Source of the DNA: Aphrocallistes beatrix
Lineage: Eukaryota > Porifera > Hexactinellida > Sceptrulophora > Aphrocallistidae
Assembly (NCBI GenBank): GCA_963281255.1
Contig: OY725488.1
Coordinates: forward strand, 9,893,524-9,957,523
DNA: 64,000 nt
Direction: 5' to 3'
A program made the position numbers and the translations under genes. This document shows, in pieces, positions 1 to 64,000 of the stretch. The first letter of the stretch is position 1. The number at the start of each line of letters is the position of its first letter. Below the pieces are notes generated by a model. That model made no database searches. It was not told the origin of the DNA and was given only the letters and a program-made list of their open reading frames with translations.

Positions 1-252
1 TGATATTAAAATCCCGCAATTTCACTGATCAACACCTTTCGTCACATTCAGCCATCCAGATTTCAAGTTCAGAGAGTGATTATAACTAGCCTATATGTTT
101 GAGTAAAGTTAAATCCCCATTGGTCAATAATACCAGTCAGTTCTAATGTTATATTCCTGCATTGTGATTGGCTACTACAATATGAGCAGTCGGACATTAC
201 ATACCTCTATAGCTATACTAGGAGCTGCACTAGCACACAAATATATAAATAC
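1..252. other. Window edge; probable 3' continuation of the lectin/Ig gene
   Basis: The last exon I can model for the minus-strand lectin/Ig gene ends at 253 with a good donor (GTATTT), so the gene should continue into this stretch or past the window edge. I could not identify the next acceptor or a stop codon with confidence. No other gene is visible. Confidence 0.3.
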
Positions 253-1617
253 CTTGTACACTATATTGAGTACTGAGTATGATGGAGTTAGTTCTGATAT
301 CGACACACTTAATGTTATAGCTGGTACCACTCTGTAACAACATATTGCTATGTGGGATTAGTGGGTTGGGGAATGTTCTATTATTTTATGTTACTCTCCA
401 CTTTATGTCAGTTAATGAGATGGAACTGTTGGAACTGTTGCAGAATAGAAACACTTCCTCTCTGTCTGTTCCAATTGTGTAGACACGATTCTCTGTATTA
501 CCACCAGGGATAAATGCTAGATAAATAGAAATATTAAAATAGTTCCATCCATGAGTTTAAGCATAGCTTCAATCAAGACTGTAAGACGAGTTCTGACTAA
601 TCTATGTTTTGAATATTCTTTCTGACAAAATTTGGTAGAAATAACTGGTAAAGTATCTCCACAGCACTCCCAACCAAAGGTTGCTAGCTACGCCTGTGGT
701 TAGATATTGTTTTAACTTACATGTGTAGCTTGGATTACTGAAAATTCCAACAGTATATGTCTCATCAAGGCCTCCACTCTGAATAACTTGACACGAATAA
801 TAGCCAGGATTATCAGTGGTTACTGATAGAGTAGCGAGCCCTATAGCAGCATTAATAAATGTAGTGTTAAGAACTGTTACGTTTCCAGCTAGATCTAGAT
901 AGCTCCAAGGAGTGCTGTTCTCTGTGATGCAGTATAGAGTTGTGTTCTGAGAGAGAATGTGATTGGTTGGTAGTTCTGTGTAGATTACATTGCTGATTCT
1001 CCCAAAGGCACTGACTAGCGGAATACATACAGATAAATATTTATTTAAAATACTATACTCCATACTAATTCACCCACCACTTAATAAACTGCAATAATAA
1101 CAAAGGAGATTATTATTGCAGGGCAGGTCATTCCAGGTAATTGGATTTAAATTAACACAGTTTTCATCTTCGAATGTATTATCGGGTTGATTAGTATTCC
1201 AGTTCCTATAAGAGCTGTTGCTGCCATCACTCCATACAAATGTTCCTTCTGTTCCAATGTCATTAAGTCCAATCCAACAAAGTCCAGATTCGCTAGAATT
1301 TCTAATGGAATCAACTGCAGCATTTTCACCAGCATTAGCTATGCTAGCTAGATCTCCTCCCCATGTCTGACAATTAACTCTAGCATCAGTCCAACTGATT
1401 CCAGAATGAGAGAAGTAACTGAAACACTTGTTTTCATTCGTAATCAGATCACATCCACTGCTAGGAACTAAAAATAGAATAGTTCATCCATTATTACTTT
1501 ACAACTATGCATATTAAAAAATAGTAAAGTGTATTGAATATGAAATTTAAATATACCTTGAGTGAATACCGTAGTAGTCAGAGAAAATATTACTAACATA
1601 TTCAATATTAGATCCAT
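253..1617 (-). CDS. Spliced C-type lectin / immunoglobulin-domain protein, 3' end not resolved
   Basis: Predicted secreted or cell-surface recognition protein. I model five exons on the minus strand: 1617-1557, 1467-1078, 1014-721, 516-395 and 331-253, with introns of 89, 63, 204 and 63 bp; all are GT-AG and the codon phases agree at every junction. Exon 1 encodes a signal peptide starting MDLILNMLVIFSLTTT. Exon 2 is a complete C-type lectin domain: CFSYF near its start, WIGLND in the middle, and a C-terminal WNDLPC followed by a final Cys. Its QPD/END residues resemble a calcium/sugar site. Exon 3 is an Ig-like domain with Cys, Trp and the DNPGYYSC strand. Exons 4-5 look like a second Ig-like domain (VFLFC and IKW). 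The lectin exon has no ATG of its own and is found only by splicing. A TATAAA lies 42 bp upstream of the ATG. The ligand is unknown. The domain calls for exons 1-3 are secure; exons 4-5 are less so. Confidence 0.7.
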
Positions 1618-1653
1618 TTTTAATTCTACGATTAGTATATGCTACGAGTATGC

Positions 1654-1659
1654 TTTATA
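1654..1659 (-). promoter_or_regulatory. TATA box of the lectin/Ig gene
   Basis: TATAAA on the minus strand, with its first T 42 bp upstream of the ATG at 1617. The same spacing is found at the astacin gene at 4305 and, within 2 bp, at all six NHL-array genes. Confidence 0.55.
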
Positions 1660-3108
1660 TCAAAATTATTGCATTACAGTGGTAATGTATACCTACTTAA
1701 TGTAAGATCAGAATATGATACTTTTCTCCTTAATTTATGGGAACAGTGAGAGAAGGAAGGATTAGTTCAAAGTTTGGCATGTAACTATTCAATAAATAAA
1801 AATCTTGGAATATTTCAATCAATTTATTGTAATTTGAGACTGAGTTTGGTTTATAATTACTCATCCAGTCACAATATTGTTTTCTGCCACGCATTTGTAT
1901 AAAGGTTTAGCGAACACAATTGAATTTAAATTAACAAATTGATAAAAACTACAGTCAATATTCTAAAAATACATCCGAGATTATAATTAGGAGCAAATCA
2001 GTTTAATTCCAAAAAGACAGACAAACTTGTGTCTCAGCTAAGCTCTCCTTGGATTCTCTTTTCATTTCCGTATTTACACAAGATTGGTCTGAAATGGAAT
2101 AAATTGGTATTTGTTGACATTTTCAATAATTGCTACATCCAGGAATTGCTGAATTAAGGTGTACTTGCAAGCCCTGTATGTCATTCTCATTATCAACTTC
2201 ATCGACTTTTTTCTTGGACTTCTTACAGGCTTTCAAGAAGCCTCACATCTGAATTTTGTACTCGTTTATGGGATATATTGTGGCTGTGGCATATAAATCT
2301 AGATGGAGCAGATCAGTTCTCAGTAGCACAACAAATGTCACCACATGAGTCAGTGCTCTGACTGTAACTACTGATAAACCAGGCTACTACTCGTGTGAAG
2401 TTACTCGATATAATGGAGCCAATAGATATACTATGGTGTTCTGATGCAAGACCCTTTGTCATTGACAGACATCATACAAATATAGAGTTTGAATGTATTT
2501 GCACAACTCCAATTCACTAATGGAGTATTCCTGTTTATAGCAAAGACCCCACACTTCTAAGGTTTCTCTGCCCAAAATGACTTAACCGGAAATGAATCAG
2601 CAAAAATCTAGCGCCATTTAAGAGTTAACAACTTTTTCAATGTAATGATCGAAAAAATTATTCAGATTCAGTACAGAGCTGTAATTAGTGAGGGTGTACT
2701 GTAAAACAAATTGTTATAACAGTTTTTCTACCATCCCTGGTATTGATATGATTATAAGAAAAGTTAAAAGAATTGATAACATTTAGTAATTGTTCTTAAG
2801 AATACTATTGAATAGCTTCACCGGCTCTTAGTTATATTCAACAGAATATTCGTAATACTGTATCAAAGTATCAATGAATTTGAGAGCAAATAATACTAAT
2901 ATTTACAACACATAAAATGACATGACAGTATATATAATGAGATAACAGAATGTATAATAAAATGAGCTAGCAACCACAAAGAATATCAAGATAATGTATA
3001 AACAATTAATAGGAAGTATTCATGAAGTAAAGAGCTTATAGTACTAGTATATAGATGTATCAAGACACAGGTACAGTACCATTAAACAGAAATGGTAGTA
3101 TTGTGTTG
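1660..3108. other. Intergenic, AT-rich, with one Ig-domain relic
   Basis: Between the lectin/Ig gene and the first astacin gene I see only the plus-strand Ig relic near 2300-2444. The remainder is AT-rich and without a supportable reading frame. Confidence 0.5.
2300..2444 (+). pseudogene. Ig-domain relic related to the lectin/Ig gene
   Basis: In one plus-strand frame the sequence reads LTVTTDKPGYYSCEV, closely matching LSVTTDNPGYYSCQV in exon 3 of the minus-strand lectin/Ig gene. An in-frame stop sits just upstream and another (TGA) ends it at 2442-2444. It is a degenerate, inverted fragment of a paralogous Ig exon. A functional exon is unlikely because no splice sites and no neighbouring domain are recognisable. 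Confidence 0.6.
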
Positions 3109-4305
3109 TTACCATAGAAGACTATAGTCATACATAATGTAGCCTACGCAGCTCGTGTCATGACAATGCTTTTGACTGTTATGGTGACCAGAGGAGACAA
3201 TAACCGTCTCAGACATAGACATGGCATCATCACGACCATTATCACTATCCCACACTTTGATACGGAAGAACTGCCAGTGTGTTAGGCTAAAGCGGAGGGT
3301 TTTGTTCCAAGTTGGGTTTAGAGTACCACCTATAACATTTGTTGTCTTTCTATGATTACTACCCAAATAATCAACTGCGATTATTTCAACATACGGATCT
3401 GATAAGTTCCACCATCCATCAGTATCCTTTAGATTTCTACCGTACCTCACTTTAACAGTGAGAATTCCATACACACCTGAAACTGGGCATGAGTAGAGAA
3501 GATTGGCTTGTTGGATATCTGATCTGCTCAGATCGTTCCCTCGTCCCAATCTCGGGCTGCCCTGTGCTCTATAAGCAGCGCTATTGGCAACTTCAATGGT
3601 TTTGCACCAAAAGCACCACCAACTTTTCACAAATGCCCTATCAGAATAATGCATTATTGAACCATAATCATATGGTGAACCAAAAGAATCGATTTCAGAA
3701 TCTTTTCGTTTCATGAAATTGTGACTTTGACCACTCTTGATATTTTTGAAAATTATCCTGACATAATCGTCACGGTCTGGTCTACTTTGTTCATGCCAGA
3801 AGCCGATAGCATGTGCAATCTCATGCAAGGTTATGCCATACGTCTCACAAGAGTTTCGCTCTAAATTTATAACTTGTCCACCGCCTTGTCTTCCTACATA
3901 TGAATAGCACCCGCGATCCGAATTTTGGAAATAAATATAGTCTCTATTGTAACTCCTGCGAGGCACGAATCGAAGACAAGTGGTGTCCTCCCAACGATCC
4001 ATCGCATCACGAATGATTGCACGTTTGCTCGAGGAAAACTCACTCGAAATAACATATGGAACGATTCCATCCACCCACAGATTGACGTTGTTTGCCACTG
4101 CACGTCTGCTCCTGTTACTTTCTAGTTCCAGCCCGTCCATCTCGCTCAGGTTGTAGTGTGCACGGATGAGGGATTCAGTAATCTTCAGATCTCCTTCAAA
4201 CAGTCCATCCTCTGCTAGTAGACTGGAGTTCTCCTCATTCAGCTTCAAAGGGAATGCACTGATGGTTACTGTTATTATGGTTAAAGTGAGTAGTTTGGTA
4301 ATCAT
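3109..4305 (-). CDS. Secreted astacin-family zinc metalloprotease with C-terminal C2 domain (copy 1)
   Basis: M12A-type endopeptidase, 398 aa, intronless. Reading from the ATG at 4305: a signal peptide (about 1-20); a propeptide with FEGDL near residue 38, the astacin aspartate-switch motif in which Asp caps the zinc; a dibasic RSRR site at 65-68; and a catalytic domain with HEIAHAIGFWHEQSR at 161-175 (three zinc His and the catalytic Glu) and the Met-turn SIMHY at 216-220. From about 279 there is a C2 domain with acidic loops (KDTDG, SDPYV, DSDNGRDD) and a C-terminal KHCHDTSC cysteine pair, resembling extracellular C2 domains such as that of perforin. An ATG 33 bp further upstream (4338) is in frame, but it lies only 9 bp from the TATA box and has no counterpart in copy 2, so I prefer 4305. 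Substrate unknown; calcium-dependent membrane or matrix binding by the C2 is inferred. Confidence 0.9.
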   Translation of the reverse strand: MITKLLTLTIITVTISAFPLKLNEENSSLLAEDGLFEGDLKITESLIRAHYNLSEMDGLELESNRSRRAVANNVNLWVDGIVPYVISSEFSSSKRAIIRDAMDRWEDTTCLRFVPRRSYNRDYIYFQNSDRGCYSYVGRQGGGQVINLERNSCETYGITLHEIAHAIGFWHEQSRPDRDDYVRIIFKNIKSGQSHNFMKRKDSEIDSFGSPYDYGSIMHYSDRAFVKSWWCFWCKTIEVANSAAYRAQGSPRLGRGNDLSRSDIQQANLLYSCPVSGVYGILTVKVRYGRNLKDTDGWWNLSDPYVEIIAVDYLGSNHRKTTNVIGGTLNPTWNKTLRFSLTHWQFFRIKVWDSDNGRDDAMSMSETVIVSSGHHNSQKHCHDTSCVGYIMYDYSLLW

Positions 4306-4339
4306 CTCCGAGTTTGTTTTTAATTCAAGTTTCACCATC

Positions 4340-4347
4340 TATATATA
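4340..4347 (-). promoter_or_regulatory. TATA box of astacin copy 1
   Basis: TATATATA-type box on the minus strand, first T 42 bp upstream of the ATG at 4305. Transcription would begin about 30 bp downstream, just before that ATG. This argues against the in-frame ATG at 4338. Confidence 0.6.
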
Positions 4348-5848
4348 GTTCCATTCTACACTTATGACAACTATGCTGATTATCGACTTATCTTACAAAT
4401 TATTAAATATGGTGCAATTTTCTGCTTAGAATGCTTAATAAGACTTTTTGACATAAACAATTTAGGAAAAATTAAAGAAATGTAACCAGTTTAGTGAACT
4501 AATTTATTTGAAATGACAATTTTCATTATTTCAATGAACTCATATTTCTTTATTTTCCGAAATCCACAAAAAAGTTGCTTGCGACTATATTTTATACTCT
4601 TTTGAATAGTACAAAATAATCAAAGGAACTTTTCGGAAATTTTAATTCAATTTGCTGAGATACTAGTCAGAACATTCAAGTAAGAACTTGCACCATAGAT
4701 GTAAAGCAGTACTAAGGCAGTATAGAGATGACGATTGGTTGGATTATATAGATCATGTTACGAAATGAGTTGATAAGCAAGATATTCTTTAAGTAGTGAA
4801 ATTAAATTAGAATCTAGGTATTTGAAAGGGTATCACGATATCTAGATTTCTGAAACTTGGAAATGATACTCACTTTAACCTTACTAACAGTTACTTCAGT
4901 AGGTTGATTCGAAATATTTTTTCCCCGAAATCACTATTGTCTCATCGCATAAAGTTGTTAATTTAATATCTGTAGATCATTTTTCATTTTAAAGATATCA
5001 AAGTCAGGAATTTGCTGAACACTATTGTTCATCATTTTGACTGTTACTCTTACATTCTTCGTATTAGAAGGAAGTTCCTGACCGTTTGCTAGGTGAGAAA
5101 ATCATACCATCTGCTTCTGCATATACCCATCCGTTAATATGGATTAGTGAGTCCCTCAGCAGAATTGTTCAGCATATAATACAAAAGTATAGGGAATGCC
5201 CATCCTATTAAGCAAAATTGAGCAATATTCCCACCCACCCATCAGAATCTAGTTGCGTCTATGGTTCCGATTATCCATCACCAAATGGTACTATACAGCT
5301 CACTAAGATAAGACCTAATATATATTTCATGCATCTAAACACACCTAAATCAATATATTACATCATGGGTTGGAAGAATATGCAAATCTTTTTAATTTTT
5401 TATAAATTTGCTGAAGACCATTAGCAGGGGATCCTAATATGAAACAATTGTAATAATCGTATTGTTTTTATCTGCAGGATGATATTTTCGACTAACGGAT
5501 GCAGTTTCATAAAGGCATCTCCCTATTTGAGCAAATACCCAAATACAAACCTAATTTCAGACTGTAAATAATGTAGGTTTATTGATAAAGTTTAATAGCT
5601 AAAAACATCAACAATAGAAAGTAGTGTTTATTAATTAATATGCATGTGTGGAGGACAAAAAGGCATAAAATGGCATACAAAGTATAATACATAGTGAGAT
5701 AACAAAGAATGTAGAAAATGGGCCAGCATGTTGCGAGTGGGTTATTTACAAATGCTTAGGAAGGTATTTAAGAGGTAGATAGAGCTATACTATTAGAAAA
5801 CAGAGACAAACAAGAGCGTAGTATAAAGAACGGAAGGGGAGTTCGAGC
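4348..5848. other. Intergenic between astacin copies; duplicated hairpin segment
   Basis: No gene seen. About 4490-4790 matches about 8360-8640, including an internal hairpin whose arms hold similar words to ACTTTTGAATAGTACAAAAT. The shared block lies upstream of each astacin copy, consistent with tandem duplication of the locus. The 3' flank of copy 2 (about 5570-5848) is in turn related to the flank of the dead copy 3 (about 16970-17236). Confidence 0.5.
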
Positions 5849-7039
5849 TTACACAACACTGTAGTCATACCTAACGTACCCAGAGCATCCCGTGTCATGG
5901 CAATGCTTTTCATTGTAATGGGAACCATTGGTAATGACAACTGTCTCAGACATTGACATAGCATCAGCTGAAAAATAATCGAGATCCCATACCCTGATGC
6001 GGAAAAACTGCCAAAAGGTGGGTTTAAAACGAAATGTGTGATTCCAGGTAGGGTTTAGAGTATTTATGGTTACAACTGTTACATTGGCATATGCAATACC
6101 TAAAAAGTCGACAGCAACAATGACCACAAACGGATCTGGTAAATTCAAGAACCCATCAGTATCCTTCAAATTGACACCATACCTCACTTTAACAGTGAGA
6201 ATTCCATACACACCTGAACCTGAGCATGAGTAGAGACGATTGGCTTGTTGGATATCTGATCTGCTCAGATCGTCCCTTTGTCCCAATCTCGGACTACCCT
6301 GTGCTCTGTAAGCAGCGATATTGGCAACTTCAATGGTTTTGCATCCGAAGCACGAATTTTTCACAAAAGCTGTATCGGTATAGTGCATTATTGATCCGTA
6401 ATCGTATGCTGAACCTTGATAGTCAATGTTAAAATCATTTCGTTTCAAATATTGAGTTCTACTGCTATACTCGATACTGCTGAGGTTTATTTGTACATAA
6501 TCGTCACGGTCTGGTCTACTTTGTTCATGCCAGAAGCCGATAGCATGTGCAATCTCATGCAAGGTTATGCCATACGTCTCACAAGAGTTTTGCTCTAAGT
6601 TTATAACTTGTCCACCGCCTTGTCTGCCTACATATGAATAGCACCCGCGATCCGAATTTTGGAAATAAATATAATCTCTATTGTAACTCCTGCGAGGCAC
6701 GAATCGAAGACAAGTGGTGTCTTCCCAACGATCCATCGCATCACGAATGATTGCACGTTTACTCGTGGAAAACCCACTCGAAATGACGTATGGAACGATT
6801 CCATCCACCCACAGATTGACGTTGTTTGCCACTCCGCGTCTGCTCCTGTTACTTTCTAGTTCCAGTCCATCTATCTCGCTCAGGTTGTAGTGTGCACGGA
6901 TGAGGGATTCAGTAATCTTCAGGTCTCCTTCGAACAGTCCATCCTCTGCTAGTAGACTGGAGTTCTCCTCATTCAGCTTCAAAGGGAATGCACTGATGGT
7001 TACTGTTATTATGGTCAAAGTGAGTAGTTTGGCAATCAT
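5849..7039 (-). CDS. Secreted astacin-family zinc metalloprotease with C-terminal C2 domain (copy 2)
   Basis: Paralogue of the gene at 3109-4305 with the same layout: signal peptide beginning MIAKLLTLT, FEGDL aspartate switch, RSRR cleavage site, intact HEIAHAIGFWHEQSR, Met-turn SIMHY, and a C2 domain with KDTDG and DLDYFSAD loops ending KHCHDTGC. It is 396 aa and intronless. The open frame extends upstream to 7090 only through a GTG; the first ATG is at 7039, at the same position as the preferred start of copy 1. It differs from copy 1 mostly between the zinc motif and the Met-turn and in the C2 loops, that is, in the substrate cleft rim and the putative calcium loops. All catalytic residues are present, so it should be active. 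Confidence 0.9.
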   Translation of the reverse strand: MIAKLLTLTIITVTISAFPLKLNEENSSLLAEDGLFEGDLKITESLIRAHYNLSEIDGLELESNRSRRGVANNVNLWVDGIVPYVISSGFSTSKRAIIRDAMDRWEDTTCLRFVPRRSYNRDYIYFQNSDRGCYSYVGRQGGGQVINLEQNSCETYGITLHEIAHAIGFWHEQSRPDRDDYVQINLSSIEYSSRTQYLKRNDFNIDYQGSAYDYGSIMHYTDTAFVKNSCFGCKTIEVANIAAYRAQGSPRLGQRDDLSRSDIQQANRLYSCSGSGVYGILTVKVRYGVNLKDTDGFLNLPDPFVVIVAVDFLGIAYANVTVVTINTLNPTWNHTFRFKPTFWQFFRIRVWDLDYFSADAMSMSETVVITNGSHYNEKHCHDTGCSGYVRYDYSVV

Positions 7040-7091
7040 CTCCGAGTTTTGTAAATTCGGAGTCACATACCATATTCCCTTTTCAAACACT

Positions 7092-7099
7092 TATATATA
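7092..7099 (-). promoter_or_regulatory. TATA box of astacin copy 2
   Basis: TATATATA-type box on the minus strand, 60 bp upstream of the ATG at 7039. The extra 18 bp relative to copy 1 lies between the TATA box and the conserved AACTCGGAG just before the start codon, where the two copies stop being alignable. Confidence 0.5.
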
Positions 7100-7979
7100 G
7101 TCCCATTCAAATTTTCCACTTATGAACTATGTTGTTTATCGACTTGTTTTACAAATTCTCATATATGGCGCAAGTTCCTACTCAGAACGTTTAATTATCC
7201 CCAAATAATTTTAAATGTGATATTCTTGGAAATATAGCTTATGCTACTCTAGAATTTTTGAAATTTAGGAAAAATAAGGAAATAAATCTATAAAATTAAC
7301 GAAACTGCCACTCAACCAATTAGTCACAACTAATTTGAAGGAGACATCTGTAGTTTGAGAATGAGGAAATTCTATTTTTTAAATGTCAAATAATTTTATT
7401 TCCTATGTTCGATTTGATGAATAATAAGCACACATGCAGTAGAATTCGAATAAGACATACCAATCCGGGAAGCAGAAAAAAGTAGATTCTAACCGCTGGC
7501 AAGAACTACCCGGGTCGATATTACATAGAGACAGTGGCAGCTTCAGAGATTTAAATTTAGTGGGTCAATTTGAACTCAGATCAGTAACATTTTCACATTA
7601 TTTACTTATTTCTCTATAATTCAAGTTTGAGTTAACTAAATATTATTCAATTACATTGTTTCCCAACTATGATCTTATGGAAACCCCAGCAGCAAGTGGT
7701 ATAAGGCACAGAAATTGATTAATGAGTTTTAAGTATGTATTCTATTTCTATAGTGTAACAAATAAATTGATTAGTGAAAATTAACTTGTGAAAAGTCATA
7801 ATTTGATAATATTAGAATCGGAATAGTCAATAAATGTGCTAAATGTTAGCAATAAAGAATATACTTAAGTAACTATCACATAAGTTATATAAATGTAAAC
7901 CCAAAGAACTTAGCCTGAAGACAGCATTTCAGGGTAACATTACATTTTCATTCTTAAATTAATAACCTTTTTAGGATTT

Positions 7980-8047
7980 TTCACTGGCCCCTAAACCCAC
8001 GGGCCCCAGGTCAACTGTCCACCCTGCCCCCCTCTCGGCGGCCCTGC
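7980..8047 (-). mobile_element. Possible hAT-type terminal fragment
   Basis: Read on the minus strand the block begins CAGGGCCGCCGAGAGG, then G-rich sequence: the style of hAT terminal inverted repeats. I see no partner end or target duplication, so it is at most a solo fragment. Its GC-richness stands out against the AT-rich surroundings. Confidence 0.35.
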
Positions 8048-8099
8048 ATAAGTATAATATATTGAGTGCGGGAGTTATTCAGTCGAACCATTACCCATA

Positions 8100-8747
8100 C
8101 ATTCATAGGCGCCAACTATTTGAAAAATCACATTGAGTAGGGGAGGCTCAAAATGATTTTAATTTGAGAGCTCCTACTTGTATCCAGAACATTAAAGCCC
8201 TTTATGAAACATTGCGATGTAACTGCAATTACAGATAAAATGGAGGCTATCAACAGTTTCAGTTAAGGATTTGGAGGACCTGCGCTGTAAAGTGGTCTTA
8301 TTACATTAACATTATGTAGCAGCTTCAAGAGCACAAAATAATGCAGTTTAATGAATTAGATAAATAACCAGTTTAGTGTACCAATTATCAGAGATGTCAG
8401 TTTTCTTCATTATAATGAATCACATTTCTTTATTTTTCCTAAATTTACAAAAAATTTGCTTCGGCTATTTTATACTTTTATGAAAAGTACAAAATAGCCA
8501 AAGCAAAATTTTTCGGAAATTTTAATTCAATGTAAGAACTTAGACCATATACTATGTAAAGTAGCTCTGCAACAGTATAGAGATGATGATTATATAGATA
8601 GATCATGTTACGAAACGAGCTTATAAACTTGTCTTATGTCATGATCGGTGTTGAACGTCCGTCTGCCCGCTCCTGGAAATTCGATTGCCAAATTTGGGAC
8701 ATATCCTTACTATTAAGACTCGATTAATGCTTGTATATATATATATA
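8100..8747. other. Intergenic; second copy of the astacin-flank hairpin segment
   Basis: About 8360-8640 is the second copy of the segment at 4490-4790. Its hairpin arms are better preserved here, around GTACAAAATAGCC. No open frame of interest. Confidence 0.4.
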
Positions 8748-8935
8748 CAGTCGACTCCGCTTAATAGGACCACATCGGTCAGAGGACATTTTGCCCCGAT
8801 TAAGCGGAGGACCCTATTAACCGAAAATATTTTGTATTAGCTTCTATGTGTGAGAGCTATTCCGGTCCTGCCAAAAGTGGCCCGATTAAGCGGCTGATCC
8901 GATTAAACAGTGGCTCTATTAAGCGGAGTCGACTG
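8748..8935. mobile_element. MITE with pogo/Tigger-like terminal inverted repeats
   Basis: A 188-bp element whose ends are perfect inverted repeats of CAGTCGACTCCGCTTAATAG (the right end reads CTATTAAGCGGAGTCGACTG), flanked by TA on both sides (8746-8747, 8936-8937). CAGT-starting ends with a TA target duplication are the Tc1/mariner/pogo pattern. Internally it carries further copies of the GATTAAGCGG word. It has no coding capacity. Confidence 0.85.
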
Positions 8936-10013
8936 TATATGAAAAGAAAAGTTGTAGAGCACCAATACAGAATAGCTTTCGGGATATATTTCCCTTTTCA
9001 ATACATACGTAAGTTATGGTAAACTAGTAATAATGCTATGTGAGCGGCCTCACAGTATAGTTATGATTCTTTGTGTAAGCGATATTATGTTAAGGGTCAT
9101 CGTCCTCGTCAGTTATTGGGAGGGGAGCGGTAGATGCATTAAGTGCATCATAGAATTGATTGGGGTGGTCTAAGTAAATAGTGAGGTCTGGGTGATGTTT
9201 CTTTAGAATTTTCGCTACTTGAAGCTCTTGTGTCGTCTCTAAACGAGAGTAGGGTTTGTAATTGCGAGGTAAAAACCTCCACATCTGCCAAAGCAGAGCG
9301 AGGCAGTTGCGAAGATGCTGGCAAATGCGATGATGGGTCTGGGCTGTCATAGGACGCGCTTAGTCGCGGCTGTTTGTTCAATATATATTTTGTTAATATA
9401 TGGGTGGTGTAGCATGTAGACTCATCTTAGGTGGGCGCATGGTTTAAAGGGAAAAGGTGTGAGGGTGGCGAAACGTTGTTCGTATGAGATGCACACTTTA
9501 CAGCGTGCTTTACATATTGTATACCTATGTTCAAGGTGTCGTTGTGGGTATGAGAACTTTAGTATAGTGATCAATGGGGGGGATGGGTAAAATTGGGACA
9601 AGATAAAAATCTTGGCGCGTGATAGGAGCCAGGCGTAGAAAGCTGATTTTTGGCATGTGGGAGTCTTTTGGCTATGGTCCCAGTAAGTTCTGAGCTCAGA
9701 CAAAAATGTCGACTCATCATGGAATTATGGGGTCATTGTCACCTTTTTTATAAATAGAAATTTCAGTTTTTCGACCATAACTCAGCCATTTTAGGTGATA
9801 GAAGACTGAGATTTTAATAGAATATGCATATTAATATACCTCACATATGATGCAACTATCATCAAAAAATGATAACTCATCACTCTGCTATGACGTCATC
9901 ATACGCATTAAAATTTTTTAAATTGACAAATTTGGTGATTTTTCGTGCGATTCGATTATAGCAGTAGGACAGGCGTATTTAAGGATGTTATCTCCCTCAT
10001 AATTAAGCAATGT
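8936..10013. other. Unassigned region with two short minus-strand open frames
   Basis: Two minus-strand open frames (9090-9350 and 9422-9703) are unusually long for the local composition, but I recognise no domain in either and they may be transposon remnants. The first is acidic at its C-terminus (DEDDDP). I do not call them genes. Confidence 0.3.
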
Positions 10014-10097
10014 GACCCCAGGAGCCCACAGGGCGCCTCCGGCGGACACAAAGTTTCCGCCTGCCGCGCAGCGCAAGCAAGCGAAGCGCGCTAGTAT
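10014..10097 (-). repeat. GC-rich head module of the Helitron-like repeat family (copy 1)
   Basis: On the minus strand it contains GCGCGCTTCGCTTGCTTGCG, then a CTGCGCGGC block and a GTGTCCGCC block. The same module occurs at about 18875-18938, 25225-25312 and 50326-50412. It is far more GC-rich than its flanks. Here it stands alone, without the minisatellite that follows it in the last two copies. Confidence 0.6.
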
Positions 10098-10689
10098 TTC
10101 TTATATGGTGAATATTGTATTGTTAACCCTCGCCTGGCTACGTCTCAAAAGTATAAATAGAGAAAACCCCACTTTCATTTTCACTTTCAGTTCACTTTCA
10201 ATGTACTTTCATTTTCACTTTCAACATTCCTAGCCAGCCGCGGGTTAATCAAAGTGTATTGTAGGATTTGAAATATCATTTCATCCAACATTGGCAAACC
10301 TTGTCAATAGTAGTACTCAAAGTCTCAAACCAATAGACATTACAACAAAGGTGTCTATAAATAAGCAGGATTAGACATCATCTGGAAAAATTGTGGTTCG
10401 GTTGTACTTGTAATAAAAATTCTGTCAAATTTAGCGCAATAAAATAATTTAATGATAATACATTCAATACTATAAATATGTCATAATTAAATAGCACATG
10501 AACTATCTAAGCAAAAAATAAGATATTAAAAGATGATTCCAGAATACTAGTATTCACATTGCTTTCTTAAATGTGCAAATTAGAAATGATGAAATGGAGA
10601 AGCCTTTGGAAAGACTTGATTGACACAAAGTATCCACAAAGAGAATAGTGTCCTAATTGTCGGATTATCGGTACTTATTTAGTGGTTGG

Positions 10690-11000
10690 CACCTTATGCA
10701 AGGGTGTGGGTACTTGGGGAGGACCAGCCCCCCCCAGATCTGGAGCCGGGGGAGGGCGTGGTGCCGGGCAGTGGACCAGTGGAGGAAGCTGTGGTATTCC
10801 ATACAAACTTGTAGGCTACAACTAAACCCCAAAGTTATGTTAATTGAGTCTAAATATATATCTCAATTACATTTTTATTCTACTATAGTCCGAGATTTTA
10901 TTTTCTCTAGGTTACAACAATAGCTGTAGATCGAGATTAAAAGATTTTTCTGGGGGCAAGCCACCAGACCCTTTTACCGTCGCTCGTTCTTGGCCCTATC
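10690..11000 (+). repeat. Dispersed repeat with GC-rich part (inverted partner at 23120-23425)
   Basis: Shares GTGGAGGAAGCTGTGGTAT, a CCGAGATTTT block, an ACAATAGCTGTA block and a final GGGGGCAAGCC-type block with the minus strand of 23120-23425, in the same order. The flanks also match (10243-10385 resembles about 23930-24412), so part of this is segmental duplication. No coding frame; element class undetermined. Confidence 0.5.
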
Positions 11001-11044
11001 CAGATTTTATTTAATTTTCCAAAACTTGGTGCCTATGGCTCAGG

Positions 11045-12109
11045 CATAGCCTACTCTAATAATGCCTCACAGTAAAATAACCAAGGATGCAGTAATAGCC
11101 GAATGGATTAATACACGGTTAGCCTAAAGTCGTTAACCATGTAGGATAGGCATTAAGAATGTATTACCAGCATATATAAACATGGCATCAAATAACATAT
11201 ATCCGTTGTCAAAATTTCGATTCGTCATCATATCATTGCGCAACAGGTCATTTTAAGCACGATTTTGGCAATTTTCTAAGCTGTTTTAACCCTATTTCTA
11301 AATGGTATTAAGGTGTGATTTTGTGTAGAACCAAGATTAGTACGAGTTGATTTGAAAAGTTAATAATTTTTCAATTGAATGTTGTTACATTCCTGCGTTG
11401 CTATGGTAAAGCATTTTGGTCAGTTTGGGCCATATCCTGCAAACTGTAAGAACTAGGTCTTCAAATTTGATTTTATTTGATAGGCAATTGGCTACTTCCT
11501 ATTAGGTAATAATACAATTTAAACTTCTAAATTAACAGACTATAGAGTTATGAGACAATTTAGTGTTTTGGCCACATTCTTAAAATCAACCCATAACTCA
11601 AAACTCGTTGAATTTAGAAGTTCAAGTTGTATTATCACCTAATAGGAAGTAGGCCATTGCCTATCAAACACGATCGAATTTGAAGATCTAACTACTACAG
11701 TTTGCACGAAATGGCCCAAACTGACCAAATTGCTTTACCATAGTAACGCAGGAATGTAACAACATTCCATTGAAAAATTCTAAATTTTTCAAATCAACTC
11801 GTACTAATCTTGGTTCTACACAAAAATCACACCATAATACCATTTAGAAATAGGGTTAAAACAGCTTAGAAAATCGCTAAAATTGTCCTTAGAACGACCT
11901 GTTGCGCAATGATATGATGACTAATCGAAATTTTCCAACGGATATATATACTTTGATACCATGTTTATATATGCTGGTAATACATTCTTAATGGCTATTC
12001 TGCATGGTTAACGATTTCAAGCTAATCGTGTATTAATTCATTCGGCTATTACTTCATCCCTAGTCCATGATTTTCAGTCTACTGTGAGGCATTATTAGAG
12101 TAGGCTATG
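11045..12109. mobile_element. Foldback element, 1,065 bp, almost entirely a long inverted repeat
   Basis: The left end reads CATAGCCTACTCTAATAATG and the right end is its exact reverse complement. The two arms pair all the way to a short centre near 11540-11600, where TAATACAATTTAAACTTC pairs with its complement around 11620-11640. Fragments of the same element recur at 34966-35058 and about 23535-23611, so it is or was mobile. No transposase frame is present; the whole element is a potential hairpin about 0.5 kb long. Confidence 0.8.
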
Positions 12110-12113
12110 GCTC

Positions 12114-12660
12114 AGGGTACCCATTTTTGAAAATAATTAGTCTGGTGTAAAACCGGTTGAGGTCGCTTATATAATCTCTTAATTTTAATATTACAGCACT
12201 TGTATGTAATCTTAATACGATAAGATTAATGTTGTCATCAGACAATGTAAATTTAACATCTACAAGTATTAATATTAAAAATACTAGAAATTTGAACATA
12301 CTAGGTGGTGCCTATACAATCTTAAATAAATGTACAAAGCAGAGTATACATAACTTTGGATGTGTACTAGTGAGCATCGCTTTTGTCAAAGAATCTTTAC
12401 GAAACATGATTCATAGTTATAATTTCAAAGATAATTTCAAAGAATAGAATTATGAATCCAGAAATGACAGGCGTATATTCCCATTGCAATAATATGGAAG
12501 CCAAAATTCAAAGTTTACACAACAGATTATCTTGCATTAGATAAAAACGATGATCTTGAAATATAGTAAGTTATATACGCATATAAGATATGCATATATA
12601 CCTACTAGATGTAATTATTTAATTTATTTAAGACACTCAAAAAAGCACTGTTAATTTCAG
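12114..12660 (+). repeat. Conserved 5' flank unit of transporter copy 1, ending in a 3' splice-like site
   Basis: Starts at GGGTACCCATTTTTG and ends at TTAATTTCAG, 20 bp before the start codon. Related units precede transporter copies 2 (about 19015-19444) and 3 (about 26385-26891) and occur without a gene at 21822-22290 and 22855-23095. The terminal AG, conserved at 20, 20 and 19 bp before the three ATGs, suggests either a 5'-UTR intron or a trans-splice acceptor. Confidence 0.5.
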
Positions 12661-12680
12661 ATACAGAAATAACCCTCGCT

Positions 12681-14015
12681 ATGAGGTTCAAAATCCCTAA
12701 TAAAAATCTTCCCTCACAAGCCATACACGTTTGCTTGACAACAACGCTTGCTTTCGCAGCAATGAGTTTCTTTCAAGCAACCACTTCTCCAATTGAAAAG
12801 GAAATATTGGAGGAAGGCATCCTGACAGCCAAAACCTATCCTCTATTTGTCTCTGCACTATATTTAGGAGCTATTTTCACTAGTCTCATTTCTGGACCAA
12901 TTAGTGAGTGGTTGGGTATCAAACACACTCTGGTTATTTTCTCCCCTTTAGCTGGATTGGGGGCATTTCTAATCATTCTGGGATTCAACGGTATTTTGAT
13001 CATTGCAGGAAGGTTTCTAATAGGATTATTCTTCGGCCTTATTACATCAATTGTTCCCGTTTTCAATGCTGAAGTATCAACTTCTTCCATCAGAAAAATA
13101 TTTGGTTCTCTCTTGGGTCTCTCAATTCGTTCTGGATACATTTTGAGCTATGTCCTTGGAATTTGGATAGAATTTCGATGGCTTGCTGCAATCTTTTTAA
13201 TGTTTTTAGTCGTTGTTGCACTCAACTTATTTTTTCCTCATGAAAGTCCTCAGTGGTTGAAAAGCAAAGGTTGGATAAATAAAAGCTATAAAGCCAAAAG
13301 ATATTACGGCAAAAAAGAAAATTCTACTTCAGAAACAAAGACTACGGCTGCTTCATGTTTGTTAACACAATCCTTGCCACTCGATAAGGAATTACCCCTC
13401 AGTTTCTTGTCATGGACCATTATCCGACCTTTGCTAATCTGTATCAGCACACATGTGTTGAAAACATGTTCTGGATATCTGTTACTCAACGGATTCTGTG
13501 CTCACTTATTGAAAAGTGTTGTCAATTTTGACTCTAAAGTTGCGTCATTATTTTATATGGCATTCCAATTGGTTGGTTCCATCGTTTTCATTTGCATTAT
13601 TCAGAAAGTGAATTGGAAGAGGTTAATCATGCTAACTACAGCCATTCAGATGGTAGCCAATCTAATTCTGGCAATCACAATGTTCCTTTCAATCAGAAAA
13701 TACAACTGTGAAAACAATTTCGATTCACTTCCCCAATGCACCATTCTAGAATATGCTATCTTACTGAGCATCATCGTCTATGGTTTCATATCAGCTGTTG
13801 GATGGAGTTCGATAGCCTGGTGGTTGTATGGGGAGATTCTACACCTGAAGTACCGACGAATCTCAGCTGGAATTGCTACACTGTCAAGTTTCATAGCTGA
13901 GTGCTTAAATCAGCTAATTGCTCCGTTATTAGTCGAGTACTTAGGACCTGATATAGTATTCCTAGGTTGTACGTTTGTTTGCTTGATTGCTTTGATAATG
14001 CAATGGTTCTATTAA
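12681..14015 (+). CDS. SLC2/GLUT-like major facilitator transporter (copy 1)
   Basis: Predicted 12-helix membrane transporter, 444 aa, intronless in its coding part. MFS sugar-porter features: the loop 2-3 motif as SEWLGIKHTL (75-84) in place of the usual D-x-x-G-R-R; GRFLIGLFFG (110-119) followed by VPVFNAE (125-131), the GR...P-x-(x)-x-E signature; and HESPQWL (187-193) in place of PESPRWL. A short charged cytoplasmic loop follows, and WWLYGEIL lies in the C-terminal half. The terminal PETKG is missing and the protein stops right after the last helix. Hydrophobic helices run through the whole length. The substrate, hexose or another small polar solute, cannot be told. Almost identical to the gene at 19465, with few amino-acid changes. 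Confidence 0.85.
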   Translation: MRFKIPNKNLPSQAIHVCLTTTLAFAAMSFFQATTSPIEKEILEEGILTAKTYPLFVSALYLGAIFTSLISGPISEWLGIKHTLVIFSPLAGLGAFLIILGFNGILIIAGRFLIGLFFGLITSIVPVFNAEVSTSSIRKIFGSLLGLSIRSGYILSYVLGIWIEFRWLAAIFLMFLVVVALNLFFPHESPQWLKSKGWINKSYKAKRYYGKKENSTSETKTTAASCLLTQSLPLDKELPLSFLSWTIIRPLLICISTHVLKTCSGYLLLNGFCAHLLKSVVNFDSKVASLFYMAFQLVGSIVFICIIQKVNWKRLIMLTTAIQMVANLILAITMFLSIRKYNCENNFDSLPQCTILEYAILLSIIVYGFISAVGWSSIAWWLYGEILHLKYRRISAGIATLSSFIAECLNQLIAPLLVEYLGPDIVFLGCTFVCLIALIMQWFY

Positions 14016-14618
14016 ATTTTTGCTAAGGCAGCGCCATAAAAACTTGTTAAAATTCGCATTATGGATATCCACGTGCAAAAACCTTATTTCCTAGTGAAAT
14101 ATACCATATTAGCAGTTGAAATCACGTTTCAAGTCAATGCATAATCTATCCTACGCAAAAGGGGGTCCAGATTGTGCTACCCATCCGCATCCCCACTGAA
14201 AGTCTCTTTGTTGCGGAAGATGGTTAACCAGGGGTGAATGCATTAGTTCGAATTTGAAGGTTGTCCATATTCCGAATTTCTGTGGTTGTCATTAGTTGGA
14301 CTCTGTTTTTACTAAGGTTGTCATTAGTTGAACTCTGTTGTAGGATAAAGTCTCTTTCTCGACACTGGGCAACAAAATACCACAATAATATCACTGTATG
14401 GTTTCAATATAGAATGAGCACCACATAGACCGCGTTAAACTGATGAAAACCTTTGCAAATAGCGAGTCAAACAAATTCGAACTAATGCACGGTGGAATAA
14501 ATAGAACACTATAATGACATAATTTTAAGAAGCACAAAGTTCCAAGTAAATAATGAATGAAAATAGAAATAACAGTTCAGAGAGAATCAATGCTTCTAAA
14601 GAATGTAGCCGAACAATA
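14016..14618. other. 3' flank shared by transporter copies 1 and 2, with an inverted-repeat element
   Basis: Nearly identical to 20800-21400, so part of the duplicated block. Within it, about 14230-14492 has inverted ends around GCATTAGTTCGAATTTG and CAAATTCGAACTAATGC, a probable small MITE that predates the duplication. No gene. Confidence 0.5.
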
Positions 14619-16507
14619 CTATAAATAAACGAGTACTGAATTCAAAATAGTTAGGATGCAATGATTGGGATTATTAGAAGCTACTATTATTCGATCTTCA
14701 GAGTCAAGAGCTATTCCTTTAACTATAAAGAAGTCTCCTCTATCTTTTCCTGTCTGACCGAATTTGTGCATCAATTTTCCTCTGCTAGAGAAGATTAACA
14801 CACAATTAGTAGCTATATCCGTCATTAAAATATTGTTAGCTTTATCTATACAGAAGTAGCAAGGATCTATCTCTAGGTTCCCTTCTCCACGAGGTATTAT
14901 CTGTCTGATGAGCTGGTGAGAATAATTGTAGTAACGAACACACGGATCTCCTGATGTCAACACTACAACCTCATCAGAAGTCAGCTTAATATCTCTGGGG
15001 GAAGAAATATCCTCAATGAATGAATGGAATGTAAGATCCAAGTTTAAACATTGAATTCTATGATTCTGTGTGTCACAAATGTAAATTACATTCTTCTCAT
15101 TTGATACAGTGATTCCTCTAGGCCAAGCAAACTCGAGTTTTCCTTTCCCTTCCTTTCCAACAGAGTCCAAGAATTTCCCATCTGTACTATACACATACAA
15201 GAAACAGCTCCATGGCATATACAGTCTGTCCCATAAAAAACTGGAATCAATAATGTGTATGGCATTCAAAGGATAGTTCTTATTAAGAAAGTTGGTTACG
15301 AAACTAGTGTTGTAAAACGATTCATTATCAATATTTTATTTTATAACCACTGTTTTCTAATACTAGATTACACCTTTTGGGCATTGAATTCCATTAGGAA
15401 TGTATGAAAAATCCATCTATCTCGGCCCAGACATTGGTCAATTCAACTATTAGCTCCTTTTTAGTTTTTAGTTTGCGTTTGATTAGCTCTAACTTGATCC
15501 AGGCGAATAAGTTCTCAATTGAGTCCAAGTCTGGGCTTTAACTTGACAAGTCTATCCTATTTTTGTCCATAAATTGTCCCATCCAGACCTTAGTATGCTT
15601 TGCAGTGTGTTTCGGATGGTTGTTTTGCACAATAAACCATTCATCCTGATGGAAAACCTTGGCCTGCTCTAACAAATGCTCCTCTAAGATCAGCAATAGC
15701 GCGGGGAAATCCAAGGTTTCATCCAAATCCAAGGTATTTTTTAACTGAGAAAATTGGATTGGTTGACTTTTAATAGAATTCCAGTTTTTAATGGGACAGA
15801 CTGTATAGGCTTAACTGCGTAACATAGACTTTGCGATTGTTGATACAGATCCCGTCTGGACCATTCATCCTCTTTTTGAAATCAAACAAGAATTTCAGAT
15901 TTTTAGTGAATACTTGTACACGATCATTCGATGAGTCACAGATGTAAACATTGTCGGTTTCAGAATCTATTGCAATTGATCCAGGATTGTAGAACACTCC
16001 GGGTAGAGATCCAGGATAGTAGAACATTCCGAGTGATGTATATCCACTATCTCTGTTCTTACAAGCTACCTTGAGGGGATCTCCTTTCTCTTCATAGGGA
16101 GGGACATCACTCACTTCGATCACTCTTATCTCACTCAGTTTATCGAACACACACTCATCCCACTTCAACAGTACTCTTCGTATGCCAGCGAGATCTTTCT
16201 CATATTTAGCTCTTATCTTTCTCACGCGTGCTTCCAACACAGACACACTCTCTTCCACAGTTTCTTCGATTTCGTTTTCCTTCACAGAGGATAATTGAGA
16301 CTCTTTCAAACGATTCAGCTCTTCAATCTGTTGGTTGACCCTTTTCCCCTTGTACCTATCCACTAGCTCATCCAGCTCTGACAATAGAGTGGTTTCCCTC
16401 TCCACTAACACCTGATGAGATCTATGGAACTTTGCGGCAATTTCTCTCCTCACTCCCTCCACCTGCGAGAGGAATGAATCACTTCTCAACACATCAGTAC
16501 TAGTCAT
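14619..16507 (-). pseudogene. Coiled-coil/NHL-repeat protein gene split by a mariner element
   Basis: The minus-strand frame starts at 16507 with a TRIM-like coiled coil (about residues 10-130, heptads around VEERETTLLSEL-type and EESVSVLEARV stretches) and then NHL repeats (NPGSIAIDSETDNVYICD, PDGICINNRKVY). It runs into the transposon at 15803. Beyond 15222 the NHL repeats continue (WPRGITVSNEKNVIYICD, KGIALDSEDRIIVASN) to the stop at 14619. Removing the element plus one TA rejoins the two parts in frame, so the insertion is the only visible lesion. No RING or B-box is present. TRIM-NHL relatives bind RNA or protein through the propeller. It is a different subfamily from the 40-63 kb array: the N-terminus is unrelated. 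A truncated second copy lies at 21401-21817. Confidence 0.75.
15222..15803 (-). mobile_element. Tc1/mariner element with degenerate transposase, inserted in the NHL gene
   Basis: A 582-bp element with inverted ends CAGTCTGTCCCATAAAAAAC / CAGTCTGTCCCATTAAAAAC and TA target sites on both sides. The minus strand at about 15730-15440 encodes a broken DDE-transposase fragment: QNNHPKHTAKHTKVW resembles the second catalytic-Asp region and DLDSIENLFAWIK the third (SPDLNPIENLW in the family). A stop separates the two, so it cannot encode an active enzyme. Confidence 0.85.
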
Positions 16508-17235
16508 TTATTAATGTTGGATTTACAATCAATTTGAGATATTATTGATCGAGATATAATAATCAAATTCATCGCTTTGGTCTATAAATACTCTTTTGCT
16601 ATAGAATATATCAGAGTGAACAGATCAAATTTCATTTTGATTGGCTACTATACTTGGCTACTACAGTAGAATTAATTATAGCCTAGAATGGAGTATATAC
16701 TGTTTTCGTAGTAGTAGTCCAGAATCATTTTCAAAACTTCATTAATAAACTTGCACAATTGAGATAATTTCAAAACAGAAGTCAACTATTAAAGCAAATA
16801 TCTGTACTTATATAAAATGATTATTTATTCAATTATTCAACACTGAAAAGCAATGGTAATAATCATATTGTTTGAATCTGCAGGAAGACGTCTTCGAAGA
16901 ACGAATGCAGTACACTGTAGTTTCATAAAAGCATCTCCCTATTAGAGCAAATAGCTAAAAGGTTTATTGCGAAGGTTTAATAGTTAAAACAACACAATAA
17001 AAAGCAGTGTGTACTAAATAATAATGCATATAGTATGAAGACAAAAAAGACACAAAACGACTTACAAAATATTATACAAAACGAGATAGTAAAGAGTGTA
17101 GAAATTGAGTTAGCATGTTGCGAGTGGGTTATTTATAAATGCCTAGGAAGATGTTTAGGAAGTGGATAGAGCTAAACTAGTGGAAAGTATGGACAAACAA
17201 GAGCGTAGCATAAAAAACAGAAGGGGAGTTTGGGC
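16508..17235. other. Intergenic; flank of astacin copy 3
   Basis: AT-rich. The part from about 16970 resembles the 3' flank of astacin copy 2 (about 5570-5848). No gene or RNA feature seen. Confidence 0.4.
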
Positions 17236-17509
17236 TTACACAACACTGTAGTCATACCTAACATACCCAGAGCATCCCGTGTCATGGCAATGCTTTTGAT
17301 TGTAATGGGATCCATTGGCACAATGACAACTGTCTCAGACATTGACACAGCATCAACTGAAAGAAAATCAAGATCCCATACCCTGATGCGGAAAACTGCC
17401 AAAAGGTGGGTTTAAAACGAAATGTGTGATTCCAGGTAGGGTTTAGAGTATGTAATTTTGTAGCTGTTGCAACTGAATATTCAGTACCTAAAAAATCGAC
17501 AGCAACAAT

Positions 17510-17871
17510 CATAGGCGTAAACTTAGCCTAGTTGTGGGGTTCTGGCCCCCCACAGCGCTTCAAAGTGTGGGGTTCTGGCCCCCCCAAAGCGCTTCAAAGT
17601 GTGGGGGGCGGCCCCCCACACTTATAACAGTTGGTTTTTAGTTGAAACTGTTTCACAGCATATTATTGATATCATCTCAGCATTAGTTATCTTTAGTAAA
17701 TATATTTCAAAATATCCCAATTTACTTTTCATATTAAATTTCCTCAGCAATATTTTACATTCAATACTACTTTGAAAACTAGATCTGCTTATTTTGATCG
17801 ATCGATTTAACATGATTTGGGTAATGGCCCCCCACACTTTTAGAAAAAAAATCAAAAACTTTACGCCTATG
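17510..17871. mobile_element. hAT-type MITE in astacin pseudogene (8-bp target duplication)
   Basis: A 362-bp element with inverted ends CATAGGCGTAAACTT / CATAGGCGTAAAGTTTTT and an exact 8-bp duplication GCAACAAT at 17502-17509 and 17872-17879. The uninterrupted sequence in astacin copy 2 has a single GCAACAAT here. Inside are direct repeats with GTGTGGGG and GGCCCCCCAC blocks. Non-coding. Confidence 0.9.
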
Positions 17872-18039
17872 GCAACAATTACCACGAATGGATCTGGTAA
17901 ATTCCAAAGCCCATCAGTATCCTTCAAATTGACACCATACCTCACTTTAACAGTGAGAATTCCATACACACTTGAACCTGAGCATGAGTAGAGGTGATTG
18001 TCTTGTTGGATATCTGATCTGCTCAGATCGTCCCTTTGT

Positions 18040-18315
18040 CAGTGGCGTAGCCAGAGCGTTTGTGATGCTCGGGCCTGCTTCCATGGTCCAAGAAAAATTT
18101 TATGTGTCTTTGCTTGTTCAGCTAAAGTTTTGAATCCTGAATGCGAATTTTGGTACTTAGTTTGATTAATTAATTATGTCAAAGCACAGTATGTTCGGTA
18201 TGTCCCCATATGGTTACTTATGGTTGTTTGACAAAGTTACTAAATTTCAACATTCGAAAATTCGAAAGCTTTGCCAGGAGCACAAGGCTGACGCCCGGGT
18301 CTGGCTACGCCACTA
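18040..18315. mobile_element. hAT-type MITE in astacin pseudogene (8-bp target duplication)
   Basis: A 276-bp element with inverted ends CAGTGGCGTAGCCAGA / TAGTGGCGTAGCCAGA and an exact 8-bp duplication CCCTTTGT at 18032-18039 and 18316-18323. The ends are typical of hAT elements. Different ends show that it is a different family from the insertion at 17510. Non-coding. Confidence 0.92.
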
Positions 18316-18779
18316 CCCTTTGTCCCAATCTCGGACTACCCTGTGCTCTGTAAGCAGCGCTATTGGCAACTTCAATGGTTTTCCATCCGAAGCACGAATT
18401 TCTTGCAAAAGCTGCGTCGGTATAGTGCATTATTGAGCCAAAATCATACGATGAATCCTGGTAGTCGATTTCGAAATCATTCCTCTTCATGAAATTGTGA
18501 CTTTGGCCACTCTTGATATTACAAAAAATTATCCAGACATAATTGTCACGGTCTGGTCTACTCTGTTCATGCCAAAAGTCGATAGTAGGTCTAATTTCAT
18601 GCAGGGTTATGCCATACGTCTCACAAGAGTTTTGCTCTAAGTTTATAACTTGTCCACCGCCTTGTCTACCTACATATGAATAGCACCCGCGATCCGAATT
18701 TTGGAAATAAATATAATCTCTATTGTAACTCCTGCGAGGCACGAATCGAAGACAAGTGGTGTCCTCCCAATGATCCATA

Positions 18780-19444
18780 AATTTATAGTATTTCCAATAT
18801 TAATACTTGTACTTGTAGATGTTGCATTTACATTGTCTCATGACAACGTTAATCTCACCGCGTTTATATTACACAACCGCGCTTCGTTTGCTTGGGCTGT
18901 GTGGCTAGCGGACACTTTGTGTCCGTTGAAGGCGCCTTTAGTTAAACTTAATTATCTTAGTCAAATCAGGTGAAATTAATTATCCTTATAGTTGCAGAAC
19001 TTTTGGATCACCCTATAAATGCGATGAGATTAATGTTATCATGAGACAATGTAAATTTAACATCTATAAGTATTATTGTTAGAAATTTTACAGATTTAGA
19101 CATCCCAGGTGGTGCTAATACAATCGAAAACCATTTACAAAGGAGAGTATATATAGTTTTGAATGTGAAACTATTGAGAATAGCTTTTATTAAAAGAATC
19201 TTTAGTAAAACATCATTCATATAAATTCAAAGAATAGAGCTCAAGAACCAGAAATGTTAAGTACATTCTTCTTGCAATAATATCGAAGCCAAAATTCAAA
19301 GTTGCACAACAGATTATATTGCATCAGATAAAAACAATAATCTTGAAATAGAAGTTATATACGCATATAATGTATACATAAATACTTATTAGATGTATTT
19401 ATTTAATTTATTTAAGACACTTAAGAAAGCACTGTTAATTTCAG
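18780..19444. repeat. Inverted and direct copies of the transporter 5' flank around a GC-rich module
   Basis: 18780-18862 is a minus-strand partial copy of the transporter 5' flank (TTACATTGTCTCATGACAAC), 18875-18938 is a diverged Helitron-like head module, and from 19015 the plus-strand flank unit of transporter copy 2 begins, ending in TTAATTTCAG at 19444. Astacin copy 3 is truncated exactly at the left edge of this block, so the insertion or rearrangement probably removed its 5' part. Confidence 0.5.
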
Positions 19445-19464
19445 ATACAGATCAAACTCTCATT

Positions 19465-20799
19465 ATGAGGTTCAAAATCCCTGATAAAGACTTTCCCTTG
19501 CTAGCCATGCACGTTTGCTTGACAACAACGCTTGCTTTCGCAGCAATGAGTTTCTTTCAAGCAACCACTTCTCCAATTGAAAAGGAAATATTGGAGGAAG
19601 GCATCCTGACAGCCAAAACCTATCCTCTATTTGTCTCTGCACTATATTTAGGAGCTATTTTCACTAGTCTCATTTCTGGACCAATTAGTGAGTGGTTGGG
19701 TATCAAACACACTCTGGTTATTTTCTCCCCTTTAGCTGGATTGGGGGCATTTCTAATCATTCTGGGATTCAACGGTATTTTGATCATTGCAGGAAGGTTT
19801 CTAATAGGATTATTCTTCGGCCTTATTACATCAATTGTTCCCGTTTTCAATGCTGAAGTATCAACTTCTTCCATCAGAAAAATATTTGGTTCTCTCTTGG
19901 GTCTCTCAATTCGTTCTGGATACATTTTGAGCTATGTCCTTGGAATTTGGATAGAATTTCGATGGCTTGCTGCAATCTTTTTAATGTTTTTAGTCGTTGT
20001 TGTACTCAACTTATTTTTTCCTCATGAAAGTCCTCAGTGGTTGAAAAGCAAAGGTTGGATAAATAAAAGCTATAAAGCCAAAAGATATTACGGCAAAAAA
20101 GAAAATTCTACTTCAGAAACAAAGACTACGGCTGCTTCATGTTTGTTAACACAATCCTTGCCACTCGATAAGGAATTACCCCTCAGTTTCTTGTCATGGA
20201 CCATTATCCGACCTTTGCTAATCTGTATCAGCACACATGTGTTGAAAACATGTTCTGGATATCTGTTACTCAACGGATTCTGTGCTCACTTATTGAAAAG
20301 TGTTGTCAATTTTGACTCTAAAGTTGCGTCATTATTTTATATGGCATTCCAATTGGTTGGTTCCATCGTTTTCATTTGCATTATTCAGAAAGTGAATTGG
20401 AAGAGGTTAATCATGCTAACTACAGCCATTCAGATGGTAGCCAATCTAATTCTGGCAATCACAATGTTCCTTTCAATCAGAAAATACAACTGTGAAAACA
20501 ATTTCGATTCACTTCCCCAATGCACCATTCTAGAATATGCTATCTTGCTCAGCATCATCGTTTATGGATTCATATCAGCTGTTGGATGGAGTTCGATAGC
20601 CTGGTGGTTGTATGGGGAGATTCTACATCTGAGGCACCGACGAATCTCAGCTGGAATTGCTACACTGTCAAGTTTCATAGCTGAGTGCTTAAATCAGCTA
20701 ATTGCTCCGTTATTAGTCGAGTACTTAGGACCTGATATAGTATTCCTAGGTTGTACGTTTGTTTGCTTGATTGCTTTGATAATGCAATGGTTCTATTAA
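19465..20799 (+). CDS. SLC2/GLUT-like major facilitator transporter (copy 2)
   Basis: 444 aa, intronless, almost identical to the gene at 12681 (differences near the N-terminus, A180V, and KY to RH near the C-terminal third). Same motifs: GRFLIGLFFG, VPVFNAE, HESPQWL, WWLYGEIL. The frame is open further upstream to 19393, but the start chosen (MRFKIPDKDF) matches the other copies and lies 20 bp after the conserved AG of TTAATTTCAG. The high identity extends about 1 kb past the stop into the NHL fragment, so it is a block duplication or gene conversion rather than selection alone. Confidence 0.85.
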   Translation: MRFKIPDKDFPLLAMHVCLTTTLAFAAMSFFQATTSPIEKEILEEGILTAKTYPLFVSALYLGAIFTSLISGPISEWLGIKHTLVIFSPLAGLGAFLIILGFNGILIIAGRFLIGLFFGLITSIVPVFNAEVSTSSIRKIFGSLLGLSIRSGYILSYVLGIWIEFRWLAAIFLMFLVVVVLNLFFPHESPQWLKSKGWINKSYKAKRYYGKKENSTSETKTTAASCLLTQSLPLDKELPLSFLSWTIIRPLLICISTHVLKTCSGYLLLNGFCAHLLKSVVNFDSKVASLFYMAFQLVGSIVFICIIQKVNWKRLIMLTTAIQMVANLILAITMFLSIRKYNCENNFDSLPQCTILEYAILLSIIVYGFISAVGWSSIAWWLYGEILHLRHRRISAGIATLSSFIAECLNQLIAPLLVEYLGPDIVFLGCTFVCLIALIMQWFY

Positions 20800-21400
20800 A
20801 GTTATGCTAAGGCAGCGCCATAAAAACTTGTTAAAATTCGCATTATGGATATCCACGTGCAAAAACCTTATTTCCTAGTGAAATATACCATATTAGCAGT
20901 TGAAATCACGTTTCAAGTCAATGCATAATCTATCCTACGCAAAAGGGGGTCCAGATTGTGCTACCCATCCGCATCCCCACTGAAAGTCTCTTTGTTGCGG
21001 AAGATGGTTAACCAGGGGTGAATGCATTAGTTCGAATTTGAAGGTTGTCCATATTCCGAATTTCTGTGGTTGTCATTAGTTGGACTCTGTTTTTACTAAG
21101 GTTGTCATTAGTTGAACTATGTTGAAGAAAAAGTCTCTTTCTCGACACTGGGCAACAAATACCACAATAATATCACTGTATGGTTTCAACATAGAATGAG
21201 CACCACATAGACCGCGTTAAACTGATGAAAACCTTTGCAAATAGCGAGTCAAACAAATTCGAACTAATGCACGGTGGAATAAATAGAACACTATAATGAC
21301 ATAATTTTAAGAAGCACAAAGTTCCAAGTAAATAATGAATGAAAATAGAAATAACAGTTCAGAGAGAATCAATGCTTCTAAAGAATGTAGCCGAACAATA
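20800..21400. other. 3' flank of transporter copy 2, nearly identical to 14016-14618
   Basis: Non-coding part of the duplicated block. It differs from the first copy by only scattered substitutions and small indels. Confidence 0.6.
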
Positions 21401-21817
21401 CTATAAATAAACGAGTACTGAATTCAAAATAGTTAGGATGCAATGATTGGGATTATTAGAAGCTACTATTATTCGATCTTCAGAGTCAAGAGCTATTCCT
21501 TTAACTGTAAAGAAGTCTCCTCTATCTTTTCCTGTCTGACCGAATTTGTACATCAATTCTCCTCGGTTAGAGAAGATTAACACACAATTAGTAGCTATAT
21601 CCGTCATTAAAATATCGTTAGCTTTATCAATACAGAAGTAGTATGGATCTATCTCTAAGTTCCATTCTCCACGAGGTATTATCTGTCTGATGATCTGGTA
21701 AGAATAATTGTAGTAACGAACACACAGATCTCCTGATGTCAACACTACAACCTCATCAAAAGTCAGCTTAATATCTCTGGGGGAAGAAATATCCTCAATA
21801 AATGAATGGAATGTAAG
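21401..21817 (-). pseudogene. Truncated second copy of the coiled-coil/NHL gene (C-terminal part only)
   Basis: The minus-strand frame is open and matches the last ~140 residues of the gene at 14619 (IIPRGEWNLEIDPYYFC, KGIALDSEDRIIVASN, ending SVLVYL). Homology stops abruptly at 21817, where sequence beginning GGGTACCCATTTTTG, the start of the transporter 5' flank unit, takes over. No start, coiled coil or promoter remains. Confidence 0.8.
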
Positions 21818-21821
21818 CTAG

Positions 21822-24510
21822 GGGTACCCATTTTTGAAAAGAAATGAATAAGCTTTGCGTGGGAACCTGTTAGAATTGTTATGATAATCTTTTACTTTGA
21901 ATACTACTTGTATGTAATAAGAATGCGATGGAGTAAATGTTATTCACTAAACAATGTAAATTTAACATCTATAAGTATTAATATTATAAATACTCGAAAT
22001 TTGGGTAGCCCAGGCGGTGCCTATATAATCCGATAAAACAAATTTACAATGCAGAGCATACATAATTTTGGATATGTAACTAATGAGAATCGCTTTTATC
22101 AAAAGAATCTTTAGCAAAACATGATCCATAATCATCATCGGTTCAAAGAATAGAATTAAGAAACCAGAAATGTTACATACATTCTCTTTAGTATAATATG
22201 GAAGCCGAATTTTAAAATTGAACACATATTATCTTGCATAAGTTCCATTTGATCAAAAACGCTATCATAATCTTGGAATGGGAGTTATATACGTATATAA
22301 TTATAAGCAACCTCATCACATTTTTATTACAAACAAGTAGTATTAATATTTAGAGATAATAAACACAATTTCAACTGATACCCACACCAGGTTATTCATT
22401 ACTTAAAATTGATACCCCTAACAGAGGGTGACCACCACTAAGAGAAGTACTCATTGTCTACCATCAGGACACCATTCCGTGTAGTACGTACTAATCATTC
22501 CTTCCCGAAGCGGTATGTCTTATCCGAATTTATACTGTACATTCTTAAGGTCTCTTGTGCGCGGTACTCTAGATAGGACGCTTTGAGTAATAAGTCTAGA
22601 TCTTGGTGGAGTATTGAATGGTTAAACTTTCTTGAAAATGATCTACACATATTAATGAGTTCATTGTGATCTAGAAGTCTTACGATTCAAGAATTCTACG
22701 ACTCAATCTTCTGACATATTTTGGGGAGATTTTGCCTAGACTTTCGAACTACCTTGAAAACTCAATACTATTTACCTGTGTGCCAAATTTCACATTTGTT
22801 GCACCTCCCACTTCCTCATTCAACCTGAACAAATAAAAACAGATTGAGTTTAAATATATATGATAAATACTCGAAATTTGGTCATCCCAGGTGGTCATGC
22901 CTATACAATCTCATAAAACAGATTTCCAAAGCAGGACATACATAGTATTTGAATAGGTAACTAAAATGAATATCGTCTTTATCAAAAGAAGCTTAGGCAA
23001 AACATGATTCAATACTAATCATAAGTTCAAAGAATAGAATGAGCAGATCAGAAATTTACTAATATCCTTCTAAGAATATGTGATCCAAAATAAATTAAAA
23101 ATAAATTAAAACCTGTGGGGTTCAAGAGCGAGAGAATCGAGTGATGGTAAGGAGGGTCTGGGCTTCCCCCCTCGAAAATCTTTAAATCATAGAAGCTTGA
23201 ATATCGATACAGCTATTGTTGGCACCTAGGGAAAGGAAAATCTCGGATTATAGTGGAATAAAAATGGAATTGGGATATATACAAGTATCTAGACACAATT
23301 AAAAGAATTTTGGGTTTAGTTGTAACCTTCACTAAGTTAGTGTGAAGTCCTGCCATACCACAGCTTCCTCCACGGCTCCAGACCTGGGAGGGGCCGGCCT
23401 CCCCCAAGCACACACACTTACCACCAATGGTAGGCATAAATGATTCCTTCCCAACGGGGGACGTCTTATCCGAGTTATACTGTACATTCCTAAGTTCTAT
23501 TGTAAATGTTTAATGGTTTAAAGCAGTTCATGTATTAATTGAACCATCTTCTACCGCATCCCTAGTCCAAAATCTGCAAGTTAATGTGAGGCATTATATG
23601 CAGTAGGCTATGCTTTCAACAATTAATACGCTAGTATTTGCATTATAGTTTAATAGAACATCACAAAATATGAATTAATGAAATATAATGAATGAATAAT
23701 TCTTTGGTCGATCCAACTTCGAATTATATTCAGCTAATTTTCTACACAGGGAACGCTTGAGATATCCAAACTGCTGCATTTTTTAAATTTTGAAAAACTA
23801 TTTCTTACCTATCACACGCAGATATTAATGAATTCGATATGGAAGACATAAAAAGCATTTTATAATAACATCAGAAAGCTAACCTTGCAAGTTCAATTCG
23901 AGCATATTATTTGTCTACAGCCTTTGTTTTTGTTAATCAAAGTGTATAATAGATATTGAAATACTATTTCATCCAACAATGGGAAATCCTATATATCAGG
24001 CCTATGCAACATACGACTCGCGGGCCAAATTTGGCCATAGACATATTTTTCTGGTCCGCGATCAATGGGATACCCAAACACACTTCTTTGGATATTTTTT
24101 GGTGCTTAATATGAAATATTTTCACCATCTCTACTATGCGTGAATTATTAATAGTATTCTGTTGCTTCTGTATCTTCATCACCTAAATAACAATGGCAGT
24201 TATTCAATTTCTTCGACTGGAATAACATATTTAAATATTCGGGATGGCAAAGGAAACTAAACTGTAAAATATAGATCATTTTCAATTTGGACCGATACTC
24301 ATCACTAAGCTTTCAATTTTGTTAGTCAGCACTGCTGTGTATGGTAGTAATCAAATCAATATACATTACAACAAAGGTGTCTATGTATAAGCAGAATTAG
24401 ACATTATCGGGATCCCGGAACTAAAACTCCAGATTGGATGCATCGAGTAATTAAGTATAGATCCTGTGGGGTATTGAATGATTAAACCTTCATCAAAAAG
24501 ATCAATACAT
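21822..24510. repeat. Gene-free region of orphan flank units and dispersed repeats
   Basis: Holds two orphan copies of the transporter 5' flank (21822-22290 and 22855-23095), the inverted copy of the 10690 repeat (23120-23425), a fragment of the foldback-element end (about 23535-23611) and a block matching 10243-10385 (about 23930-24412). It looks like the remains of earlier duplications of the transporter neighbourhood that have lost their genes. No open frame that I can support. Confidence 0.5.
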
Positions 24511-25218
24511 ATTAATAACAATGACAGTCTATTGTACAGTAGTGTTGCACAATGATTTATATTGTGAGAGTGAAGTCATATATATTGTTTAGAAAAGGTG
24601 TGAAAAATGATTTTCCAGTTTTTTGCAGAGTGTGATAATTTCGTCTAGATCTTCGAACTTAATCGTAGCCGCATCATTTGGATTTTCATATCTCTACGAC
24701 TTCAGGGCCGGCGCCACCTCATTTGAAGTGGTCTGGCTGAACTTAACTACGAAAGTTCAGTTCCTAGCAACGGCCAGGAATGTGAAAAAATTCCAGGCCG
24801 TTGCTATGCACGGACAGCCAAAAGATTCTCCAAATATGGTCAATATATATATCAAATTGCTGGAAATTTAGTGCTGAGCACGAATTTAGCATTAAATGAT
24901 GATCTGACATGGTTCAAAGAAGCTATTGATCTGGGATTCAGGCGTATACTATCGAATGTGGTTATTTTTCGTCATCACATTGCTACCTTAGTACAATCAA
25001 CACTCTTTCTTACTAGATGTAGACATTATTCAATCTTATTGAATGAAGTGTATGATCTAGCATATCGTATTAAAAGCGCAACAACCGGACCACTTTAGCT
25101 TTTTCTTAAAAGTGGTCCGGTGAAAACCGGACCAACCGGACCGGTGGCGCCGGCCCTGGACTTGCTAATTCTTCAACCAATTCGGGCAAACAAATCCTAC
25201 CGTTTTAAAATATAAGAT
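24511..25218 (+). mobile_element. 3' part of a Helitron-like element, carrying a nested insertion
   Basis: Matches the tail of the elements at 25219-26192 and 50326-51822: GGTGTGAAAAATGATTTTCC, TCTCTACGACTT, a (CAAA)n-like run and a final AATATAAGAT. It is split by the 456-bp insertion at 24703-25158. It ends at 25218, where the next element of the family begins immediately, head to tail. Confidence 0.6.
24703..25158. mobile_element. DNA transposon/MITE with CAGGGCCGGCGCCACC ends and 5-bp target duplication
   Basis: A 456-bp element with perfect inverted ends CAGGGCCGGCGCCACC and a 5-bp duplication GACTT (24698-24702, 25159-25163). The empty site is visible in the family member at 50326-51822, which reads CTCTACGACTTGCCAATTC here. 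The ends resemble hAT, but the target duplication is 5 bp, not 8. Near the right end there is an internal hairpin (CCGGACCACTTT with AAAGTGGTCCGG-type arms). Non-coding. Confidence 0.85.
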
Positions 25219-26192
25219 ACTAGAAGCGCGCTTCGCTTGCTTGCGCTGCGCGGCTTGCGGACACTGCGTGTCCGCAGAGTCGCCCTGCGTGCGCCTAGAG
25301 TTACTCAATCTAACCTATTCTGGGATTTTTTTACTTCATATAAATATTTTAAACAAAGGTTAACAAAAAATTTCTAATATCGATCCGAAAATATCTAGCC
25401 TATTTTTTTAAATTTGTTTACTTTATGTATATATCGTGAACAAAAGTAAACAAATTAATTATCAAACTTACTCGAAAATTCGATATTCGAAATCTACACC
25501 CCTGAAAACCCCATGTCAACCGTTGAGAGCTAGTTTCTAGCATCTTTTTTAGATTCGTTTACTTTATGTATATATTGTAAACAAAAGTAAACAAATAATT
25601 TATCATATAGATCTGAAAATATGATATTCGAAATCTACACCCTGAAAACCCCCATATCAACCGTTGAAATCTAGTTTCTGGCATATTTTTGAGATTTGTT
25701 TACTTTATGTATCTATTGTAAACAAAAGTAAACAAATTAATTTTCAAATCTACTCGAAAATATGATATTCGCAATCTACACCCCTGAAAACCCCACATCA
25801 ACCTTTGGAAGCTAGTCTTTAGCATTATTTTCAAAATTCATCAAATGGTGTGATAATATGTATTATAAAGGTGTGAAAATATGCACATAATTTTTTTAAT
25901 TGCTATACACTATAATACTATTAAGATATCAAACATAACTTGTGGCTTTGAATTATTCATAACAATGACGATCTATTGTAGTGTCGTACAATAATTACTA
26001 TTGTGATAGTGTAGTCCTGTATTTAGTATAGAAAAGGTGTGAAAAATTCGCTTAGATCTCAAAACTTAATCGTAGTCATATCATTTGACACCTACATGCC
26101 AATTTTCACACCTCTACGACTTGCCATTATTTGATCAATTCGGACAAACAAACAAACAAACAAACAAATCCTAGCATTTTAATATATAAGAT
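25219..26192 (+). mobile_element. Helitron-like element with minisatellite (short copy)
   Basis: In order: a GC-rich head (25225-25312, GCGCGCTTCGCTTGCTTGCG); a tandem array (about 25320-25800) with period 141 bp, about 3.5 units; a unique tail with repeated GGTGTGAAAA words; (CAAA)n; and the end ATATATAAGAT. The absence of inverted ends, the internal array and the microsatellite resemble DINE-1/Helentron-type non-autonomous Helitrons. That class is my inference, as no Rep/helicase is present. Confidence 0.55.
25320..25800 (+). repeat. 141-bp minisatellite array, about 3.5 units
   Basis: The word CTTTATGTAT recurs at 25421, 25562 and 25703, exactly 141 bp apart. Each unit contains GTAAACAAAAGTAAACAAAT and ACCCCATGTCAACCGTTG-like blocks. 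Confidence 0.85.
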
Positions 26193-26384
26193 ATACGTGT
26201 ATATAAAAGACTACTGTTACATTGTAGTGTTTTCTAGGTAAAGTTTATATTTTCAACTAATCAAGTAACACCATTTGTTCCGTATTCATTATCTAATACC
26301 TGGGTATGAACCAAGTTCCACCCCAGTGTAAAACATCATTTTAGTAAAGCCCTCGATTTATTAATAATCGTATCCTATGGTAGG

Positions 26385-26891
26385 GTACCAAATTTTGGAA
26401 AAACAATAACTAACCTGGGGGTGGGGAACCAGTTAATGTTGTTTTATACTCTCTTAATATTGATTAAATGTATCAAAAATGCATTGAGATGGTATACATG
26501 AAATAAAGTAAATTTAATAGCTACAAGTATTAGTATTATAAATATTCAAAATTAGGTCATTCCAGGTGGTCATGCCTATACATTCTCATTAAACAAATTT
26601 ACAAAGCAGAGTATACACACTTGAATAGGTAACTAAAATGTGGATAGTTTTTATCAAAAGAATCGGCAAAACTGATTCAATACTCATCAAAGGATAGAAT
26701 TAGCATACCAGAAATTTACGTAGATCGCTTGCAAGAATCTGGAGTCCAAGTCAGCATAGGATATTACTTGCATCTCGTCGAAAAAAACAATTTTGGAATA
26801 GAAGTTATATATATAATGTATAAACACGTATATACCTACAAGATGCAGTAGCATTCATTCAAAACAGTTAAAAAAGATCTGTTAATTTCAG
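26385..26891 (+). repeat. 5' flank unit of transporter copy 3, with conserved splice-like end
   Basis: Diverged version of the unit at 12114-12660; ends GTTAATTTCAG at 26891, 19 bp before the ATG of the third transporter. This keeps the AG/ATG spacing although most of the unit has changed. Confidence 0.5.
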
Positions 26892-26910
26892 ATACACATT
26901 AACCCACGCT

Positions 26911-28245
26911 ATGATGTTCAGGATCCCAGATAAAGACTTTCCCTTGCTAGCCATACACGTTTGCTTGACAACAACGCTTGCTTTCGCAGCAATGAGTTTC
27001 TTTCAAGCAACCACTTCTCCAATTGAAAAGGAAATATTGGAGGAAGGCATCCTGACAGCCAAAACATATCCTCTATTTGTCTCTGCACTATATTTAGGAG
27101 CTATTTTCTCTAGTCTCATTTCTGGACCAATTAGTGAGTGGTTGGGTCTCAAACACACTCTGGTTATTTTCTCCCCTTTAGCTGGATTGGGGGTATTTCT
27201 AATCATTCTTGGATTCAACGGTATTTTGATCATTGCAGGGAGGTTTCTAATAGGATTATTCTTCGGCCTTATTACATCAATTGTTCCCGTTTTCAATGCT
27301 GAAGTCTCAACTTCTTCTATGAGAAAATTATTTGGTTCTCTCTTGGGTCTCTCAATTCGTTCTGGATACATTTTGAGTTATGTGCTTGGAATTTGGATAG
27401 AATTTCGATGGCTTACTACAATCTATTTAATATTTTTAGTGGTTGTTGTACTCAACTTATTTTTTCCTTATGAGAGTCCTCAGTGGTTGAAAAGCAAATG
27501 TTGGATAAATAAAAGCTATAAAGCCGAAAAGTATTACGGCAAAAAAGAAAATTCTACTTCAGAAACAAAGACTACGGCTGCTTCATGTTTGTTAACACAA
27601 TCCTTGCCACTCGATAAGGAATTACCCCTCAGTTTCATGTCATGGACCATTACCCGACCTTTGCTAATCTGTATCAGCACACATGTGTTGAAAACATGTT
27701 CTGGATATCTGTTACTCAACGGATTCTGTGCTCACTTATTGAAAAGTGTTGTCAATTTTGACTCTAAAGTTGCGTCATTATTTTATATGGCATTCCAATT
27801 GGTTGGTTCCATCGTTTTCATTTGGATTATTCAGAAAGTGAATTGGAAGAGGTTAATCATGCTAACTACAGCCATTCAGATGTTAGCCAATATAATTCTG
27901 GCAATCACAATGTTCCTTTCAATCAGAAAATACAACTGTGAAAACAATTTCGATTCACTTCCCCAATGCACCATTCTAGAATATGCTATCTTGCTCAGCA
28001 TCATCGTCTATGGATTCATATCAGCTGTTGGATGGAGTTCGATAGCCTGGTGGTTGTATGGGGAGATTCTACATCTGAGGCACCGACGAATCTCAGCAGG
28101 AATTGCTACACTGTCAAGTTTCATAGCTGAGTGCTTAAATCAGCTAATTGCTCCGTTATTAGTCGAGTACTTAGGACCTGATATAGTATTCCTAGGTTGT
28201 ACGTTTGTTTGCTTGATTGCTTTGATAATGCAATGGTTCTATTAA
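26911..28245 (+). CDS. SLC2/GLUT-like major facilitator transporter (copy 3)
   Basis: 444 aa, intronless, the most diverged of the three (N-terminus MMFRIPDKDF; changes such as LGLKHTL for LGIKHTL and FPYESPQWL for FPHESPQWL) but with all the same transporter motifs and no lesion. Its 3' flank differs from that of copies 1 and 2 right after the stop, so it belongs to an older duplication. The first two codons are both ATG; the copies at 12681 and 19465 start one codon later by alignment, so either is possible. Confidence 0.85.
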   Translation: MMFRIPDKDFPLLAIHVCLTTTLAFAAMSFFQATTSPIEKEILEEGILTAKTYPLFVSALYLGAIFSSLISGPISEWLGLKHTLVIFSPLAGLGVFLIILGFNGILIIAGRFLIGLFFGLITSIVPVFNAEVSTSSMRKLFGSLLGLSIRSGYILSYVLGIWIEFRWLTTIYLIFLVVVVLNLFFPYESPQWLKSKCWINKSYKAEKYYGKKENSTSETKTTAASCLLTQSLPLDKELPLSFMSWTITRPLLICISTHVLKTCSGYLLLNGFCAHLLKSVVNFDSKVASLFYMAFQLVGSIVFIWIIQKVNWKRLIMLTTAIQMLANIILAITMFLSIRKYNCENNFDSLPQCTILEYAILLSIIVYGFISAVGWSSIAWWLYGEILHLRHRRISAGIATLSSFIAECLNQLIAPLLVEYLGPDIVFLGCTFVCLIALIMQWFY

Positions 28246-28429
28246 AGTTACATATGTTAATATCTTGAAAAATCTTATCGAATGTGGGCTCACACCTCAA
28301 TATTGGGACTCCATAATTACTTGGTAAATATTCACTTCGTGTAAACCCTTTTCCTAGCAAGATATTCAGTATTAGCTATTGAGTTCTCGTTTCTTGCTAA
28401 AAGTCTGCATTTGTTTAATGGTGCGTAAA

Positions 28430-28860
28430 TAATATATATTAAAATGCTTGGATTTTTGTTTGTTTGTTTGTTTGTCCAAATTGATTGAAGAATTGGTAAG
28501 TCGTAGAGATATGAAAATTAGCATGTAGGTGTCAAATGATGAATCTACGATTTAATACGAAGAACTAAGCGAAACTTTCACACCTCTGCAAAAAAATGGA
28601 AAACAATATATCACACTTTTTCTATACAAAAATATGTATGGTTTCATTCTCACAATAGAAATTATTGTACGATACTATTGTAGGCTGTTATTGTTATTAA
28701 TATTTCAAAGCAATAACTTATACAGATGCCTCAATTATATTACAGTATATAAAAGTAAAAAATGTTTGTGTATATTTTCACACCTTTATATACATATTTT
28801 AACATCATTTGGTGAATGTTAAAAATTCGAAGAATCTGAAATTAAAATAATGCGTAGTGG
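28430..28860 (-). mobile_element. Inverted tail fragment of the Helitron-like family
   Basis: Read on the minus strand: the GGTGTGAAAATAT word, GTCGTAGAGAT-complementary sequence, the (CAAA)n run (TTTGTTTGTTTGTTTG on plus) and the ATATATT end. Head and minisatellite are missing. Confidence 0.6.
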
Positions 28861-29362
28861 AAAGAAAAGAAAATAATTTTTAAGTTAAATAACTTTCAAA
28901 TAGTAAGAGTTGTGTAGGATTCAAGGTTGCTGTGGGAATGGAATTTCAATTCCTATCCCAATTCCACAAAATTTCAGTAGGAGTTGGCACAGAAACACAT
29001 TAAAACCACAATAAACACCCACAGGAAATTCTCACAGAATCGCATAGAATTTGCAGATCTTAATAGAATAATTCAATTTAAATAATCACGGTTAAGAAAA
29101 ATATGCAAAAAGTAGAATCTAGAATAAACCCACTGGATGATGTGTACAATGAACATTGGATAAAATAGTCTTCACAATGAATTCCGGCAGAATCCCACAG
29201 ATTCCACATATGGGATACCCATATGCGTCATTCCCAATTCCCATCCCATATGGAAATCTGTAGGTACTCCCAGTGGCGCCGAACTTTTCGAAATCTAAGG
29301 AGAATCTAGGCTAATTTCTGGGACGGAACAACTGCCGTTCATTTAAAATAAACTATAGGCAG
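28861..29362. other. Intergenic with degenerate GGGAAT-rich repeats
   Basis: Contains several imperfect GGAATTGGGAT / ATTCCCATCCCATATG words in both orientations between 28930 and 29260. No gene. Confidence 0.35.
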
Positions 29363-29453
29363 CAGTGACGGACTGGCTAGAAAAATCTTGCCCGGGAAAA
29401 TTCCATTTCCTACTGGCCCACCAGGATATTTACTGCTGGCTAGTACGTCACTG
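29363..29453. mobile_element. Short hAT-like MITE, 91 bp
   Basis: Ends CAGTGACGGACTGGC and CAGTGACGTACTAGC are inverted repeats of the style of hAT ends. I do not see a clean 8-bp duplication. It lies at the 3' end of the NLR-like pseudogene. Confidence 0.55.
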
Positions 29454-29459
29454 TTACGT

Positions 29460-32400
29460 AGGTAACACACATACAACCAAATTCTATTCAAGACCATAAT
29501 GCGTGACATAGTACATGTCAGCAGTCTGTGAAGAATCTTGACAGGTTCAGGATCAGGTTTAGAGAAGTTTTTTCTATTCATGTCAAGTCTCTTGAAATGT
29601 TTGAGAGTTGAGATTAGTTGAGTGAGGTAGACACAAGAGTTGGAATTCAGTTTACAATACTTTACTTCTAAACGTCTCAAGGTTGGATGACACAGCAGTG
29701 CTCTACACAGGCATGATATTCCAGATTCAAGAGTGGAACTCTTTCTAGACACAAATGGAGTAACCTGAGTTTACTTATTGCAGTGGTCAATGGAATGACG
29801 TCATCAGGTTGTAGCTCAGTGTAATATAGGACAATCTCCACTAAGCAAGAACAGGAACTCAGAGATGAGAACACTTCTGCACAGCTGTTCAGTCCTATTC
29901 TATGCAAATAATCCAACCTCAACCCTCTGAGTGTGTCTGCACTAGCACTCAGCAGTTGTATGAGATGGCGCTTAAGCTCTGAGTCTCTAGGGTATTCATA
30001 TGTAGCTAGTTCTAAGTATATTTGAAGTTGGAGAGTTTGCTCATATAAGGTAGCAGTGAGTAGATATTTGTATCAGCTTGTAATGCTATCTCCTGTATGT
30101 TGGATAGTTGAGGTAGGAGAGTTTCTAGCAGCTCTATAGAATCAGGAGGAATACGGTAGAGGTGCAAACTTGTCAGATGTGACGTATTGAGACATGGAAG
30201 TAAGGTCTTGTACTCACTGGAGTCAAATGAACTAAAGAAAAGGTTGTCAGTAGAATTAAGCTGATTAGCTAAATATTGCAGACACCGAGGTGTCAATTGA
30301 GGGGAGATTAAACATAAACTTGAGAAAGGTGTGAAAACAGAAGTAGGTGACATATCAGCTGATACAGTGGTGGAGAGATTACATAAGAAAAGTTCTAAAC
30401 TAATCTTAGTGTCTGATGGCAGCTGACACTCTCGGATGGTGTTACTGTAATCAGATAGAGTAGAAGAGTCTTGAAGCTCCATCCTCACAGCTAAGTACCT
30501 GAGAGAACAGGAAGTCAGGCTAGCTATCAGTGCTCTGAACTGAGTTAGTGGGATGTGTTCTGTATCGATGTACTATATCAGCTGTATAGAATGGAGGAGT
30601 GGTAGAGATTTGAGGAAACACTCCCACTCATTGGGAGGAGTGGCACTTTTGAGATAGAAGCAAGGTGACTGTGGAAGGAAAGCTCTGAAATAAGGAAAGG
30701 AGTTGAAGTTAAAATCGGAGTTGGATTCAAAAAGTAATGTAGACAAACTCAGGTAATTCTCCGTAAATTCTGTCCATCCCATGACAGCTTGTATATCAAA
30801 CGTAGAGAAAGAGTTAAAACCAGTTACCACATGATATGCGAATTGATGGCGTATTGGCATATCTACCATGGTAACGGGAGTGTTGGGATGGTATTTGTAG
30901 AGGATATACAAAACGCGTAGACCTGAGTCACACAACAGACCGCAGAGGAAACGCAACATCATCCTGAACAGGTTGAACATGTCGCTGGAATGGACGATGT
31001 AGCGGACACTGGCACACTGATCCCCCATGAGCACTCACTCAGCCAGAACGTACCGATGAATTCCTGCATCGTCAGGTGTGCGAAGGACCGCACCATCGTG
31101 ACAAACCCCATGATGTCCTTCTGCAGGTGCTCTATTAACAGTCCGAGACACTGGCACTCCCTCAGCTCCTTGTCCACGAGGAGAGTCACACGAGAAGAAG
31201 AGGTCAGCTGGCGAAAGGCCAATCCCTGGTACGCTATCTCTCTGATCCTGCGAAGACACTGTCTGACGTTGGGTGCAGGTGGAAGAGAGGGACTCTTCTT
31301 GCCCATCGGTGTGTGTAGAGCTGAGTCAGAGTCTGGACGCTAACTTTGTCGGACTCTCTGACGAGACTGGCGGTGAGAGAAGCATTCACCGGCACCAGTG
31401 ACAGCTGATCGATCTCGTCATGAAGGTAGAGCAGTCTCTTCCACTTCATCATCTTATCCTCGCCCTCCTTCTCTAGCTGTTTCTGGAAGTACAGGTCTCT
31501 GTTCTCCGGAGAAAATCCCAGCAAGAATCGATCGATGAGGAGTGAGTGTGCGGTGGAGGTATCGAAGTAGACTCCCGGTCTGCTGGTCAGGAGGATGGTG
31601 CAGTGGGTGAGGGTGCGACGAGTCAGGAGGAGGAAGAGGAGAGTCTTATCGAAGGGGACTCCTCACGAACTCGTCCATGCTGTCCAGTATTAGCAGCAAG
31701 TCCTGGCCCTCTGACTCGACGAGGTGCTGAGATAGATCAGAGGTCCACCTGGAGCCGATGGGCATTCCCAAGAAGATCCACTTTTGGATGAATTCAGCGT
31801 CGATGGAGCGTTCTCGAGTCGATACGGAGGTCTCCATGTCGTGCCATTCAGGGGTGCGACAGGGAATGGAGACGGAGTAGAGGAACAGAGACAGCTGTCC
31901 CTTCCCGAGCCTGAGAGCGTTCCTACGGCAAAGGAATGTCTTTCCACTCCCAAGGTTTCCGATCACGCACCAGATCTGATTCTGGGACAGATCGTATTTC
32001 TTCAGTTCTTCTGCGAAATCTACAGGAACTATCCTGACTTCCTTTCTTGAGATCTTTCGAAGGAACTCAATCTCGTTGTAAGTGGTCTCATCTTCCACTT
32101 TTATCACTTCAGGTATCTGGCCTACGATGGTGAGTGGCAAGTAGACGGACTCTTTTTTGAAAAGGTCTTCATCGTCTAATGTCTGCTTCACCTTCTTACT
32201 CTGAGTCGTGACGAAATCTCTCAGACTTCTCTCTCATTGGACCAAGTCCTTTGCCTGTGTGTCCACTTCTTTCTTCAGTTTCCTGATGAACAGATTGTCA
32301 GGCATGTCAGTGAAGAGAAACTGATGCGTAGCTATTCTATCAGCTAAATCTTCTCTTTTGAGACTTTGCATCAAATGTATGAGTTTGCTTAAGTCAGCTG

Positions 32401-32728
32401 TTATAAAGCCATTGCTTATCAACAATTCTTTCTTCGCTTCGAAGTTCAGTTTCGCATCAATGCGCATGATCCACCATTCTAAACTTTGTATTGCGTCTAA
32501 GGGCAATCTTCGAATCCAGGGGGGGCTCGAGCCCCACCAGCCCCCCCGGGTTCGGCGCCTATGGTCGTGTTCTTCCCATTTATTAAGCGTGAAAACGAAT
32601 TCGAATCCATCTGCAATATCTTCAAACATTCCTGCAGGTAGATCGGGTAGCTGTGTTAACAACTTGATGTTGTCAGAAGTTAGGTTTTCTGTGAATTCTA
32701 TACTTCTCCAAATTTCTTCTAAATCCAT
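29460..32728 (-). pseudogene. NLR-like NACHT/LRR gene, broken (copy 1)
   Basis: Intracellular immune-receptor-like architecture on the minus strand. From 32728 the first ~165 residues form a helical region with death-fold-like pattern (LIHLMQSLKREDLADRI). An in-frame TGA follows at 32236-32234. The same frame continues into a NACHT NTPase with Walker A GNLGSGKTFL (31960-31931) and Walker B LLLILDSMDEF (31699-31667). After a frameshift near 31650 come ILLTSRPG, the helical part (RSFAHLTMQEF) and leucine-rich-like stretches (HLTSLHLYR, LRRLEVKYC) in several frames down to about 29460. A GC-rich insertion at about 32518-32572 adds a WWGSSPPW-type stretch. The stop and several frameshifts make it a pseudogene unless the assembly is at fault. 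Confidence 0.8.
32518..32572 (-). mobile_element. Small GC-rich insertion in the NLR-like gene
   Basis: Minus-strand ATAGGCGCCGAACC followed by G-rich and CTCGAGCCCCC sequence, flanked by AT-richer coding sequence on both sides. The ATAGGCGCC start resembles hAT-type ends (compare CATAGGCGT at 17510). It keeps the frame open but is unlike the rest of the protein. Confidence 0.4.
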
Positions 32729-33253
32729 TGGTTAATAAATCATAAACAACTAACCAAGTAACTTCCAGGTCAAGTTTGTACAAGTAGTGCAGCAGAGTAG
32801 CGAAAAAATTGTGCATTTTATGGTACAAGCATGAAATTTGGTGCAATAATTCTATGCAACATAAGTTTCATTTAAAGATCAGGACCCACTTCCAAAAGTG
32901 AGTATTTTGGCTTTGGTGTATATTTTAATTTTACACCTTCCACATATGGTAATACTACTTAAAACTCGAATTTGGCTCTAGTTAGATATGGTAAATATAC
33001 TATCTTTGAATATGAAATCATGCATGCTGAGTTCGAAAGGCTATCCTAAATTTATGTAAATTTGACTGGGTTTTTGCGTTTGCGGTTTTCACACCATTTG
33101 ATATATGGTGATGCTGTTTAAAAATCGTATTCTCCACTAATTGGATATGGTCAATGTATTAATAACTTCGAATGTGGAGTTAAGAAGCTTTACTGGCACT
33201 TAAATATATATTGGTTTTGACTTTGTGGTTCTACCTAGTTCAGTCGATGACAG

Positions 33254-33529
33254 TCATCTACCTGAGACTCGATGCAGAACAAGGAGCCTTTTAAGGTCAA
33301 TATCCATAGGCAAGCACTCTTCATTCTCAAATTCATTTAGTTTGGCTGCTAGAGAATTATATCCACTTCTAACATTTGGATTAGTATTTCTCCCTGGAGA
33401 CTGCAGGGGATTGCCATTATCTTTCTGGCACAATACACACAGCTCCCAGTTAGTGGTGGATGTAATAGTCTTGGGCTGCTTTGACCTGCTTAAATGAGCA
33501 GGATCTATCAGCATGAAACGCTTGGCCAT
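33254..33529 (-). CDS. Small ORF inside the foldback element, CxxC-containing N-terminal fragment
   Basis: 91 codons starting MAKRFMLIDPAHL, with NWELCVLCQKDNG, a C-x-x-C pair after an aromatic residue, then GYNSLAAKLNEFENEECLP. The W-x-x-C-x-x-C-Q followed by a GY...L...F segment resembles an uncharacterised N-terminal zinc-binding-like region I associate with repetitive invertebrate proteins. I cannot name the family. It ends soon after, so it is probably only the first part of a longer, lost protein. Its position at the core of a long-inverted-repeat element suggests cargo or a relic of that element's own gene. Confidence 0.4.
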   Translation of the reverse strand: MAKRFMLIDPAHLSRSKQPKTITSTTNWELCVLCQKDNGNPLQSPGRNTNPNVRSGYNSLAAKLNEFENEECLPMDIDLKRLLVLHRVSGR

Positions 33530-33831
33530 TAGATATAAAATAACAGGAGAGAGATATTCAATAGTTACAATTAAATACTAGGCTAAACTCGACCTGATAA
33601 AGGATAAAATGTTGTATAGATAATGTTTGTCAAGTATACAAACTAAAACCAATACGATGAAATAAAAAATATCAGCAATTTCAGTATAAATAGAATGGTG
33701 AAAACCTAACAAAAGCAGTGAAATTTTAATATATCCATTCGAGCCTTTCAACTATATATGATTTCCTATTCAACGATAACATAATTGCTATGTGCAACCA
33801 ACCAAATACGAGTTGATAAATTGATCCAATG

Positions 33832-34010
33832 CAGTGGAACCTGTTAATGACGTCCACCCAACTTCACCCAAGGACCTGCCAAAAATGACCGTTTTACGAT
33901 GGTGGCCGTTATACGCAGGTCATTTGTCATTAAAGTACATGTCAAGGGATAAAGTGCCGTTGTAGACAGGTGCCCGCTATATAGAGTGGCTGTTATAGCA
34001 GGTTCTAATG
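33832..34010. mobile_element. Tigger/pogo-like MITE nested in the foldback arm
   Basis: Imperfect inverted ends: CAGTGGAACCTGTTAATGAC on the left and CATTAGAACCTGCTATAACA on the right (reverse complement). CAGT-type ends with GTTATA-rich subterminal words are like Tigger elements. The right arm of the host element is longer than the left by about this length. Confidence 0.6.
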
Positions 34011-34776
34011 CACATGACTTCCTATTCAACGATAACATACTTGTTATATGTAACCAACCAAATGGAGCTTTAAACAGCATTACCATATATGGAATGGTGT
34101 TAAAACCGCAAAACTCAAAAACCAGTAAGATTTAGTTAAATTGAGTATAGCCTTTCAAATCAGCTTATATGATTTCCTATTCAAAGATAGTACATTTGCC
34201 ATGTCTAATTAGAGCCAAATTCGAGTTTTAAGCAGTATTACCATATATGGAAGGTGTGAACATCAAAATAGGCGCCAAAGTCGAAATACGTACTTTTCAA
34301 AATGGGTCCTGATCTTTAAATGAACCTTATGCTGTATAGAATCATTGTACCAAAATTCATGCTTGTACCATAAAATGCACAATTCCTTCTATTATTTTAG
34401 TTTATCTGCTACACTAAAGCTAAGCCTAGTTTCCATATACGTAAGCCTAGATCATAGCAATCTATACATAAGGCACGACCGCGCTCAAAAAAGCTTGGAA
34501 CAGGGATGGACTAGTATAGTTAGGGAAATTCACAACATGAACCAAAGTATTCCGCTTTGGAAATTTGGCATCTTAACCCGTCCCCGAAATTAGGCACCTA
34601 GAATTTCTGGGATGGTCCCGTCCAGGAAAATAGGTGTCTCGATCCGTCCCGTCCCGGGAATTAGGCATACCTTTTAATGTATTAAGTACCAAAGATGAAG
34701 CAATTTCAATTGAAACAAAGACACAGATTTTAGTTAGGATCTTTAAGCTCATTATTCTAGAATAGAGAAATATACC

Positions 34777-34859
34777 ACCAGGGTGGCCGAGTGGTTATGG
34801 CGTTGGTGTTAAGTATCAATGTGCGGATGCACGCATGGGTTCGAACCCCATTCCTGGTA
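34777..34859 (+). tRNA. tRNA-Leu, anticodon UAA
   Basis: 83 nt with class II structure: acceptor ACCAGGG paired to TCCTGGT (one G-U) plus discriminator A; a GGCCGAGTGGTTA D-arm/A-box; an anticodon stem TTGGT/ATCAA with loop GTTAAGT giving TAA; a long variable arm; and T-arm ATGGG-TTCGAAC-CCCAT with a good B-box. No intron. I see no run of four T's within the next ~60 bp, so Pol III termination is questionable. Confidence 0.88.
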
Positions 34860-34965
34860 TTACTTCTTATTTATTATTAATGACACCGCCCTTGATAAAT
34901 TTCACTATTCTATCATACCACACATATACGTACGTACACGTATGTAGTAAGCAATAATAGCAATT

Positions 34966-35058
34966 GGTCATCTAAGGACAATTTAGCGATTTTCTAAGCT
35001 GTTTCAATCCTATTTCTAAATATTATTAAGGTGTGATTTTTGTGTAGAACCAAGATTA
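34966..35058 (+). repeat. Fragment of the 1,065-bp foldback element
   Basis: Shares TTTTCTAAGCTGTTT, CCTATTTCTAAAT and GTGTAGAACCAAGATTAG in order with the arms of the element at 11045-12109. Confidence 0.75.
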
Positions 35059-35060
35059 GA

Positions 35061-35328
35061 GGCATACGTAGCTAATTTATTGAACGGAACGGATCCATTC
35101 CGTAAAATCTAAATGCCTAAATTAGGGAATTTAACGGAACGGTACCGGAAATTATAAATGTCTATTTTACGACATTCAGTAAATTAGGCATTTAGATTAT
35201 CCTGAATGAGATATTCCGTAAAATAGGCATTTAGAATTCTGCAACCGTTACGTTAAATTCAGTAAATTCGTTATTCAGATTTCACGGAATGGATCAATTC
35301 CGTTCCTTTCCGTTAATTAGGTATGTCC
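35061..35328. mobile_element. Inverted-repeat element rich in ACGGAACGG words
   Basis: The left part (ACGGAACGGATCCATTCCGT) is mirrored by the right part (ACGGAATGGATCAATTCCGT), with further pairs such as GCATTTAGATT inside and outer GGCATAC / GTATGTCC ends. About 268 bp, non-coding. Related words occur at 34560-34680, 35840-35890 and 36130-36215. Confidence 0.5.
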
Positions 35329-35941
35329 TGCAAAATTGCGAAGTTAATTTTTTATAATTATCTTTTTATTGGTGATGTCAAAAAGTTTTCTGTAGCGGAG
35401 TTGCTCATCGCCGAAATCAATCAAAAACTGTTGAACCATAGCTCACGAAAACACTAAGGCACTGGCACTGCCTTGAATTTGAGTTACCATGGATTTGTTA
35501 ATACCGTACTGAATACTCGAATTTGATTGGATAGATTTTAGGCGGCAATTTTGCAGTAGGATAGTATAGATGCATTACACTTTACGTACGTATGCATATT
35601 TGTTTACTAACTTTATTCTTTTATTCAATCAATTAAAATTGTTGACTTATTACTTGAATACTCATTTATTACTGAAACGAAGTTGGCTTTTGTGGTGCCA
35701 GCTGTAATTCTAATTACAAGAGCTAGAAGCATCGTATTCCAACTTTTTCATTCTCCAAGGATAAAGAGATGTGTGAGAGGTGGTTTAGGACGATCCCTAG
35801 ACCGAGAGAGGATTATGAGGGAAATGCCAAACTACGGGTTAGTTAAGATTCCTGAACCGTTCCGTTCCATTCCGTAAATCAGGTATGTCGGCGGTGACAT
35901 TAAGTGATAATTTAGAAATATGCAATAATGAAAAAAAGTAA

Positions 35942-36024
35942 TACCAGGAATGGGGTTCGAACCCATGCGTGCATCTGCACATTAGTACTTGAAACCAACG
36001 CCATAACCACTCGGCCACCCTGGT
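35942..36024 (-). tRNA. tRNA-Leu, anticodon CAA
   Basis: Inverted paralogue of the tRNA at 34777, 83 nt, same acceptor, D-arm and T-arm. The anticodon stem TTGGT/ACTAA closes loop TTCAAGT, giving CAA. The T-arm ATGGG-TTCGAAC-CCCAT and the long variable arm are intact. A run of seven T's begins 5 nt after the 3' end (35937-35931), a proper Pol III terminator. No intron, although many eukaryotic tRNA-Leu(CAA) genes have one. Confidence 0.88.
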
Positions 36025-36264
36025 TGGATTGTTTTACTTTTAATAAAGAAGGAACTAAAGATCCTAGTGTTGTACATGTGTCCTTAGTTTCAACTGAAAT
36101 TCGTTCAGCTTTGGCACTTAATTAATACATGAAATTTGTGTACCTAATTTACGGAACTTGACAGAACGGTTTCGGAATTTTAAATGCCTAATTTACGGAC
36201 TTTTTAATACCTCGGCATTTATAAATGCAGACTAATTCCAAATAATTCCATACATCTGACATAA

Positions 36265-36483
36265 ATGGAATCAAAGAATGACAGAAAGAAGCACTCACAG
36301 AGTCTGGAAGAGAGTCTGTCTGACTCTGATGAAGAAGGAGTTCTGAACGCCGTAGGAGACATCCCCACAGAATGGTACAGAGACTTCCCACACATCGGCT
36401 ATGACTTGGAAGGGAAGCGAGTGCTGAAGCCTGCCTCCGGGGACCAGCTGGACAAGTTCCTGGAAGGAATGGAGGACCCCTCA
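36265..36483 (+). pseudogene. BOP1: BOP1 relic 1 (N-terminal fragment)
   Basis: Encodes the start of a BOP1/Erb1-like protein: acidic [13 protein letters not shown], then [20 protein letters not shown] and [10 protein letters not shown], matching the conserved N-terminal region of this large-subunit ribosome assembly factor. Homology stops after MEDPS at 36483, where the other relics continue with GLWKSVRMPDL. It is a truncated copy, GC-rich against its surroundings. Confidence 0.85.
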
Positions 36484-36660
36484 TTTCAACGTAGAAATTT
36501 TTGATATGACTAAGCCTAAAGTTCTTTGGCTATCGACTCGCCTTGCTAATCTGGAAGCTGATAAATTAACTATGGAAAAATTCGAGGAAGACTGTAAATC
36601 TGCTCGAGATATTCAAAGACGAGGACATCTTGCTTTTGGAATACATTCATATTGGAAATA
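36484..36660 (+). pseudogene. Unidentified coding-like stretch fused to BOP1 relic 1
   Basis: In one frame it reads 58 codons ending GHLAFGIHSYWK-stop, with MTKPKVLWLSTRLANLEADK at its start. The content looks like real protein (amphipathic, charged) but I recognise no family. It has no start of its own and begins exactly at the BOP1 breakpoint, so it is probably another gene fragment joined by rearrangement. Confidence 0.35.
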
Positions 36661-37189
36661 GGCAGAATTATGCGTCGGGTTGGGATTGTCTTTCCTTCAG
36701 GCGGAAGTAAAGAGGCATGGGATGAAAAATGATCAGTATTCGGAAACACTTTTGCTAATATGTTTATTTAAACTTAATTATTGTTTGTCTAACAAAAGTT
36801 TTCGTTATTTTGCGGATAATTCGAATTTCAGCTTCAGATTTTCGGTTTTAATGTAGTATACCATGTATACCAATGTCATATCTCCGATCCAAGTATAACG
36901 GAGCTGCACTAAAAAGAAACTCTATACGTATATATACCCACATGTGTTAGATACCATGCATTGTACTAAGTAGATGTATATACTTGTATTATTAGAAATA
37001 TGATACACTAAAATAGGCCTCATTGAAATAAGTTAATAATCAGTTTCCTTCTATTATGTAACTCTAGGATATCAGATTTCTCATTAGCTGTATTTAATTG
37101 ATGTGCAATAGGTTTAATCGGCAGACCTGATTTGTCCGAGACAGCAAGACAGTATCCCTGGTTGACTTCTGAGCAGTAGCTAGAAGGGA
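36661..37189. other. Intergenic before the second NLR-like gene
   Basis: AT-rich, no supported feature. Coding-like sequence of the NLR-like gene begins near 37190. Confidence 0.35.
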
Positions 37190-39569
37190 CAGTCACACCT
37201 CAGAAAGATGAGACACCTGTGAAGTCCTTCCTCCGACTCCTGAAGTCAGAGTTAGCTGAGATTGATTGGACCCGCATTTCCCTAATCGTCCCAGGCATAG
37301 AAGACTGTATGAGCTTCACTAGCAAGATGAGAACCTTTGTGAAGGAGGGGTACATCACCTCACTGAACTGCTACAGCTAATGACAGAAATACGTAAAGCG
37401 AAATGATGTTGAAGAAAAAGTCATGAAGTATCATTCTGTGTTTACAGATATCTCGAATCAAATATTCATCAAACTATTTGAGAACGAAATCCGAACCCTT
37501 GAGAATTAAATCCTAAAATGGGAGGATTCAGTGAGAAAGTTTATGGAAGTGAATTTCAGAAGCGTGAAACAAATGTTTGAAGATGACGAACCTGTCAATC
37601 TGGAATCCATCTACGTTCCTCTGACTATTATAAAGGAGAAGCCGAGACCAGTGAACAAGGAAGATGAAACTACCTACAATGAGATAGCTTACATGAGAAA
37701 GATTGCAAGCAAAGAGATTGACATTGAACCTGTAAACTTCAGTGAAGAACTCAGGAAATACAATCCTTCCACTCCTCAAATATGGTGTATCATAGGGAAC
37801 CCAGGCAGTGGGAAAAGTTTCTTGCGCCATAGAACGGCACTTTGGTTCGGTAAAGGGGAACTTCCTCAGGTTACATATTCCCTTTCTATCCCTTGCCGCA
37901 GCCAGGAATGGCATGACATGAAAGCATCTCGAGATAAGGCCAGCCGATCAGTGAGTTTCGAGTTTATTCAGAAGTGGCTGTGCCTGTCAATGCCAGTCGG
38001 TCCTAGCTGGACCACAGAACTAGCAAAGCACCTGGTAGAATAGGACGACGACCGACTTCTACTCATAATCGACGGTCTCGACGAGTTTACCAAAGAGGTC
38101 CCATTCCAGGAATCGCTGCTCTTCCTTCTCCTCACTCGCAGAGCACTGACCCAATCCAGCATCCTGTTGACCACTAGGCCTGGTGCCTACACCGTGATGT
38201 CTTCCTCCTACAGCTTCCTCATTGACGTATTCTTCCAGGTGCTGGGATTCTCGCCGGAGAATCGAGACAATACTTCACACTTCAGCTGACTGATGAGACC
38301 AAACAGAAACAGTTGAAGCGACTTTTCTACCTCCACGATGAGGTGAGTCAGCTGTCACTCATCCCTGTCAATGCCTCTCTGTTCGCCGCCCTTATCCGTG
38401 GATCTGACGACGTGACAGCCTACACACTGACTCACCTCTTCACGGAACTCATCACCTACCTCATCAGGCGGCAGCTGTTCCGAATGAGAAAAGAGTTGGC
38501 CAAGAAGAAGCGACTATTCCAGCTGGACCTACCGTGCTAGACTGCTTGTATCGCATCGGCGAGCTTGCGTATCTGGGCGTCTCTGGTCGCGAGTTGATAT
38601 CTTCAAAAGACGTCCTGTTAAAAGTGGACAAAGTGGAGAAGTCATGCCAGTGTTTGGGTCTGGCTGAGGAACACGTTCGGAAGGATGAGCTAGGGAGAAT
38701 GAGTCATGTTTGGTCCTTCGCACACCTGACCATTCAAGAGTTCGTGAGTGCCATCTGGCTTAGTGTGTCGTCAAGAGGAGACCAGTGCTTGAGCACTCGA
38801 TACATTGTGAATTCGAATGCCAACTTTTCAATTTTCCGAATGGTTTTCCGCTTTTTGTGTGGTCTGTTGTCTTCAGATAGTGTATTTCCAGTGCATTATA
38901 TCTTATATAAATACCTTCCAACATATCCTCTCTATGGATCAGATGCCAATGATATACAAGTACAATCAATATACAATTGTGCCTCAGTTAATGGGTTGTA
39001 AAGAGTTCACGCAGTAATTAGTGTCGTTATCAGAATTGCTATTTGAGTCCAATTCAGATTCACTTCACAAACCATTTCAATATTTCCGCAATTTCTTACC
39101 TGAGACACTTTACTTGTATTTTGAGAGTGCCACATCACCCAATGAATGGGAGTGTTTCGTCAAGTCTCTGCCACTCCTCCACTCAATTCAACTCATCGAG
39201 CTCGACACCACTTCCCTAACACTGACACAGTTCTGTTCGTTGGCATCACAGCTGACTTCCTGTTCTCTCAGCTGTTTAGTAGTAAAGTTGTCTAGACAAG
39301 ACTACTCAACTCTATCCGCTTACTGTGACGTCATCAAGGAGAATCAGCTGATATCTCATGGAACAAAGATTAGTTTGAAACTGCTTCGGTGTGATCACAG
39401 TGAAACTAACCCAGTTGATTATGTCACTACGTCTCTTTTCCAACTCACCATAAGTTGGTCCTTTGTATTCAACAGTTTATTCCAATTTGGTTATATTTCG
39501 GCGCTATTGGTTGACCTCCTAATTGAAACACCAACAATTTCAATGCATTCGATTAGTGTGCATTCTTAA
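37190..39569 (+). pseudogene. NLR-like NACHT gene, broken (copy 2)
   Basis: Paralogue of the minus-strand gene at 29460-32728, in opposite orientation. It starts with a death-fold-like region (VKSFLRLLKSELAEIDWTRI; then ELLQLMTEIRK in another frame, aligning with KLIHLMQSLKR of copy 1) and a shared FTDIS linker. NACHT part: Walker A GNPGSGKSFL at 37795. A TAG at 38041-38043 falls just before Walker B LLLIIDGLDEF, then ILLTTRPG. Frameshifts near 38270 (one base lost, CRDNT for a CRD-x-YFTLQ reading) and near 38530, and stops near 39000, follow. The C-terminal part (NEWECFVKSLPLLHSIQLI) matches copy 1 closely but the leucine-rich tail is mostly lost. Not functional as it stands. Confidence 0.8.
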
Positions 39570-40345
39570 TCGGAACCATCGCTAATCCGAACCCTCGCTA
39601 ATCTGAATCAATAAACAATAAATCAGCCTAAACCACCATAGATAATTCATTACCACTATGTATAGTGGTTAGAATGGGCGTATGTGGCACAAAGGTATTC
39701 GTTCCAATTCAAATTTTACTGGAAGTTTTTAATCGCATGCATGTTTATCTCGAATTCTAACTTTAACGCATATTTTTTAACTAACAAGATCTTCACAAAT
39801 TAAGATTTGAGAGAAATTCGGCAGTTTCACTTGATGATCTAGCTCATGCATTCCAACCTGAGCCATGATGAAAACTGGAGTCGGAGTTGAATTTCGTGGG
39901 ACACAGCGAGACGCAATAGAATAGCTTTATACACAGAAACATCAATGCGGAACATAATGGAGAGATTTGATGTAACAACTGGAGACAAAGTAGTTCTGTG
40001 AAAAAAGTACAGCCTAGATCTAGTTGAAGGAAAGATAATTAAATTATTAATACGCATATTGAATAATAATGATTGTAATTTTGTGTAGTTGCTCGTTGTA
40101 TGGTATGGGAATACAATATTACGTGAGATGGATTTACATAATAAATTCACTACTGTGTAAGTGGAGACTGAACATATTGAGAAAAGTAATAAGCATAGGC
40201 TTAATATAGTATCACAATGGATAAGAACAAATAAGAATACTCTAACAAAGTTTAATGTATTTAAATGAATTGAATTATGAACTCTCTTTAAAATCTACTT
40301 CTATATAACTGAACTGTTTTTAATTTGAATAATAGCAAATCTACA
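39570..40345. other. Upstream region of NHL array gene 1
   Basis: Related to about 61018-61723 upstream of NHL gene 6 (shared ATAGTGGTT, GGGCGTATGTG, GAGAGAAATTCGGCAGTTTC). The last ~150 bp, including ATGGATAAGAACAAATAAGA and the TATA box, are conserved in front of all six NHL genes and are probably the promoter. No gene. Confidence 0.55.
40302..40308 (+). promoter_or_regulatory. TATA box of NHL array gene 1
   Basis: TATATAA 44 bp before the ATG at 40346, followed by conserved CTGAACTGTTTTTAATT up to the start codon. The predicted 5' UTR is only about 10-15 nt. Confidence 0.6.
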
Positions 40346-41605
40346 ATGGCAACAGCAGATCCAGGATCTGGTCCTGTTAGTTTATTCGGAGTGAGCAACA
40401 AACTCCAGAGTAAAGTGAACTCGTTTAGAGAAGAGATTGAAAGGAAGAAGTTGGAAGTAAGAAGAATCAGCAAAGAAATGAGAAGTCTTATCGAAAAGAA
40501 AGAAGAAGAAATAATCCGAGAATTGGATGACATTTGGAAAGAAGTGTGTGCTAGAATGGAGAAGAAGAAAACTGAAACGCAGAAAGAAATTGAAGAAATA
40601 GAAAATCTTAGAAAAGAAATGGAGAGAAGACTTTGTAAACTTAATCCTGCTTCCATCCAATTCAGTCACATATCCGAAGGAATCGATTTAGTGAAAAGGG
40701 AAATGGACATTGATATTCCTAATGTGAAGTTAACGTGGAGGGTTGAAGAATTGAAAGATTGTATAAATAGAATGTGTCGTTGTGATCAACAGATTCTAGT
40801 TTATAATGAAGACACTCGGTATCAACTGAAATGGAGTAAATGCAAGGAAGGAAGAGGAGACAATCAACTCTATCATCCATGGGGTATAGCGACTAATCCT
40901 ATGAATGAGAATATTTATGTAGCTGACAATGAGAATGACAGAGTTCAGATTTTCTCAAGAGAAGGAGAATGGATCAGATCTGTGAAAAATGACGAAATGA
41001 AAATTCCACAAAATATTCTATTTCACAACCAATCAATTTACGTACAATGTAGCAAAGCAATTCTGAAATTGAATGAATCAACTGAGAAGAAAGAAAAGTC
41101 TAAATCTTATGATTTTTATCTCAGAGGTATCTGTACAGATAATATTCATATTTATGTCGGTCAATTGAAGGGAATGAATCTAATAGTGTTAACTCTAGAT
41201 TTGATTGAAGAAAACAGAATATCTCTCAAGACTGAATTCTGTAAACAAGATACTCAAATCAGAGATATATCTCTATCTCAAGAATTGTTTTATATTTTGC
41301 TATTCAATACAGAATTTCCAATTCAAGCATTTTCTAGAGAAGGCATTCTGACAAGATGTGTTGTTAAGAAAGATAGCATTAACTGTGCTTATTGTTTCTG
41401 TCTAGATCAGCAACACAACATCTTAGTAGCAGACTGTGGAGACTCTAAAGTGAAGATATTTTCCAATGAAGGGAAGCTTCTCACTCAGTTCGGTGAGAAA
41501 GGACAGTTCTCTGCACTAACTGGAATATCTTTGAGTGAATTTGGAGATATCGTCACTGTTCAGCAGATCAATTCAAACTTATTGAAAAGTTTCTCTCGTC
41601 CATGA
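40346..41605 (+). CDS. Coiled-coil/NHL-repeat protein, array gene 1
   Basis: 419 aa, single exon, no signal peptide, so probably cytoplasmic. N-terminal tag MATADPGSGPVSLFG (invariant in all six genes), a coiled coil at about 20-120 (heptads through IERKKLEVRR and MEKKKTETQKEI), a conserved linker DIDIPNVKLTWRV (121-133), then an NHL beta-propeller (about 150-415): HPWGIATNPMNENIYVAD (178-194), IQAFSREGILTRC, NILVADCGDSKVKIFS (358-373). It is like TRIM-NHL proteins but lacks RING and B-box, so E3 activity is not expected. TRIM-NHL propellers bind RNA or protein; the ligand here is unknown. The coiled-coil cassette (about 80-118) is type A, unique to this gene. An open extension upstream to 40325 uses TTG and is ignored. 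Confidence 0.9.
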   Translation: MATADPGSGPVSLFGVSNKLQSKVNSFREEIERKKLEVRRISKEMRSLIEKKEEEIIRELDDIWKEVCARMEKKKTETQKEIEEIENLRKEMERRLCKLNPASIQFSHISEGIDLVKREMDIDIPNVKLTWRVEELKDCINRMCRCDQQILVYNEDTRYQLKWSKCKEGRGDNQLYHPWGIATNPMNENIYVADNENDRVQIFSREGEWIRSVKNDEMKIPQNILFHNQSIYVQCSKAILKLNESTEKKEKSKSYDFYLRGICTDNIHIYVGQLKGMNLIVLTLDLIEENRISLKTEFCKQDTQIRDISLSQELFYILLFNTEFPIQAFSREGILTRCVVKKDSINCAYCFCLDQQHNILVADCGDSKVKIFSNEGKLLTQFGEKGQFSALTGISLSEFGDIVTVQQINSNLLKSFSRP

Positions 41606-42129
41606 TTTTTGTGAACTTTTCTATATTTTATGATTATTATCTTTCTTACCATTTTCGCTGTTTTGTTTGTTCATTCTTTTTTTGCAGTATTTATTTATTT
41701 TTCATTTTCCTTAAAGCTGATTCAATTGTGTTATAATTAATACATTAATATCGATTTTGTTATTGTGTTGATGGCTTTGAGTTGTCCTATTGACAATTCT
41801 TTTGCATAAACAACTGCCGCCACCTAGAATGAATCGGAAATCGACATCACTGCACCACCCACTCCAGACCTCCCAAATTCCAATTTCGTTGTGTGTTCCA
41901 CATGGTTTCAGTTGCTAGATGAGACCATTGTCACTATTGCCTCACAATTTATAATTTACGAAATAGTATTTATCTCACGACTTGTCTCATGATATCACAC
42001 GATTCAGCTAGAATAGAGTCTGAGGAACCTACCCCTCTGTCACAGTTTGTCATATTTTAATTGTTCCATTTATGATTGATCAGCCCCTTTATCCAAACTA
42101 TATTGTAGTATCCTAGATTTCAATTCCAA
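41606..42129. other. NHL-unit spacer with an unidentified coding relic
   Basis: At about 41845-41960 one plus frame reads DITAPPTPDLPNS and continues open for 30-odd codons. A related stretch (VNATAPPPPGLSTPISSC) lies at about 56757-56911 after NHL gene 4. It is a degenerate fragment of a gene I do not recognise, carried along in the repeated unit. Confidence 0.4.
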
Positions 42130-43318
42130 ATGATTCCATTTACCTCTGACATAAATGGAATCAAGGAATCACAGAGAGATCTGTCTGACTCTGATGAAGA
42201 CGGAGTTCTGACCGCCGTAGGAGACATCCCCACAGAATGGTACAGAGACTTCTCACACATCGGCTATGACTTGGAAGGGAAGCGAGTGCTGAAGCCTGCC
42301 TCCGGGGACCAGCTGGACAAGTTCCTGGAAGGAGTGGAGGACCCCTCAGGTCTGTGGAAGAGCGTCAGAATGCCGGACCTCCCTGGCACAGACCTGCTCC
42401 TGTCAGAGAAAGAGATGGAAATGGTGCAGCGCATTCAGAAGGCGGACTACCCTGACAGTGAGTTCGATCCCTACCCCCCCCCCCCCCCCACCATCGAGTT
42501 CTACACCTCTGAAAAGATGGAGACGCCGCTGATTGGAGCTGACGAGCCAAAGCGCAGGTTCATTCCTTCCAAGTGGGAGCACCAGAAGGTGATGAAGCTA
42601 GTGGTGGCTATCAGGAACGGTTGGATTAAACCCAGGAAAGAGTTCGAGATTGAAGAGAAGCCCTATTTCCATCTTTTATGGTCGGATACTCCGGATGATG
42701 ACAAGAGCAGTAAAGATACGCTGCCACACATTCCAGCGCCTAAATTGCGTCTCTCAGGACACAGAGAGTCGTACCGCCCCCATCCGAGTACCTCCCCTCC
42801 TCAGGAGAGGAGGAGAAGTGGAACGGAAAGAACAAGCGAGAGAGAAAGCTGGGTGAGTTCCTTCCCACCCAGTATGCCTCCATGCTAGACATCCCCGCCT
42901 ACCCCAGATCTACCAGGAGGGATTCTCTCGCTGTCTCGACCTCTACCTCTGTCCTCGAGAACCTAAGCTCAAGACTAACCCTGAACTCCAGCCTAGAGAT
43001 CTGCTGCCTGAGTTGCCTAAGCCTAGAGACCTGCAGCCGTTCCCAACACAGGTCTCACTGAATTATGTCGGACATAAGGGGAGTGTCACGTGCGTTTCTT
43101 CACACCCTGACGGACGCGTGATAGCGTCAGAAGAGTGGACAGGAGCGTGAGGGTGTGGGACGGCGGTACCAACATAATAGCTGCAGTCAGGACTGTAGAG
43201 TGATGTGGTTTGATTTAACTATCGACTAAGCCTTACAAGACCCTGAGACACCATAAAAGAGCTGTTCGCTCAGTGACTTTCCATCATCACTCCCTTATAT
43301 AAGGACCAGGAACCATTC
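42130..43318 (+). pseudogene. BOP1: BOP1 relic 2 (longest; N-terminal region plus a late WD40 fragment)
   Basis: BOP1 N-terminal domain from [20 protein letters not shown] through [49 protein letters not shown] poly-C tract (42475-42490) adds four prolines without shifting the frame. After IPAYPR the frame shifts by one base and LDLYLCPREPKLK and the first WD40 repeat (GHKGSVTCVSSHPDG) follow. An internal deletion then joins VRVWD to sequence of a late WD40 blade (DCRVMWFDLTID, then in another frame PYKTLRHHKRAVRSVTFHHH). Short of a full ~740-residue BOP1 and with stops, so dead. Functional BOP1 acts with PES1 and WDR12 in 60S ribosome assembly. Confidence 0.88.
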
Positions 43319-43405
43319 TGTTGAGTCCAAATATATTACTTTCAAATCTAATTGATGTTTGTTTGGGCGCGTATGTTTTTTCAATTTCGTTTTATATCTT
43401 GTATA

Positions 43406-43881
43406 CACTGCCTGAACAAAAGTATTCGTACACCTCATAATCCCCTATACAAATAGTTATAATACTGACTTGATTAGCGTTTCAAGAATATTTAATTTGC
43501 GAGAGATACACTGAATTTCACTTCAAATTCGAATTCTCCACATTCAAATTACTACTTTATAAGTTTCCAACTAAATTACTCTTCTTCAAGATTAAGTATT
43601 TTCAGTATGTACTACCCTATGCCACATGTCGCGAGTGATCACCATTGTATATGATGGCATTGGTGGTGTGAGGTGGCACATTTTGAAATTTTTAACCTTG
43701 TAGGAGTGTAAACAAGTTGAAAGATTAAAAAGAGAGTAATTCGGATTTGGAGAATTCGAATTTGAAGTTAAATTAAGCGTATTTCTTACCAATCAAATAC
43801 TTTGACTCGCTAAATAAATTAATATTATAACTATTTGTACGGGGAATTATGGGGTGTACGAATACTTTTGTTCAGGCAGTG
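43406..43881. mobile_element. Tc1-like MITE with long inverted repeats, 476 bp
   Basis: Perfect terminal repeats CACTGCCTGAACAAAAGTAT at both ends with TA on each side, in the style of Tc1 ends. The inverted repeat extends inward for over 150 bp with small differences (for example TTCGAATTCTCC pairs with GGAGAATTCGAA). The centre (about 43600-43690) is unpaired. No transposase. Confidence 0.9.
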
Positions 43882-44061
43882 TATTTCTGGAGTTTAACTT
43901 TCACAGATTAATGCAAAGATGTAATTGAAATTCTGGTGTTTCATGCTTAATTTGATAATTTATCTGAAATAGAGGAGTTATAAGCAACTGAGATTGATAC
44001 AGCACAGACCTAGTTTAAAGAAGTGAAATATATTTAGAATAGTCGCTGCAACTAGTAGTAT

Positions 44062-44250
44062 ATGTGTGGCTCAGGGGTTTATCTAGCTGCTCTGTCGGCA
44101 CTTATAGGTGCCAGTCTGGTATCGTCCGAGGAGCCAAGGTGCTTGCACTGGGATTCGATTTTGGTCCCGGGTTGCTATCACCCCTGGAATTACAAGATAA
44201 ACCACTGTTTGGGTGCCATATAACTTTTATCACCTCCAAAAAAGTGCCGG
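44062..44250 (+). repeat. Possible tRNA-derived SINE
   Basis: A TGGCTCAGGGG (44067-44077) A-box-like word is followed about 85 bp later by GGATTCGATT (44151), B-box-like, inside a GC-rich block with paired words GGCACTTATAGGTGCC. The spacing is long for Pol III and I see no second copy in the window, so this is tentative. Confidence 0.3.
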
Positions 44251-44546
44251 ATTGGAAAATCCTATATAAACTCATGGTGTGTAGAGTTGTTTATGGTTTC
44301 TGGTTGCTATGGTAGAGCAATTTTATATTACTAGTATGGAATGCACCAACTGTAAAATATCTATGTAAATTGAAATATGGACTACTGTGTATGTTCAAAC
44401 TGACTTGATTCTACTGCATTGTGAGAATAGTACTATGCCTAAACTAATTATAGAAATACAACGGATAAGAACAAATAAGATTACTCTACCACAGCTTAAT
44501 GTATTTAAGTGAATTGAATTATGAACTTATATTAGATATAGACTTT

Positions 44547-44553
44547 TATATAA
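44547..44553 (+). promoter_or_regulatory. TATA box of NHL array gene 2
   Basis: TATATAA 44 bp before the ATG at 44591, within the promoter block conserved across the array. Confidence 0.6.
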
Positions 44554-44590
44554 CTGAACTGTTCTTAATTGAAATAATAGCGAATCCATA

Positions 44591-45862
44591 ATGGCAACAG
44601 CAGATCCAGGATCTGGTCCTGTTAGTTTATTCGGTGTGAGTAACAAACTCCAGAATAAGGTGAACTCGTTTAGAGAAGAGATTGAAAGGAATAAGTTGGA
44701 AGTGAGAAGAATCAGCAAAGAAATGAGAAGTCTTATCGAAAAGAAAGAAGAAGAAATAATCCGAGAATTGGATAATATTTGGAAAGAAGTGAATACTAGA
44801 ATGGCGAAGAAGAAAACTGAGACCCAGAAAAAGATTGAAGAAATCAAATCAAAAGCTGAAGAACTTGAAATATTACTGAGAGAAATAAATCAAAACTCAG
44901 AGCTAAAAATTGACATTTCTCAATCAATCGAAACAGCTAAAAGAGAAATGGATATTGATATTCCTAATGTGAAGTTAACGTGGAGAGTAGATGAATTGAA
45001 AGATTGTATAAATAGAGTGTGTCGTTGTGATCGCCAGATTCTAGTTTATAATGAAGATACTCGGTTTCAACTGAAATGGAGTAAATGCGACAAAGGAAGA
45101 GGAGACAATCAACTCTATCTTCCATGGGGAATAGCGACTAATCCTATGAATGAGAATATTTATGTGGCTGACCAATGGAATCACAGAGTTCAGATTTTCT
45201 CTAGTGAAGGAGAATGGATCAGATCTGTGAAAGATGACGAAATGAAACATCCACTAAATATTCTATTTCACAAACAATCAATTTACGTACAATGTAATAA
45301 AGCAATTCTGAAATTGAATGAATGCACTGAGAAGAACGAAAAGTCTAAATCTTATGATTTTAATCTCGGAGGTATCTGTACAGATAATATTCATATTTAT
45401 GTCGGTGAATGGAAGGGAATGAATCTAATAGTGTTAACTCTAGATTTGATTGAAGAAAACAGAATATCTCTCAAGACTGAATTCTGTCAACAAGATACTG
45501 AAATCAGAGATATATCTCTATCTCAAGAATTGTTTTACATTTTGCTATTCAATACAGAATTTCCAATTCAAGCATTTTCTAGAGAAGGCATTCTGACAAG
45601 ATGTGTTGTTAAGAAAGATAGCATTAACAATGCTTATTGTTTCTGTCTAGATCAGCAACACAACATCTTAGTAGCAGACTGTGGAGACTCTAAAGTGAAG
45701 ATATTTTCCAATGAAGGGAAGCTACTCGCTCAGATCGGTGAGAAAAGATCTGAGAAAGGACAGTTCTCTGCACTAACTGGAATTTCTTCAAGTGAATTAG
45801 GAGATATTGTCACTGTTCAGCGAAGTACTTCGAATTTATTGAAGCGTTTTTCTTTTTTATGA
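44591..45862 (+). CDS. Coiled-coil/NHL-repeat protein, array gene 2
   Basis: 423 aa, same architecture and invariant N-terminus as array gene 1. The coiled-coil cassette is type B (KIEEIKSKAEELEILLREIN), found only here. Propeller differences from gene 1 fall at the recurrent variable sites: LYLPWG, DQWNHRV, MKHPLN, CNKAI, VGEWKG, ending QRSTSNLLK. It has an EKRSEK insertion before GQFSALTG where gene 1 has none. No lesion. Confidence 0.9.
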   Translation: MATADPGSGPVSLFGVSNKLQNKVNSFREEIERNKLEVRRISKEMRSLIEKKEEEIIRELDNIWKEVNTRMAKKKTETQKKIEEIKSKAEELEILLREINQNSELKIDISQSIETAKREMDIDIPNVKLTWRVDELKDCINRVCRCDRQILVYNEDTRFQLKWSKCDKGRGDNQLYLPWGIATNPMNENIYVADQWNHRVQIFSSEGEWIRSVKDDEMKHPLNILFHKQSIYVQCNKAILKLNECTEKNEKSKSYDFNLGGICTDNIHIYVGEWKGMNLIVLTLDLIEENRISLKTEFCQQDTEIRDISLSQELFYILLFNTEFPIQAFSREGILTRCVVKKDSINNAYCFCLDQQHNILVADCGDSKVKIFSNEGKLLAQIGEKRSEKGQFSALTGISSSELGDIVTVQRSTSNLLKRFSFL

Positions 45863-46873
45863 TTGCTCCTTGAATTTTGAACATTTGTTTTTCATTATAT
45901 TTCTTATAATTATCCTTTCTATTATCCATGTTTTGTGTTTACATTCGTCTATATTATTGCATAATGCTGCTATCTTGCTATTTTCATTATTCTTGAACTG
46001 TTGATCGTTCATTGTTTTATAATTAGTGTATTGAATGCTGGTTACTAGAACATGTTCTTATAACCAGCCTAAATTAGACATTTAGTACAAGTCAACTGTT
46101 TTCGAGTTGACTGTTCTTAAACCGGTATAGAATTTATAATATCCTAAATATATATAGAATTCAAAGGAGCAGAATAGATAAGATTCTGTTAATCGAGTTG
46201 TGGTTCTTATAACAGACACATTCTTAGACCTGGTGTTCTTATGTCTGGCATCTACTGTACATTGAGATATTAATTTCTGAGATAATTTTGATTTCTTCTT
46301 GTCGCGTATTTTAAATATTTTCTTTTGACATTTTTACTAATTTTATAGTGGTAATTTGACTGAAATAGCAAGCACGGTATTATCACTATATCCACTATCA
46401 TTTGTATCTATTTTTAGTTTAGCTCCTAGTGTATGGGATGCCTTGTGTCATGATCAGTGTGCGACTTCCGTCTACTCGCTCATGGAAATTCTATTGGAAC
46501 TATTATATATCGTTTGTTTCTCATTGTGGGTGTATTGCCATTGAAGTATCATAGTGTCGGATACATATCGTTCAATGAAGTCATTTAAATGAAAATCACT
46601 TAAAAATCTCAAATAGGCTAGCCATCATATATACTTAATTTAAACTTCATTCTATTTCATGAAATATCCTTTTTCAAAATCAAGGACATTTAGAAGTATC
46701 GTAGAGATCTGGAGTGATCATATCCTGCCACACGATTTGTTGAATCGCAAGTTTGAGAGGCTTGCTCCTCTGTCACGTTTTGTCAGGATTTAATTATCCA
46801 CATTTTGTTTGTACATTTCCTCTGAAGTATTTGAGATTTTAATTTCTAATAATTCCATTTACATCTGAGATAA
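45863..46873. other. NHL-unit spacer
   Basis: Non-coding. The segment near 46340-46410 (TAGTGGTAATTTGACTGAAATA ... ATCACTATATCCACTATC, here in shortened form) recurs after genes 3, 4, 5 and 6 and marks a unit boundary. No gene. Confidence 0.45.
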
Positions 46874-48034
46874 ATGGAATCAAGGAATCACATATAGAAG
46901 CACTCACAGAGTCTGGAAGAGAGTCTGTCTGACTCTGATGAAGACGGAGTTCTGAACGCCGTGGGAGACATCCCCACAGAATGGTACAGAGACTTCCCAC
47001 ACATCGGCTATGACTTGGAAGGGAAGCGAGTGCTGAAGCCTGCCTCCGGGGACCAGCTGGACAAGTTCCTGGAAGGAGTGGAGGACCCCTCAGGTCTGTG
47101 GAAGAGCGTCAGAATGCCGGACCTCCCTGGCACAGACCTGCTCCTGTCAGAGAAAGAGATGGAAATGGTGCAGCGCATTCAGAAGGCGGACTACCCTGAC
47201 AGTGAGTTCCATCCCTACCCCCTACCATCGAGTTCTACACCTCTGAAAAGATGGAAACGCCGCTCATTGGAGCTGACGAGCCAAAGCGCAGGTTCATTCC
47301 TTCCGAATGGGAGCACCAGAAGGTGATGAAGCTAGTGGTGGCTATCAGGAACGGTTGGATTAAACCCAGGAAAGAGTTGGAGATTGAAGAGAAGCCCTAT
47401 TTCCATCTTTTATGGTCGGATACTCCGGATGATAACAAGAGCAGTAAAGATACGCTGCCACACATTCCAGCGCCTAAATTGCGTATCCAGGGACACAGAG
47501 AGTCGTACCGCCCCCCACCCGAGTACCTCCCCTCCTCAGAAGAGGAGGAGAAGTGGAACGGAAAGAGCAAGCGAGAGAGAAAGCTGGGAGAGTTCCTTCC
47601 CACCCAGTATGCCTCCATGTTAGACATCCCCGCCTACCCCAGATCTACCAGGAGAGATTCTCTCGCTGTCTCGACCTCTACCTCTGTCCCCGAGAACCTA
47701 AGCTCAAGACTAACCCTAAACTCCAGCCTAGAGATCTGCTGCCTGAGTTGCATAAGCCTAGAGACCTGCAGCCGTTCCCAACACAGGTCTCACTGAATTA
47801 TGTCGGACACAAGGGGAGTGTCACGTGCGTTTCTTCACACCCTGACGGACGCGTGATAGCGTCAGGGGGAGTGGACAGGAGCGTGAGGGTGTGGGAGGTT
47901 GCTACTGGGAGGTGTTTACGTCTGATTGAGTTGGAAGACAGTGTGAGTGACTTGGAATTCTCTCCCACACCAGCTCACACGCTCTTGCTAGCTGGTAGCG
48001 GAGAGTCAGTGCTGATCATTAATCATAAGATAGG
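46874..48034 (+). pseudogene. BOP1: BOP1 relic 3
   Basis: Same N-terminal BOP1 region as relic 2. Lesions: TAG at codon 8 (46895-46897), a one-base loss near 47220 (the proline tract before the STPLKR reading, after which the frame resumes as METPLIGADEPKRR), and the shared one-base frameshift after IPAYPR. The last part reads one WD40 repeat (GHKGSVTCVSSHPDG, VRVWEVATGRCLR) and ends after LIINHKIGN, beyond which sequence is unrelated to BOP1. Confidence 0.88.
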
Positions 48035-48936
48035 AAACTTCCCATTTTCTCGATATTCTATTGATTTAATTTCCACTTTATTTCATTATTCTATTGATCT
48101 AGTTTTCACGAGTGCACTGCTTTCACATGAAATTTACCAATAATGTCCCGAATTTTTATTCTATGTAAAATATGTTTTAATCTGTTCTGCCTTGCCTGCG
48201 AGATTCAACGCTGCGTCTTGCTTCTTTTATTCCTCAAGTTGGTATTATGTAAATTCAATCTTTTCATAAAGTGCAATACATTCAAACTAAAAGTCTGATT
48301 TTAGATTCTAAATCTACAAATTCAAATTAAATTTCATAGTTGAACAAATATATTACATTACTCAACTCAATGAATAATATTATCACCCTGTGCCAGCTTA
48401 GGTAATTCAAGGTGATTCATGTCATCTATAAAATAGGCATATGTGGCATGAAGATATTAGTTTCAATTCGATTTTAAAGGATGTTCATTTTTAAGTGTTA
48501 GTTGTTAATCTCGATTTGTAATTTATGCATATTTTAAAATTATAACATGATCTTCAGAAGTTAAAATTTGAGAGAGAATCGGCAGTTTCAAGCTAAACTT
48601 GATAATTTATCTGCAAACGAGGAGTTAAAAATTTTAATATAATTCAAATAGTAAATGTATAGCTGAGTAGTATAGGAATTCTGGTTACTTTTGGATAGGA
48701 ATTTAATATTATGTAAAACATGGTATATTCACTACTGTTTAAGTTGAAACATATATTCTACTGCATGGTGATAGAAGTTTATGCATAGACTTAATATAGA
48801 AACACAATGGATAAGAACGAATAAGATTATTCTACCACAGCTTAATTAATATATTTAAATGAATTGAATTGTAGACTCATTAAATCTACTTTTATATAAC
48901 TGAACTGTTTTTAATTGAAATATTAGCAAATCTATA
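48035..48936. other. Spacer and promoter region of NHL array gene 3
   Basis: 48170-48430 matches 53690-53960 and, more weakly, 60820-61010 (GATTCAACGCTGCGTC, AAAGTCTGATTTTAGATT). The last 150 bp are the conserved NHL promoter block with TATATAA at 48893-48899. No gene. Confidence 0.5.
48893..48899 (+). promoter_or_regulatory. TATA box of NHL array gene 3
   Basis: TATATAA 44 bp before the ATG at 48937. Confidence 0.6.
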
Positions 48937-50214
48937 ATGGCAACAGCAGATCCAGGATCTGGTCCTGTTAGTTTATTCGGAGTGAGTAACAAACTCCAGA
49001 GTAAAGTGAACTCGTTTAGAGAAGAGATTGAAAGGAAGAAGTTGGAAGTAAGAAGAGCCAGCAAAAAAATGAGAAGTCTTATCGAAAAGAAAGAAGAAGA
49101 AATAATCCGAGAATTGAATGCTATTTGGGAAGAAGTGAATACTAGAATGGAGAAAAGGAAAACAGATATTCAGACTAAAATCGGAGTCCTCGATGCCAAG
49201 GCGAAAGAAATGGAGCAACTATTCACCGAATTAAATCCAGGAAGTGGTCCACTACTTAATATTTCTGAGAAACTCAATTCAGTGAGAAGAGAAATGGACA
49301 TTGATATTCCTAATGTGAAGTTAACGTGGAGAGTGGAAGAATTGAAAGATTGTATAAATAGAATGTGTCGTTGTGATCAACAGATTCTAGTTTATAATGA
49401 AGATACTCGGTATCAACTGAAATGGAGTAAATGCGAAGAAGGAAGTGGAAACAATCAACTCTATCTTCCATGGGGTATAGCGACTAATCCTATGAATGAG
49501 AATATTTATGTAGCTGACCAATTAAATAACAGAGTTCAGATTTTCTCTAAGGAAGGAGAATGGATCAGATCTGTGAAAGATGACGAAATGAAATATCCAC
49601 AAAATATTATATTTCACAACCAATCAATTTACGTACAATGTAGTAGTAATGGATCAATTCTGAAATTGAATGAATCTACTGAGAAGAAAGAAAAGTCTAA
49701 ATCTTATGATTTTCCTCTCAGAGGTATCTGTACAGATAATATTCATATTTATGTCGGTCAATGGAAGGGAATGAATCTAATAGTGTTAACTCTAGATTTG
49801 ATTGAAGAAAACAGAATATCTCTCAAGACTGAATTCTGTAAACAAGATACTCATATCAGAGATATATCTCTATCTCAAGAATTGTTTTATATTTTGCTAT
49901 TCAATACTGAATTTCCAATTCAAGCATTTTCTAGAGAAGGCATTCTGACAAGATGTGTTGTTAAGAAAGATAACATTAACAGTGCTTATTGTTTCTGTCT
50001 AGATCAGCAACACAACATCTTAGTAGCAGACTGTGGAGACTCTAAAGTGAAGATATTTTCCAATGAAGGGAAGCTACTCACTCTGTTCGGTGAGAAAGGA
50101 TCTGAGAAAGGACAGTTCTCTTCACTAACTGGAATATCTTTGAGTGAATTAGGAGATATTGTCACTGCTCAACGAAATCCTCCGAATTTATTGAATCGTT
50201 TTTCTCTTTTATGA
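48937..50214 (+). CDS. Coiled-coil/NHL-repeat protein, array gene 3
   Basis: 425 aa, architecture as array gene 1. The coiled-coil cassette is type C (KIGVLDAKAKEMEQLFTELN), identical to that of gene 5, 8 kb away, not to its neighbours. Variable propeller sites: LYLPWG, DQLNNRV, MKYPQN, CSSNGSI (two extra residues), VGQWKG, ending QRNPPNLLN. It has the GSEKG insertion before QFSSLTG. No lesion. Confidence 0.9.
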   Translation: MATADPGSGPVSLFGVSNKLQSKVNSFREEIERKKLEVRRASKKMRSLIEKKEEEIIRELNAIWEEVNTRMEKRKTDIQTKIGVLDAKAKEMEQLFTELNPGSGPLLNISEKLNSVRREMDIDIPNVKLTWRVEELKDCINRMCRCDQQILVYNEDTRYQLKWSKCEEGSGNNQLYLPWGIATNPMNENIYVADQLNNRVQIFSKEGEWIRSVKDDEMKYPQNIIFHNQSIYVQCSSNGSILKLNESTEKKEKSKSYDFPLRGICTDNIHIYVGQWKGMNLIVLTLDLIEENRISLKTEFCKQDTHIRDISLSQELFYILLFNTEFPIQAFSREGILTRCVVKKDNINSAYCFCLDQQHNILVADCGDSKVKIFSNEGKLLTLFGEKGSEKGQFSSLTGISLSELGDIVTAQRNPPNLLNRFSLL

Positions 50215-50325
50215 TTGCTCTCTGAATTTCAACTTTTATTTTTATTTTCTAATGGTGTTTGTAATAATTATCCTTTCTATTATCGTTGTTTTGTGTTTAC
50301 ATTCGTCTATATTACTTTCATAATG

Positions 50326-51822
50326 ACAAGCACGCTTCGCTTGCTTGTGCTGCGCGGCTTGCGGACACTGCGTGTCCACAGAGTCGCCCTGCGGGCGCCT
50401 GGAGTCACTCAATCAAACATATTTTGGATTTTTTTCCTTTAAATAAATATTGTAAACAAAGGTCGACAAATAATTTCTCATATGGATCCGAAAATATAAT
50501 ATTCAAAATCTACAGCACTACAAACCCCATGTCAACCGTTGGAAGCTAGATTCTAGCCCATTTTTGTAATTTGTTTACTTTATGTATCTAAGGTAAACAA
50601 AATTAAACAAATTGATCTTCAAATTTACTCGAAAAATGATATTCGAAATCTACACCCCTAAAAAACCCATGTCAACCGTTTAAAGCAAGTTTCTGGCATA
50701 TTTTTGAGTTTTGTTTACTTTATGTATCTAATGTAACAAAAGTAAACAAATAATTCATTATATCGATCTGAAAATATGATAAACGAAATCTACACCATTA
50801 AAAACCCCATGTCAACCGTTTGAAGCTAGTTTCTAGCATATTTTTGAGATTTGTTTACTTTATGTATCTATTGTAAACAAAAATAAACAAATAATTCATT
50901 ATATCGATCTGAAAATATGATAAACGAAATCTACACCATTAAAAACCCCATGTCAACCGTTGGAAGCTAGTTTCTAGCATATTTTTGAGATTTGTTTACT
51001 TTATGTATCTATTGTAAACAAAAATAAACAAATAATTCATTATATCGATCTGAAAATATGATATTCGAAATCTACACCCCTAAAAACCCCATGTCAACCG
51101 TTGGAGGCTAGTTTCTAGCATATTTTTGAGATTTGTTTACTTTATGTATCTATTGTAAACAAAAGTAAACAAATAATTCATTATATCGATCTGAAAATAT
51201 GATATTCGAAATCTACACCCCTAAAAACCCCATATCAACCTTTGGAAGCTAGTTTCTAGAATATCTTTGAGATTTGTTTACTTTATGTATCTAATGTAAA
51301 CAAAAGTAAACAAATAATTTATCATATACATCTGAAAATATGATATTCCAAATCTACACCCCTGAAAACCCCATGTGACCCGTTGGAAGCTAGTCTCTAG
51401 CATTATTTTCAAAATTAATCAAATGGTGTGAAAATATGTATATAAAGGTGTGAAAATATGCAGATAATCTTTTTTATAGCCATACACTATAATACATTTA
51501 AGATATCAAACATAAGTTGTGGCTTTGAAGTATTAATAACAATGACGATCTATTTGTTGTAGTGTCGTACTTGTACAATGATTTCTATTGTAATAGTGTA
51601 GTCATTTATTTTGTATAGAAAAGGTGCGAAAAATTGTTTTCCATTTTTTTTGCAGAGGTGTGAAAATTTCGCTTAGATCTTAGAACTTAATCGTAGATTC
51701 ATCATTTGAAACCTACATGCCAATTTTCGTATCTCTACGACTTGCCAATTCTTCAATCAATTCGAACAAACAAACAAACAAACAAACAAACAAACAAATC
51801 CTAGCATTTTAATATATAAGAT
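50326..51822 (+). mobile_element. Helitron-like element with minisatellite (long copy)
   Basis: Inserted in the spacer after NHL gene 3: the flanks ATTCATAATG-like on the left and TTAATTTGACTGAAATA on the right match the continuous spacer after gene 2. Order: GC-rich head (CACGCTTCGCTTGCTTGTGC), 140/141-bp tandem array, GGTGTGAAAATATG-rich tail, (CAAA)7, end AATATATAAGAT. Without it, the spacing to the next NHL gene is about 4.2 kb, like the other units. No replication protein is encoded. Confidence 0.6.
50437..51400 (+). repeat. 140/141-bp minisatellite array, about seven units
   Basis: CTTTATGTAT recurs at 50578, 50718, 50858, 50999, 51140 and 51281; an eroded first unit precedes. The third and fourth units share a private variant (GATAAACGAAATCTACACCATT), indicating local unit duplication. 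Confidence 0.9.
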
Positions 51823-52409
51823 GTTTATTTTGCTGAAATGTTTAATTTGACTGAAATACCTTATGCTGCATTATCACTATATCCACTATCTGTGTCAGTG
51901 CAGCTCCTAGTATATGTGATTCCTTATGTCATGATCAGCGTGAGGCATCTACCATACGTCCGTAGGTCCGTATACTCACTCCTGGAAATTCAATTAGGCC
52001 TATTATGTAACATTCATTTATAATCATCGTGGTTGTATTGCCATGGAAGCTAATGTCAAAGTGTCTTATACATATCTTGCTACGTATCAATTGATGGTTA
52101 CACCATTTAAATAAAATTCACAAAAAAAATCTCAAATAGGTAGTTATCATATGTACTTAATTTAAAATTGATCCCTACTTCAAGAAATATCCTTTTTCAA
52201 AAAGGAAATTTGGCAAGTATCGCACAGATCTGGAGTGTTCATATCTTATCACACCATTTAGTTAGATCACAGAGTGAGAGACCTGCCCCTCTGTTCGTTT
52301 TTCACATTTTGATTATCCACATTTTTTGTTTGAACATTCCTTCTATCAAAATTATATTGTAGAAATTTTGAAATTAGTTTCAAATAATTCAATTTACCTC
52401 TTACATAAA
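51823..52409. other. NHL-unit spacer
   Basis: Resembles 46340-46870 (unit boundary sequence, then the stretch before BOP1). No gene. Confidence 0.45.
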
Positions 52410-53570
52410 TGGAATCAATGAATGACAGAAAGAAGCACTCACAGAGTCTGGAAGAGAGTCTGTCTGACTCTGATGAAGACGGAGTTCTGAACGCCGTAGG
52501 AGACATCCCCACAGAATGATACAGAGACTTCCCACACATCGGCTATGACTTGGAAGGGAAGCGAGTGCTGAAGCCTGCCTCCGGGGACCAGCTGGACAAG
52601 TTCCTGGAAGGAGTGGAGGACCCCTCAGGTCTGTGGAAGAGCGTCAGAATGCCGGACCTCCCTGGCACAGACCTGCTCCTGTCAGAGAAAGAGATGGAAA
52701 TGGTGCAGCGCATTCAGAAGGCGGACTACCCTGACAGTGAGTTCGATCCCTATCCCCCTACCATCGAGTTCTACACCTCTGAAAAGATGGAGACGCCGCT
52801 CATTGGAGCTGACGAGCCAAAGCGCAGGTTCATTCCTTCCAAGTGGGAGCACCAGAAGGTGATGAAGCTAGTGGTGGCTATCAGGAACGGTTGGATTAAA
52901 CCCAGGAAAGAATTCGAGATTGATGAGAAGCCCTATTTCCATCTTTTATGGTCGGATACTCCGGATGATAACAAGAGCAGTAAAGATACGCTACCACACA
53001 TTCCAGCGCCTAAATTGCGTCTCCCGGGACACAGAGAGTCCTACCGCCCCCCACCCGAGTACCTCCCCTCCTCAGAAGAGGAGGAGAAGTGGAACGGGAA
53101 GAGCAAGCGAGAGAGAAAGCTGGGAGAGTTCCTTCCCACCCAGTATGCCTCCATGCTAGACATCCCCGCCTACCCCAGATCTACCAGGAGAGATTCTCTC
53201 GCTGTCTCGACCTCTACCTCTGTCCCCGAGAACCTAAGCTCAAGACTAACCCTGAACTCCAGCCTAGAGATCTGCTGCCTGAGTTGCCTAAGCCTAGAGA
53301 CCTGCAGCCGTTCCCAGCACAGGTCTCACTGAATTATGTCGGACATAAGGGGAGTGTCACGTGCGTTTCTTCACACCCTGACGGACGCGTGATAGCGTCA
53401 GGGGGAGTGGACAGGAGCGTGAGGGTGTGGGAGGTTGCTACTGAGGGGTGTTTACGTCTGATTGAGTTGGAAGACAGTGTGAGTGACTTGGAATTCTCTC
53501 CCACACCAGCTCACACGCTCTTGCTAGCTGGTAGCGGAGAGTCAGTGCTGATCATTAATCATAAGATTGG
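52410..53570 (+). pseudogene. BOP1: BOP1 relic 4
   Basis: Best preserved of the middle part: open from the [20 protein letters not shown] region to IPAYPR. Lesions: the Trp codon of PTEWY is TGA (52517-52519), then the same one-base frameshift after IPAYPR as relics 2 and 3. The first WD40 repeat is present and BOP1 homology ends after LIINHKIGN, as in relic 3. Relics 3 and 4 therefore come from one duplicated unit. Confidence 0.88.
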
Positions 53571-54657
53571 AAACTTCCCATTTTCTCGATATTCTATTGA
53601 TATAGTTTTCACGAGTTTCCCGCTTTTGGTGAAGATTTACCAATCATGTCCCGAATTTTTATTCTATGCAGAATATTTTTGACTCTGTCGCCGTGCCTGC
53701 GAGATTCAACGCTGCGTCCTGCTTCTTTTATTCCTCAAGTTGGTGTGTATGTAAATTCAATCTTTTCATAAAGGGCAATACATTCAAACTAAAAATCTGA
53801 TTTTAGATTCTAGATCTACAAATTCGAATTAATCATAGTTGAACAAATATATTACATTACTCAACTCAATGGATAATATTATCACCCTGTGCCAGCTTAG
53901 GTAATTCAAGGTGATTCATGTCATCTATAAAATAGGGATATGTGGCATGAAAATATTAGTTTCAGTTTAAGTTGACTAATTCATGAATTATCAATGAATT
54001 ACTCATAATTTGAAACTAAAATAGTGAAAAAAACATTTGATATTTCGCTTAGGGACTGAGCAATTTTAGAGGTAAATAACATGAGCAACCTTTTAACCAC
54101 TTTTGGGCATAGTATCTGCTCTAAGATTTTGAATAATTCATAATTCTCCATCATCTTTCAATAAATTTGTCAACTTGGGTTTCAATTCGATTTTAACTGG
54201 ATGTTGTTTTTTTTTAAGCGGAGGTTGTTAATCTCGATTTGATTTGAAATTTATGCATATTTATAATATGATCTTCAGAAGTTAAAATTTTAGAGAGAAT
54301 CGGCAGTTTCGAGCTAAACTTGATAATTTATCTGCAAACGAGGAGTTAAAAATTTTAATATCATTTGAATAGTAAATGTATAGTTGAGTAGTATAGGAAT
54401 TCCGTTTAATTTTGGATAGGAATTTAATATTATGTAAAACATGGTATATTCACTACTGTTTAAGTTGAAACTTATATTCTACTGCATGATGAGAGAAGTT
54501 TATGCATAGACTTAATATAGAATCACAATGGATAAGAACGAATAAGATTATTCTACCACAGCTTAATTAATGTATTTAAATGAATTGAATTGTAGACTCA
54601 TTAAATATACTTTTATTTAACTGAACTGTTTTTCATTGAAATATTAGCAAGACTATA
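53571..54657. other. Spacer and promoter region of NHL array gene 4
   Basis: Like the spacer before gene 3, with about 200 bp of extra sequence around 53965-54180. Ends with the conserved NHL promoter block. No gene. Confidence 0.45.
54614..54620 (+). promoter_or_regulatory. TATA-like box of NHL array gene 4
   Basis: TATTTAA 44 bp before the ATG at 54658, at the position of TATATAA in genes 1-3. Confidence 0.5.
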
Positions 54658-55935
54658 ATGGCAACAGCAGATCCAGGATCTGGTCCTGTTAGTTTATTCG
54701 GAGTGAGTAACAAACTCCAGAGTAAAGTGAACTCGTTTAGAGAAATGATAGAAAGGAAGAAGTTGGAAGTAAGAAGAGTCAGCAAAGAAATAAGAAGTCT
54801 TATCGAAAAGAAAGAAGAAGAAATAATCCGAGAATTGGATGCTATTTGGGAAGAAGTGAATACTAGAATGGAGAAAAAGAAAACTGAAACTCAAAAGAAA
54901 ATATATGAGTTAGAGAGTAAGAAAAAAGAGATTGATAAAATTCTTCTTGAACTCAATCCAACCGAGACACAATTCCCTCTTCAATTTTCTGAAGCAATAG
55001 AAAGAGCGAAGGAAGAAATGGATATTGATATTCCTAATGTGAAATTAACGTGGAGAGTGGATGAATTGAAAGATTGTATAAATAGAATGTGTCGTTGTGA
55101 TCAACAGATTCTAGTTTATAATGAAGACACTCGGTATCAATTGAAGTGGAGTAAATGCGAGGAAGGAAGTGGAGACAATCAACTCTCTTGTCCATGTGGT
55201 ATAGCGACTAATCCTATGAATGAGAATATTTATGTAGCTGACCAATTGAATCACAGAGTTCAGATTTTCTCTAGAGAAGGAGAATGGATCAGATCTGTGA
55301 AAGATGACGAAATGAAAATTCCACAAAATATTCTATTTCACAACCAATCAATTTACGTACAATGTCATACAGCAATTCTGAAATTGAATGAATCCACTGA
55401 GAAGAAAGAAAAGTCTAAATCTTATGATTTTTGTCTCAGAGGGATCTGTACAGATAATATATATATTTATGTCGGTCAATGTATTGGAATGAATCTAATA
55501 GTGTTAACTCTAGATTTGATTGAAGAAAACAGAATATCTCTCAAGACTGAATTCTGCCAAGAAGACACTGAAATCAGAGATATATCTCTATCCCAAGAAT
55601 TGTTTTACATTTTGCTATTCAATACAGAATTTCCAATTCAAGTATTTTCTAGAGAAGGCATTCTGACAAGATGTGTTGTTAAGAAAGATAGCATTAACTG
55701 TGCTTATTGTTTCTGTCTAGATCAGCAACATAACCTCTTAGTAGCAGACAATGGAGACTCTAAAGTGAAGATATTTTCCAATGAAGGGAAGCTACTCACT
55801 CAGTTCGGTGAGAAAGGATCTGAGAAAGGACAGTTCTCCGCATTAATTGGTATTTACTTTTTGAATGAATTAGGAGATATTGTCACTGTTCAGTGGACGA
55901 AATCAAATGTATTGAAGTGTTTCTCTCGTTTATGA
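54658..55935 (+). CDS. Coiled-coil/NHL-repeat protein, array gene 4
   Basis: 425 aa, architecture as array gene 1. The coiled-coil cassette is type D (KIYELESKKKEIDKILLELN), shared with gene 6. Variable propeller sites: LSCPCG (Trp replaced by Cys), DQLNHRV, MKIPQN, CHTAI, VGQCIG, ending QWTKSNVLK; also NLLVADNGDS where others have NILVADCGDS. No lesion. Confidence 0.9.
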   Translation: MATADPGSGPVSLFGVSNKLQSKVNSFREMIERKKLEVRRVSKEIRSLIEKKEEEIIRELDAIWEEVNTRMEKKKTETQKKIYELESKKKEIDKILLELNPTETQFPLQFSEAIERAKEEMDIDIPNVKLTWRVDELKDCINRMCRCDQQILVYNEDTRYQLKWSKCEEGSGDNQLSCPCGIATNPMNENIYVADQLNHRVQIFSREGEWIRSVKDDEMKIPQNILFHNQSIYVQCHTAILKLNESTEKKEKSKSYDFCLRGICTDNIYIYVGQCIGMNLIVLTLDLIEENRISLKTEFCQEDTEIRDISLSQELFYILLFNTEFPIQVFSREGILTRCVVKKDSINCAYCFCLDQQHNLLVADNGDSKVKIFSNEGKLLTQFGEKGSEKGQFSALIGIYFLNELGDIVTVQWTKSNVLKCFSRL

Positions 55936-57412
55936 TTGTTCTCTGAATTTTGAACTTTTCCTTATTTCGATCCTGTTTCGTTATAATTTTCATTCATATT
56001 TAGTTATTTTGTATTTCTCTTTATTTATCCTTTTATAACTCATCTAATTGCATTTAATATTTCTTAATTATTGCACTAAATATTGATTTTGTGATTGTTA
56101 TGAGTTGTTAGAATAGTTCAAGGTTGATATTTCAGCCTCTACGATTCGAAAGCTTACTGGAAGGCTTTCCTCCCAGACCCTTATGAGGAGATAATGATTA
56201 ATATAAGCTTTACAAACTTTCTATCAACCTTTTTAAAATATCTGATCATTTCATAAATATTTTACCCTATCTTTTTATAGGTTATCGTGGTAATTTTACT
56301 AAAATACTTTTCCGGGGTGTGGCATTATCTCTACATCAAATATCTGTTATCCGTAGTCCATGCACTGTAATACTCTGAGACTTGTAAGCACTTAGTATGC
56401 AGGAGTGTAGAGCTGGAGTGACGGTGTCCTAGTTAGAGTGGTGCTAGATGTCTGGTAGCTGTGTAAGCGCTTCAGGAGTTTACTGTACAGCTCCATCACA
56501 GCTGTAAGATCGGTATCAGACCGATTTGGAACTAACTTTGAACTGTGCTAGCGTTTATCCGTTTCTAATTCTTCATTCATTTGATTTGCTTAATAATGAA
56601 TTACGGGATATTCTCACTGTACAGCAGATCAGTTCCCACTGATTGGATGGATTTTCAATTAGTTAATTGTTCGCAAACCTTTGTTGAGTATCGACTCTGA
56701 ACATAAATCATAGAACTGAGAATTAGCAAACAAAAAGTTCATTTCGCATTCCCTCACAATAATTCCAACTCTGGGAAGAAGGAGATAATAGAGCTTTAAA
56801 TAACTTAGTCCGCCAGCTTGAGACGGAAGTCAACGCCACTGCACCACCCCCTCCAGGCCTCTCAACTCCAATCTCGTCGTGTGTGTCTCGAATTTCGCTA
56901 TTGTATGAGACCATATCATGAAAATATTAATTTTAATTCGATTTTAAAGGATGTTTATTTTTAAGCGTTGGTTGGTAATCTCGATTTGGTAATTTATGCA
57001 TATTATGCATATTTTAAAATTATTACATGAACTTCAGAAGTTAAAATTTGAGAGAGAATCGGCAGTTTCAAGCTAAACTTGATAATTTATCTGCAAACGA
57101 GGAGTTAAAATTTTTAATATCATTCAAATAGTAAATGTATAGTTGAGTAGTATAGGAATTCTGGTTATTTTTGGATAGGAATTTAATATTATGAAAACAT
57201 GGTATATTCACTACTGTTAAAGTTGAAACTTATATTCTACTGCATTATGATATAAGTTTATGCATAGACTTATAGAAACACAATGGATAAGAACGAATAA
57301 GATTATTCTAGCTTAGCTTAATTAATGTATTTAAATGAATTGAATTGTAGACTCATTAAATCTACTTTTATTTAACAGAACTGTTTTTCATTGAAATAAT
57401 AGCAAATCTATA
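55936..57412. other. Short spacer between NHL genes 4 and 5, without BOP1
   Basis: Only 1.5 kb and lacking a BOP1 relic. Contains the unit-boundary sequence (56280-56400), an open coding-like relic (about 56757-56911: LVRQLETEVNATAPPPPGLS ... ending in TGA) related to that at 41845, and the conserved promoter block. TATTTAA lies at 57369-57375. Confidence 0.45.
57369..57375 (+). promoter_or_regulatory. TATA-like box of NHL array gene 5
   Basis: TATTTAA 44 bp before the ATG at 57413. Confidence 0.5.
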
Positions 57413-58684
57413 ATGGCAACAGCAGATCCAGGATCTGGTCCTGTTAGTTTATTCGGAGTGAGTAACAAACTCCAGAATAAAGTGAACTCGTTTAGAGAAA
57501 TGATTGAAAGGAAGAAGTTGGAAGTAAGAAGAATCAGCAAAGAAATGAGAATTCTAATCGAAAAGAAAGAAGAAGCAATAATCCAAGAATTGAATGCTAT
57601 TTGGGAAGAAGTGAATACTAGAATGGAGAAAAGGAAAACAGATATTCAGACTAAAATCGGAGTCCTCGATGCCAAGGCGAAAGAAATGGAGCAACTATTC
57701 ACCGAATTAAATCCAGGAAGTGGTCCACTACTTAATATTTCTGAGAAACTCAATTCAGTGAGAAGAGAAATGGACATTGATATTCCTAATGTGAAGTTAA
57801 CGTGGAGAGTGGAAGAATTGAAAGATTGTATAAATAGAATGTGTCGTTGTGATCAACAGATTCTAGTTTATAATGAAGATACTCGGTATCAACTGAAATG
57901 GAGTAAATGCAAGGAAGGAAGAGGAGACAATCAACTATATGGTCCATGTGGTATAGCGACTAATCCTATGAATGGGAATATTTACGTAGCTGACCAATCG
58001 GATAACAGAGTTCAGATTTTCTCTAGAGAAGGAGAATGGATCAGATCTGTGAAAGATGACGAGATGAAATATCCACAAAATATTCTATTTCACAACCAAT
58101 CAATTTACGTACAATGTAATACAGCAATTCTGAAATTGAATGAATCTACTGAGAAGAAAGAAAAGTCTAAATCTTATGATTTTAATCTCAGAGGTATCTG
58201 TACAGATAATATTCATATTTATGTCGGTCAATGTATTGGAATGAATCTAGTAGTGTTAACTCTAGATTTGACTGAAGAAAACAGAATATCTCTCAAGACT
58301 GAATTCTGTAAACAAGATAATGAAATCAGAGATATATCTCTATCTCAAGAATTATTTTACGTTTTGCTATTCAATACAGAATTTCCAATTCAAGCATTTT
58401 CTAGAGATGGCATTCTGACAAGATGTGTTGTTAAGAAAGATAGCATTAACTCTGCTTATTCTTTCTGTCTAGATCAGCAACACAACATCTTAGTAGCAGA
58501 CTGTGGAGACTCTAAAGTGAAGATATTTTCCAATGAAGCGAAGCTTCTCACTCAGTTCGGTGAGAAAGCATCTAAAAAAGGACAGTTCTCTGGACTTACT
58601 GGAATATCCTTGAGTGAATTAGGAAATATTGTCACTGTTCAGCAGAGAAATTCAAACTTATTGAAATGTTTCTTTCGTTTATGA
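57413..58684 (+). CDS. Coiled-coil/NHL-repeat protein, array gene 5
   Basis: 423 aa, architecture as array gene 1. The coiled-coil cassette is type C, with the same amino acids as in gene 3 and apparently the same bases, while the regions around it differ (for example MRILIEKKEEAIIQEL upstream). Variable propeller sites: LYGPCG, DQSDNRV, MKYPQN, CNTAI, VGQCIG (as in gene 4), ending QQRNSNLLK. So its cassette resembles gene 3 but parts of its propeller resemble gene 4: a mosaic. No lesion. Confidence 0.9.
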   Translation: MATADPGSGPVSLFGVSNKLQNKVNSFREMIERKKLEVRRISKEMRILIEKKEEAIIQELNAIWEEVNTRMEKRKTDIQTKIGVLDAKAKEMEQLFTELNPGSGPLLNISEKLNSVRREMDIDIPNVKLTWRVEELKDCINRMCRCDQQILVYNEDTRYQLKWSKCKEGRGDNQLYGPCGIATNPMNGNIYVADQSDNRVQIFSREGEWIRSVKDDEMKYPQNILFHNQSIYVQCNTAILKLNESTEKKEKSKSYDFNLRGICTDNIHIYVGQCIGMNLVVLTLDLTEENRISLKTEFCKQDNEIRDISLSQELFYVLLFNTEFPIQAFSRDGILTRCVVKKDSINSAYSFCLDQQHNILVADCGDSKVKIFSNEAKLLTQFGEKASKKGQFSGLTGISLSELGNIVTVQQRNSNLLKCFFRL

Positions 58685-59479
58685 TTGTTCTTTGAATTTT
58701 GAACTTTTTCTATTTTATGATTGTGTTTTGTTATCCTTATCCATTGTATTTTCGCTATTTTGTGTTTACTTTCGTTTATCTTTCATTCTAATGATACTAC
58801 TTTATTCCATGGATTTATTTGCTACTTTTCTTTTACTTGCTACTTACTACTTTTAATTTTTTGGAGGAAAATAGTATTTAAATATTCTGGATGGCGTACA
58901 CACAAAAATGTTAGCATTGTTTAATTTTGTCATTGTGGTAATTTAACTAAAATACCTTCCCTAGTGTAGCATTATCTCTATATCCAATATCTGTTATTCG
59001 TAGTTCATGCACTGTAGTAATATTCTGAGACTTGTAAGCACTAGAGTGTAGAGTTGGATTTAGGGTAATAGTGGTTTCTATACAGAAGTTTTCACTGGCT
59101 AACTCCAAGAATTATGAGATATTGTCACTGTACTGCAGATCAAATCCCGCTGATTACAAGCATATACATTCTGAATTAGTTTTTTGTGGATTTGCATGAT
59201 TAATACCGTATAAGCTCTACAAACTTTAATTCAACCTTTTTTAAATATTTGGTTTTCTAGTATTTCATAAATATTATACCCCAGCACACTGCAAAGCAGT
59301 TCTCTACAACTTTTTGACTTACAATTATATCTTTTGATTTTTCATTAGCTGCTTTACTATCTACTTTCACGATATCCATTGTTCTATTTCTGGATTTCGA
59401 ATAACTATTCCCCAGACCGTGTAAGTTGTGAACCTGTTCCAGTAGTCAGAAGAGATTTTATATTTTAACAACCTGATGA
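58685..59479. other. NHL-unit spacer
   Basis: Contains the unit-boundary sequence at 58925-59000 (GTGGTAATTTAACTAAAATA) and a second relation to the gene 4 spacer (ATTCTGAGACTTGTAAGCAC). No gene. Confidence 0.4.
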
Positions 59480-60300
59480 CTGAGAATGGAGAAATTAATT
59501 GGACGAAACAGGAAAGCTCATTCAAGAAGGCAGTGTGCGTTGAGATGGGACTGGGGGCGGAAGTTAATCCTCTTCGATCCTGTTACGAGTTAATAAGAAG
59601 TCCTGTTCTAGAGTTTAGTAAAGCTTGCCTCCTGTGGCGATGAATGAAACCATCAAACATTTCTTGGAAACGAATGCCAGTCAACTCATACAAATGCCAA
59701 TTCACAACCAACTCGTACCAAGTCACCATAAAATCCTGCCTTTAGCTGTGTTTACAGATATCTCATCCGAAACATTCCATTTTGGTAGTTGTTACGAGTT
59801 TACTGGTTTCCTTGGAAACCACTGAAAGAATTTACTTTCTGAAGACTGTGCCTGTTGAAGTCATAGCAATTGAGATATGCTCTCTATGAGGAGATAACTG
59901 AGTCTACAAGCAAACATGCTGATAAGGGAAAATATTACAGTAAATATGCAGCAAAGTCTCTTATTTGGAATATAGAAAAAGGACTCATTCCTCTGTTTGT
60001 TCTGCTGAAATCAAATTGATAACTCAGAATTCTGAATTTATCTCTTTATGATGAGTTGTCAGGACTTCTTCTACTGTAGAAACAGTTCTGTCTAGGACGG
60101 TGTGAGGAGAGTGCAGACATCCAGCAACACGATAGTCTCAGAGAAAAGAAGTCCCACAGCTTGGCGAAGTACGAAATCGAAAGAAATCAATGTGGGGAGG
60201 TGTTAACCGAATACTTATAAAGTCGATTTAGTACTCGAAAGTAACGTTTTAAACGTAATCTACTCACTCATCTAAAGTTTAGCATATTGTCGACTGATCG
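59480..60300 (+). pseudogene. Possible relic with weak NLR-like similarity
   Basis: An open stretch at 59625-59825 contains AVFTDISSETF, resembling SVFTDISNQIF of NLR-like copy 2 (near 37440) and LFTDMPDNLF of copy 1. The surrounding sequence is coding-like in GC content but full of stops. If the match is real, this is a decayed N-terminal fragment of the same NLR-like family. It occupies the place where other units have a BOP1 relic. Confidence 0.3.
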
Positions 60301-61723
60301 AAGGTACAGTTCTCTGATCTCAAATTGAGAAGAAGAAGGTCAGAATGGATTGATGCTAGTGACAGGAAATTGTTGTCACATTAAAGTCATTAATTCAGGT
60401 TTGTCAATTTATTTGAGGTCGTCATACCCACGAAAGAGTTGGAAACAGAATATTGACGGAGACTAAGAGATCGTGAGTAGAGTACGAAATAAAGTTTCGA
60501 GAGAGATGACAGCGAGAGCATCTATTTTACTGTTATTTTAACATAGTTTGTTACAAATGAAAGCAAATATAGTTATTCTGAATGATATTGAATTAATTAA
60601 GTTGATTACAATTATGCTGTTACATTTATGAATAGGTAATATCAGGAAATGGAAGTCCTAACGACATTAAATAGCTTGTAAGCTAATGAGATATATTTTT
60701 GAGAATTTAAATTTCCATTCTTTACTTTTCCATGGTACATTTGATACCAGGGCTTTATCAATGAACAACATGTATAGTGGTTAAAATGTGGTTAAAATTC
60801 AAATACTCTATTACGTTCGCCAAATTCAACGCTGCTTCCCAATTTTTCATGGTTCAGATTGGCATGTATGTGAATTAAATCATTTCATGGAAGAAGAATA
60901 CGTTCAAATCTTTTGAGATACTAAAAGTCTGATTTTAGATTTCAAGACTACAAAATCGAGTTAATCATTGCTGAACATATCAAATGAATTACTCAACTCA
61001 ATGAACAATATTATCAGCTTAAACCACCATATATCATTCATTGCCACATGTATAGTGGTTACATGGGCGTATGTGACATAAAGATATTCGTTCTAATTCA
61101 GATTTGGATGTGTATTTGTAAGCGTATGCGTGTTAATCTCGAATTCTAACTTTAACGCATATTTTTGAACTAACATGATCTTCACAAATTAAGATTTGAG
61201 AGAAATTCGGCAGTTTCAAGTTTGACTTGATGAATTAACCCATGCATGCCAACCTGAGCCATGACAAAAGCGTGACGCAATAGAAATGTATTATACACGA
61301 AGAATCAACAATGCGGAACATGACAGGGAGATTTCATGTAACAACGGGAGAGAAAGTAGTTCTGTAGAAAAGGTAAACGATCATCTGAGATTGGCACAGC
61401 TTAAATCTAGTTGAAGGAGAATGAATTAAATTTTGAATATCTTTATTGCATCTAAATTTGTGAAGTTGCTCGTTGCTATGGTATGCGAATATAATATTAC
61501 TCAAGATAGAAATACATTATATATTCACTCCTGTGTAAGTTGAGACTTAAACATGATGAGAAAAGTACTATGCATAGGCTTAATATTGTAACACAATTGA
61601 TAAGAACCAATAAGAATACTCTAGCACAGCTTAATGTATTTAAATGAATTGAAATATGAACTCTCATTAAAATCTAATTCTATATAACTGAACTGTTTTA
61701 ATTTGAATAATAGCAAATCTATA
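60301..61723. other. Spacer and promoter region of NHL array gene 6
   Basis: From 60820 it resembles the spacers before genes 3 and 4, and from 61018 the region before gene 1. Ends with the promoter block, TATATAA at 61681-61687. No gene. Confidence 0.45.
61681..61687 (+). promoter_or_regulatory. TATA box of NHL array gene 6
   Basis: TATATAA 43 bp before the ATG at 61724. Confidence 0.55.
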
Positions 61724-62988
61724 ATGGCAACAGCAGATCCAGGATCTGGTCCTGTTAGTTTATTCGGAGTGAGCAACAAACTCCAGAGTAAAGTGAACTC
61801 GTTTAGAGAAGTGATTGAAAGGAAGAAGTTGGAAGTAAGAAGAGTTAGCAAAGAAATGAGAAGTCTTATCCAAGAGAAAGAAGAATCAATAATCCGAGAA
61901 TTAGATGCTATTTGGAAAGAAGTGAATACTAGAATGGAGAAGACGAAAACTGAAACTCAAAAGAAAATACGAGAATTAGAGAGTAAGAAAAAAGAGATTG
62001 ATAAAATTCTTCTTGAACTCGATCCAGAAGAGACACAATTCCCTCAATTTTCTGAAGCGATAGAAAGAGCGAAGAAGAAAGAAAAAGACATTGATATTCC
62101 TAATGTGAAGTTAACGTGGAAAGTGGATGAATTGAAAGATTGCATAAATAGAATGTGTCGTTGTGATCAACAGATTCTAGTTTATAATGAAGATACTCGG
62201 TATCAACTGAAATGGAGTAAATGCGAGGAAGGAAGAGGAGACAATCAACTCTATCGTCCATGGGGTATAGCGACTAATCCTATGAATGAGAATATTTATG
62301 TAGCTGACCAATGGAATCACAGAGTTCAGATTTTCTCTAGAGAAGGAGAATGGATCAGATCTGTGAAAGATGACGAAATGAAAATTCCACAAAATATTCT
62401 ATTTCACAACCAATCAATTTACGTACAATGTTGTAGTGCAATTCTGAAATTGAATGATTTCACTGAGAAGAAAGAAAAGTCTAAATCTTATGATTTTCAT
62501 CTCAGAGGTATCTGTACAGATAATATTCATATTTATGTCGGTAAATGGAAGGGAATGAATCTAATAGTGTTAACTCTAGATTTGATTGAAGAAAACAGAA
62601 TATCTCTCAAGACTGAATTCTGTAAACAAGATACTGAAATCAGAGATATATCTCTATCTCAAGAATTGTTTTATATTTTACTATTCAATACAGAATATTT
62701 CCAATTCAAGCATTTTCTAGAGAAGGCATTCTGACAAGATGTGTTGTTAAGAGAGATAGCATTAACAATACTTTTTGTTTCTGTCTAAATCAGCAACACA
62801 ACATCTTAGTAGCAGACTATGGATACTCTAAAGTGAAGATATTTTCTAATGAAGGGAAGCTACTCACTCAGTTCGGTGAGAAAGGACAGTTCTCTGCATT
62901 AATTGGAATCTCTTTGAGTGAATTAGGAGATATTGTCACTGTTCAGCAGAGCAATTCAAACCTATTGAAATTTTTCTCTCCTTTATGA
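61724..62988 (+). pseudogene. Coiled-coil/NHL-repeat gene 6, frameshifted
   Basis: Same architecture as the other array genes with cassette type D (KIRELESKKKEIDKILLELD, close to gene 4) and variable sites LYRPWG, DQWNHRV (as gene 2), CCSAI, VGKWKG. Near 62695 there is a two-base insertion: CAGAATATTTCC where the other five have CAGAATTTCC. The frame is lost and a stop follows at 62734. Homology continues in another frame to a TGA at 62986-62988 (NILVADYGYSKVKIFS, QQSNSNLLK). A recent pseudogene, or a sequencing or assembly error, since the rest is undamaged. Confidence 0.8.
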
Positions 62989-63213
62989 TTGTGTTTAGTT
63001 ATCATTAACTCTCATTTTCGCCATTTTATGTTTAAATTCGTTATACTTTTTAATGATCCTAATTTAGTATAAAATATTATATATATCCAATCAAGCTTGT
63101 ATCAGAACTTATTTGTCACACTGTATTTTGTGATATTTCTTATTGTTTTGAATTGTTTCCTATGATACCTTTGTTTACCACTTAATTAATTTTATAGGTT
63201 ATTGTGGTAATTT

Positions 63214-63223
63214 ACTAAAATAC

Positions 63224-63262
<39 letters not shown>

Positions 63263-64000
63263 TACATTTATATAGCGCATATTCCATATTAATATGTTCA
63301 AGTGCGCTGTACAATTCAATAAAAGTAGGTGTGTGTTATGCATGTATGTGTATGTATATGTATGTATGCGTATGTATGCTTGTAAGGTATGTATATGCAT
63401 TGAAATTAATTTAAGTGGATGTGTTGTGCGCGATACGGAAAAGATGAGTTTTCAAGAGTTTTTTGAAGAGAAGAAGTGAGGGGGCATTCCGAATGCTCGG
63501 AGGCAGAAGATTCCACTCAACAGGGGCAGCTAAAGTGAATGCACGATCACCCAGAGTTTTGGAAGATTTGATAGTAGGATGCTCAAGGAGGATGGCGTTG
63601 GATGATCGTAGAGTACGATTGGATGACTTAACCTGTATGAACTGGATGATATAGTCCGGAGCAAGAGAATGGATGGCTTTGTAAGTTATGAGGAGGATTT
63701 TGAAGAGGATACGATGTTTAACAGGCAGCCAGTGGAGGTTAATAAGAAGAGGAGATGACGAAAAGGTACGAGAGACATTGTAGATAAGCCTGGCTGCACT
63801 GTTCTGGACTCGCTGGAGTCGAGCTAAGAGGGATGAGGGGCAACCATACAAGAGACTGTTACAATAATCAAGACGAGATGTGATAAGAGAATTAACAAGA
63901 GTTTCACAGACTTCCCTAGAGAGATACTTTCTAATACGCCGGATGTTATAGATGTAGTAGAAGCAGGAGGAGGCAACTTTGCTGACCTGAGTAGACATTG
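63214..64000 (-). mobile_element. CR1/L2-type LINE, 3' end, cut by the window edge
   Basis: The minus-strand frame from the edge to the stop at 63411 encodes the C-terminal end of a reverse-transcriptase protein: SRLDYCNSLLYG, LQRVQNSAARL, LHWLPVKHRILFKILLITYK, APVEWNLLPPSIRN, ending FKKLLKTHLF. This is typical of the CR1/L2/Jockey-like group. The 3' UTR (63410-63262) ends in GCGCTATATAAATGTAT and an (ATT)n tail, again typical of that group. The catalytic domain lies beyond the window. Confidence 0.9.
63224..63261 (+). repeat. (AAT)n microsatellite, 3' tail of the LINE
   Basis: About twelve AAT units directly after the LINE 3' end (read on the minus strand as ATT repeats). Confidence 0.9.

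What the first reader, a model, noticed from the sequence alone, without database searches (positions are those of the whole stretch)
40346..62988. Tandem NHL family with exchangeable coiled-coil cassettes and hot-spot variation in the propeller
Six neighbouring genes share an invariant N-terminus and linker, but a ~40-residue segment of the coiled coil exists in four versions: A (gene 1), B (gene 2), C (genes 3 and 5), D (genes 4 and 6). Like cassettes are not in adjacent genes, so they move independently of the flanks. In the propeller, nearly all differences fall at a few recurring sites (x in LYxPxG, DQxxxRV, MKxPxN, Cx(x)AI, YDFxL, VGxxxG, and the end QxxxxNLL), while the strands between are the same. 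The variable sites recur at similar places in successive repeats, as expected for loops on one face. This is the pattern of a diversifying recognition family, with gene conversion supplying cassettes. Seen: the pattern. Inferred: selection and recognition function.
Basis: partly seen in the sequence, partly recalled or inferred. Interest (0 to 1): 0.85.

Follow-up and report, generated by a model that had tools for sequence, protein, structure and literature searches.

The report
Animal recognition-gene array with hypervariable binding face
A run of near-identical animal genes makes propeller-shaped proteins that differ mainly where related proteins grip their targets, and whose stalk segments are swapped between genes, which is how families that recognise many different targets usually look.

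Summary
The pattern is real, and larger than the window. The six genes belong to a tandem array with 22 listed copies (19 intact) in an animal-like genome with some 286 NHL loci in capped lists. They are short, apparently intronless coiled-coil + six-bladed NHL proteins; no RING or B-box was found. Two processes are superimposed. (1) Propeller: about 8% of codons evolve with dN/dS near 10 (M1a/M2a 2dlnL 215.8; 24 recombining null simulations reached at most 11.6). Of 16 selected sites, 13 lie in the blade registers by which zebrafish LIN41 contacts RNA; a separate array on another contig puts 16 of 17 there. (2) Coiled coil: the cassettes are old, constrained modules (dN/dS 0.25) that occur in several arrays and reject the flanks' trees, so exchange moves them; they are not themselves under diversifying selection. 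Best explanation: a germline-encoded intracellular recognition repertoire, convergent with the fungal HNWD WD40 receptors. Ligand and purpose (immunity, allorecognition, RNA) are not shown.

The parts
40346..41605 (+). Gene 1, coiled coil + NHL propeller, intact; cassette type A at about 40559-40699
44591..45862 (+). Gene 2 (reference for residue numbers), intact; cassette type B at about 44804-44944; propeller residues ~166-423
48937..50214 (+). Gene 3, intact; cassette type C at about 49150-49290; no difference from gene 5 at the compared polymorphic sites of codons 58-162
54658..55935 (+). Gene 4, intact; cassette type D at about 54871-55014
57413..58684 (+). Gene 5, intact; cassette type C at about 57626-57766
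61724..62988 (+). Gene 6, type D cassette at about 61937-62080; reading frame broken near 62,697, remainder in another frame; left out of the selection and exchange tests
45113..45859 (+). Gene 2 propeller from residue 175 on; 16 codons selected in the 19-gene array (residues 177, 179, 195, 196, 198, 220, 222, 236, 237, 245, 258, 274, 275, 300, 347, 364) and 4 weaker ones (394, 396, 411, 412)
44331..44590 (+). Region upstream of gene 2; alignable with most home-array genes (10028059 is diverged), with a TATA-like stretch close to the ATG and an in-frame stop just before codon -6; fits a short 5' leader and an intronless gene, no transcript seen
   Evidence: 19 upstream regions aligned

Best explanation
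A germline-encoded repertoire of intracellular recognition proteins. Each gene makes a coiled coil plus a six-bladed NHL propeller, with no RING or B-box found. The loops entering strand a (around P in xPxG) and joining strands b and c (after the VAD motif) of each blade build one face, and this face is hypervariable under strong positive selection while the rest of the scaffold is constrained (selection at these positions SHOWN from sequence; the face geometry INFERRED from LIN41 and from general propeller knowledge). Gene conversion or unequal exchange inside the array homogenises scaffold stretches and re-combines segments: N-terminus, coiled-coil cassette, linker, propeller and C-terminus have conflicting histories (SHOWN). 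The coiled-coil cassettes are old, constrained alternative modules (SHOWN), most simply pairing or partner-specificity modules that let different recognition heads be attached to different dimers or effectors (INFERRED, the weakest step). The repertoire most likely discriminates variable non-self or self ligands (INFERRED).
For: Propeller M2a vs M1a 2dlnL 215.8, 8.1% of sites at dN/dS 9.9, 16 sites with posterior >0.9 (own implementation). Five segment-wise trees: 4 of 5 with p<0.05, summed 2dlnL 110.9. Null simulations under the fitted M1a with labels reshuffled every 10 codons: at most 11.6 in 24. Separate C3 array: 2dlnL 134.5, 17 sites. 12 of the 16 most variable propeller sites in 23 genes outside the array coincide with the 16 selected ones. 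LIN41 RNA-contact registers hold 13 of 16 (p 8e-12) and 16 of 17 (p 5e-17) selected sites. All 19 intact home genes have different 30-residue faces, mean 15.3 differences. Exchange: incompatibility test 0 of 1000 permutations, significant runs in 16 of 171 pairs, AU conflicts, cassette types across arrays. Pfam NHL above cut-off in 6 of 6 genes; no C3HC4-type RING motif in 51 stretches; none of 24 B-box matches in the home, C4 or C3 arrays.
Against: No expression, binding or population data. No 3-D model could be made, so the face is inferred from residue registers. Blade 4 is nearly invariant after its VAD-equivalent and its segment is not significant (p 0.096); the 334-384 segment (2dlnL 10.0) and the N-terminal (14.9) and C-terminal (16.0) signals lie within or only slightly above the recombining null (9.5-11.6 in 3 of 24) and should not be relied on. 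The null simulations have lower overall dN/dS (0.25) than the data (0.84). Net face charge (+3.7 and +2.9 on average) does not decide between RNA and protein ligands. No effector gene was looked for beyond a Pfam scan of ten window ORFs. 3 of the 22 listed array copies are partial or broken, as also expected of a merely expanding family. The clustering at P and D had been seen before the LIN41 check was made.
Confidence: 0.72

Rival explanations
1. Diversified RNA binders: the face keeps the RNA-binding job of LIN41/Brat-type NHL domains, and the family recognises many RNAs, for example viral or transposon RNA, or regulates many transcripts.
For: Selected positions coincide with LIN41's RNA contacts; mean net face charge +3.7 (19 home genes) and +2.9 (14 C3 genes); NHL top faces bind RNA in Brat, LIN41 and Mei-P26 (passages read).
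Against: Contact positions of a propeller face would be selected whatever the ligand, as in WD40 receptors. Faces are rich in N, S, T, Y rather than dominated by Lys/Arg, and face charge ranges down to -2 in the home set.
Confidence: 0.2
2. Allorecognition or self-labelling rather than defence: the hypervariable face marks individuals, as het genes do in fungi.
For: Paired-site pattern like the het-d/het-e WD40 domain, an allorecognition system.
Against: No hydrophobic N-terminal stretch (peak 12-residue hydropathy 1.17 in the first 30 residues of 42 proteins), which would suit cell-surface self recognition poorly; one 19-residue stretch reaches 1.74, just above the usual membrane threshold, and was not examined. 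One assembly only, so no polymorphism data.
Confidence: 0.2
3. Ordinary tandem duplicates with birth, death and gene conversion; the hot spots are an artefact of recombination or relaxed constraint.
For: Recombination is strong and broken copies occur.
Against: Recombining null simulations reach 2dlnL 11.6 at most, against 215.8. Tree-free minimal counts also show nonsynonymous excess in the register (74:10 against 107:58, p 8e-5). The same registers are hot in a separate array.
Confidence: 0.04
4. Targeted mutagenesis of the hot codons (NNT codons with a fixed third base recall the NNY pattern of diversity-generating retroelements, recalled) rather than selection.
For: Several hot codons are NNT in all 19 genes, for example residue 177 with nine amino acids and a fixed third T.
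Against: Over the 13 hot core codons the minimal changes at codon positions 1/2/3 are 26/28/11, as expected from nonsynonymous opportunities (39/43/19%); others such as 236, 237 and 275 change their third base. No template repeat or reverse transcriptase association was searched for.
Confidence: 0.03
5. Cassettes have no special role: they are old paralogue-specific sequence left over in a stretch that conversion happens to skip, while the flanks are homogenised.
For: High pS as well as pN in the cassette (0.43-0.61 and 0.28-0.32), no positive selection.
Against: Five genes spread over the array carry a type C cassette identical in protein but have different propellers, so exchange does reach the cassette; type-specific sequence is kept across arrays on different contigs, with dN/dS 0.25 in the home set.
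Confidence: 0.3

Closest known systems
TRIM-NHL proteins (TRIM2/3/71, LIN41, Brat, Mei-P26, Thin)
   Same: Coiled coil followed by a six-bladed NHL propeller; best PDB relatives are Thin (E 8e-27) and TRIM71 (E 1e-17); weak TRIM_CC match below Pfam's cut-off; the diversified positions are LIN41's ligand-contact registers.
   Different: No RING and no B-box found; apparently intronless; some 286 NHL loci (capped lists) rather than a handful; ligand face hypervariable.
Fungal HNWD receptors (het-d, het-e, hnwd; Podospora)
   Same: Beta-propeller with selected sites in pairs around a conserved residue in the d-a loop and in the b-c turn of each blade, with concerted evolution across a gene family (PMC1805685, passages read).
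   Different: WD40 not NHL; there a NACHT domain is present and whole repeats are exchanged within and between genes; here the blades of one gene differ from each other and the exchanged units are segments of whole genes, coiled-coil cassettes among them.
Animal non-self repertoires with variable binding heads (finTRIM/TRIM B30.2, fish NLR-B30.2, SRCR, FREP, VLR; recalled, with PMC3137616, PMC4852459 and PMC10855680 seen only as search listings with the start of the abstract)
   Same: Tandem arrays, positive selection at binding loops, conserved scaffold (recalled).
   Different: Different fold (NHL) and cassette exchange in the coiled coil.
Tachylectin-2 of the coral Oculina (PMC2880987, passages read)
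   Same: Invertebrate propeller-type protein with positive selection.
   Different: A lectin, allelic variation at one locus; selected sites there showed no significant spatial clustering.

Membership tests
TRIM-NHL (RBCC-NHL) proteins | NHL repeats forming a six-bladed propeller | tested here: met
   PF01436 above cut-off in 6 of 6 window genes; six blade units traced by the P/D motifs, in blades 3-6 partly by judgement, and by alignment to Thin and TRIM71. No 3-D model.
TRIM-NHL (RBCC-NHL) proteins | RING finger | tested here: not met
   No Pfam RING hit in the 6 proteins; no C3HC4-type RING motif in six frames of 51 stretches. A distant spliced exon cannot be excluded.
TRIM-NHL (RBCC-NHL) proteins | B-box | tested here: not met
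   No hit in the proteins; 24 B-box matches genome-wide (48 candidates scored), none inside the home, C4 or C3 arrays.
TRIM-NHL (RBCC-NHL) proteins | TRIM-type coiled coil | tested here: inconclusive
   TRIM_CC E 2e-5 to 1.4e-3 in 6 of 6, below the curated cut-off; hydrophobic positions recur with a peak at period 3.6 but none at the classical 3.5 (7 periods tried).
HNWD/NLR receptors | NACHT domain and WD40 repeats | tested here: not met
   Neither listed by Pfam at E up to 0.1 in the 6 proteins.
HNWD-like diversification mode (works like) | Positively selected pairs in d-a and b-c loops of each blade | tested here: met
   13 of 16 and 16 of 17 selected sites in the P and D registers; blade 4 of the home set is an exception. 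Loop assignment by analogy.
HNWD-like diversification mode (works like) | Concerted evolution or sequence exchange among family members | tested here: met
Diversity-generating retroelement target | Changes confined to the first two bases of NNY-type codons | tested here: not met
   11 of 65 minimal changes in hot codons are at the third base, as expected from selection.
Diversity-generating retroelement target | Template repeat and dedicated reverse transcriptase | not tested
   Not searched.
Immune or allorecognition receptor | Between-individual polymorphism, induction or effect on non-self response | not testable with these tools
   One unnamed assembly; no expression or population data.

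The most novel reading that the evidence does not exclude
A combinatorial intracellular receptor system in an early-branching animal: hundreds of genes whose propeller face has become an antibody-like variable surface at the very residues that NHL proteins otherwise use to grip RNA, and whose coiled-coil cassettes act as exchangeable pairing codes that conversion plugs onto different heads, so that the array can make new head-partner combinations. If the ligands are RNAs, this would be a germline repertoire of sequence- or shape-specific RNA sensors.
Probability: 0.15. Interest if true: 0.92.

Novelty: new variant of a known kind. Interest (0 to 1): 0.72.

Why it matters
Repertoires of germline-encoded recognition genes are known on LRR, Ig, B30.2, SRCR and WD40 scaffolds (recalled, WD40). 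A hypervariable NHL family was not seen in seven searches aimed at one or in three on related subjects; only open-licence PMC is held, and searches listed 12 of 24, 12 of 1,564 and 10 of 95 papers. The match of selected sites with LIN41's RNA contacts makes two questions directly testable: whether NHL propellers can be general-purpose recognition heads, and whether NHL-based sensing parallels TRIM- and NLR-based immunity. The separation of an exchangeable, constrained coiled-coil cassette from a diversified head suggests a modular design open to pairing assays.

Tried and rejected
Diversity-generating hypermutation: considered because hot codons such as residue 177 are NNT with a fixed third base; rejected on codon-position counts. 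Recombination artefact: tested with segment trees, tree-free counts and simulations; rejected for the propeller as a whole, not excluded for the weak N-terminal, C-terminal and 334-384 signals. Positive selection on the cassettes: tested and not found. Upstream RING/B-box exon: no C3HC4-type motif in 51 stretches, no B-box match in the arrays, and an in-frame stop closely upstream of the start (6 to 17 codons lie between stop and start in the 19 intact home genes). 3-D model: tool switched off, so faces were assigned by register. Species: no tool could name the genome; many SRCR domains (151 matches, 150 of 308 candidates scored) and the small genome suggest a sponge to me, but the collagen-IV search rang nowhere, controls included, and carries no weight. 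One search placed loci with minus-strand matches in the wrong orientation, mended. One search was a failed script, rerun. Three of twelve blade anchors of the C3 set were misplaced by one residue and corrected; the C3 rows are superseded.
Full report
WHERE IT IS. The window is G000:C1:9893524-9957523 of an unnamed 100.5 Mb genome in 28 contigs. The genome is animal-like: 24 B-box matches, TRIM-like coiled coils and 151 SRCR matches from 150 of 308 candidates scored. A sponge is my guess from the SRCR expansion and genome size; no tool named the organism, and the collagen-IV search is uninformative because no control rang.

THE GENES. The five intact window genes are single open frames of 419-425 codons from the start MATADPGSGPVSLFG; gene 6 is frameshifted near 62,697. 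Only 6 to 17 codons lie between the nearest in-frame stop upstream and the start in the 19 intact home-array genes, and the upstream regions align, one of them (10028059) poorly, with a TATA-like stretch near the start. This fits an intronless gene, but no transcript was seen. Pfam finds NHL above cut-off in all six and a TRIM coiled coil below cut-off. The best PDB relatives are Thin (E 8e-27) and TRIM71. No C3HC4-type RING motif was seen in 51 stretches, and none of 24 B-box matches lies in the home, C4 or C3 arrays.

SIZE OF THE FAMILY. A protein search listed 100 matches; 22 lie in the home array C1:9.934-10.029 Mb. Merging the listed starts of three capped searches (353 rows; starts within 1,300 bases taken as one) gives 286 distinct NHL loci; the lists are capped, so there are probably more, and some may be other kinds of NHL protein. 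From the loci I could fetch, 42 intact genes were extracted and 31 fragment or disrupted ORF pieces were set aside. 19 of the 42 are in the home array.

TWO KINDS OF VARIATION. In the 19 home genes, residues 76-118 have pS 0.43-0.61 and pN 0.28-0.32; residues 1-45 have pS 0.02-0.09 and residues 164-384 0.00-0.19. The cassette is therefore old sequence in a young background. Codon models on segment-specific trees (my own implementation of M0, M1a and M2a with plain posterior site probabilities, not PAML) give: cassette M0 dN/dS 0.25, 2dlnL 0; linker 2dlnL 0; N-terminus 14.9; propeller 177-384 2dlnL 215.8, with 8.1% of sites at dN/dS 9.9 and 16 sites with P>0.9; C-terminus 385-423 16.0 with four sites. 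In 24 null simulations under the fitted M1a, with tree labels reshuffled every 10 codons, the statistic reached at most 11.6, and three reached 9.5 or more. The propeller result is safe; the N- and C-terminal ones are not. With a separate tree for each of five segments, four have p<0.05, the last of them (334-384, 2dlnL 10.0) no higher than the recombining null, and blade 4 is not significant (p 0.096). A tree-free minimum count gives 74 nonsynonymous to 10 synonymous changes at 20 register codons, against 107 to 58 at the other 231 (p 8e-5). By simple pairwise counting the 30 register codons have pN 0.29 and pS 0.13, the rest of 134-384 pN 0.03 and pS 0.06; pS in the register is raised too, at least in part because codons with several changes are split over paths.

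THE SAME SITES ELSEWHERE. In the 23 intact genes outside the home array, 12 of the 16 most variable propeller sites are among the 16 selected ones. A second array at C3:2.10-2.25 Mb (the 14 best-scoring of 22 matches listed there) gives 2dlnL 134.5 and 17 selected sites in its propeller half, and 2.1 (not significant) in its N-terminal half. It has no comparable cassette split (pS at most 0.28 there).

WHERE THE SITES ARE. Kumari et al. (PMC5908797, passages read) name 14 DrLIN41 residues that contact RNA. Through the alignment (numbering offset inferred from residue identity; ten read directly in that chain; Arg611, Tyr658, Trp660 and Arg752 placed by spacing and by related TRIM71 chains) all 14 sit at P-2, P-1 or P+1 of the xPxG motif, or at D+1 or D+2 after the VAD motif. 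These five registers in six blades hold 13 of 16 selected sites in the home propeller (24 of 208 positions, p 8e-12), 17 of 20 with the C-terminus (29 of 247), and 16 of 17 in C3 (30 of 280, p 5e-17). Outside are 198 (D+4), 245 and 300 in the home set and 185 (D+4) in C3. In blades lacking a literal P or D the anchors were set by alignment, which is a judgement, and I had seen the clustering before the LIN41 check. All 19 home genes have different 30-residue faces, 10 to 22 differences apart. Mean net charge is +3.7 (home) and +2.9 (C3), rich in N, S, T, Y. Which loops make up the top face is from PMC1805685 for WD40 and from general knowledge for NHL.

EXCHANGE. A local-compatibility test is beyond 1000 permutations, and 16 of 171 pairs have significant shared runs. 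Genes 3 and 5 agree at all compared polymorphic sites over codons 58-162, while gene 3 and the copy at 9984254 agree over codons 324-423. One copy pair (9977233/9989880) is identical over the first 176 codons and differs, mostly nonsynonymously, from residue 177 on. AU tests: cassette, N-terminal, linker and C-terminal data reject each other segment's tree, and propeller data reject the trees of the other four segments. Not rejected: the combined flank tree by propeller data (the propeller is part of it), the all-data tree by cassette data (p 0.27), and the N-terminal tree by flank data (p 0.09); flank data do reject the cassette tree (p 0.003). In 38 genes (four deeply diverged ones dropped) cassettes form ten types at 65% identity; six have more than one member, and five of these six occur in two or more arrays (arrays binned by me from position), types A and D on both C1 and C4. 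Pairs of different type in one array average 41% identity in the cassette and 87% in the propeller; pairs of one type in different arrays 66% and 82%. Result against a simple story: array labels cluster about equally well on cassette (11 changes) and propeller (10) trees, so cassettes do not move entirely freely between arrays.

MUTATION OR SELECTION. Several hot codons are NNT with a fixed third base, which recalls retroelement-driven diversification. Over 13 hot core codons the minimal changes at positions 1, 2 and 3 are 26, 28 and 11, against nonsynonymous opportunities of 39, 43 and 19%. Ordinary mutation plus selection suffices.

MECHANISM. Shown: diversifying selection at one set of blade positions; constrained scaffold; exchange among copies; constrained, shared cassettes. 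Inferred: that these positions form one binding face; that the proteins stay inside the cell (no hydrophobic N-terminal stretch, but one 19-residue stretch reaches hydropathy 1.74, above the usual 1.6 threshold, and was not examined further); that cassettes set pairing or partner choice (hydrophobic positions 82, 85, 92, 96, 99, 109, 113 and 116 are kept in at least 80% of 38 genes while the other cassette positions hold 5.7 residues on average); that the purpose is non-self or allelic recognition.

KNOWN RELATIVES. The closest mode of evolution is the fungal HNWD family, where selected codons flank a conserved residue in the d-a loop and in the b-c turn of each WD40 blade (PMC1805685, passages read). 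By descent the domain belongs with TRIM-NHL proteins, but RING and B-box were not found, so these genes are not filed as TRIMs. Ten paper searches, seven of them aimed at it (listed under Why it matters), showed no hypervariable NHL family. PMC3503706 (passages) treats Malin, a RING + NHL protein without B-box, as a TRIM derivative; the sponge grafting paper PMC5450542 has no TRIM, NHL or tripartite as whole words in its main text.

Noticed in passing
window 42079-43076, 46823-48143, 52358-53682: Three similar, partly broken copies of a BOP1 gene fragment (BOP1NT plus start of the WD40 part; Pfam run on a piece of the first and second copy) lie between NHL genes 1-2, 2-3 and 3-4, so the duplicating unit carried a piece of a ribosome-biogenesis gene.
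   Followed up: partly
window 50314-51439: Tandem repeat of about 141 bases downstream of gene 3, copies 63-98% alike to the reference copy.
   Followed up: no
window 3109-4338 and 5849-7090, minus strand: Two neighbouring genes combine an astacin protease domain with a C2 domain, to my knowledge an unusual pairing.
   Followed up: no
window 14619-16507, minus strand: Two further NHL-bearing ORFs, one also matching DUF5128, within the same window.
   Followed up: no
G000:C12:4253726-4265110: Four NHL copies with equal scores spaced exactly 3380 bases: a very recent amplification or an assembly artefact.
   Followed up: no
window 63411-63998, minus strand: ORF that resembles the end of a non-LTR reverse transcriptase by eye (from memory; no Pfam match at E<0.001) beside the array.
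   Followed up: no
G000:C4:4.93-5.82 Mb: Very dense SRCR domain arrays, another likely recognition-gene expansion in the same genome.
   Followed up: no
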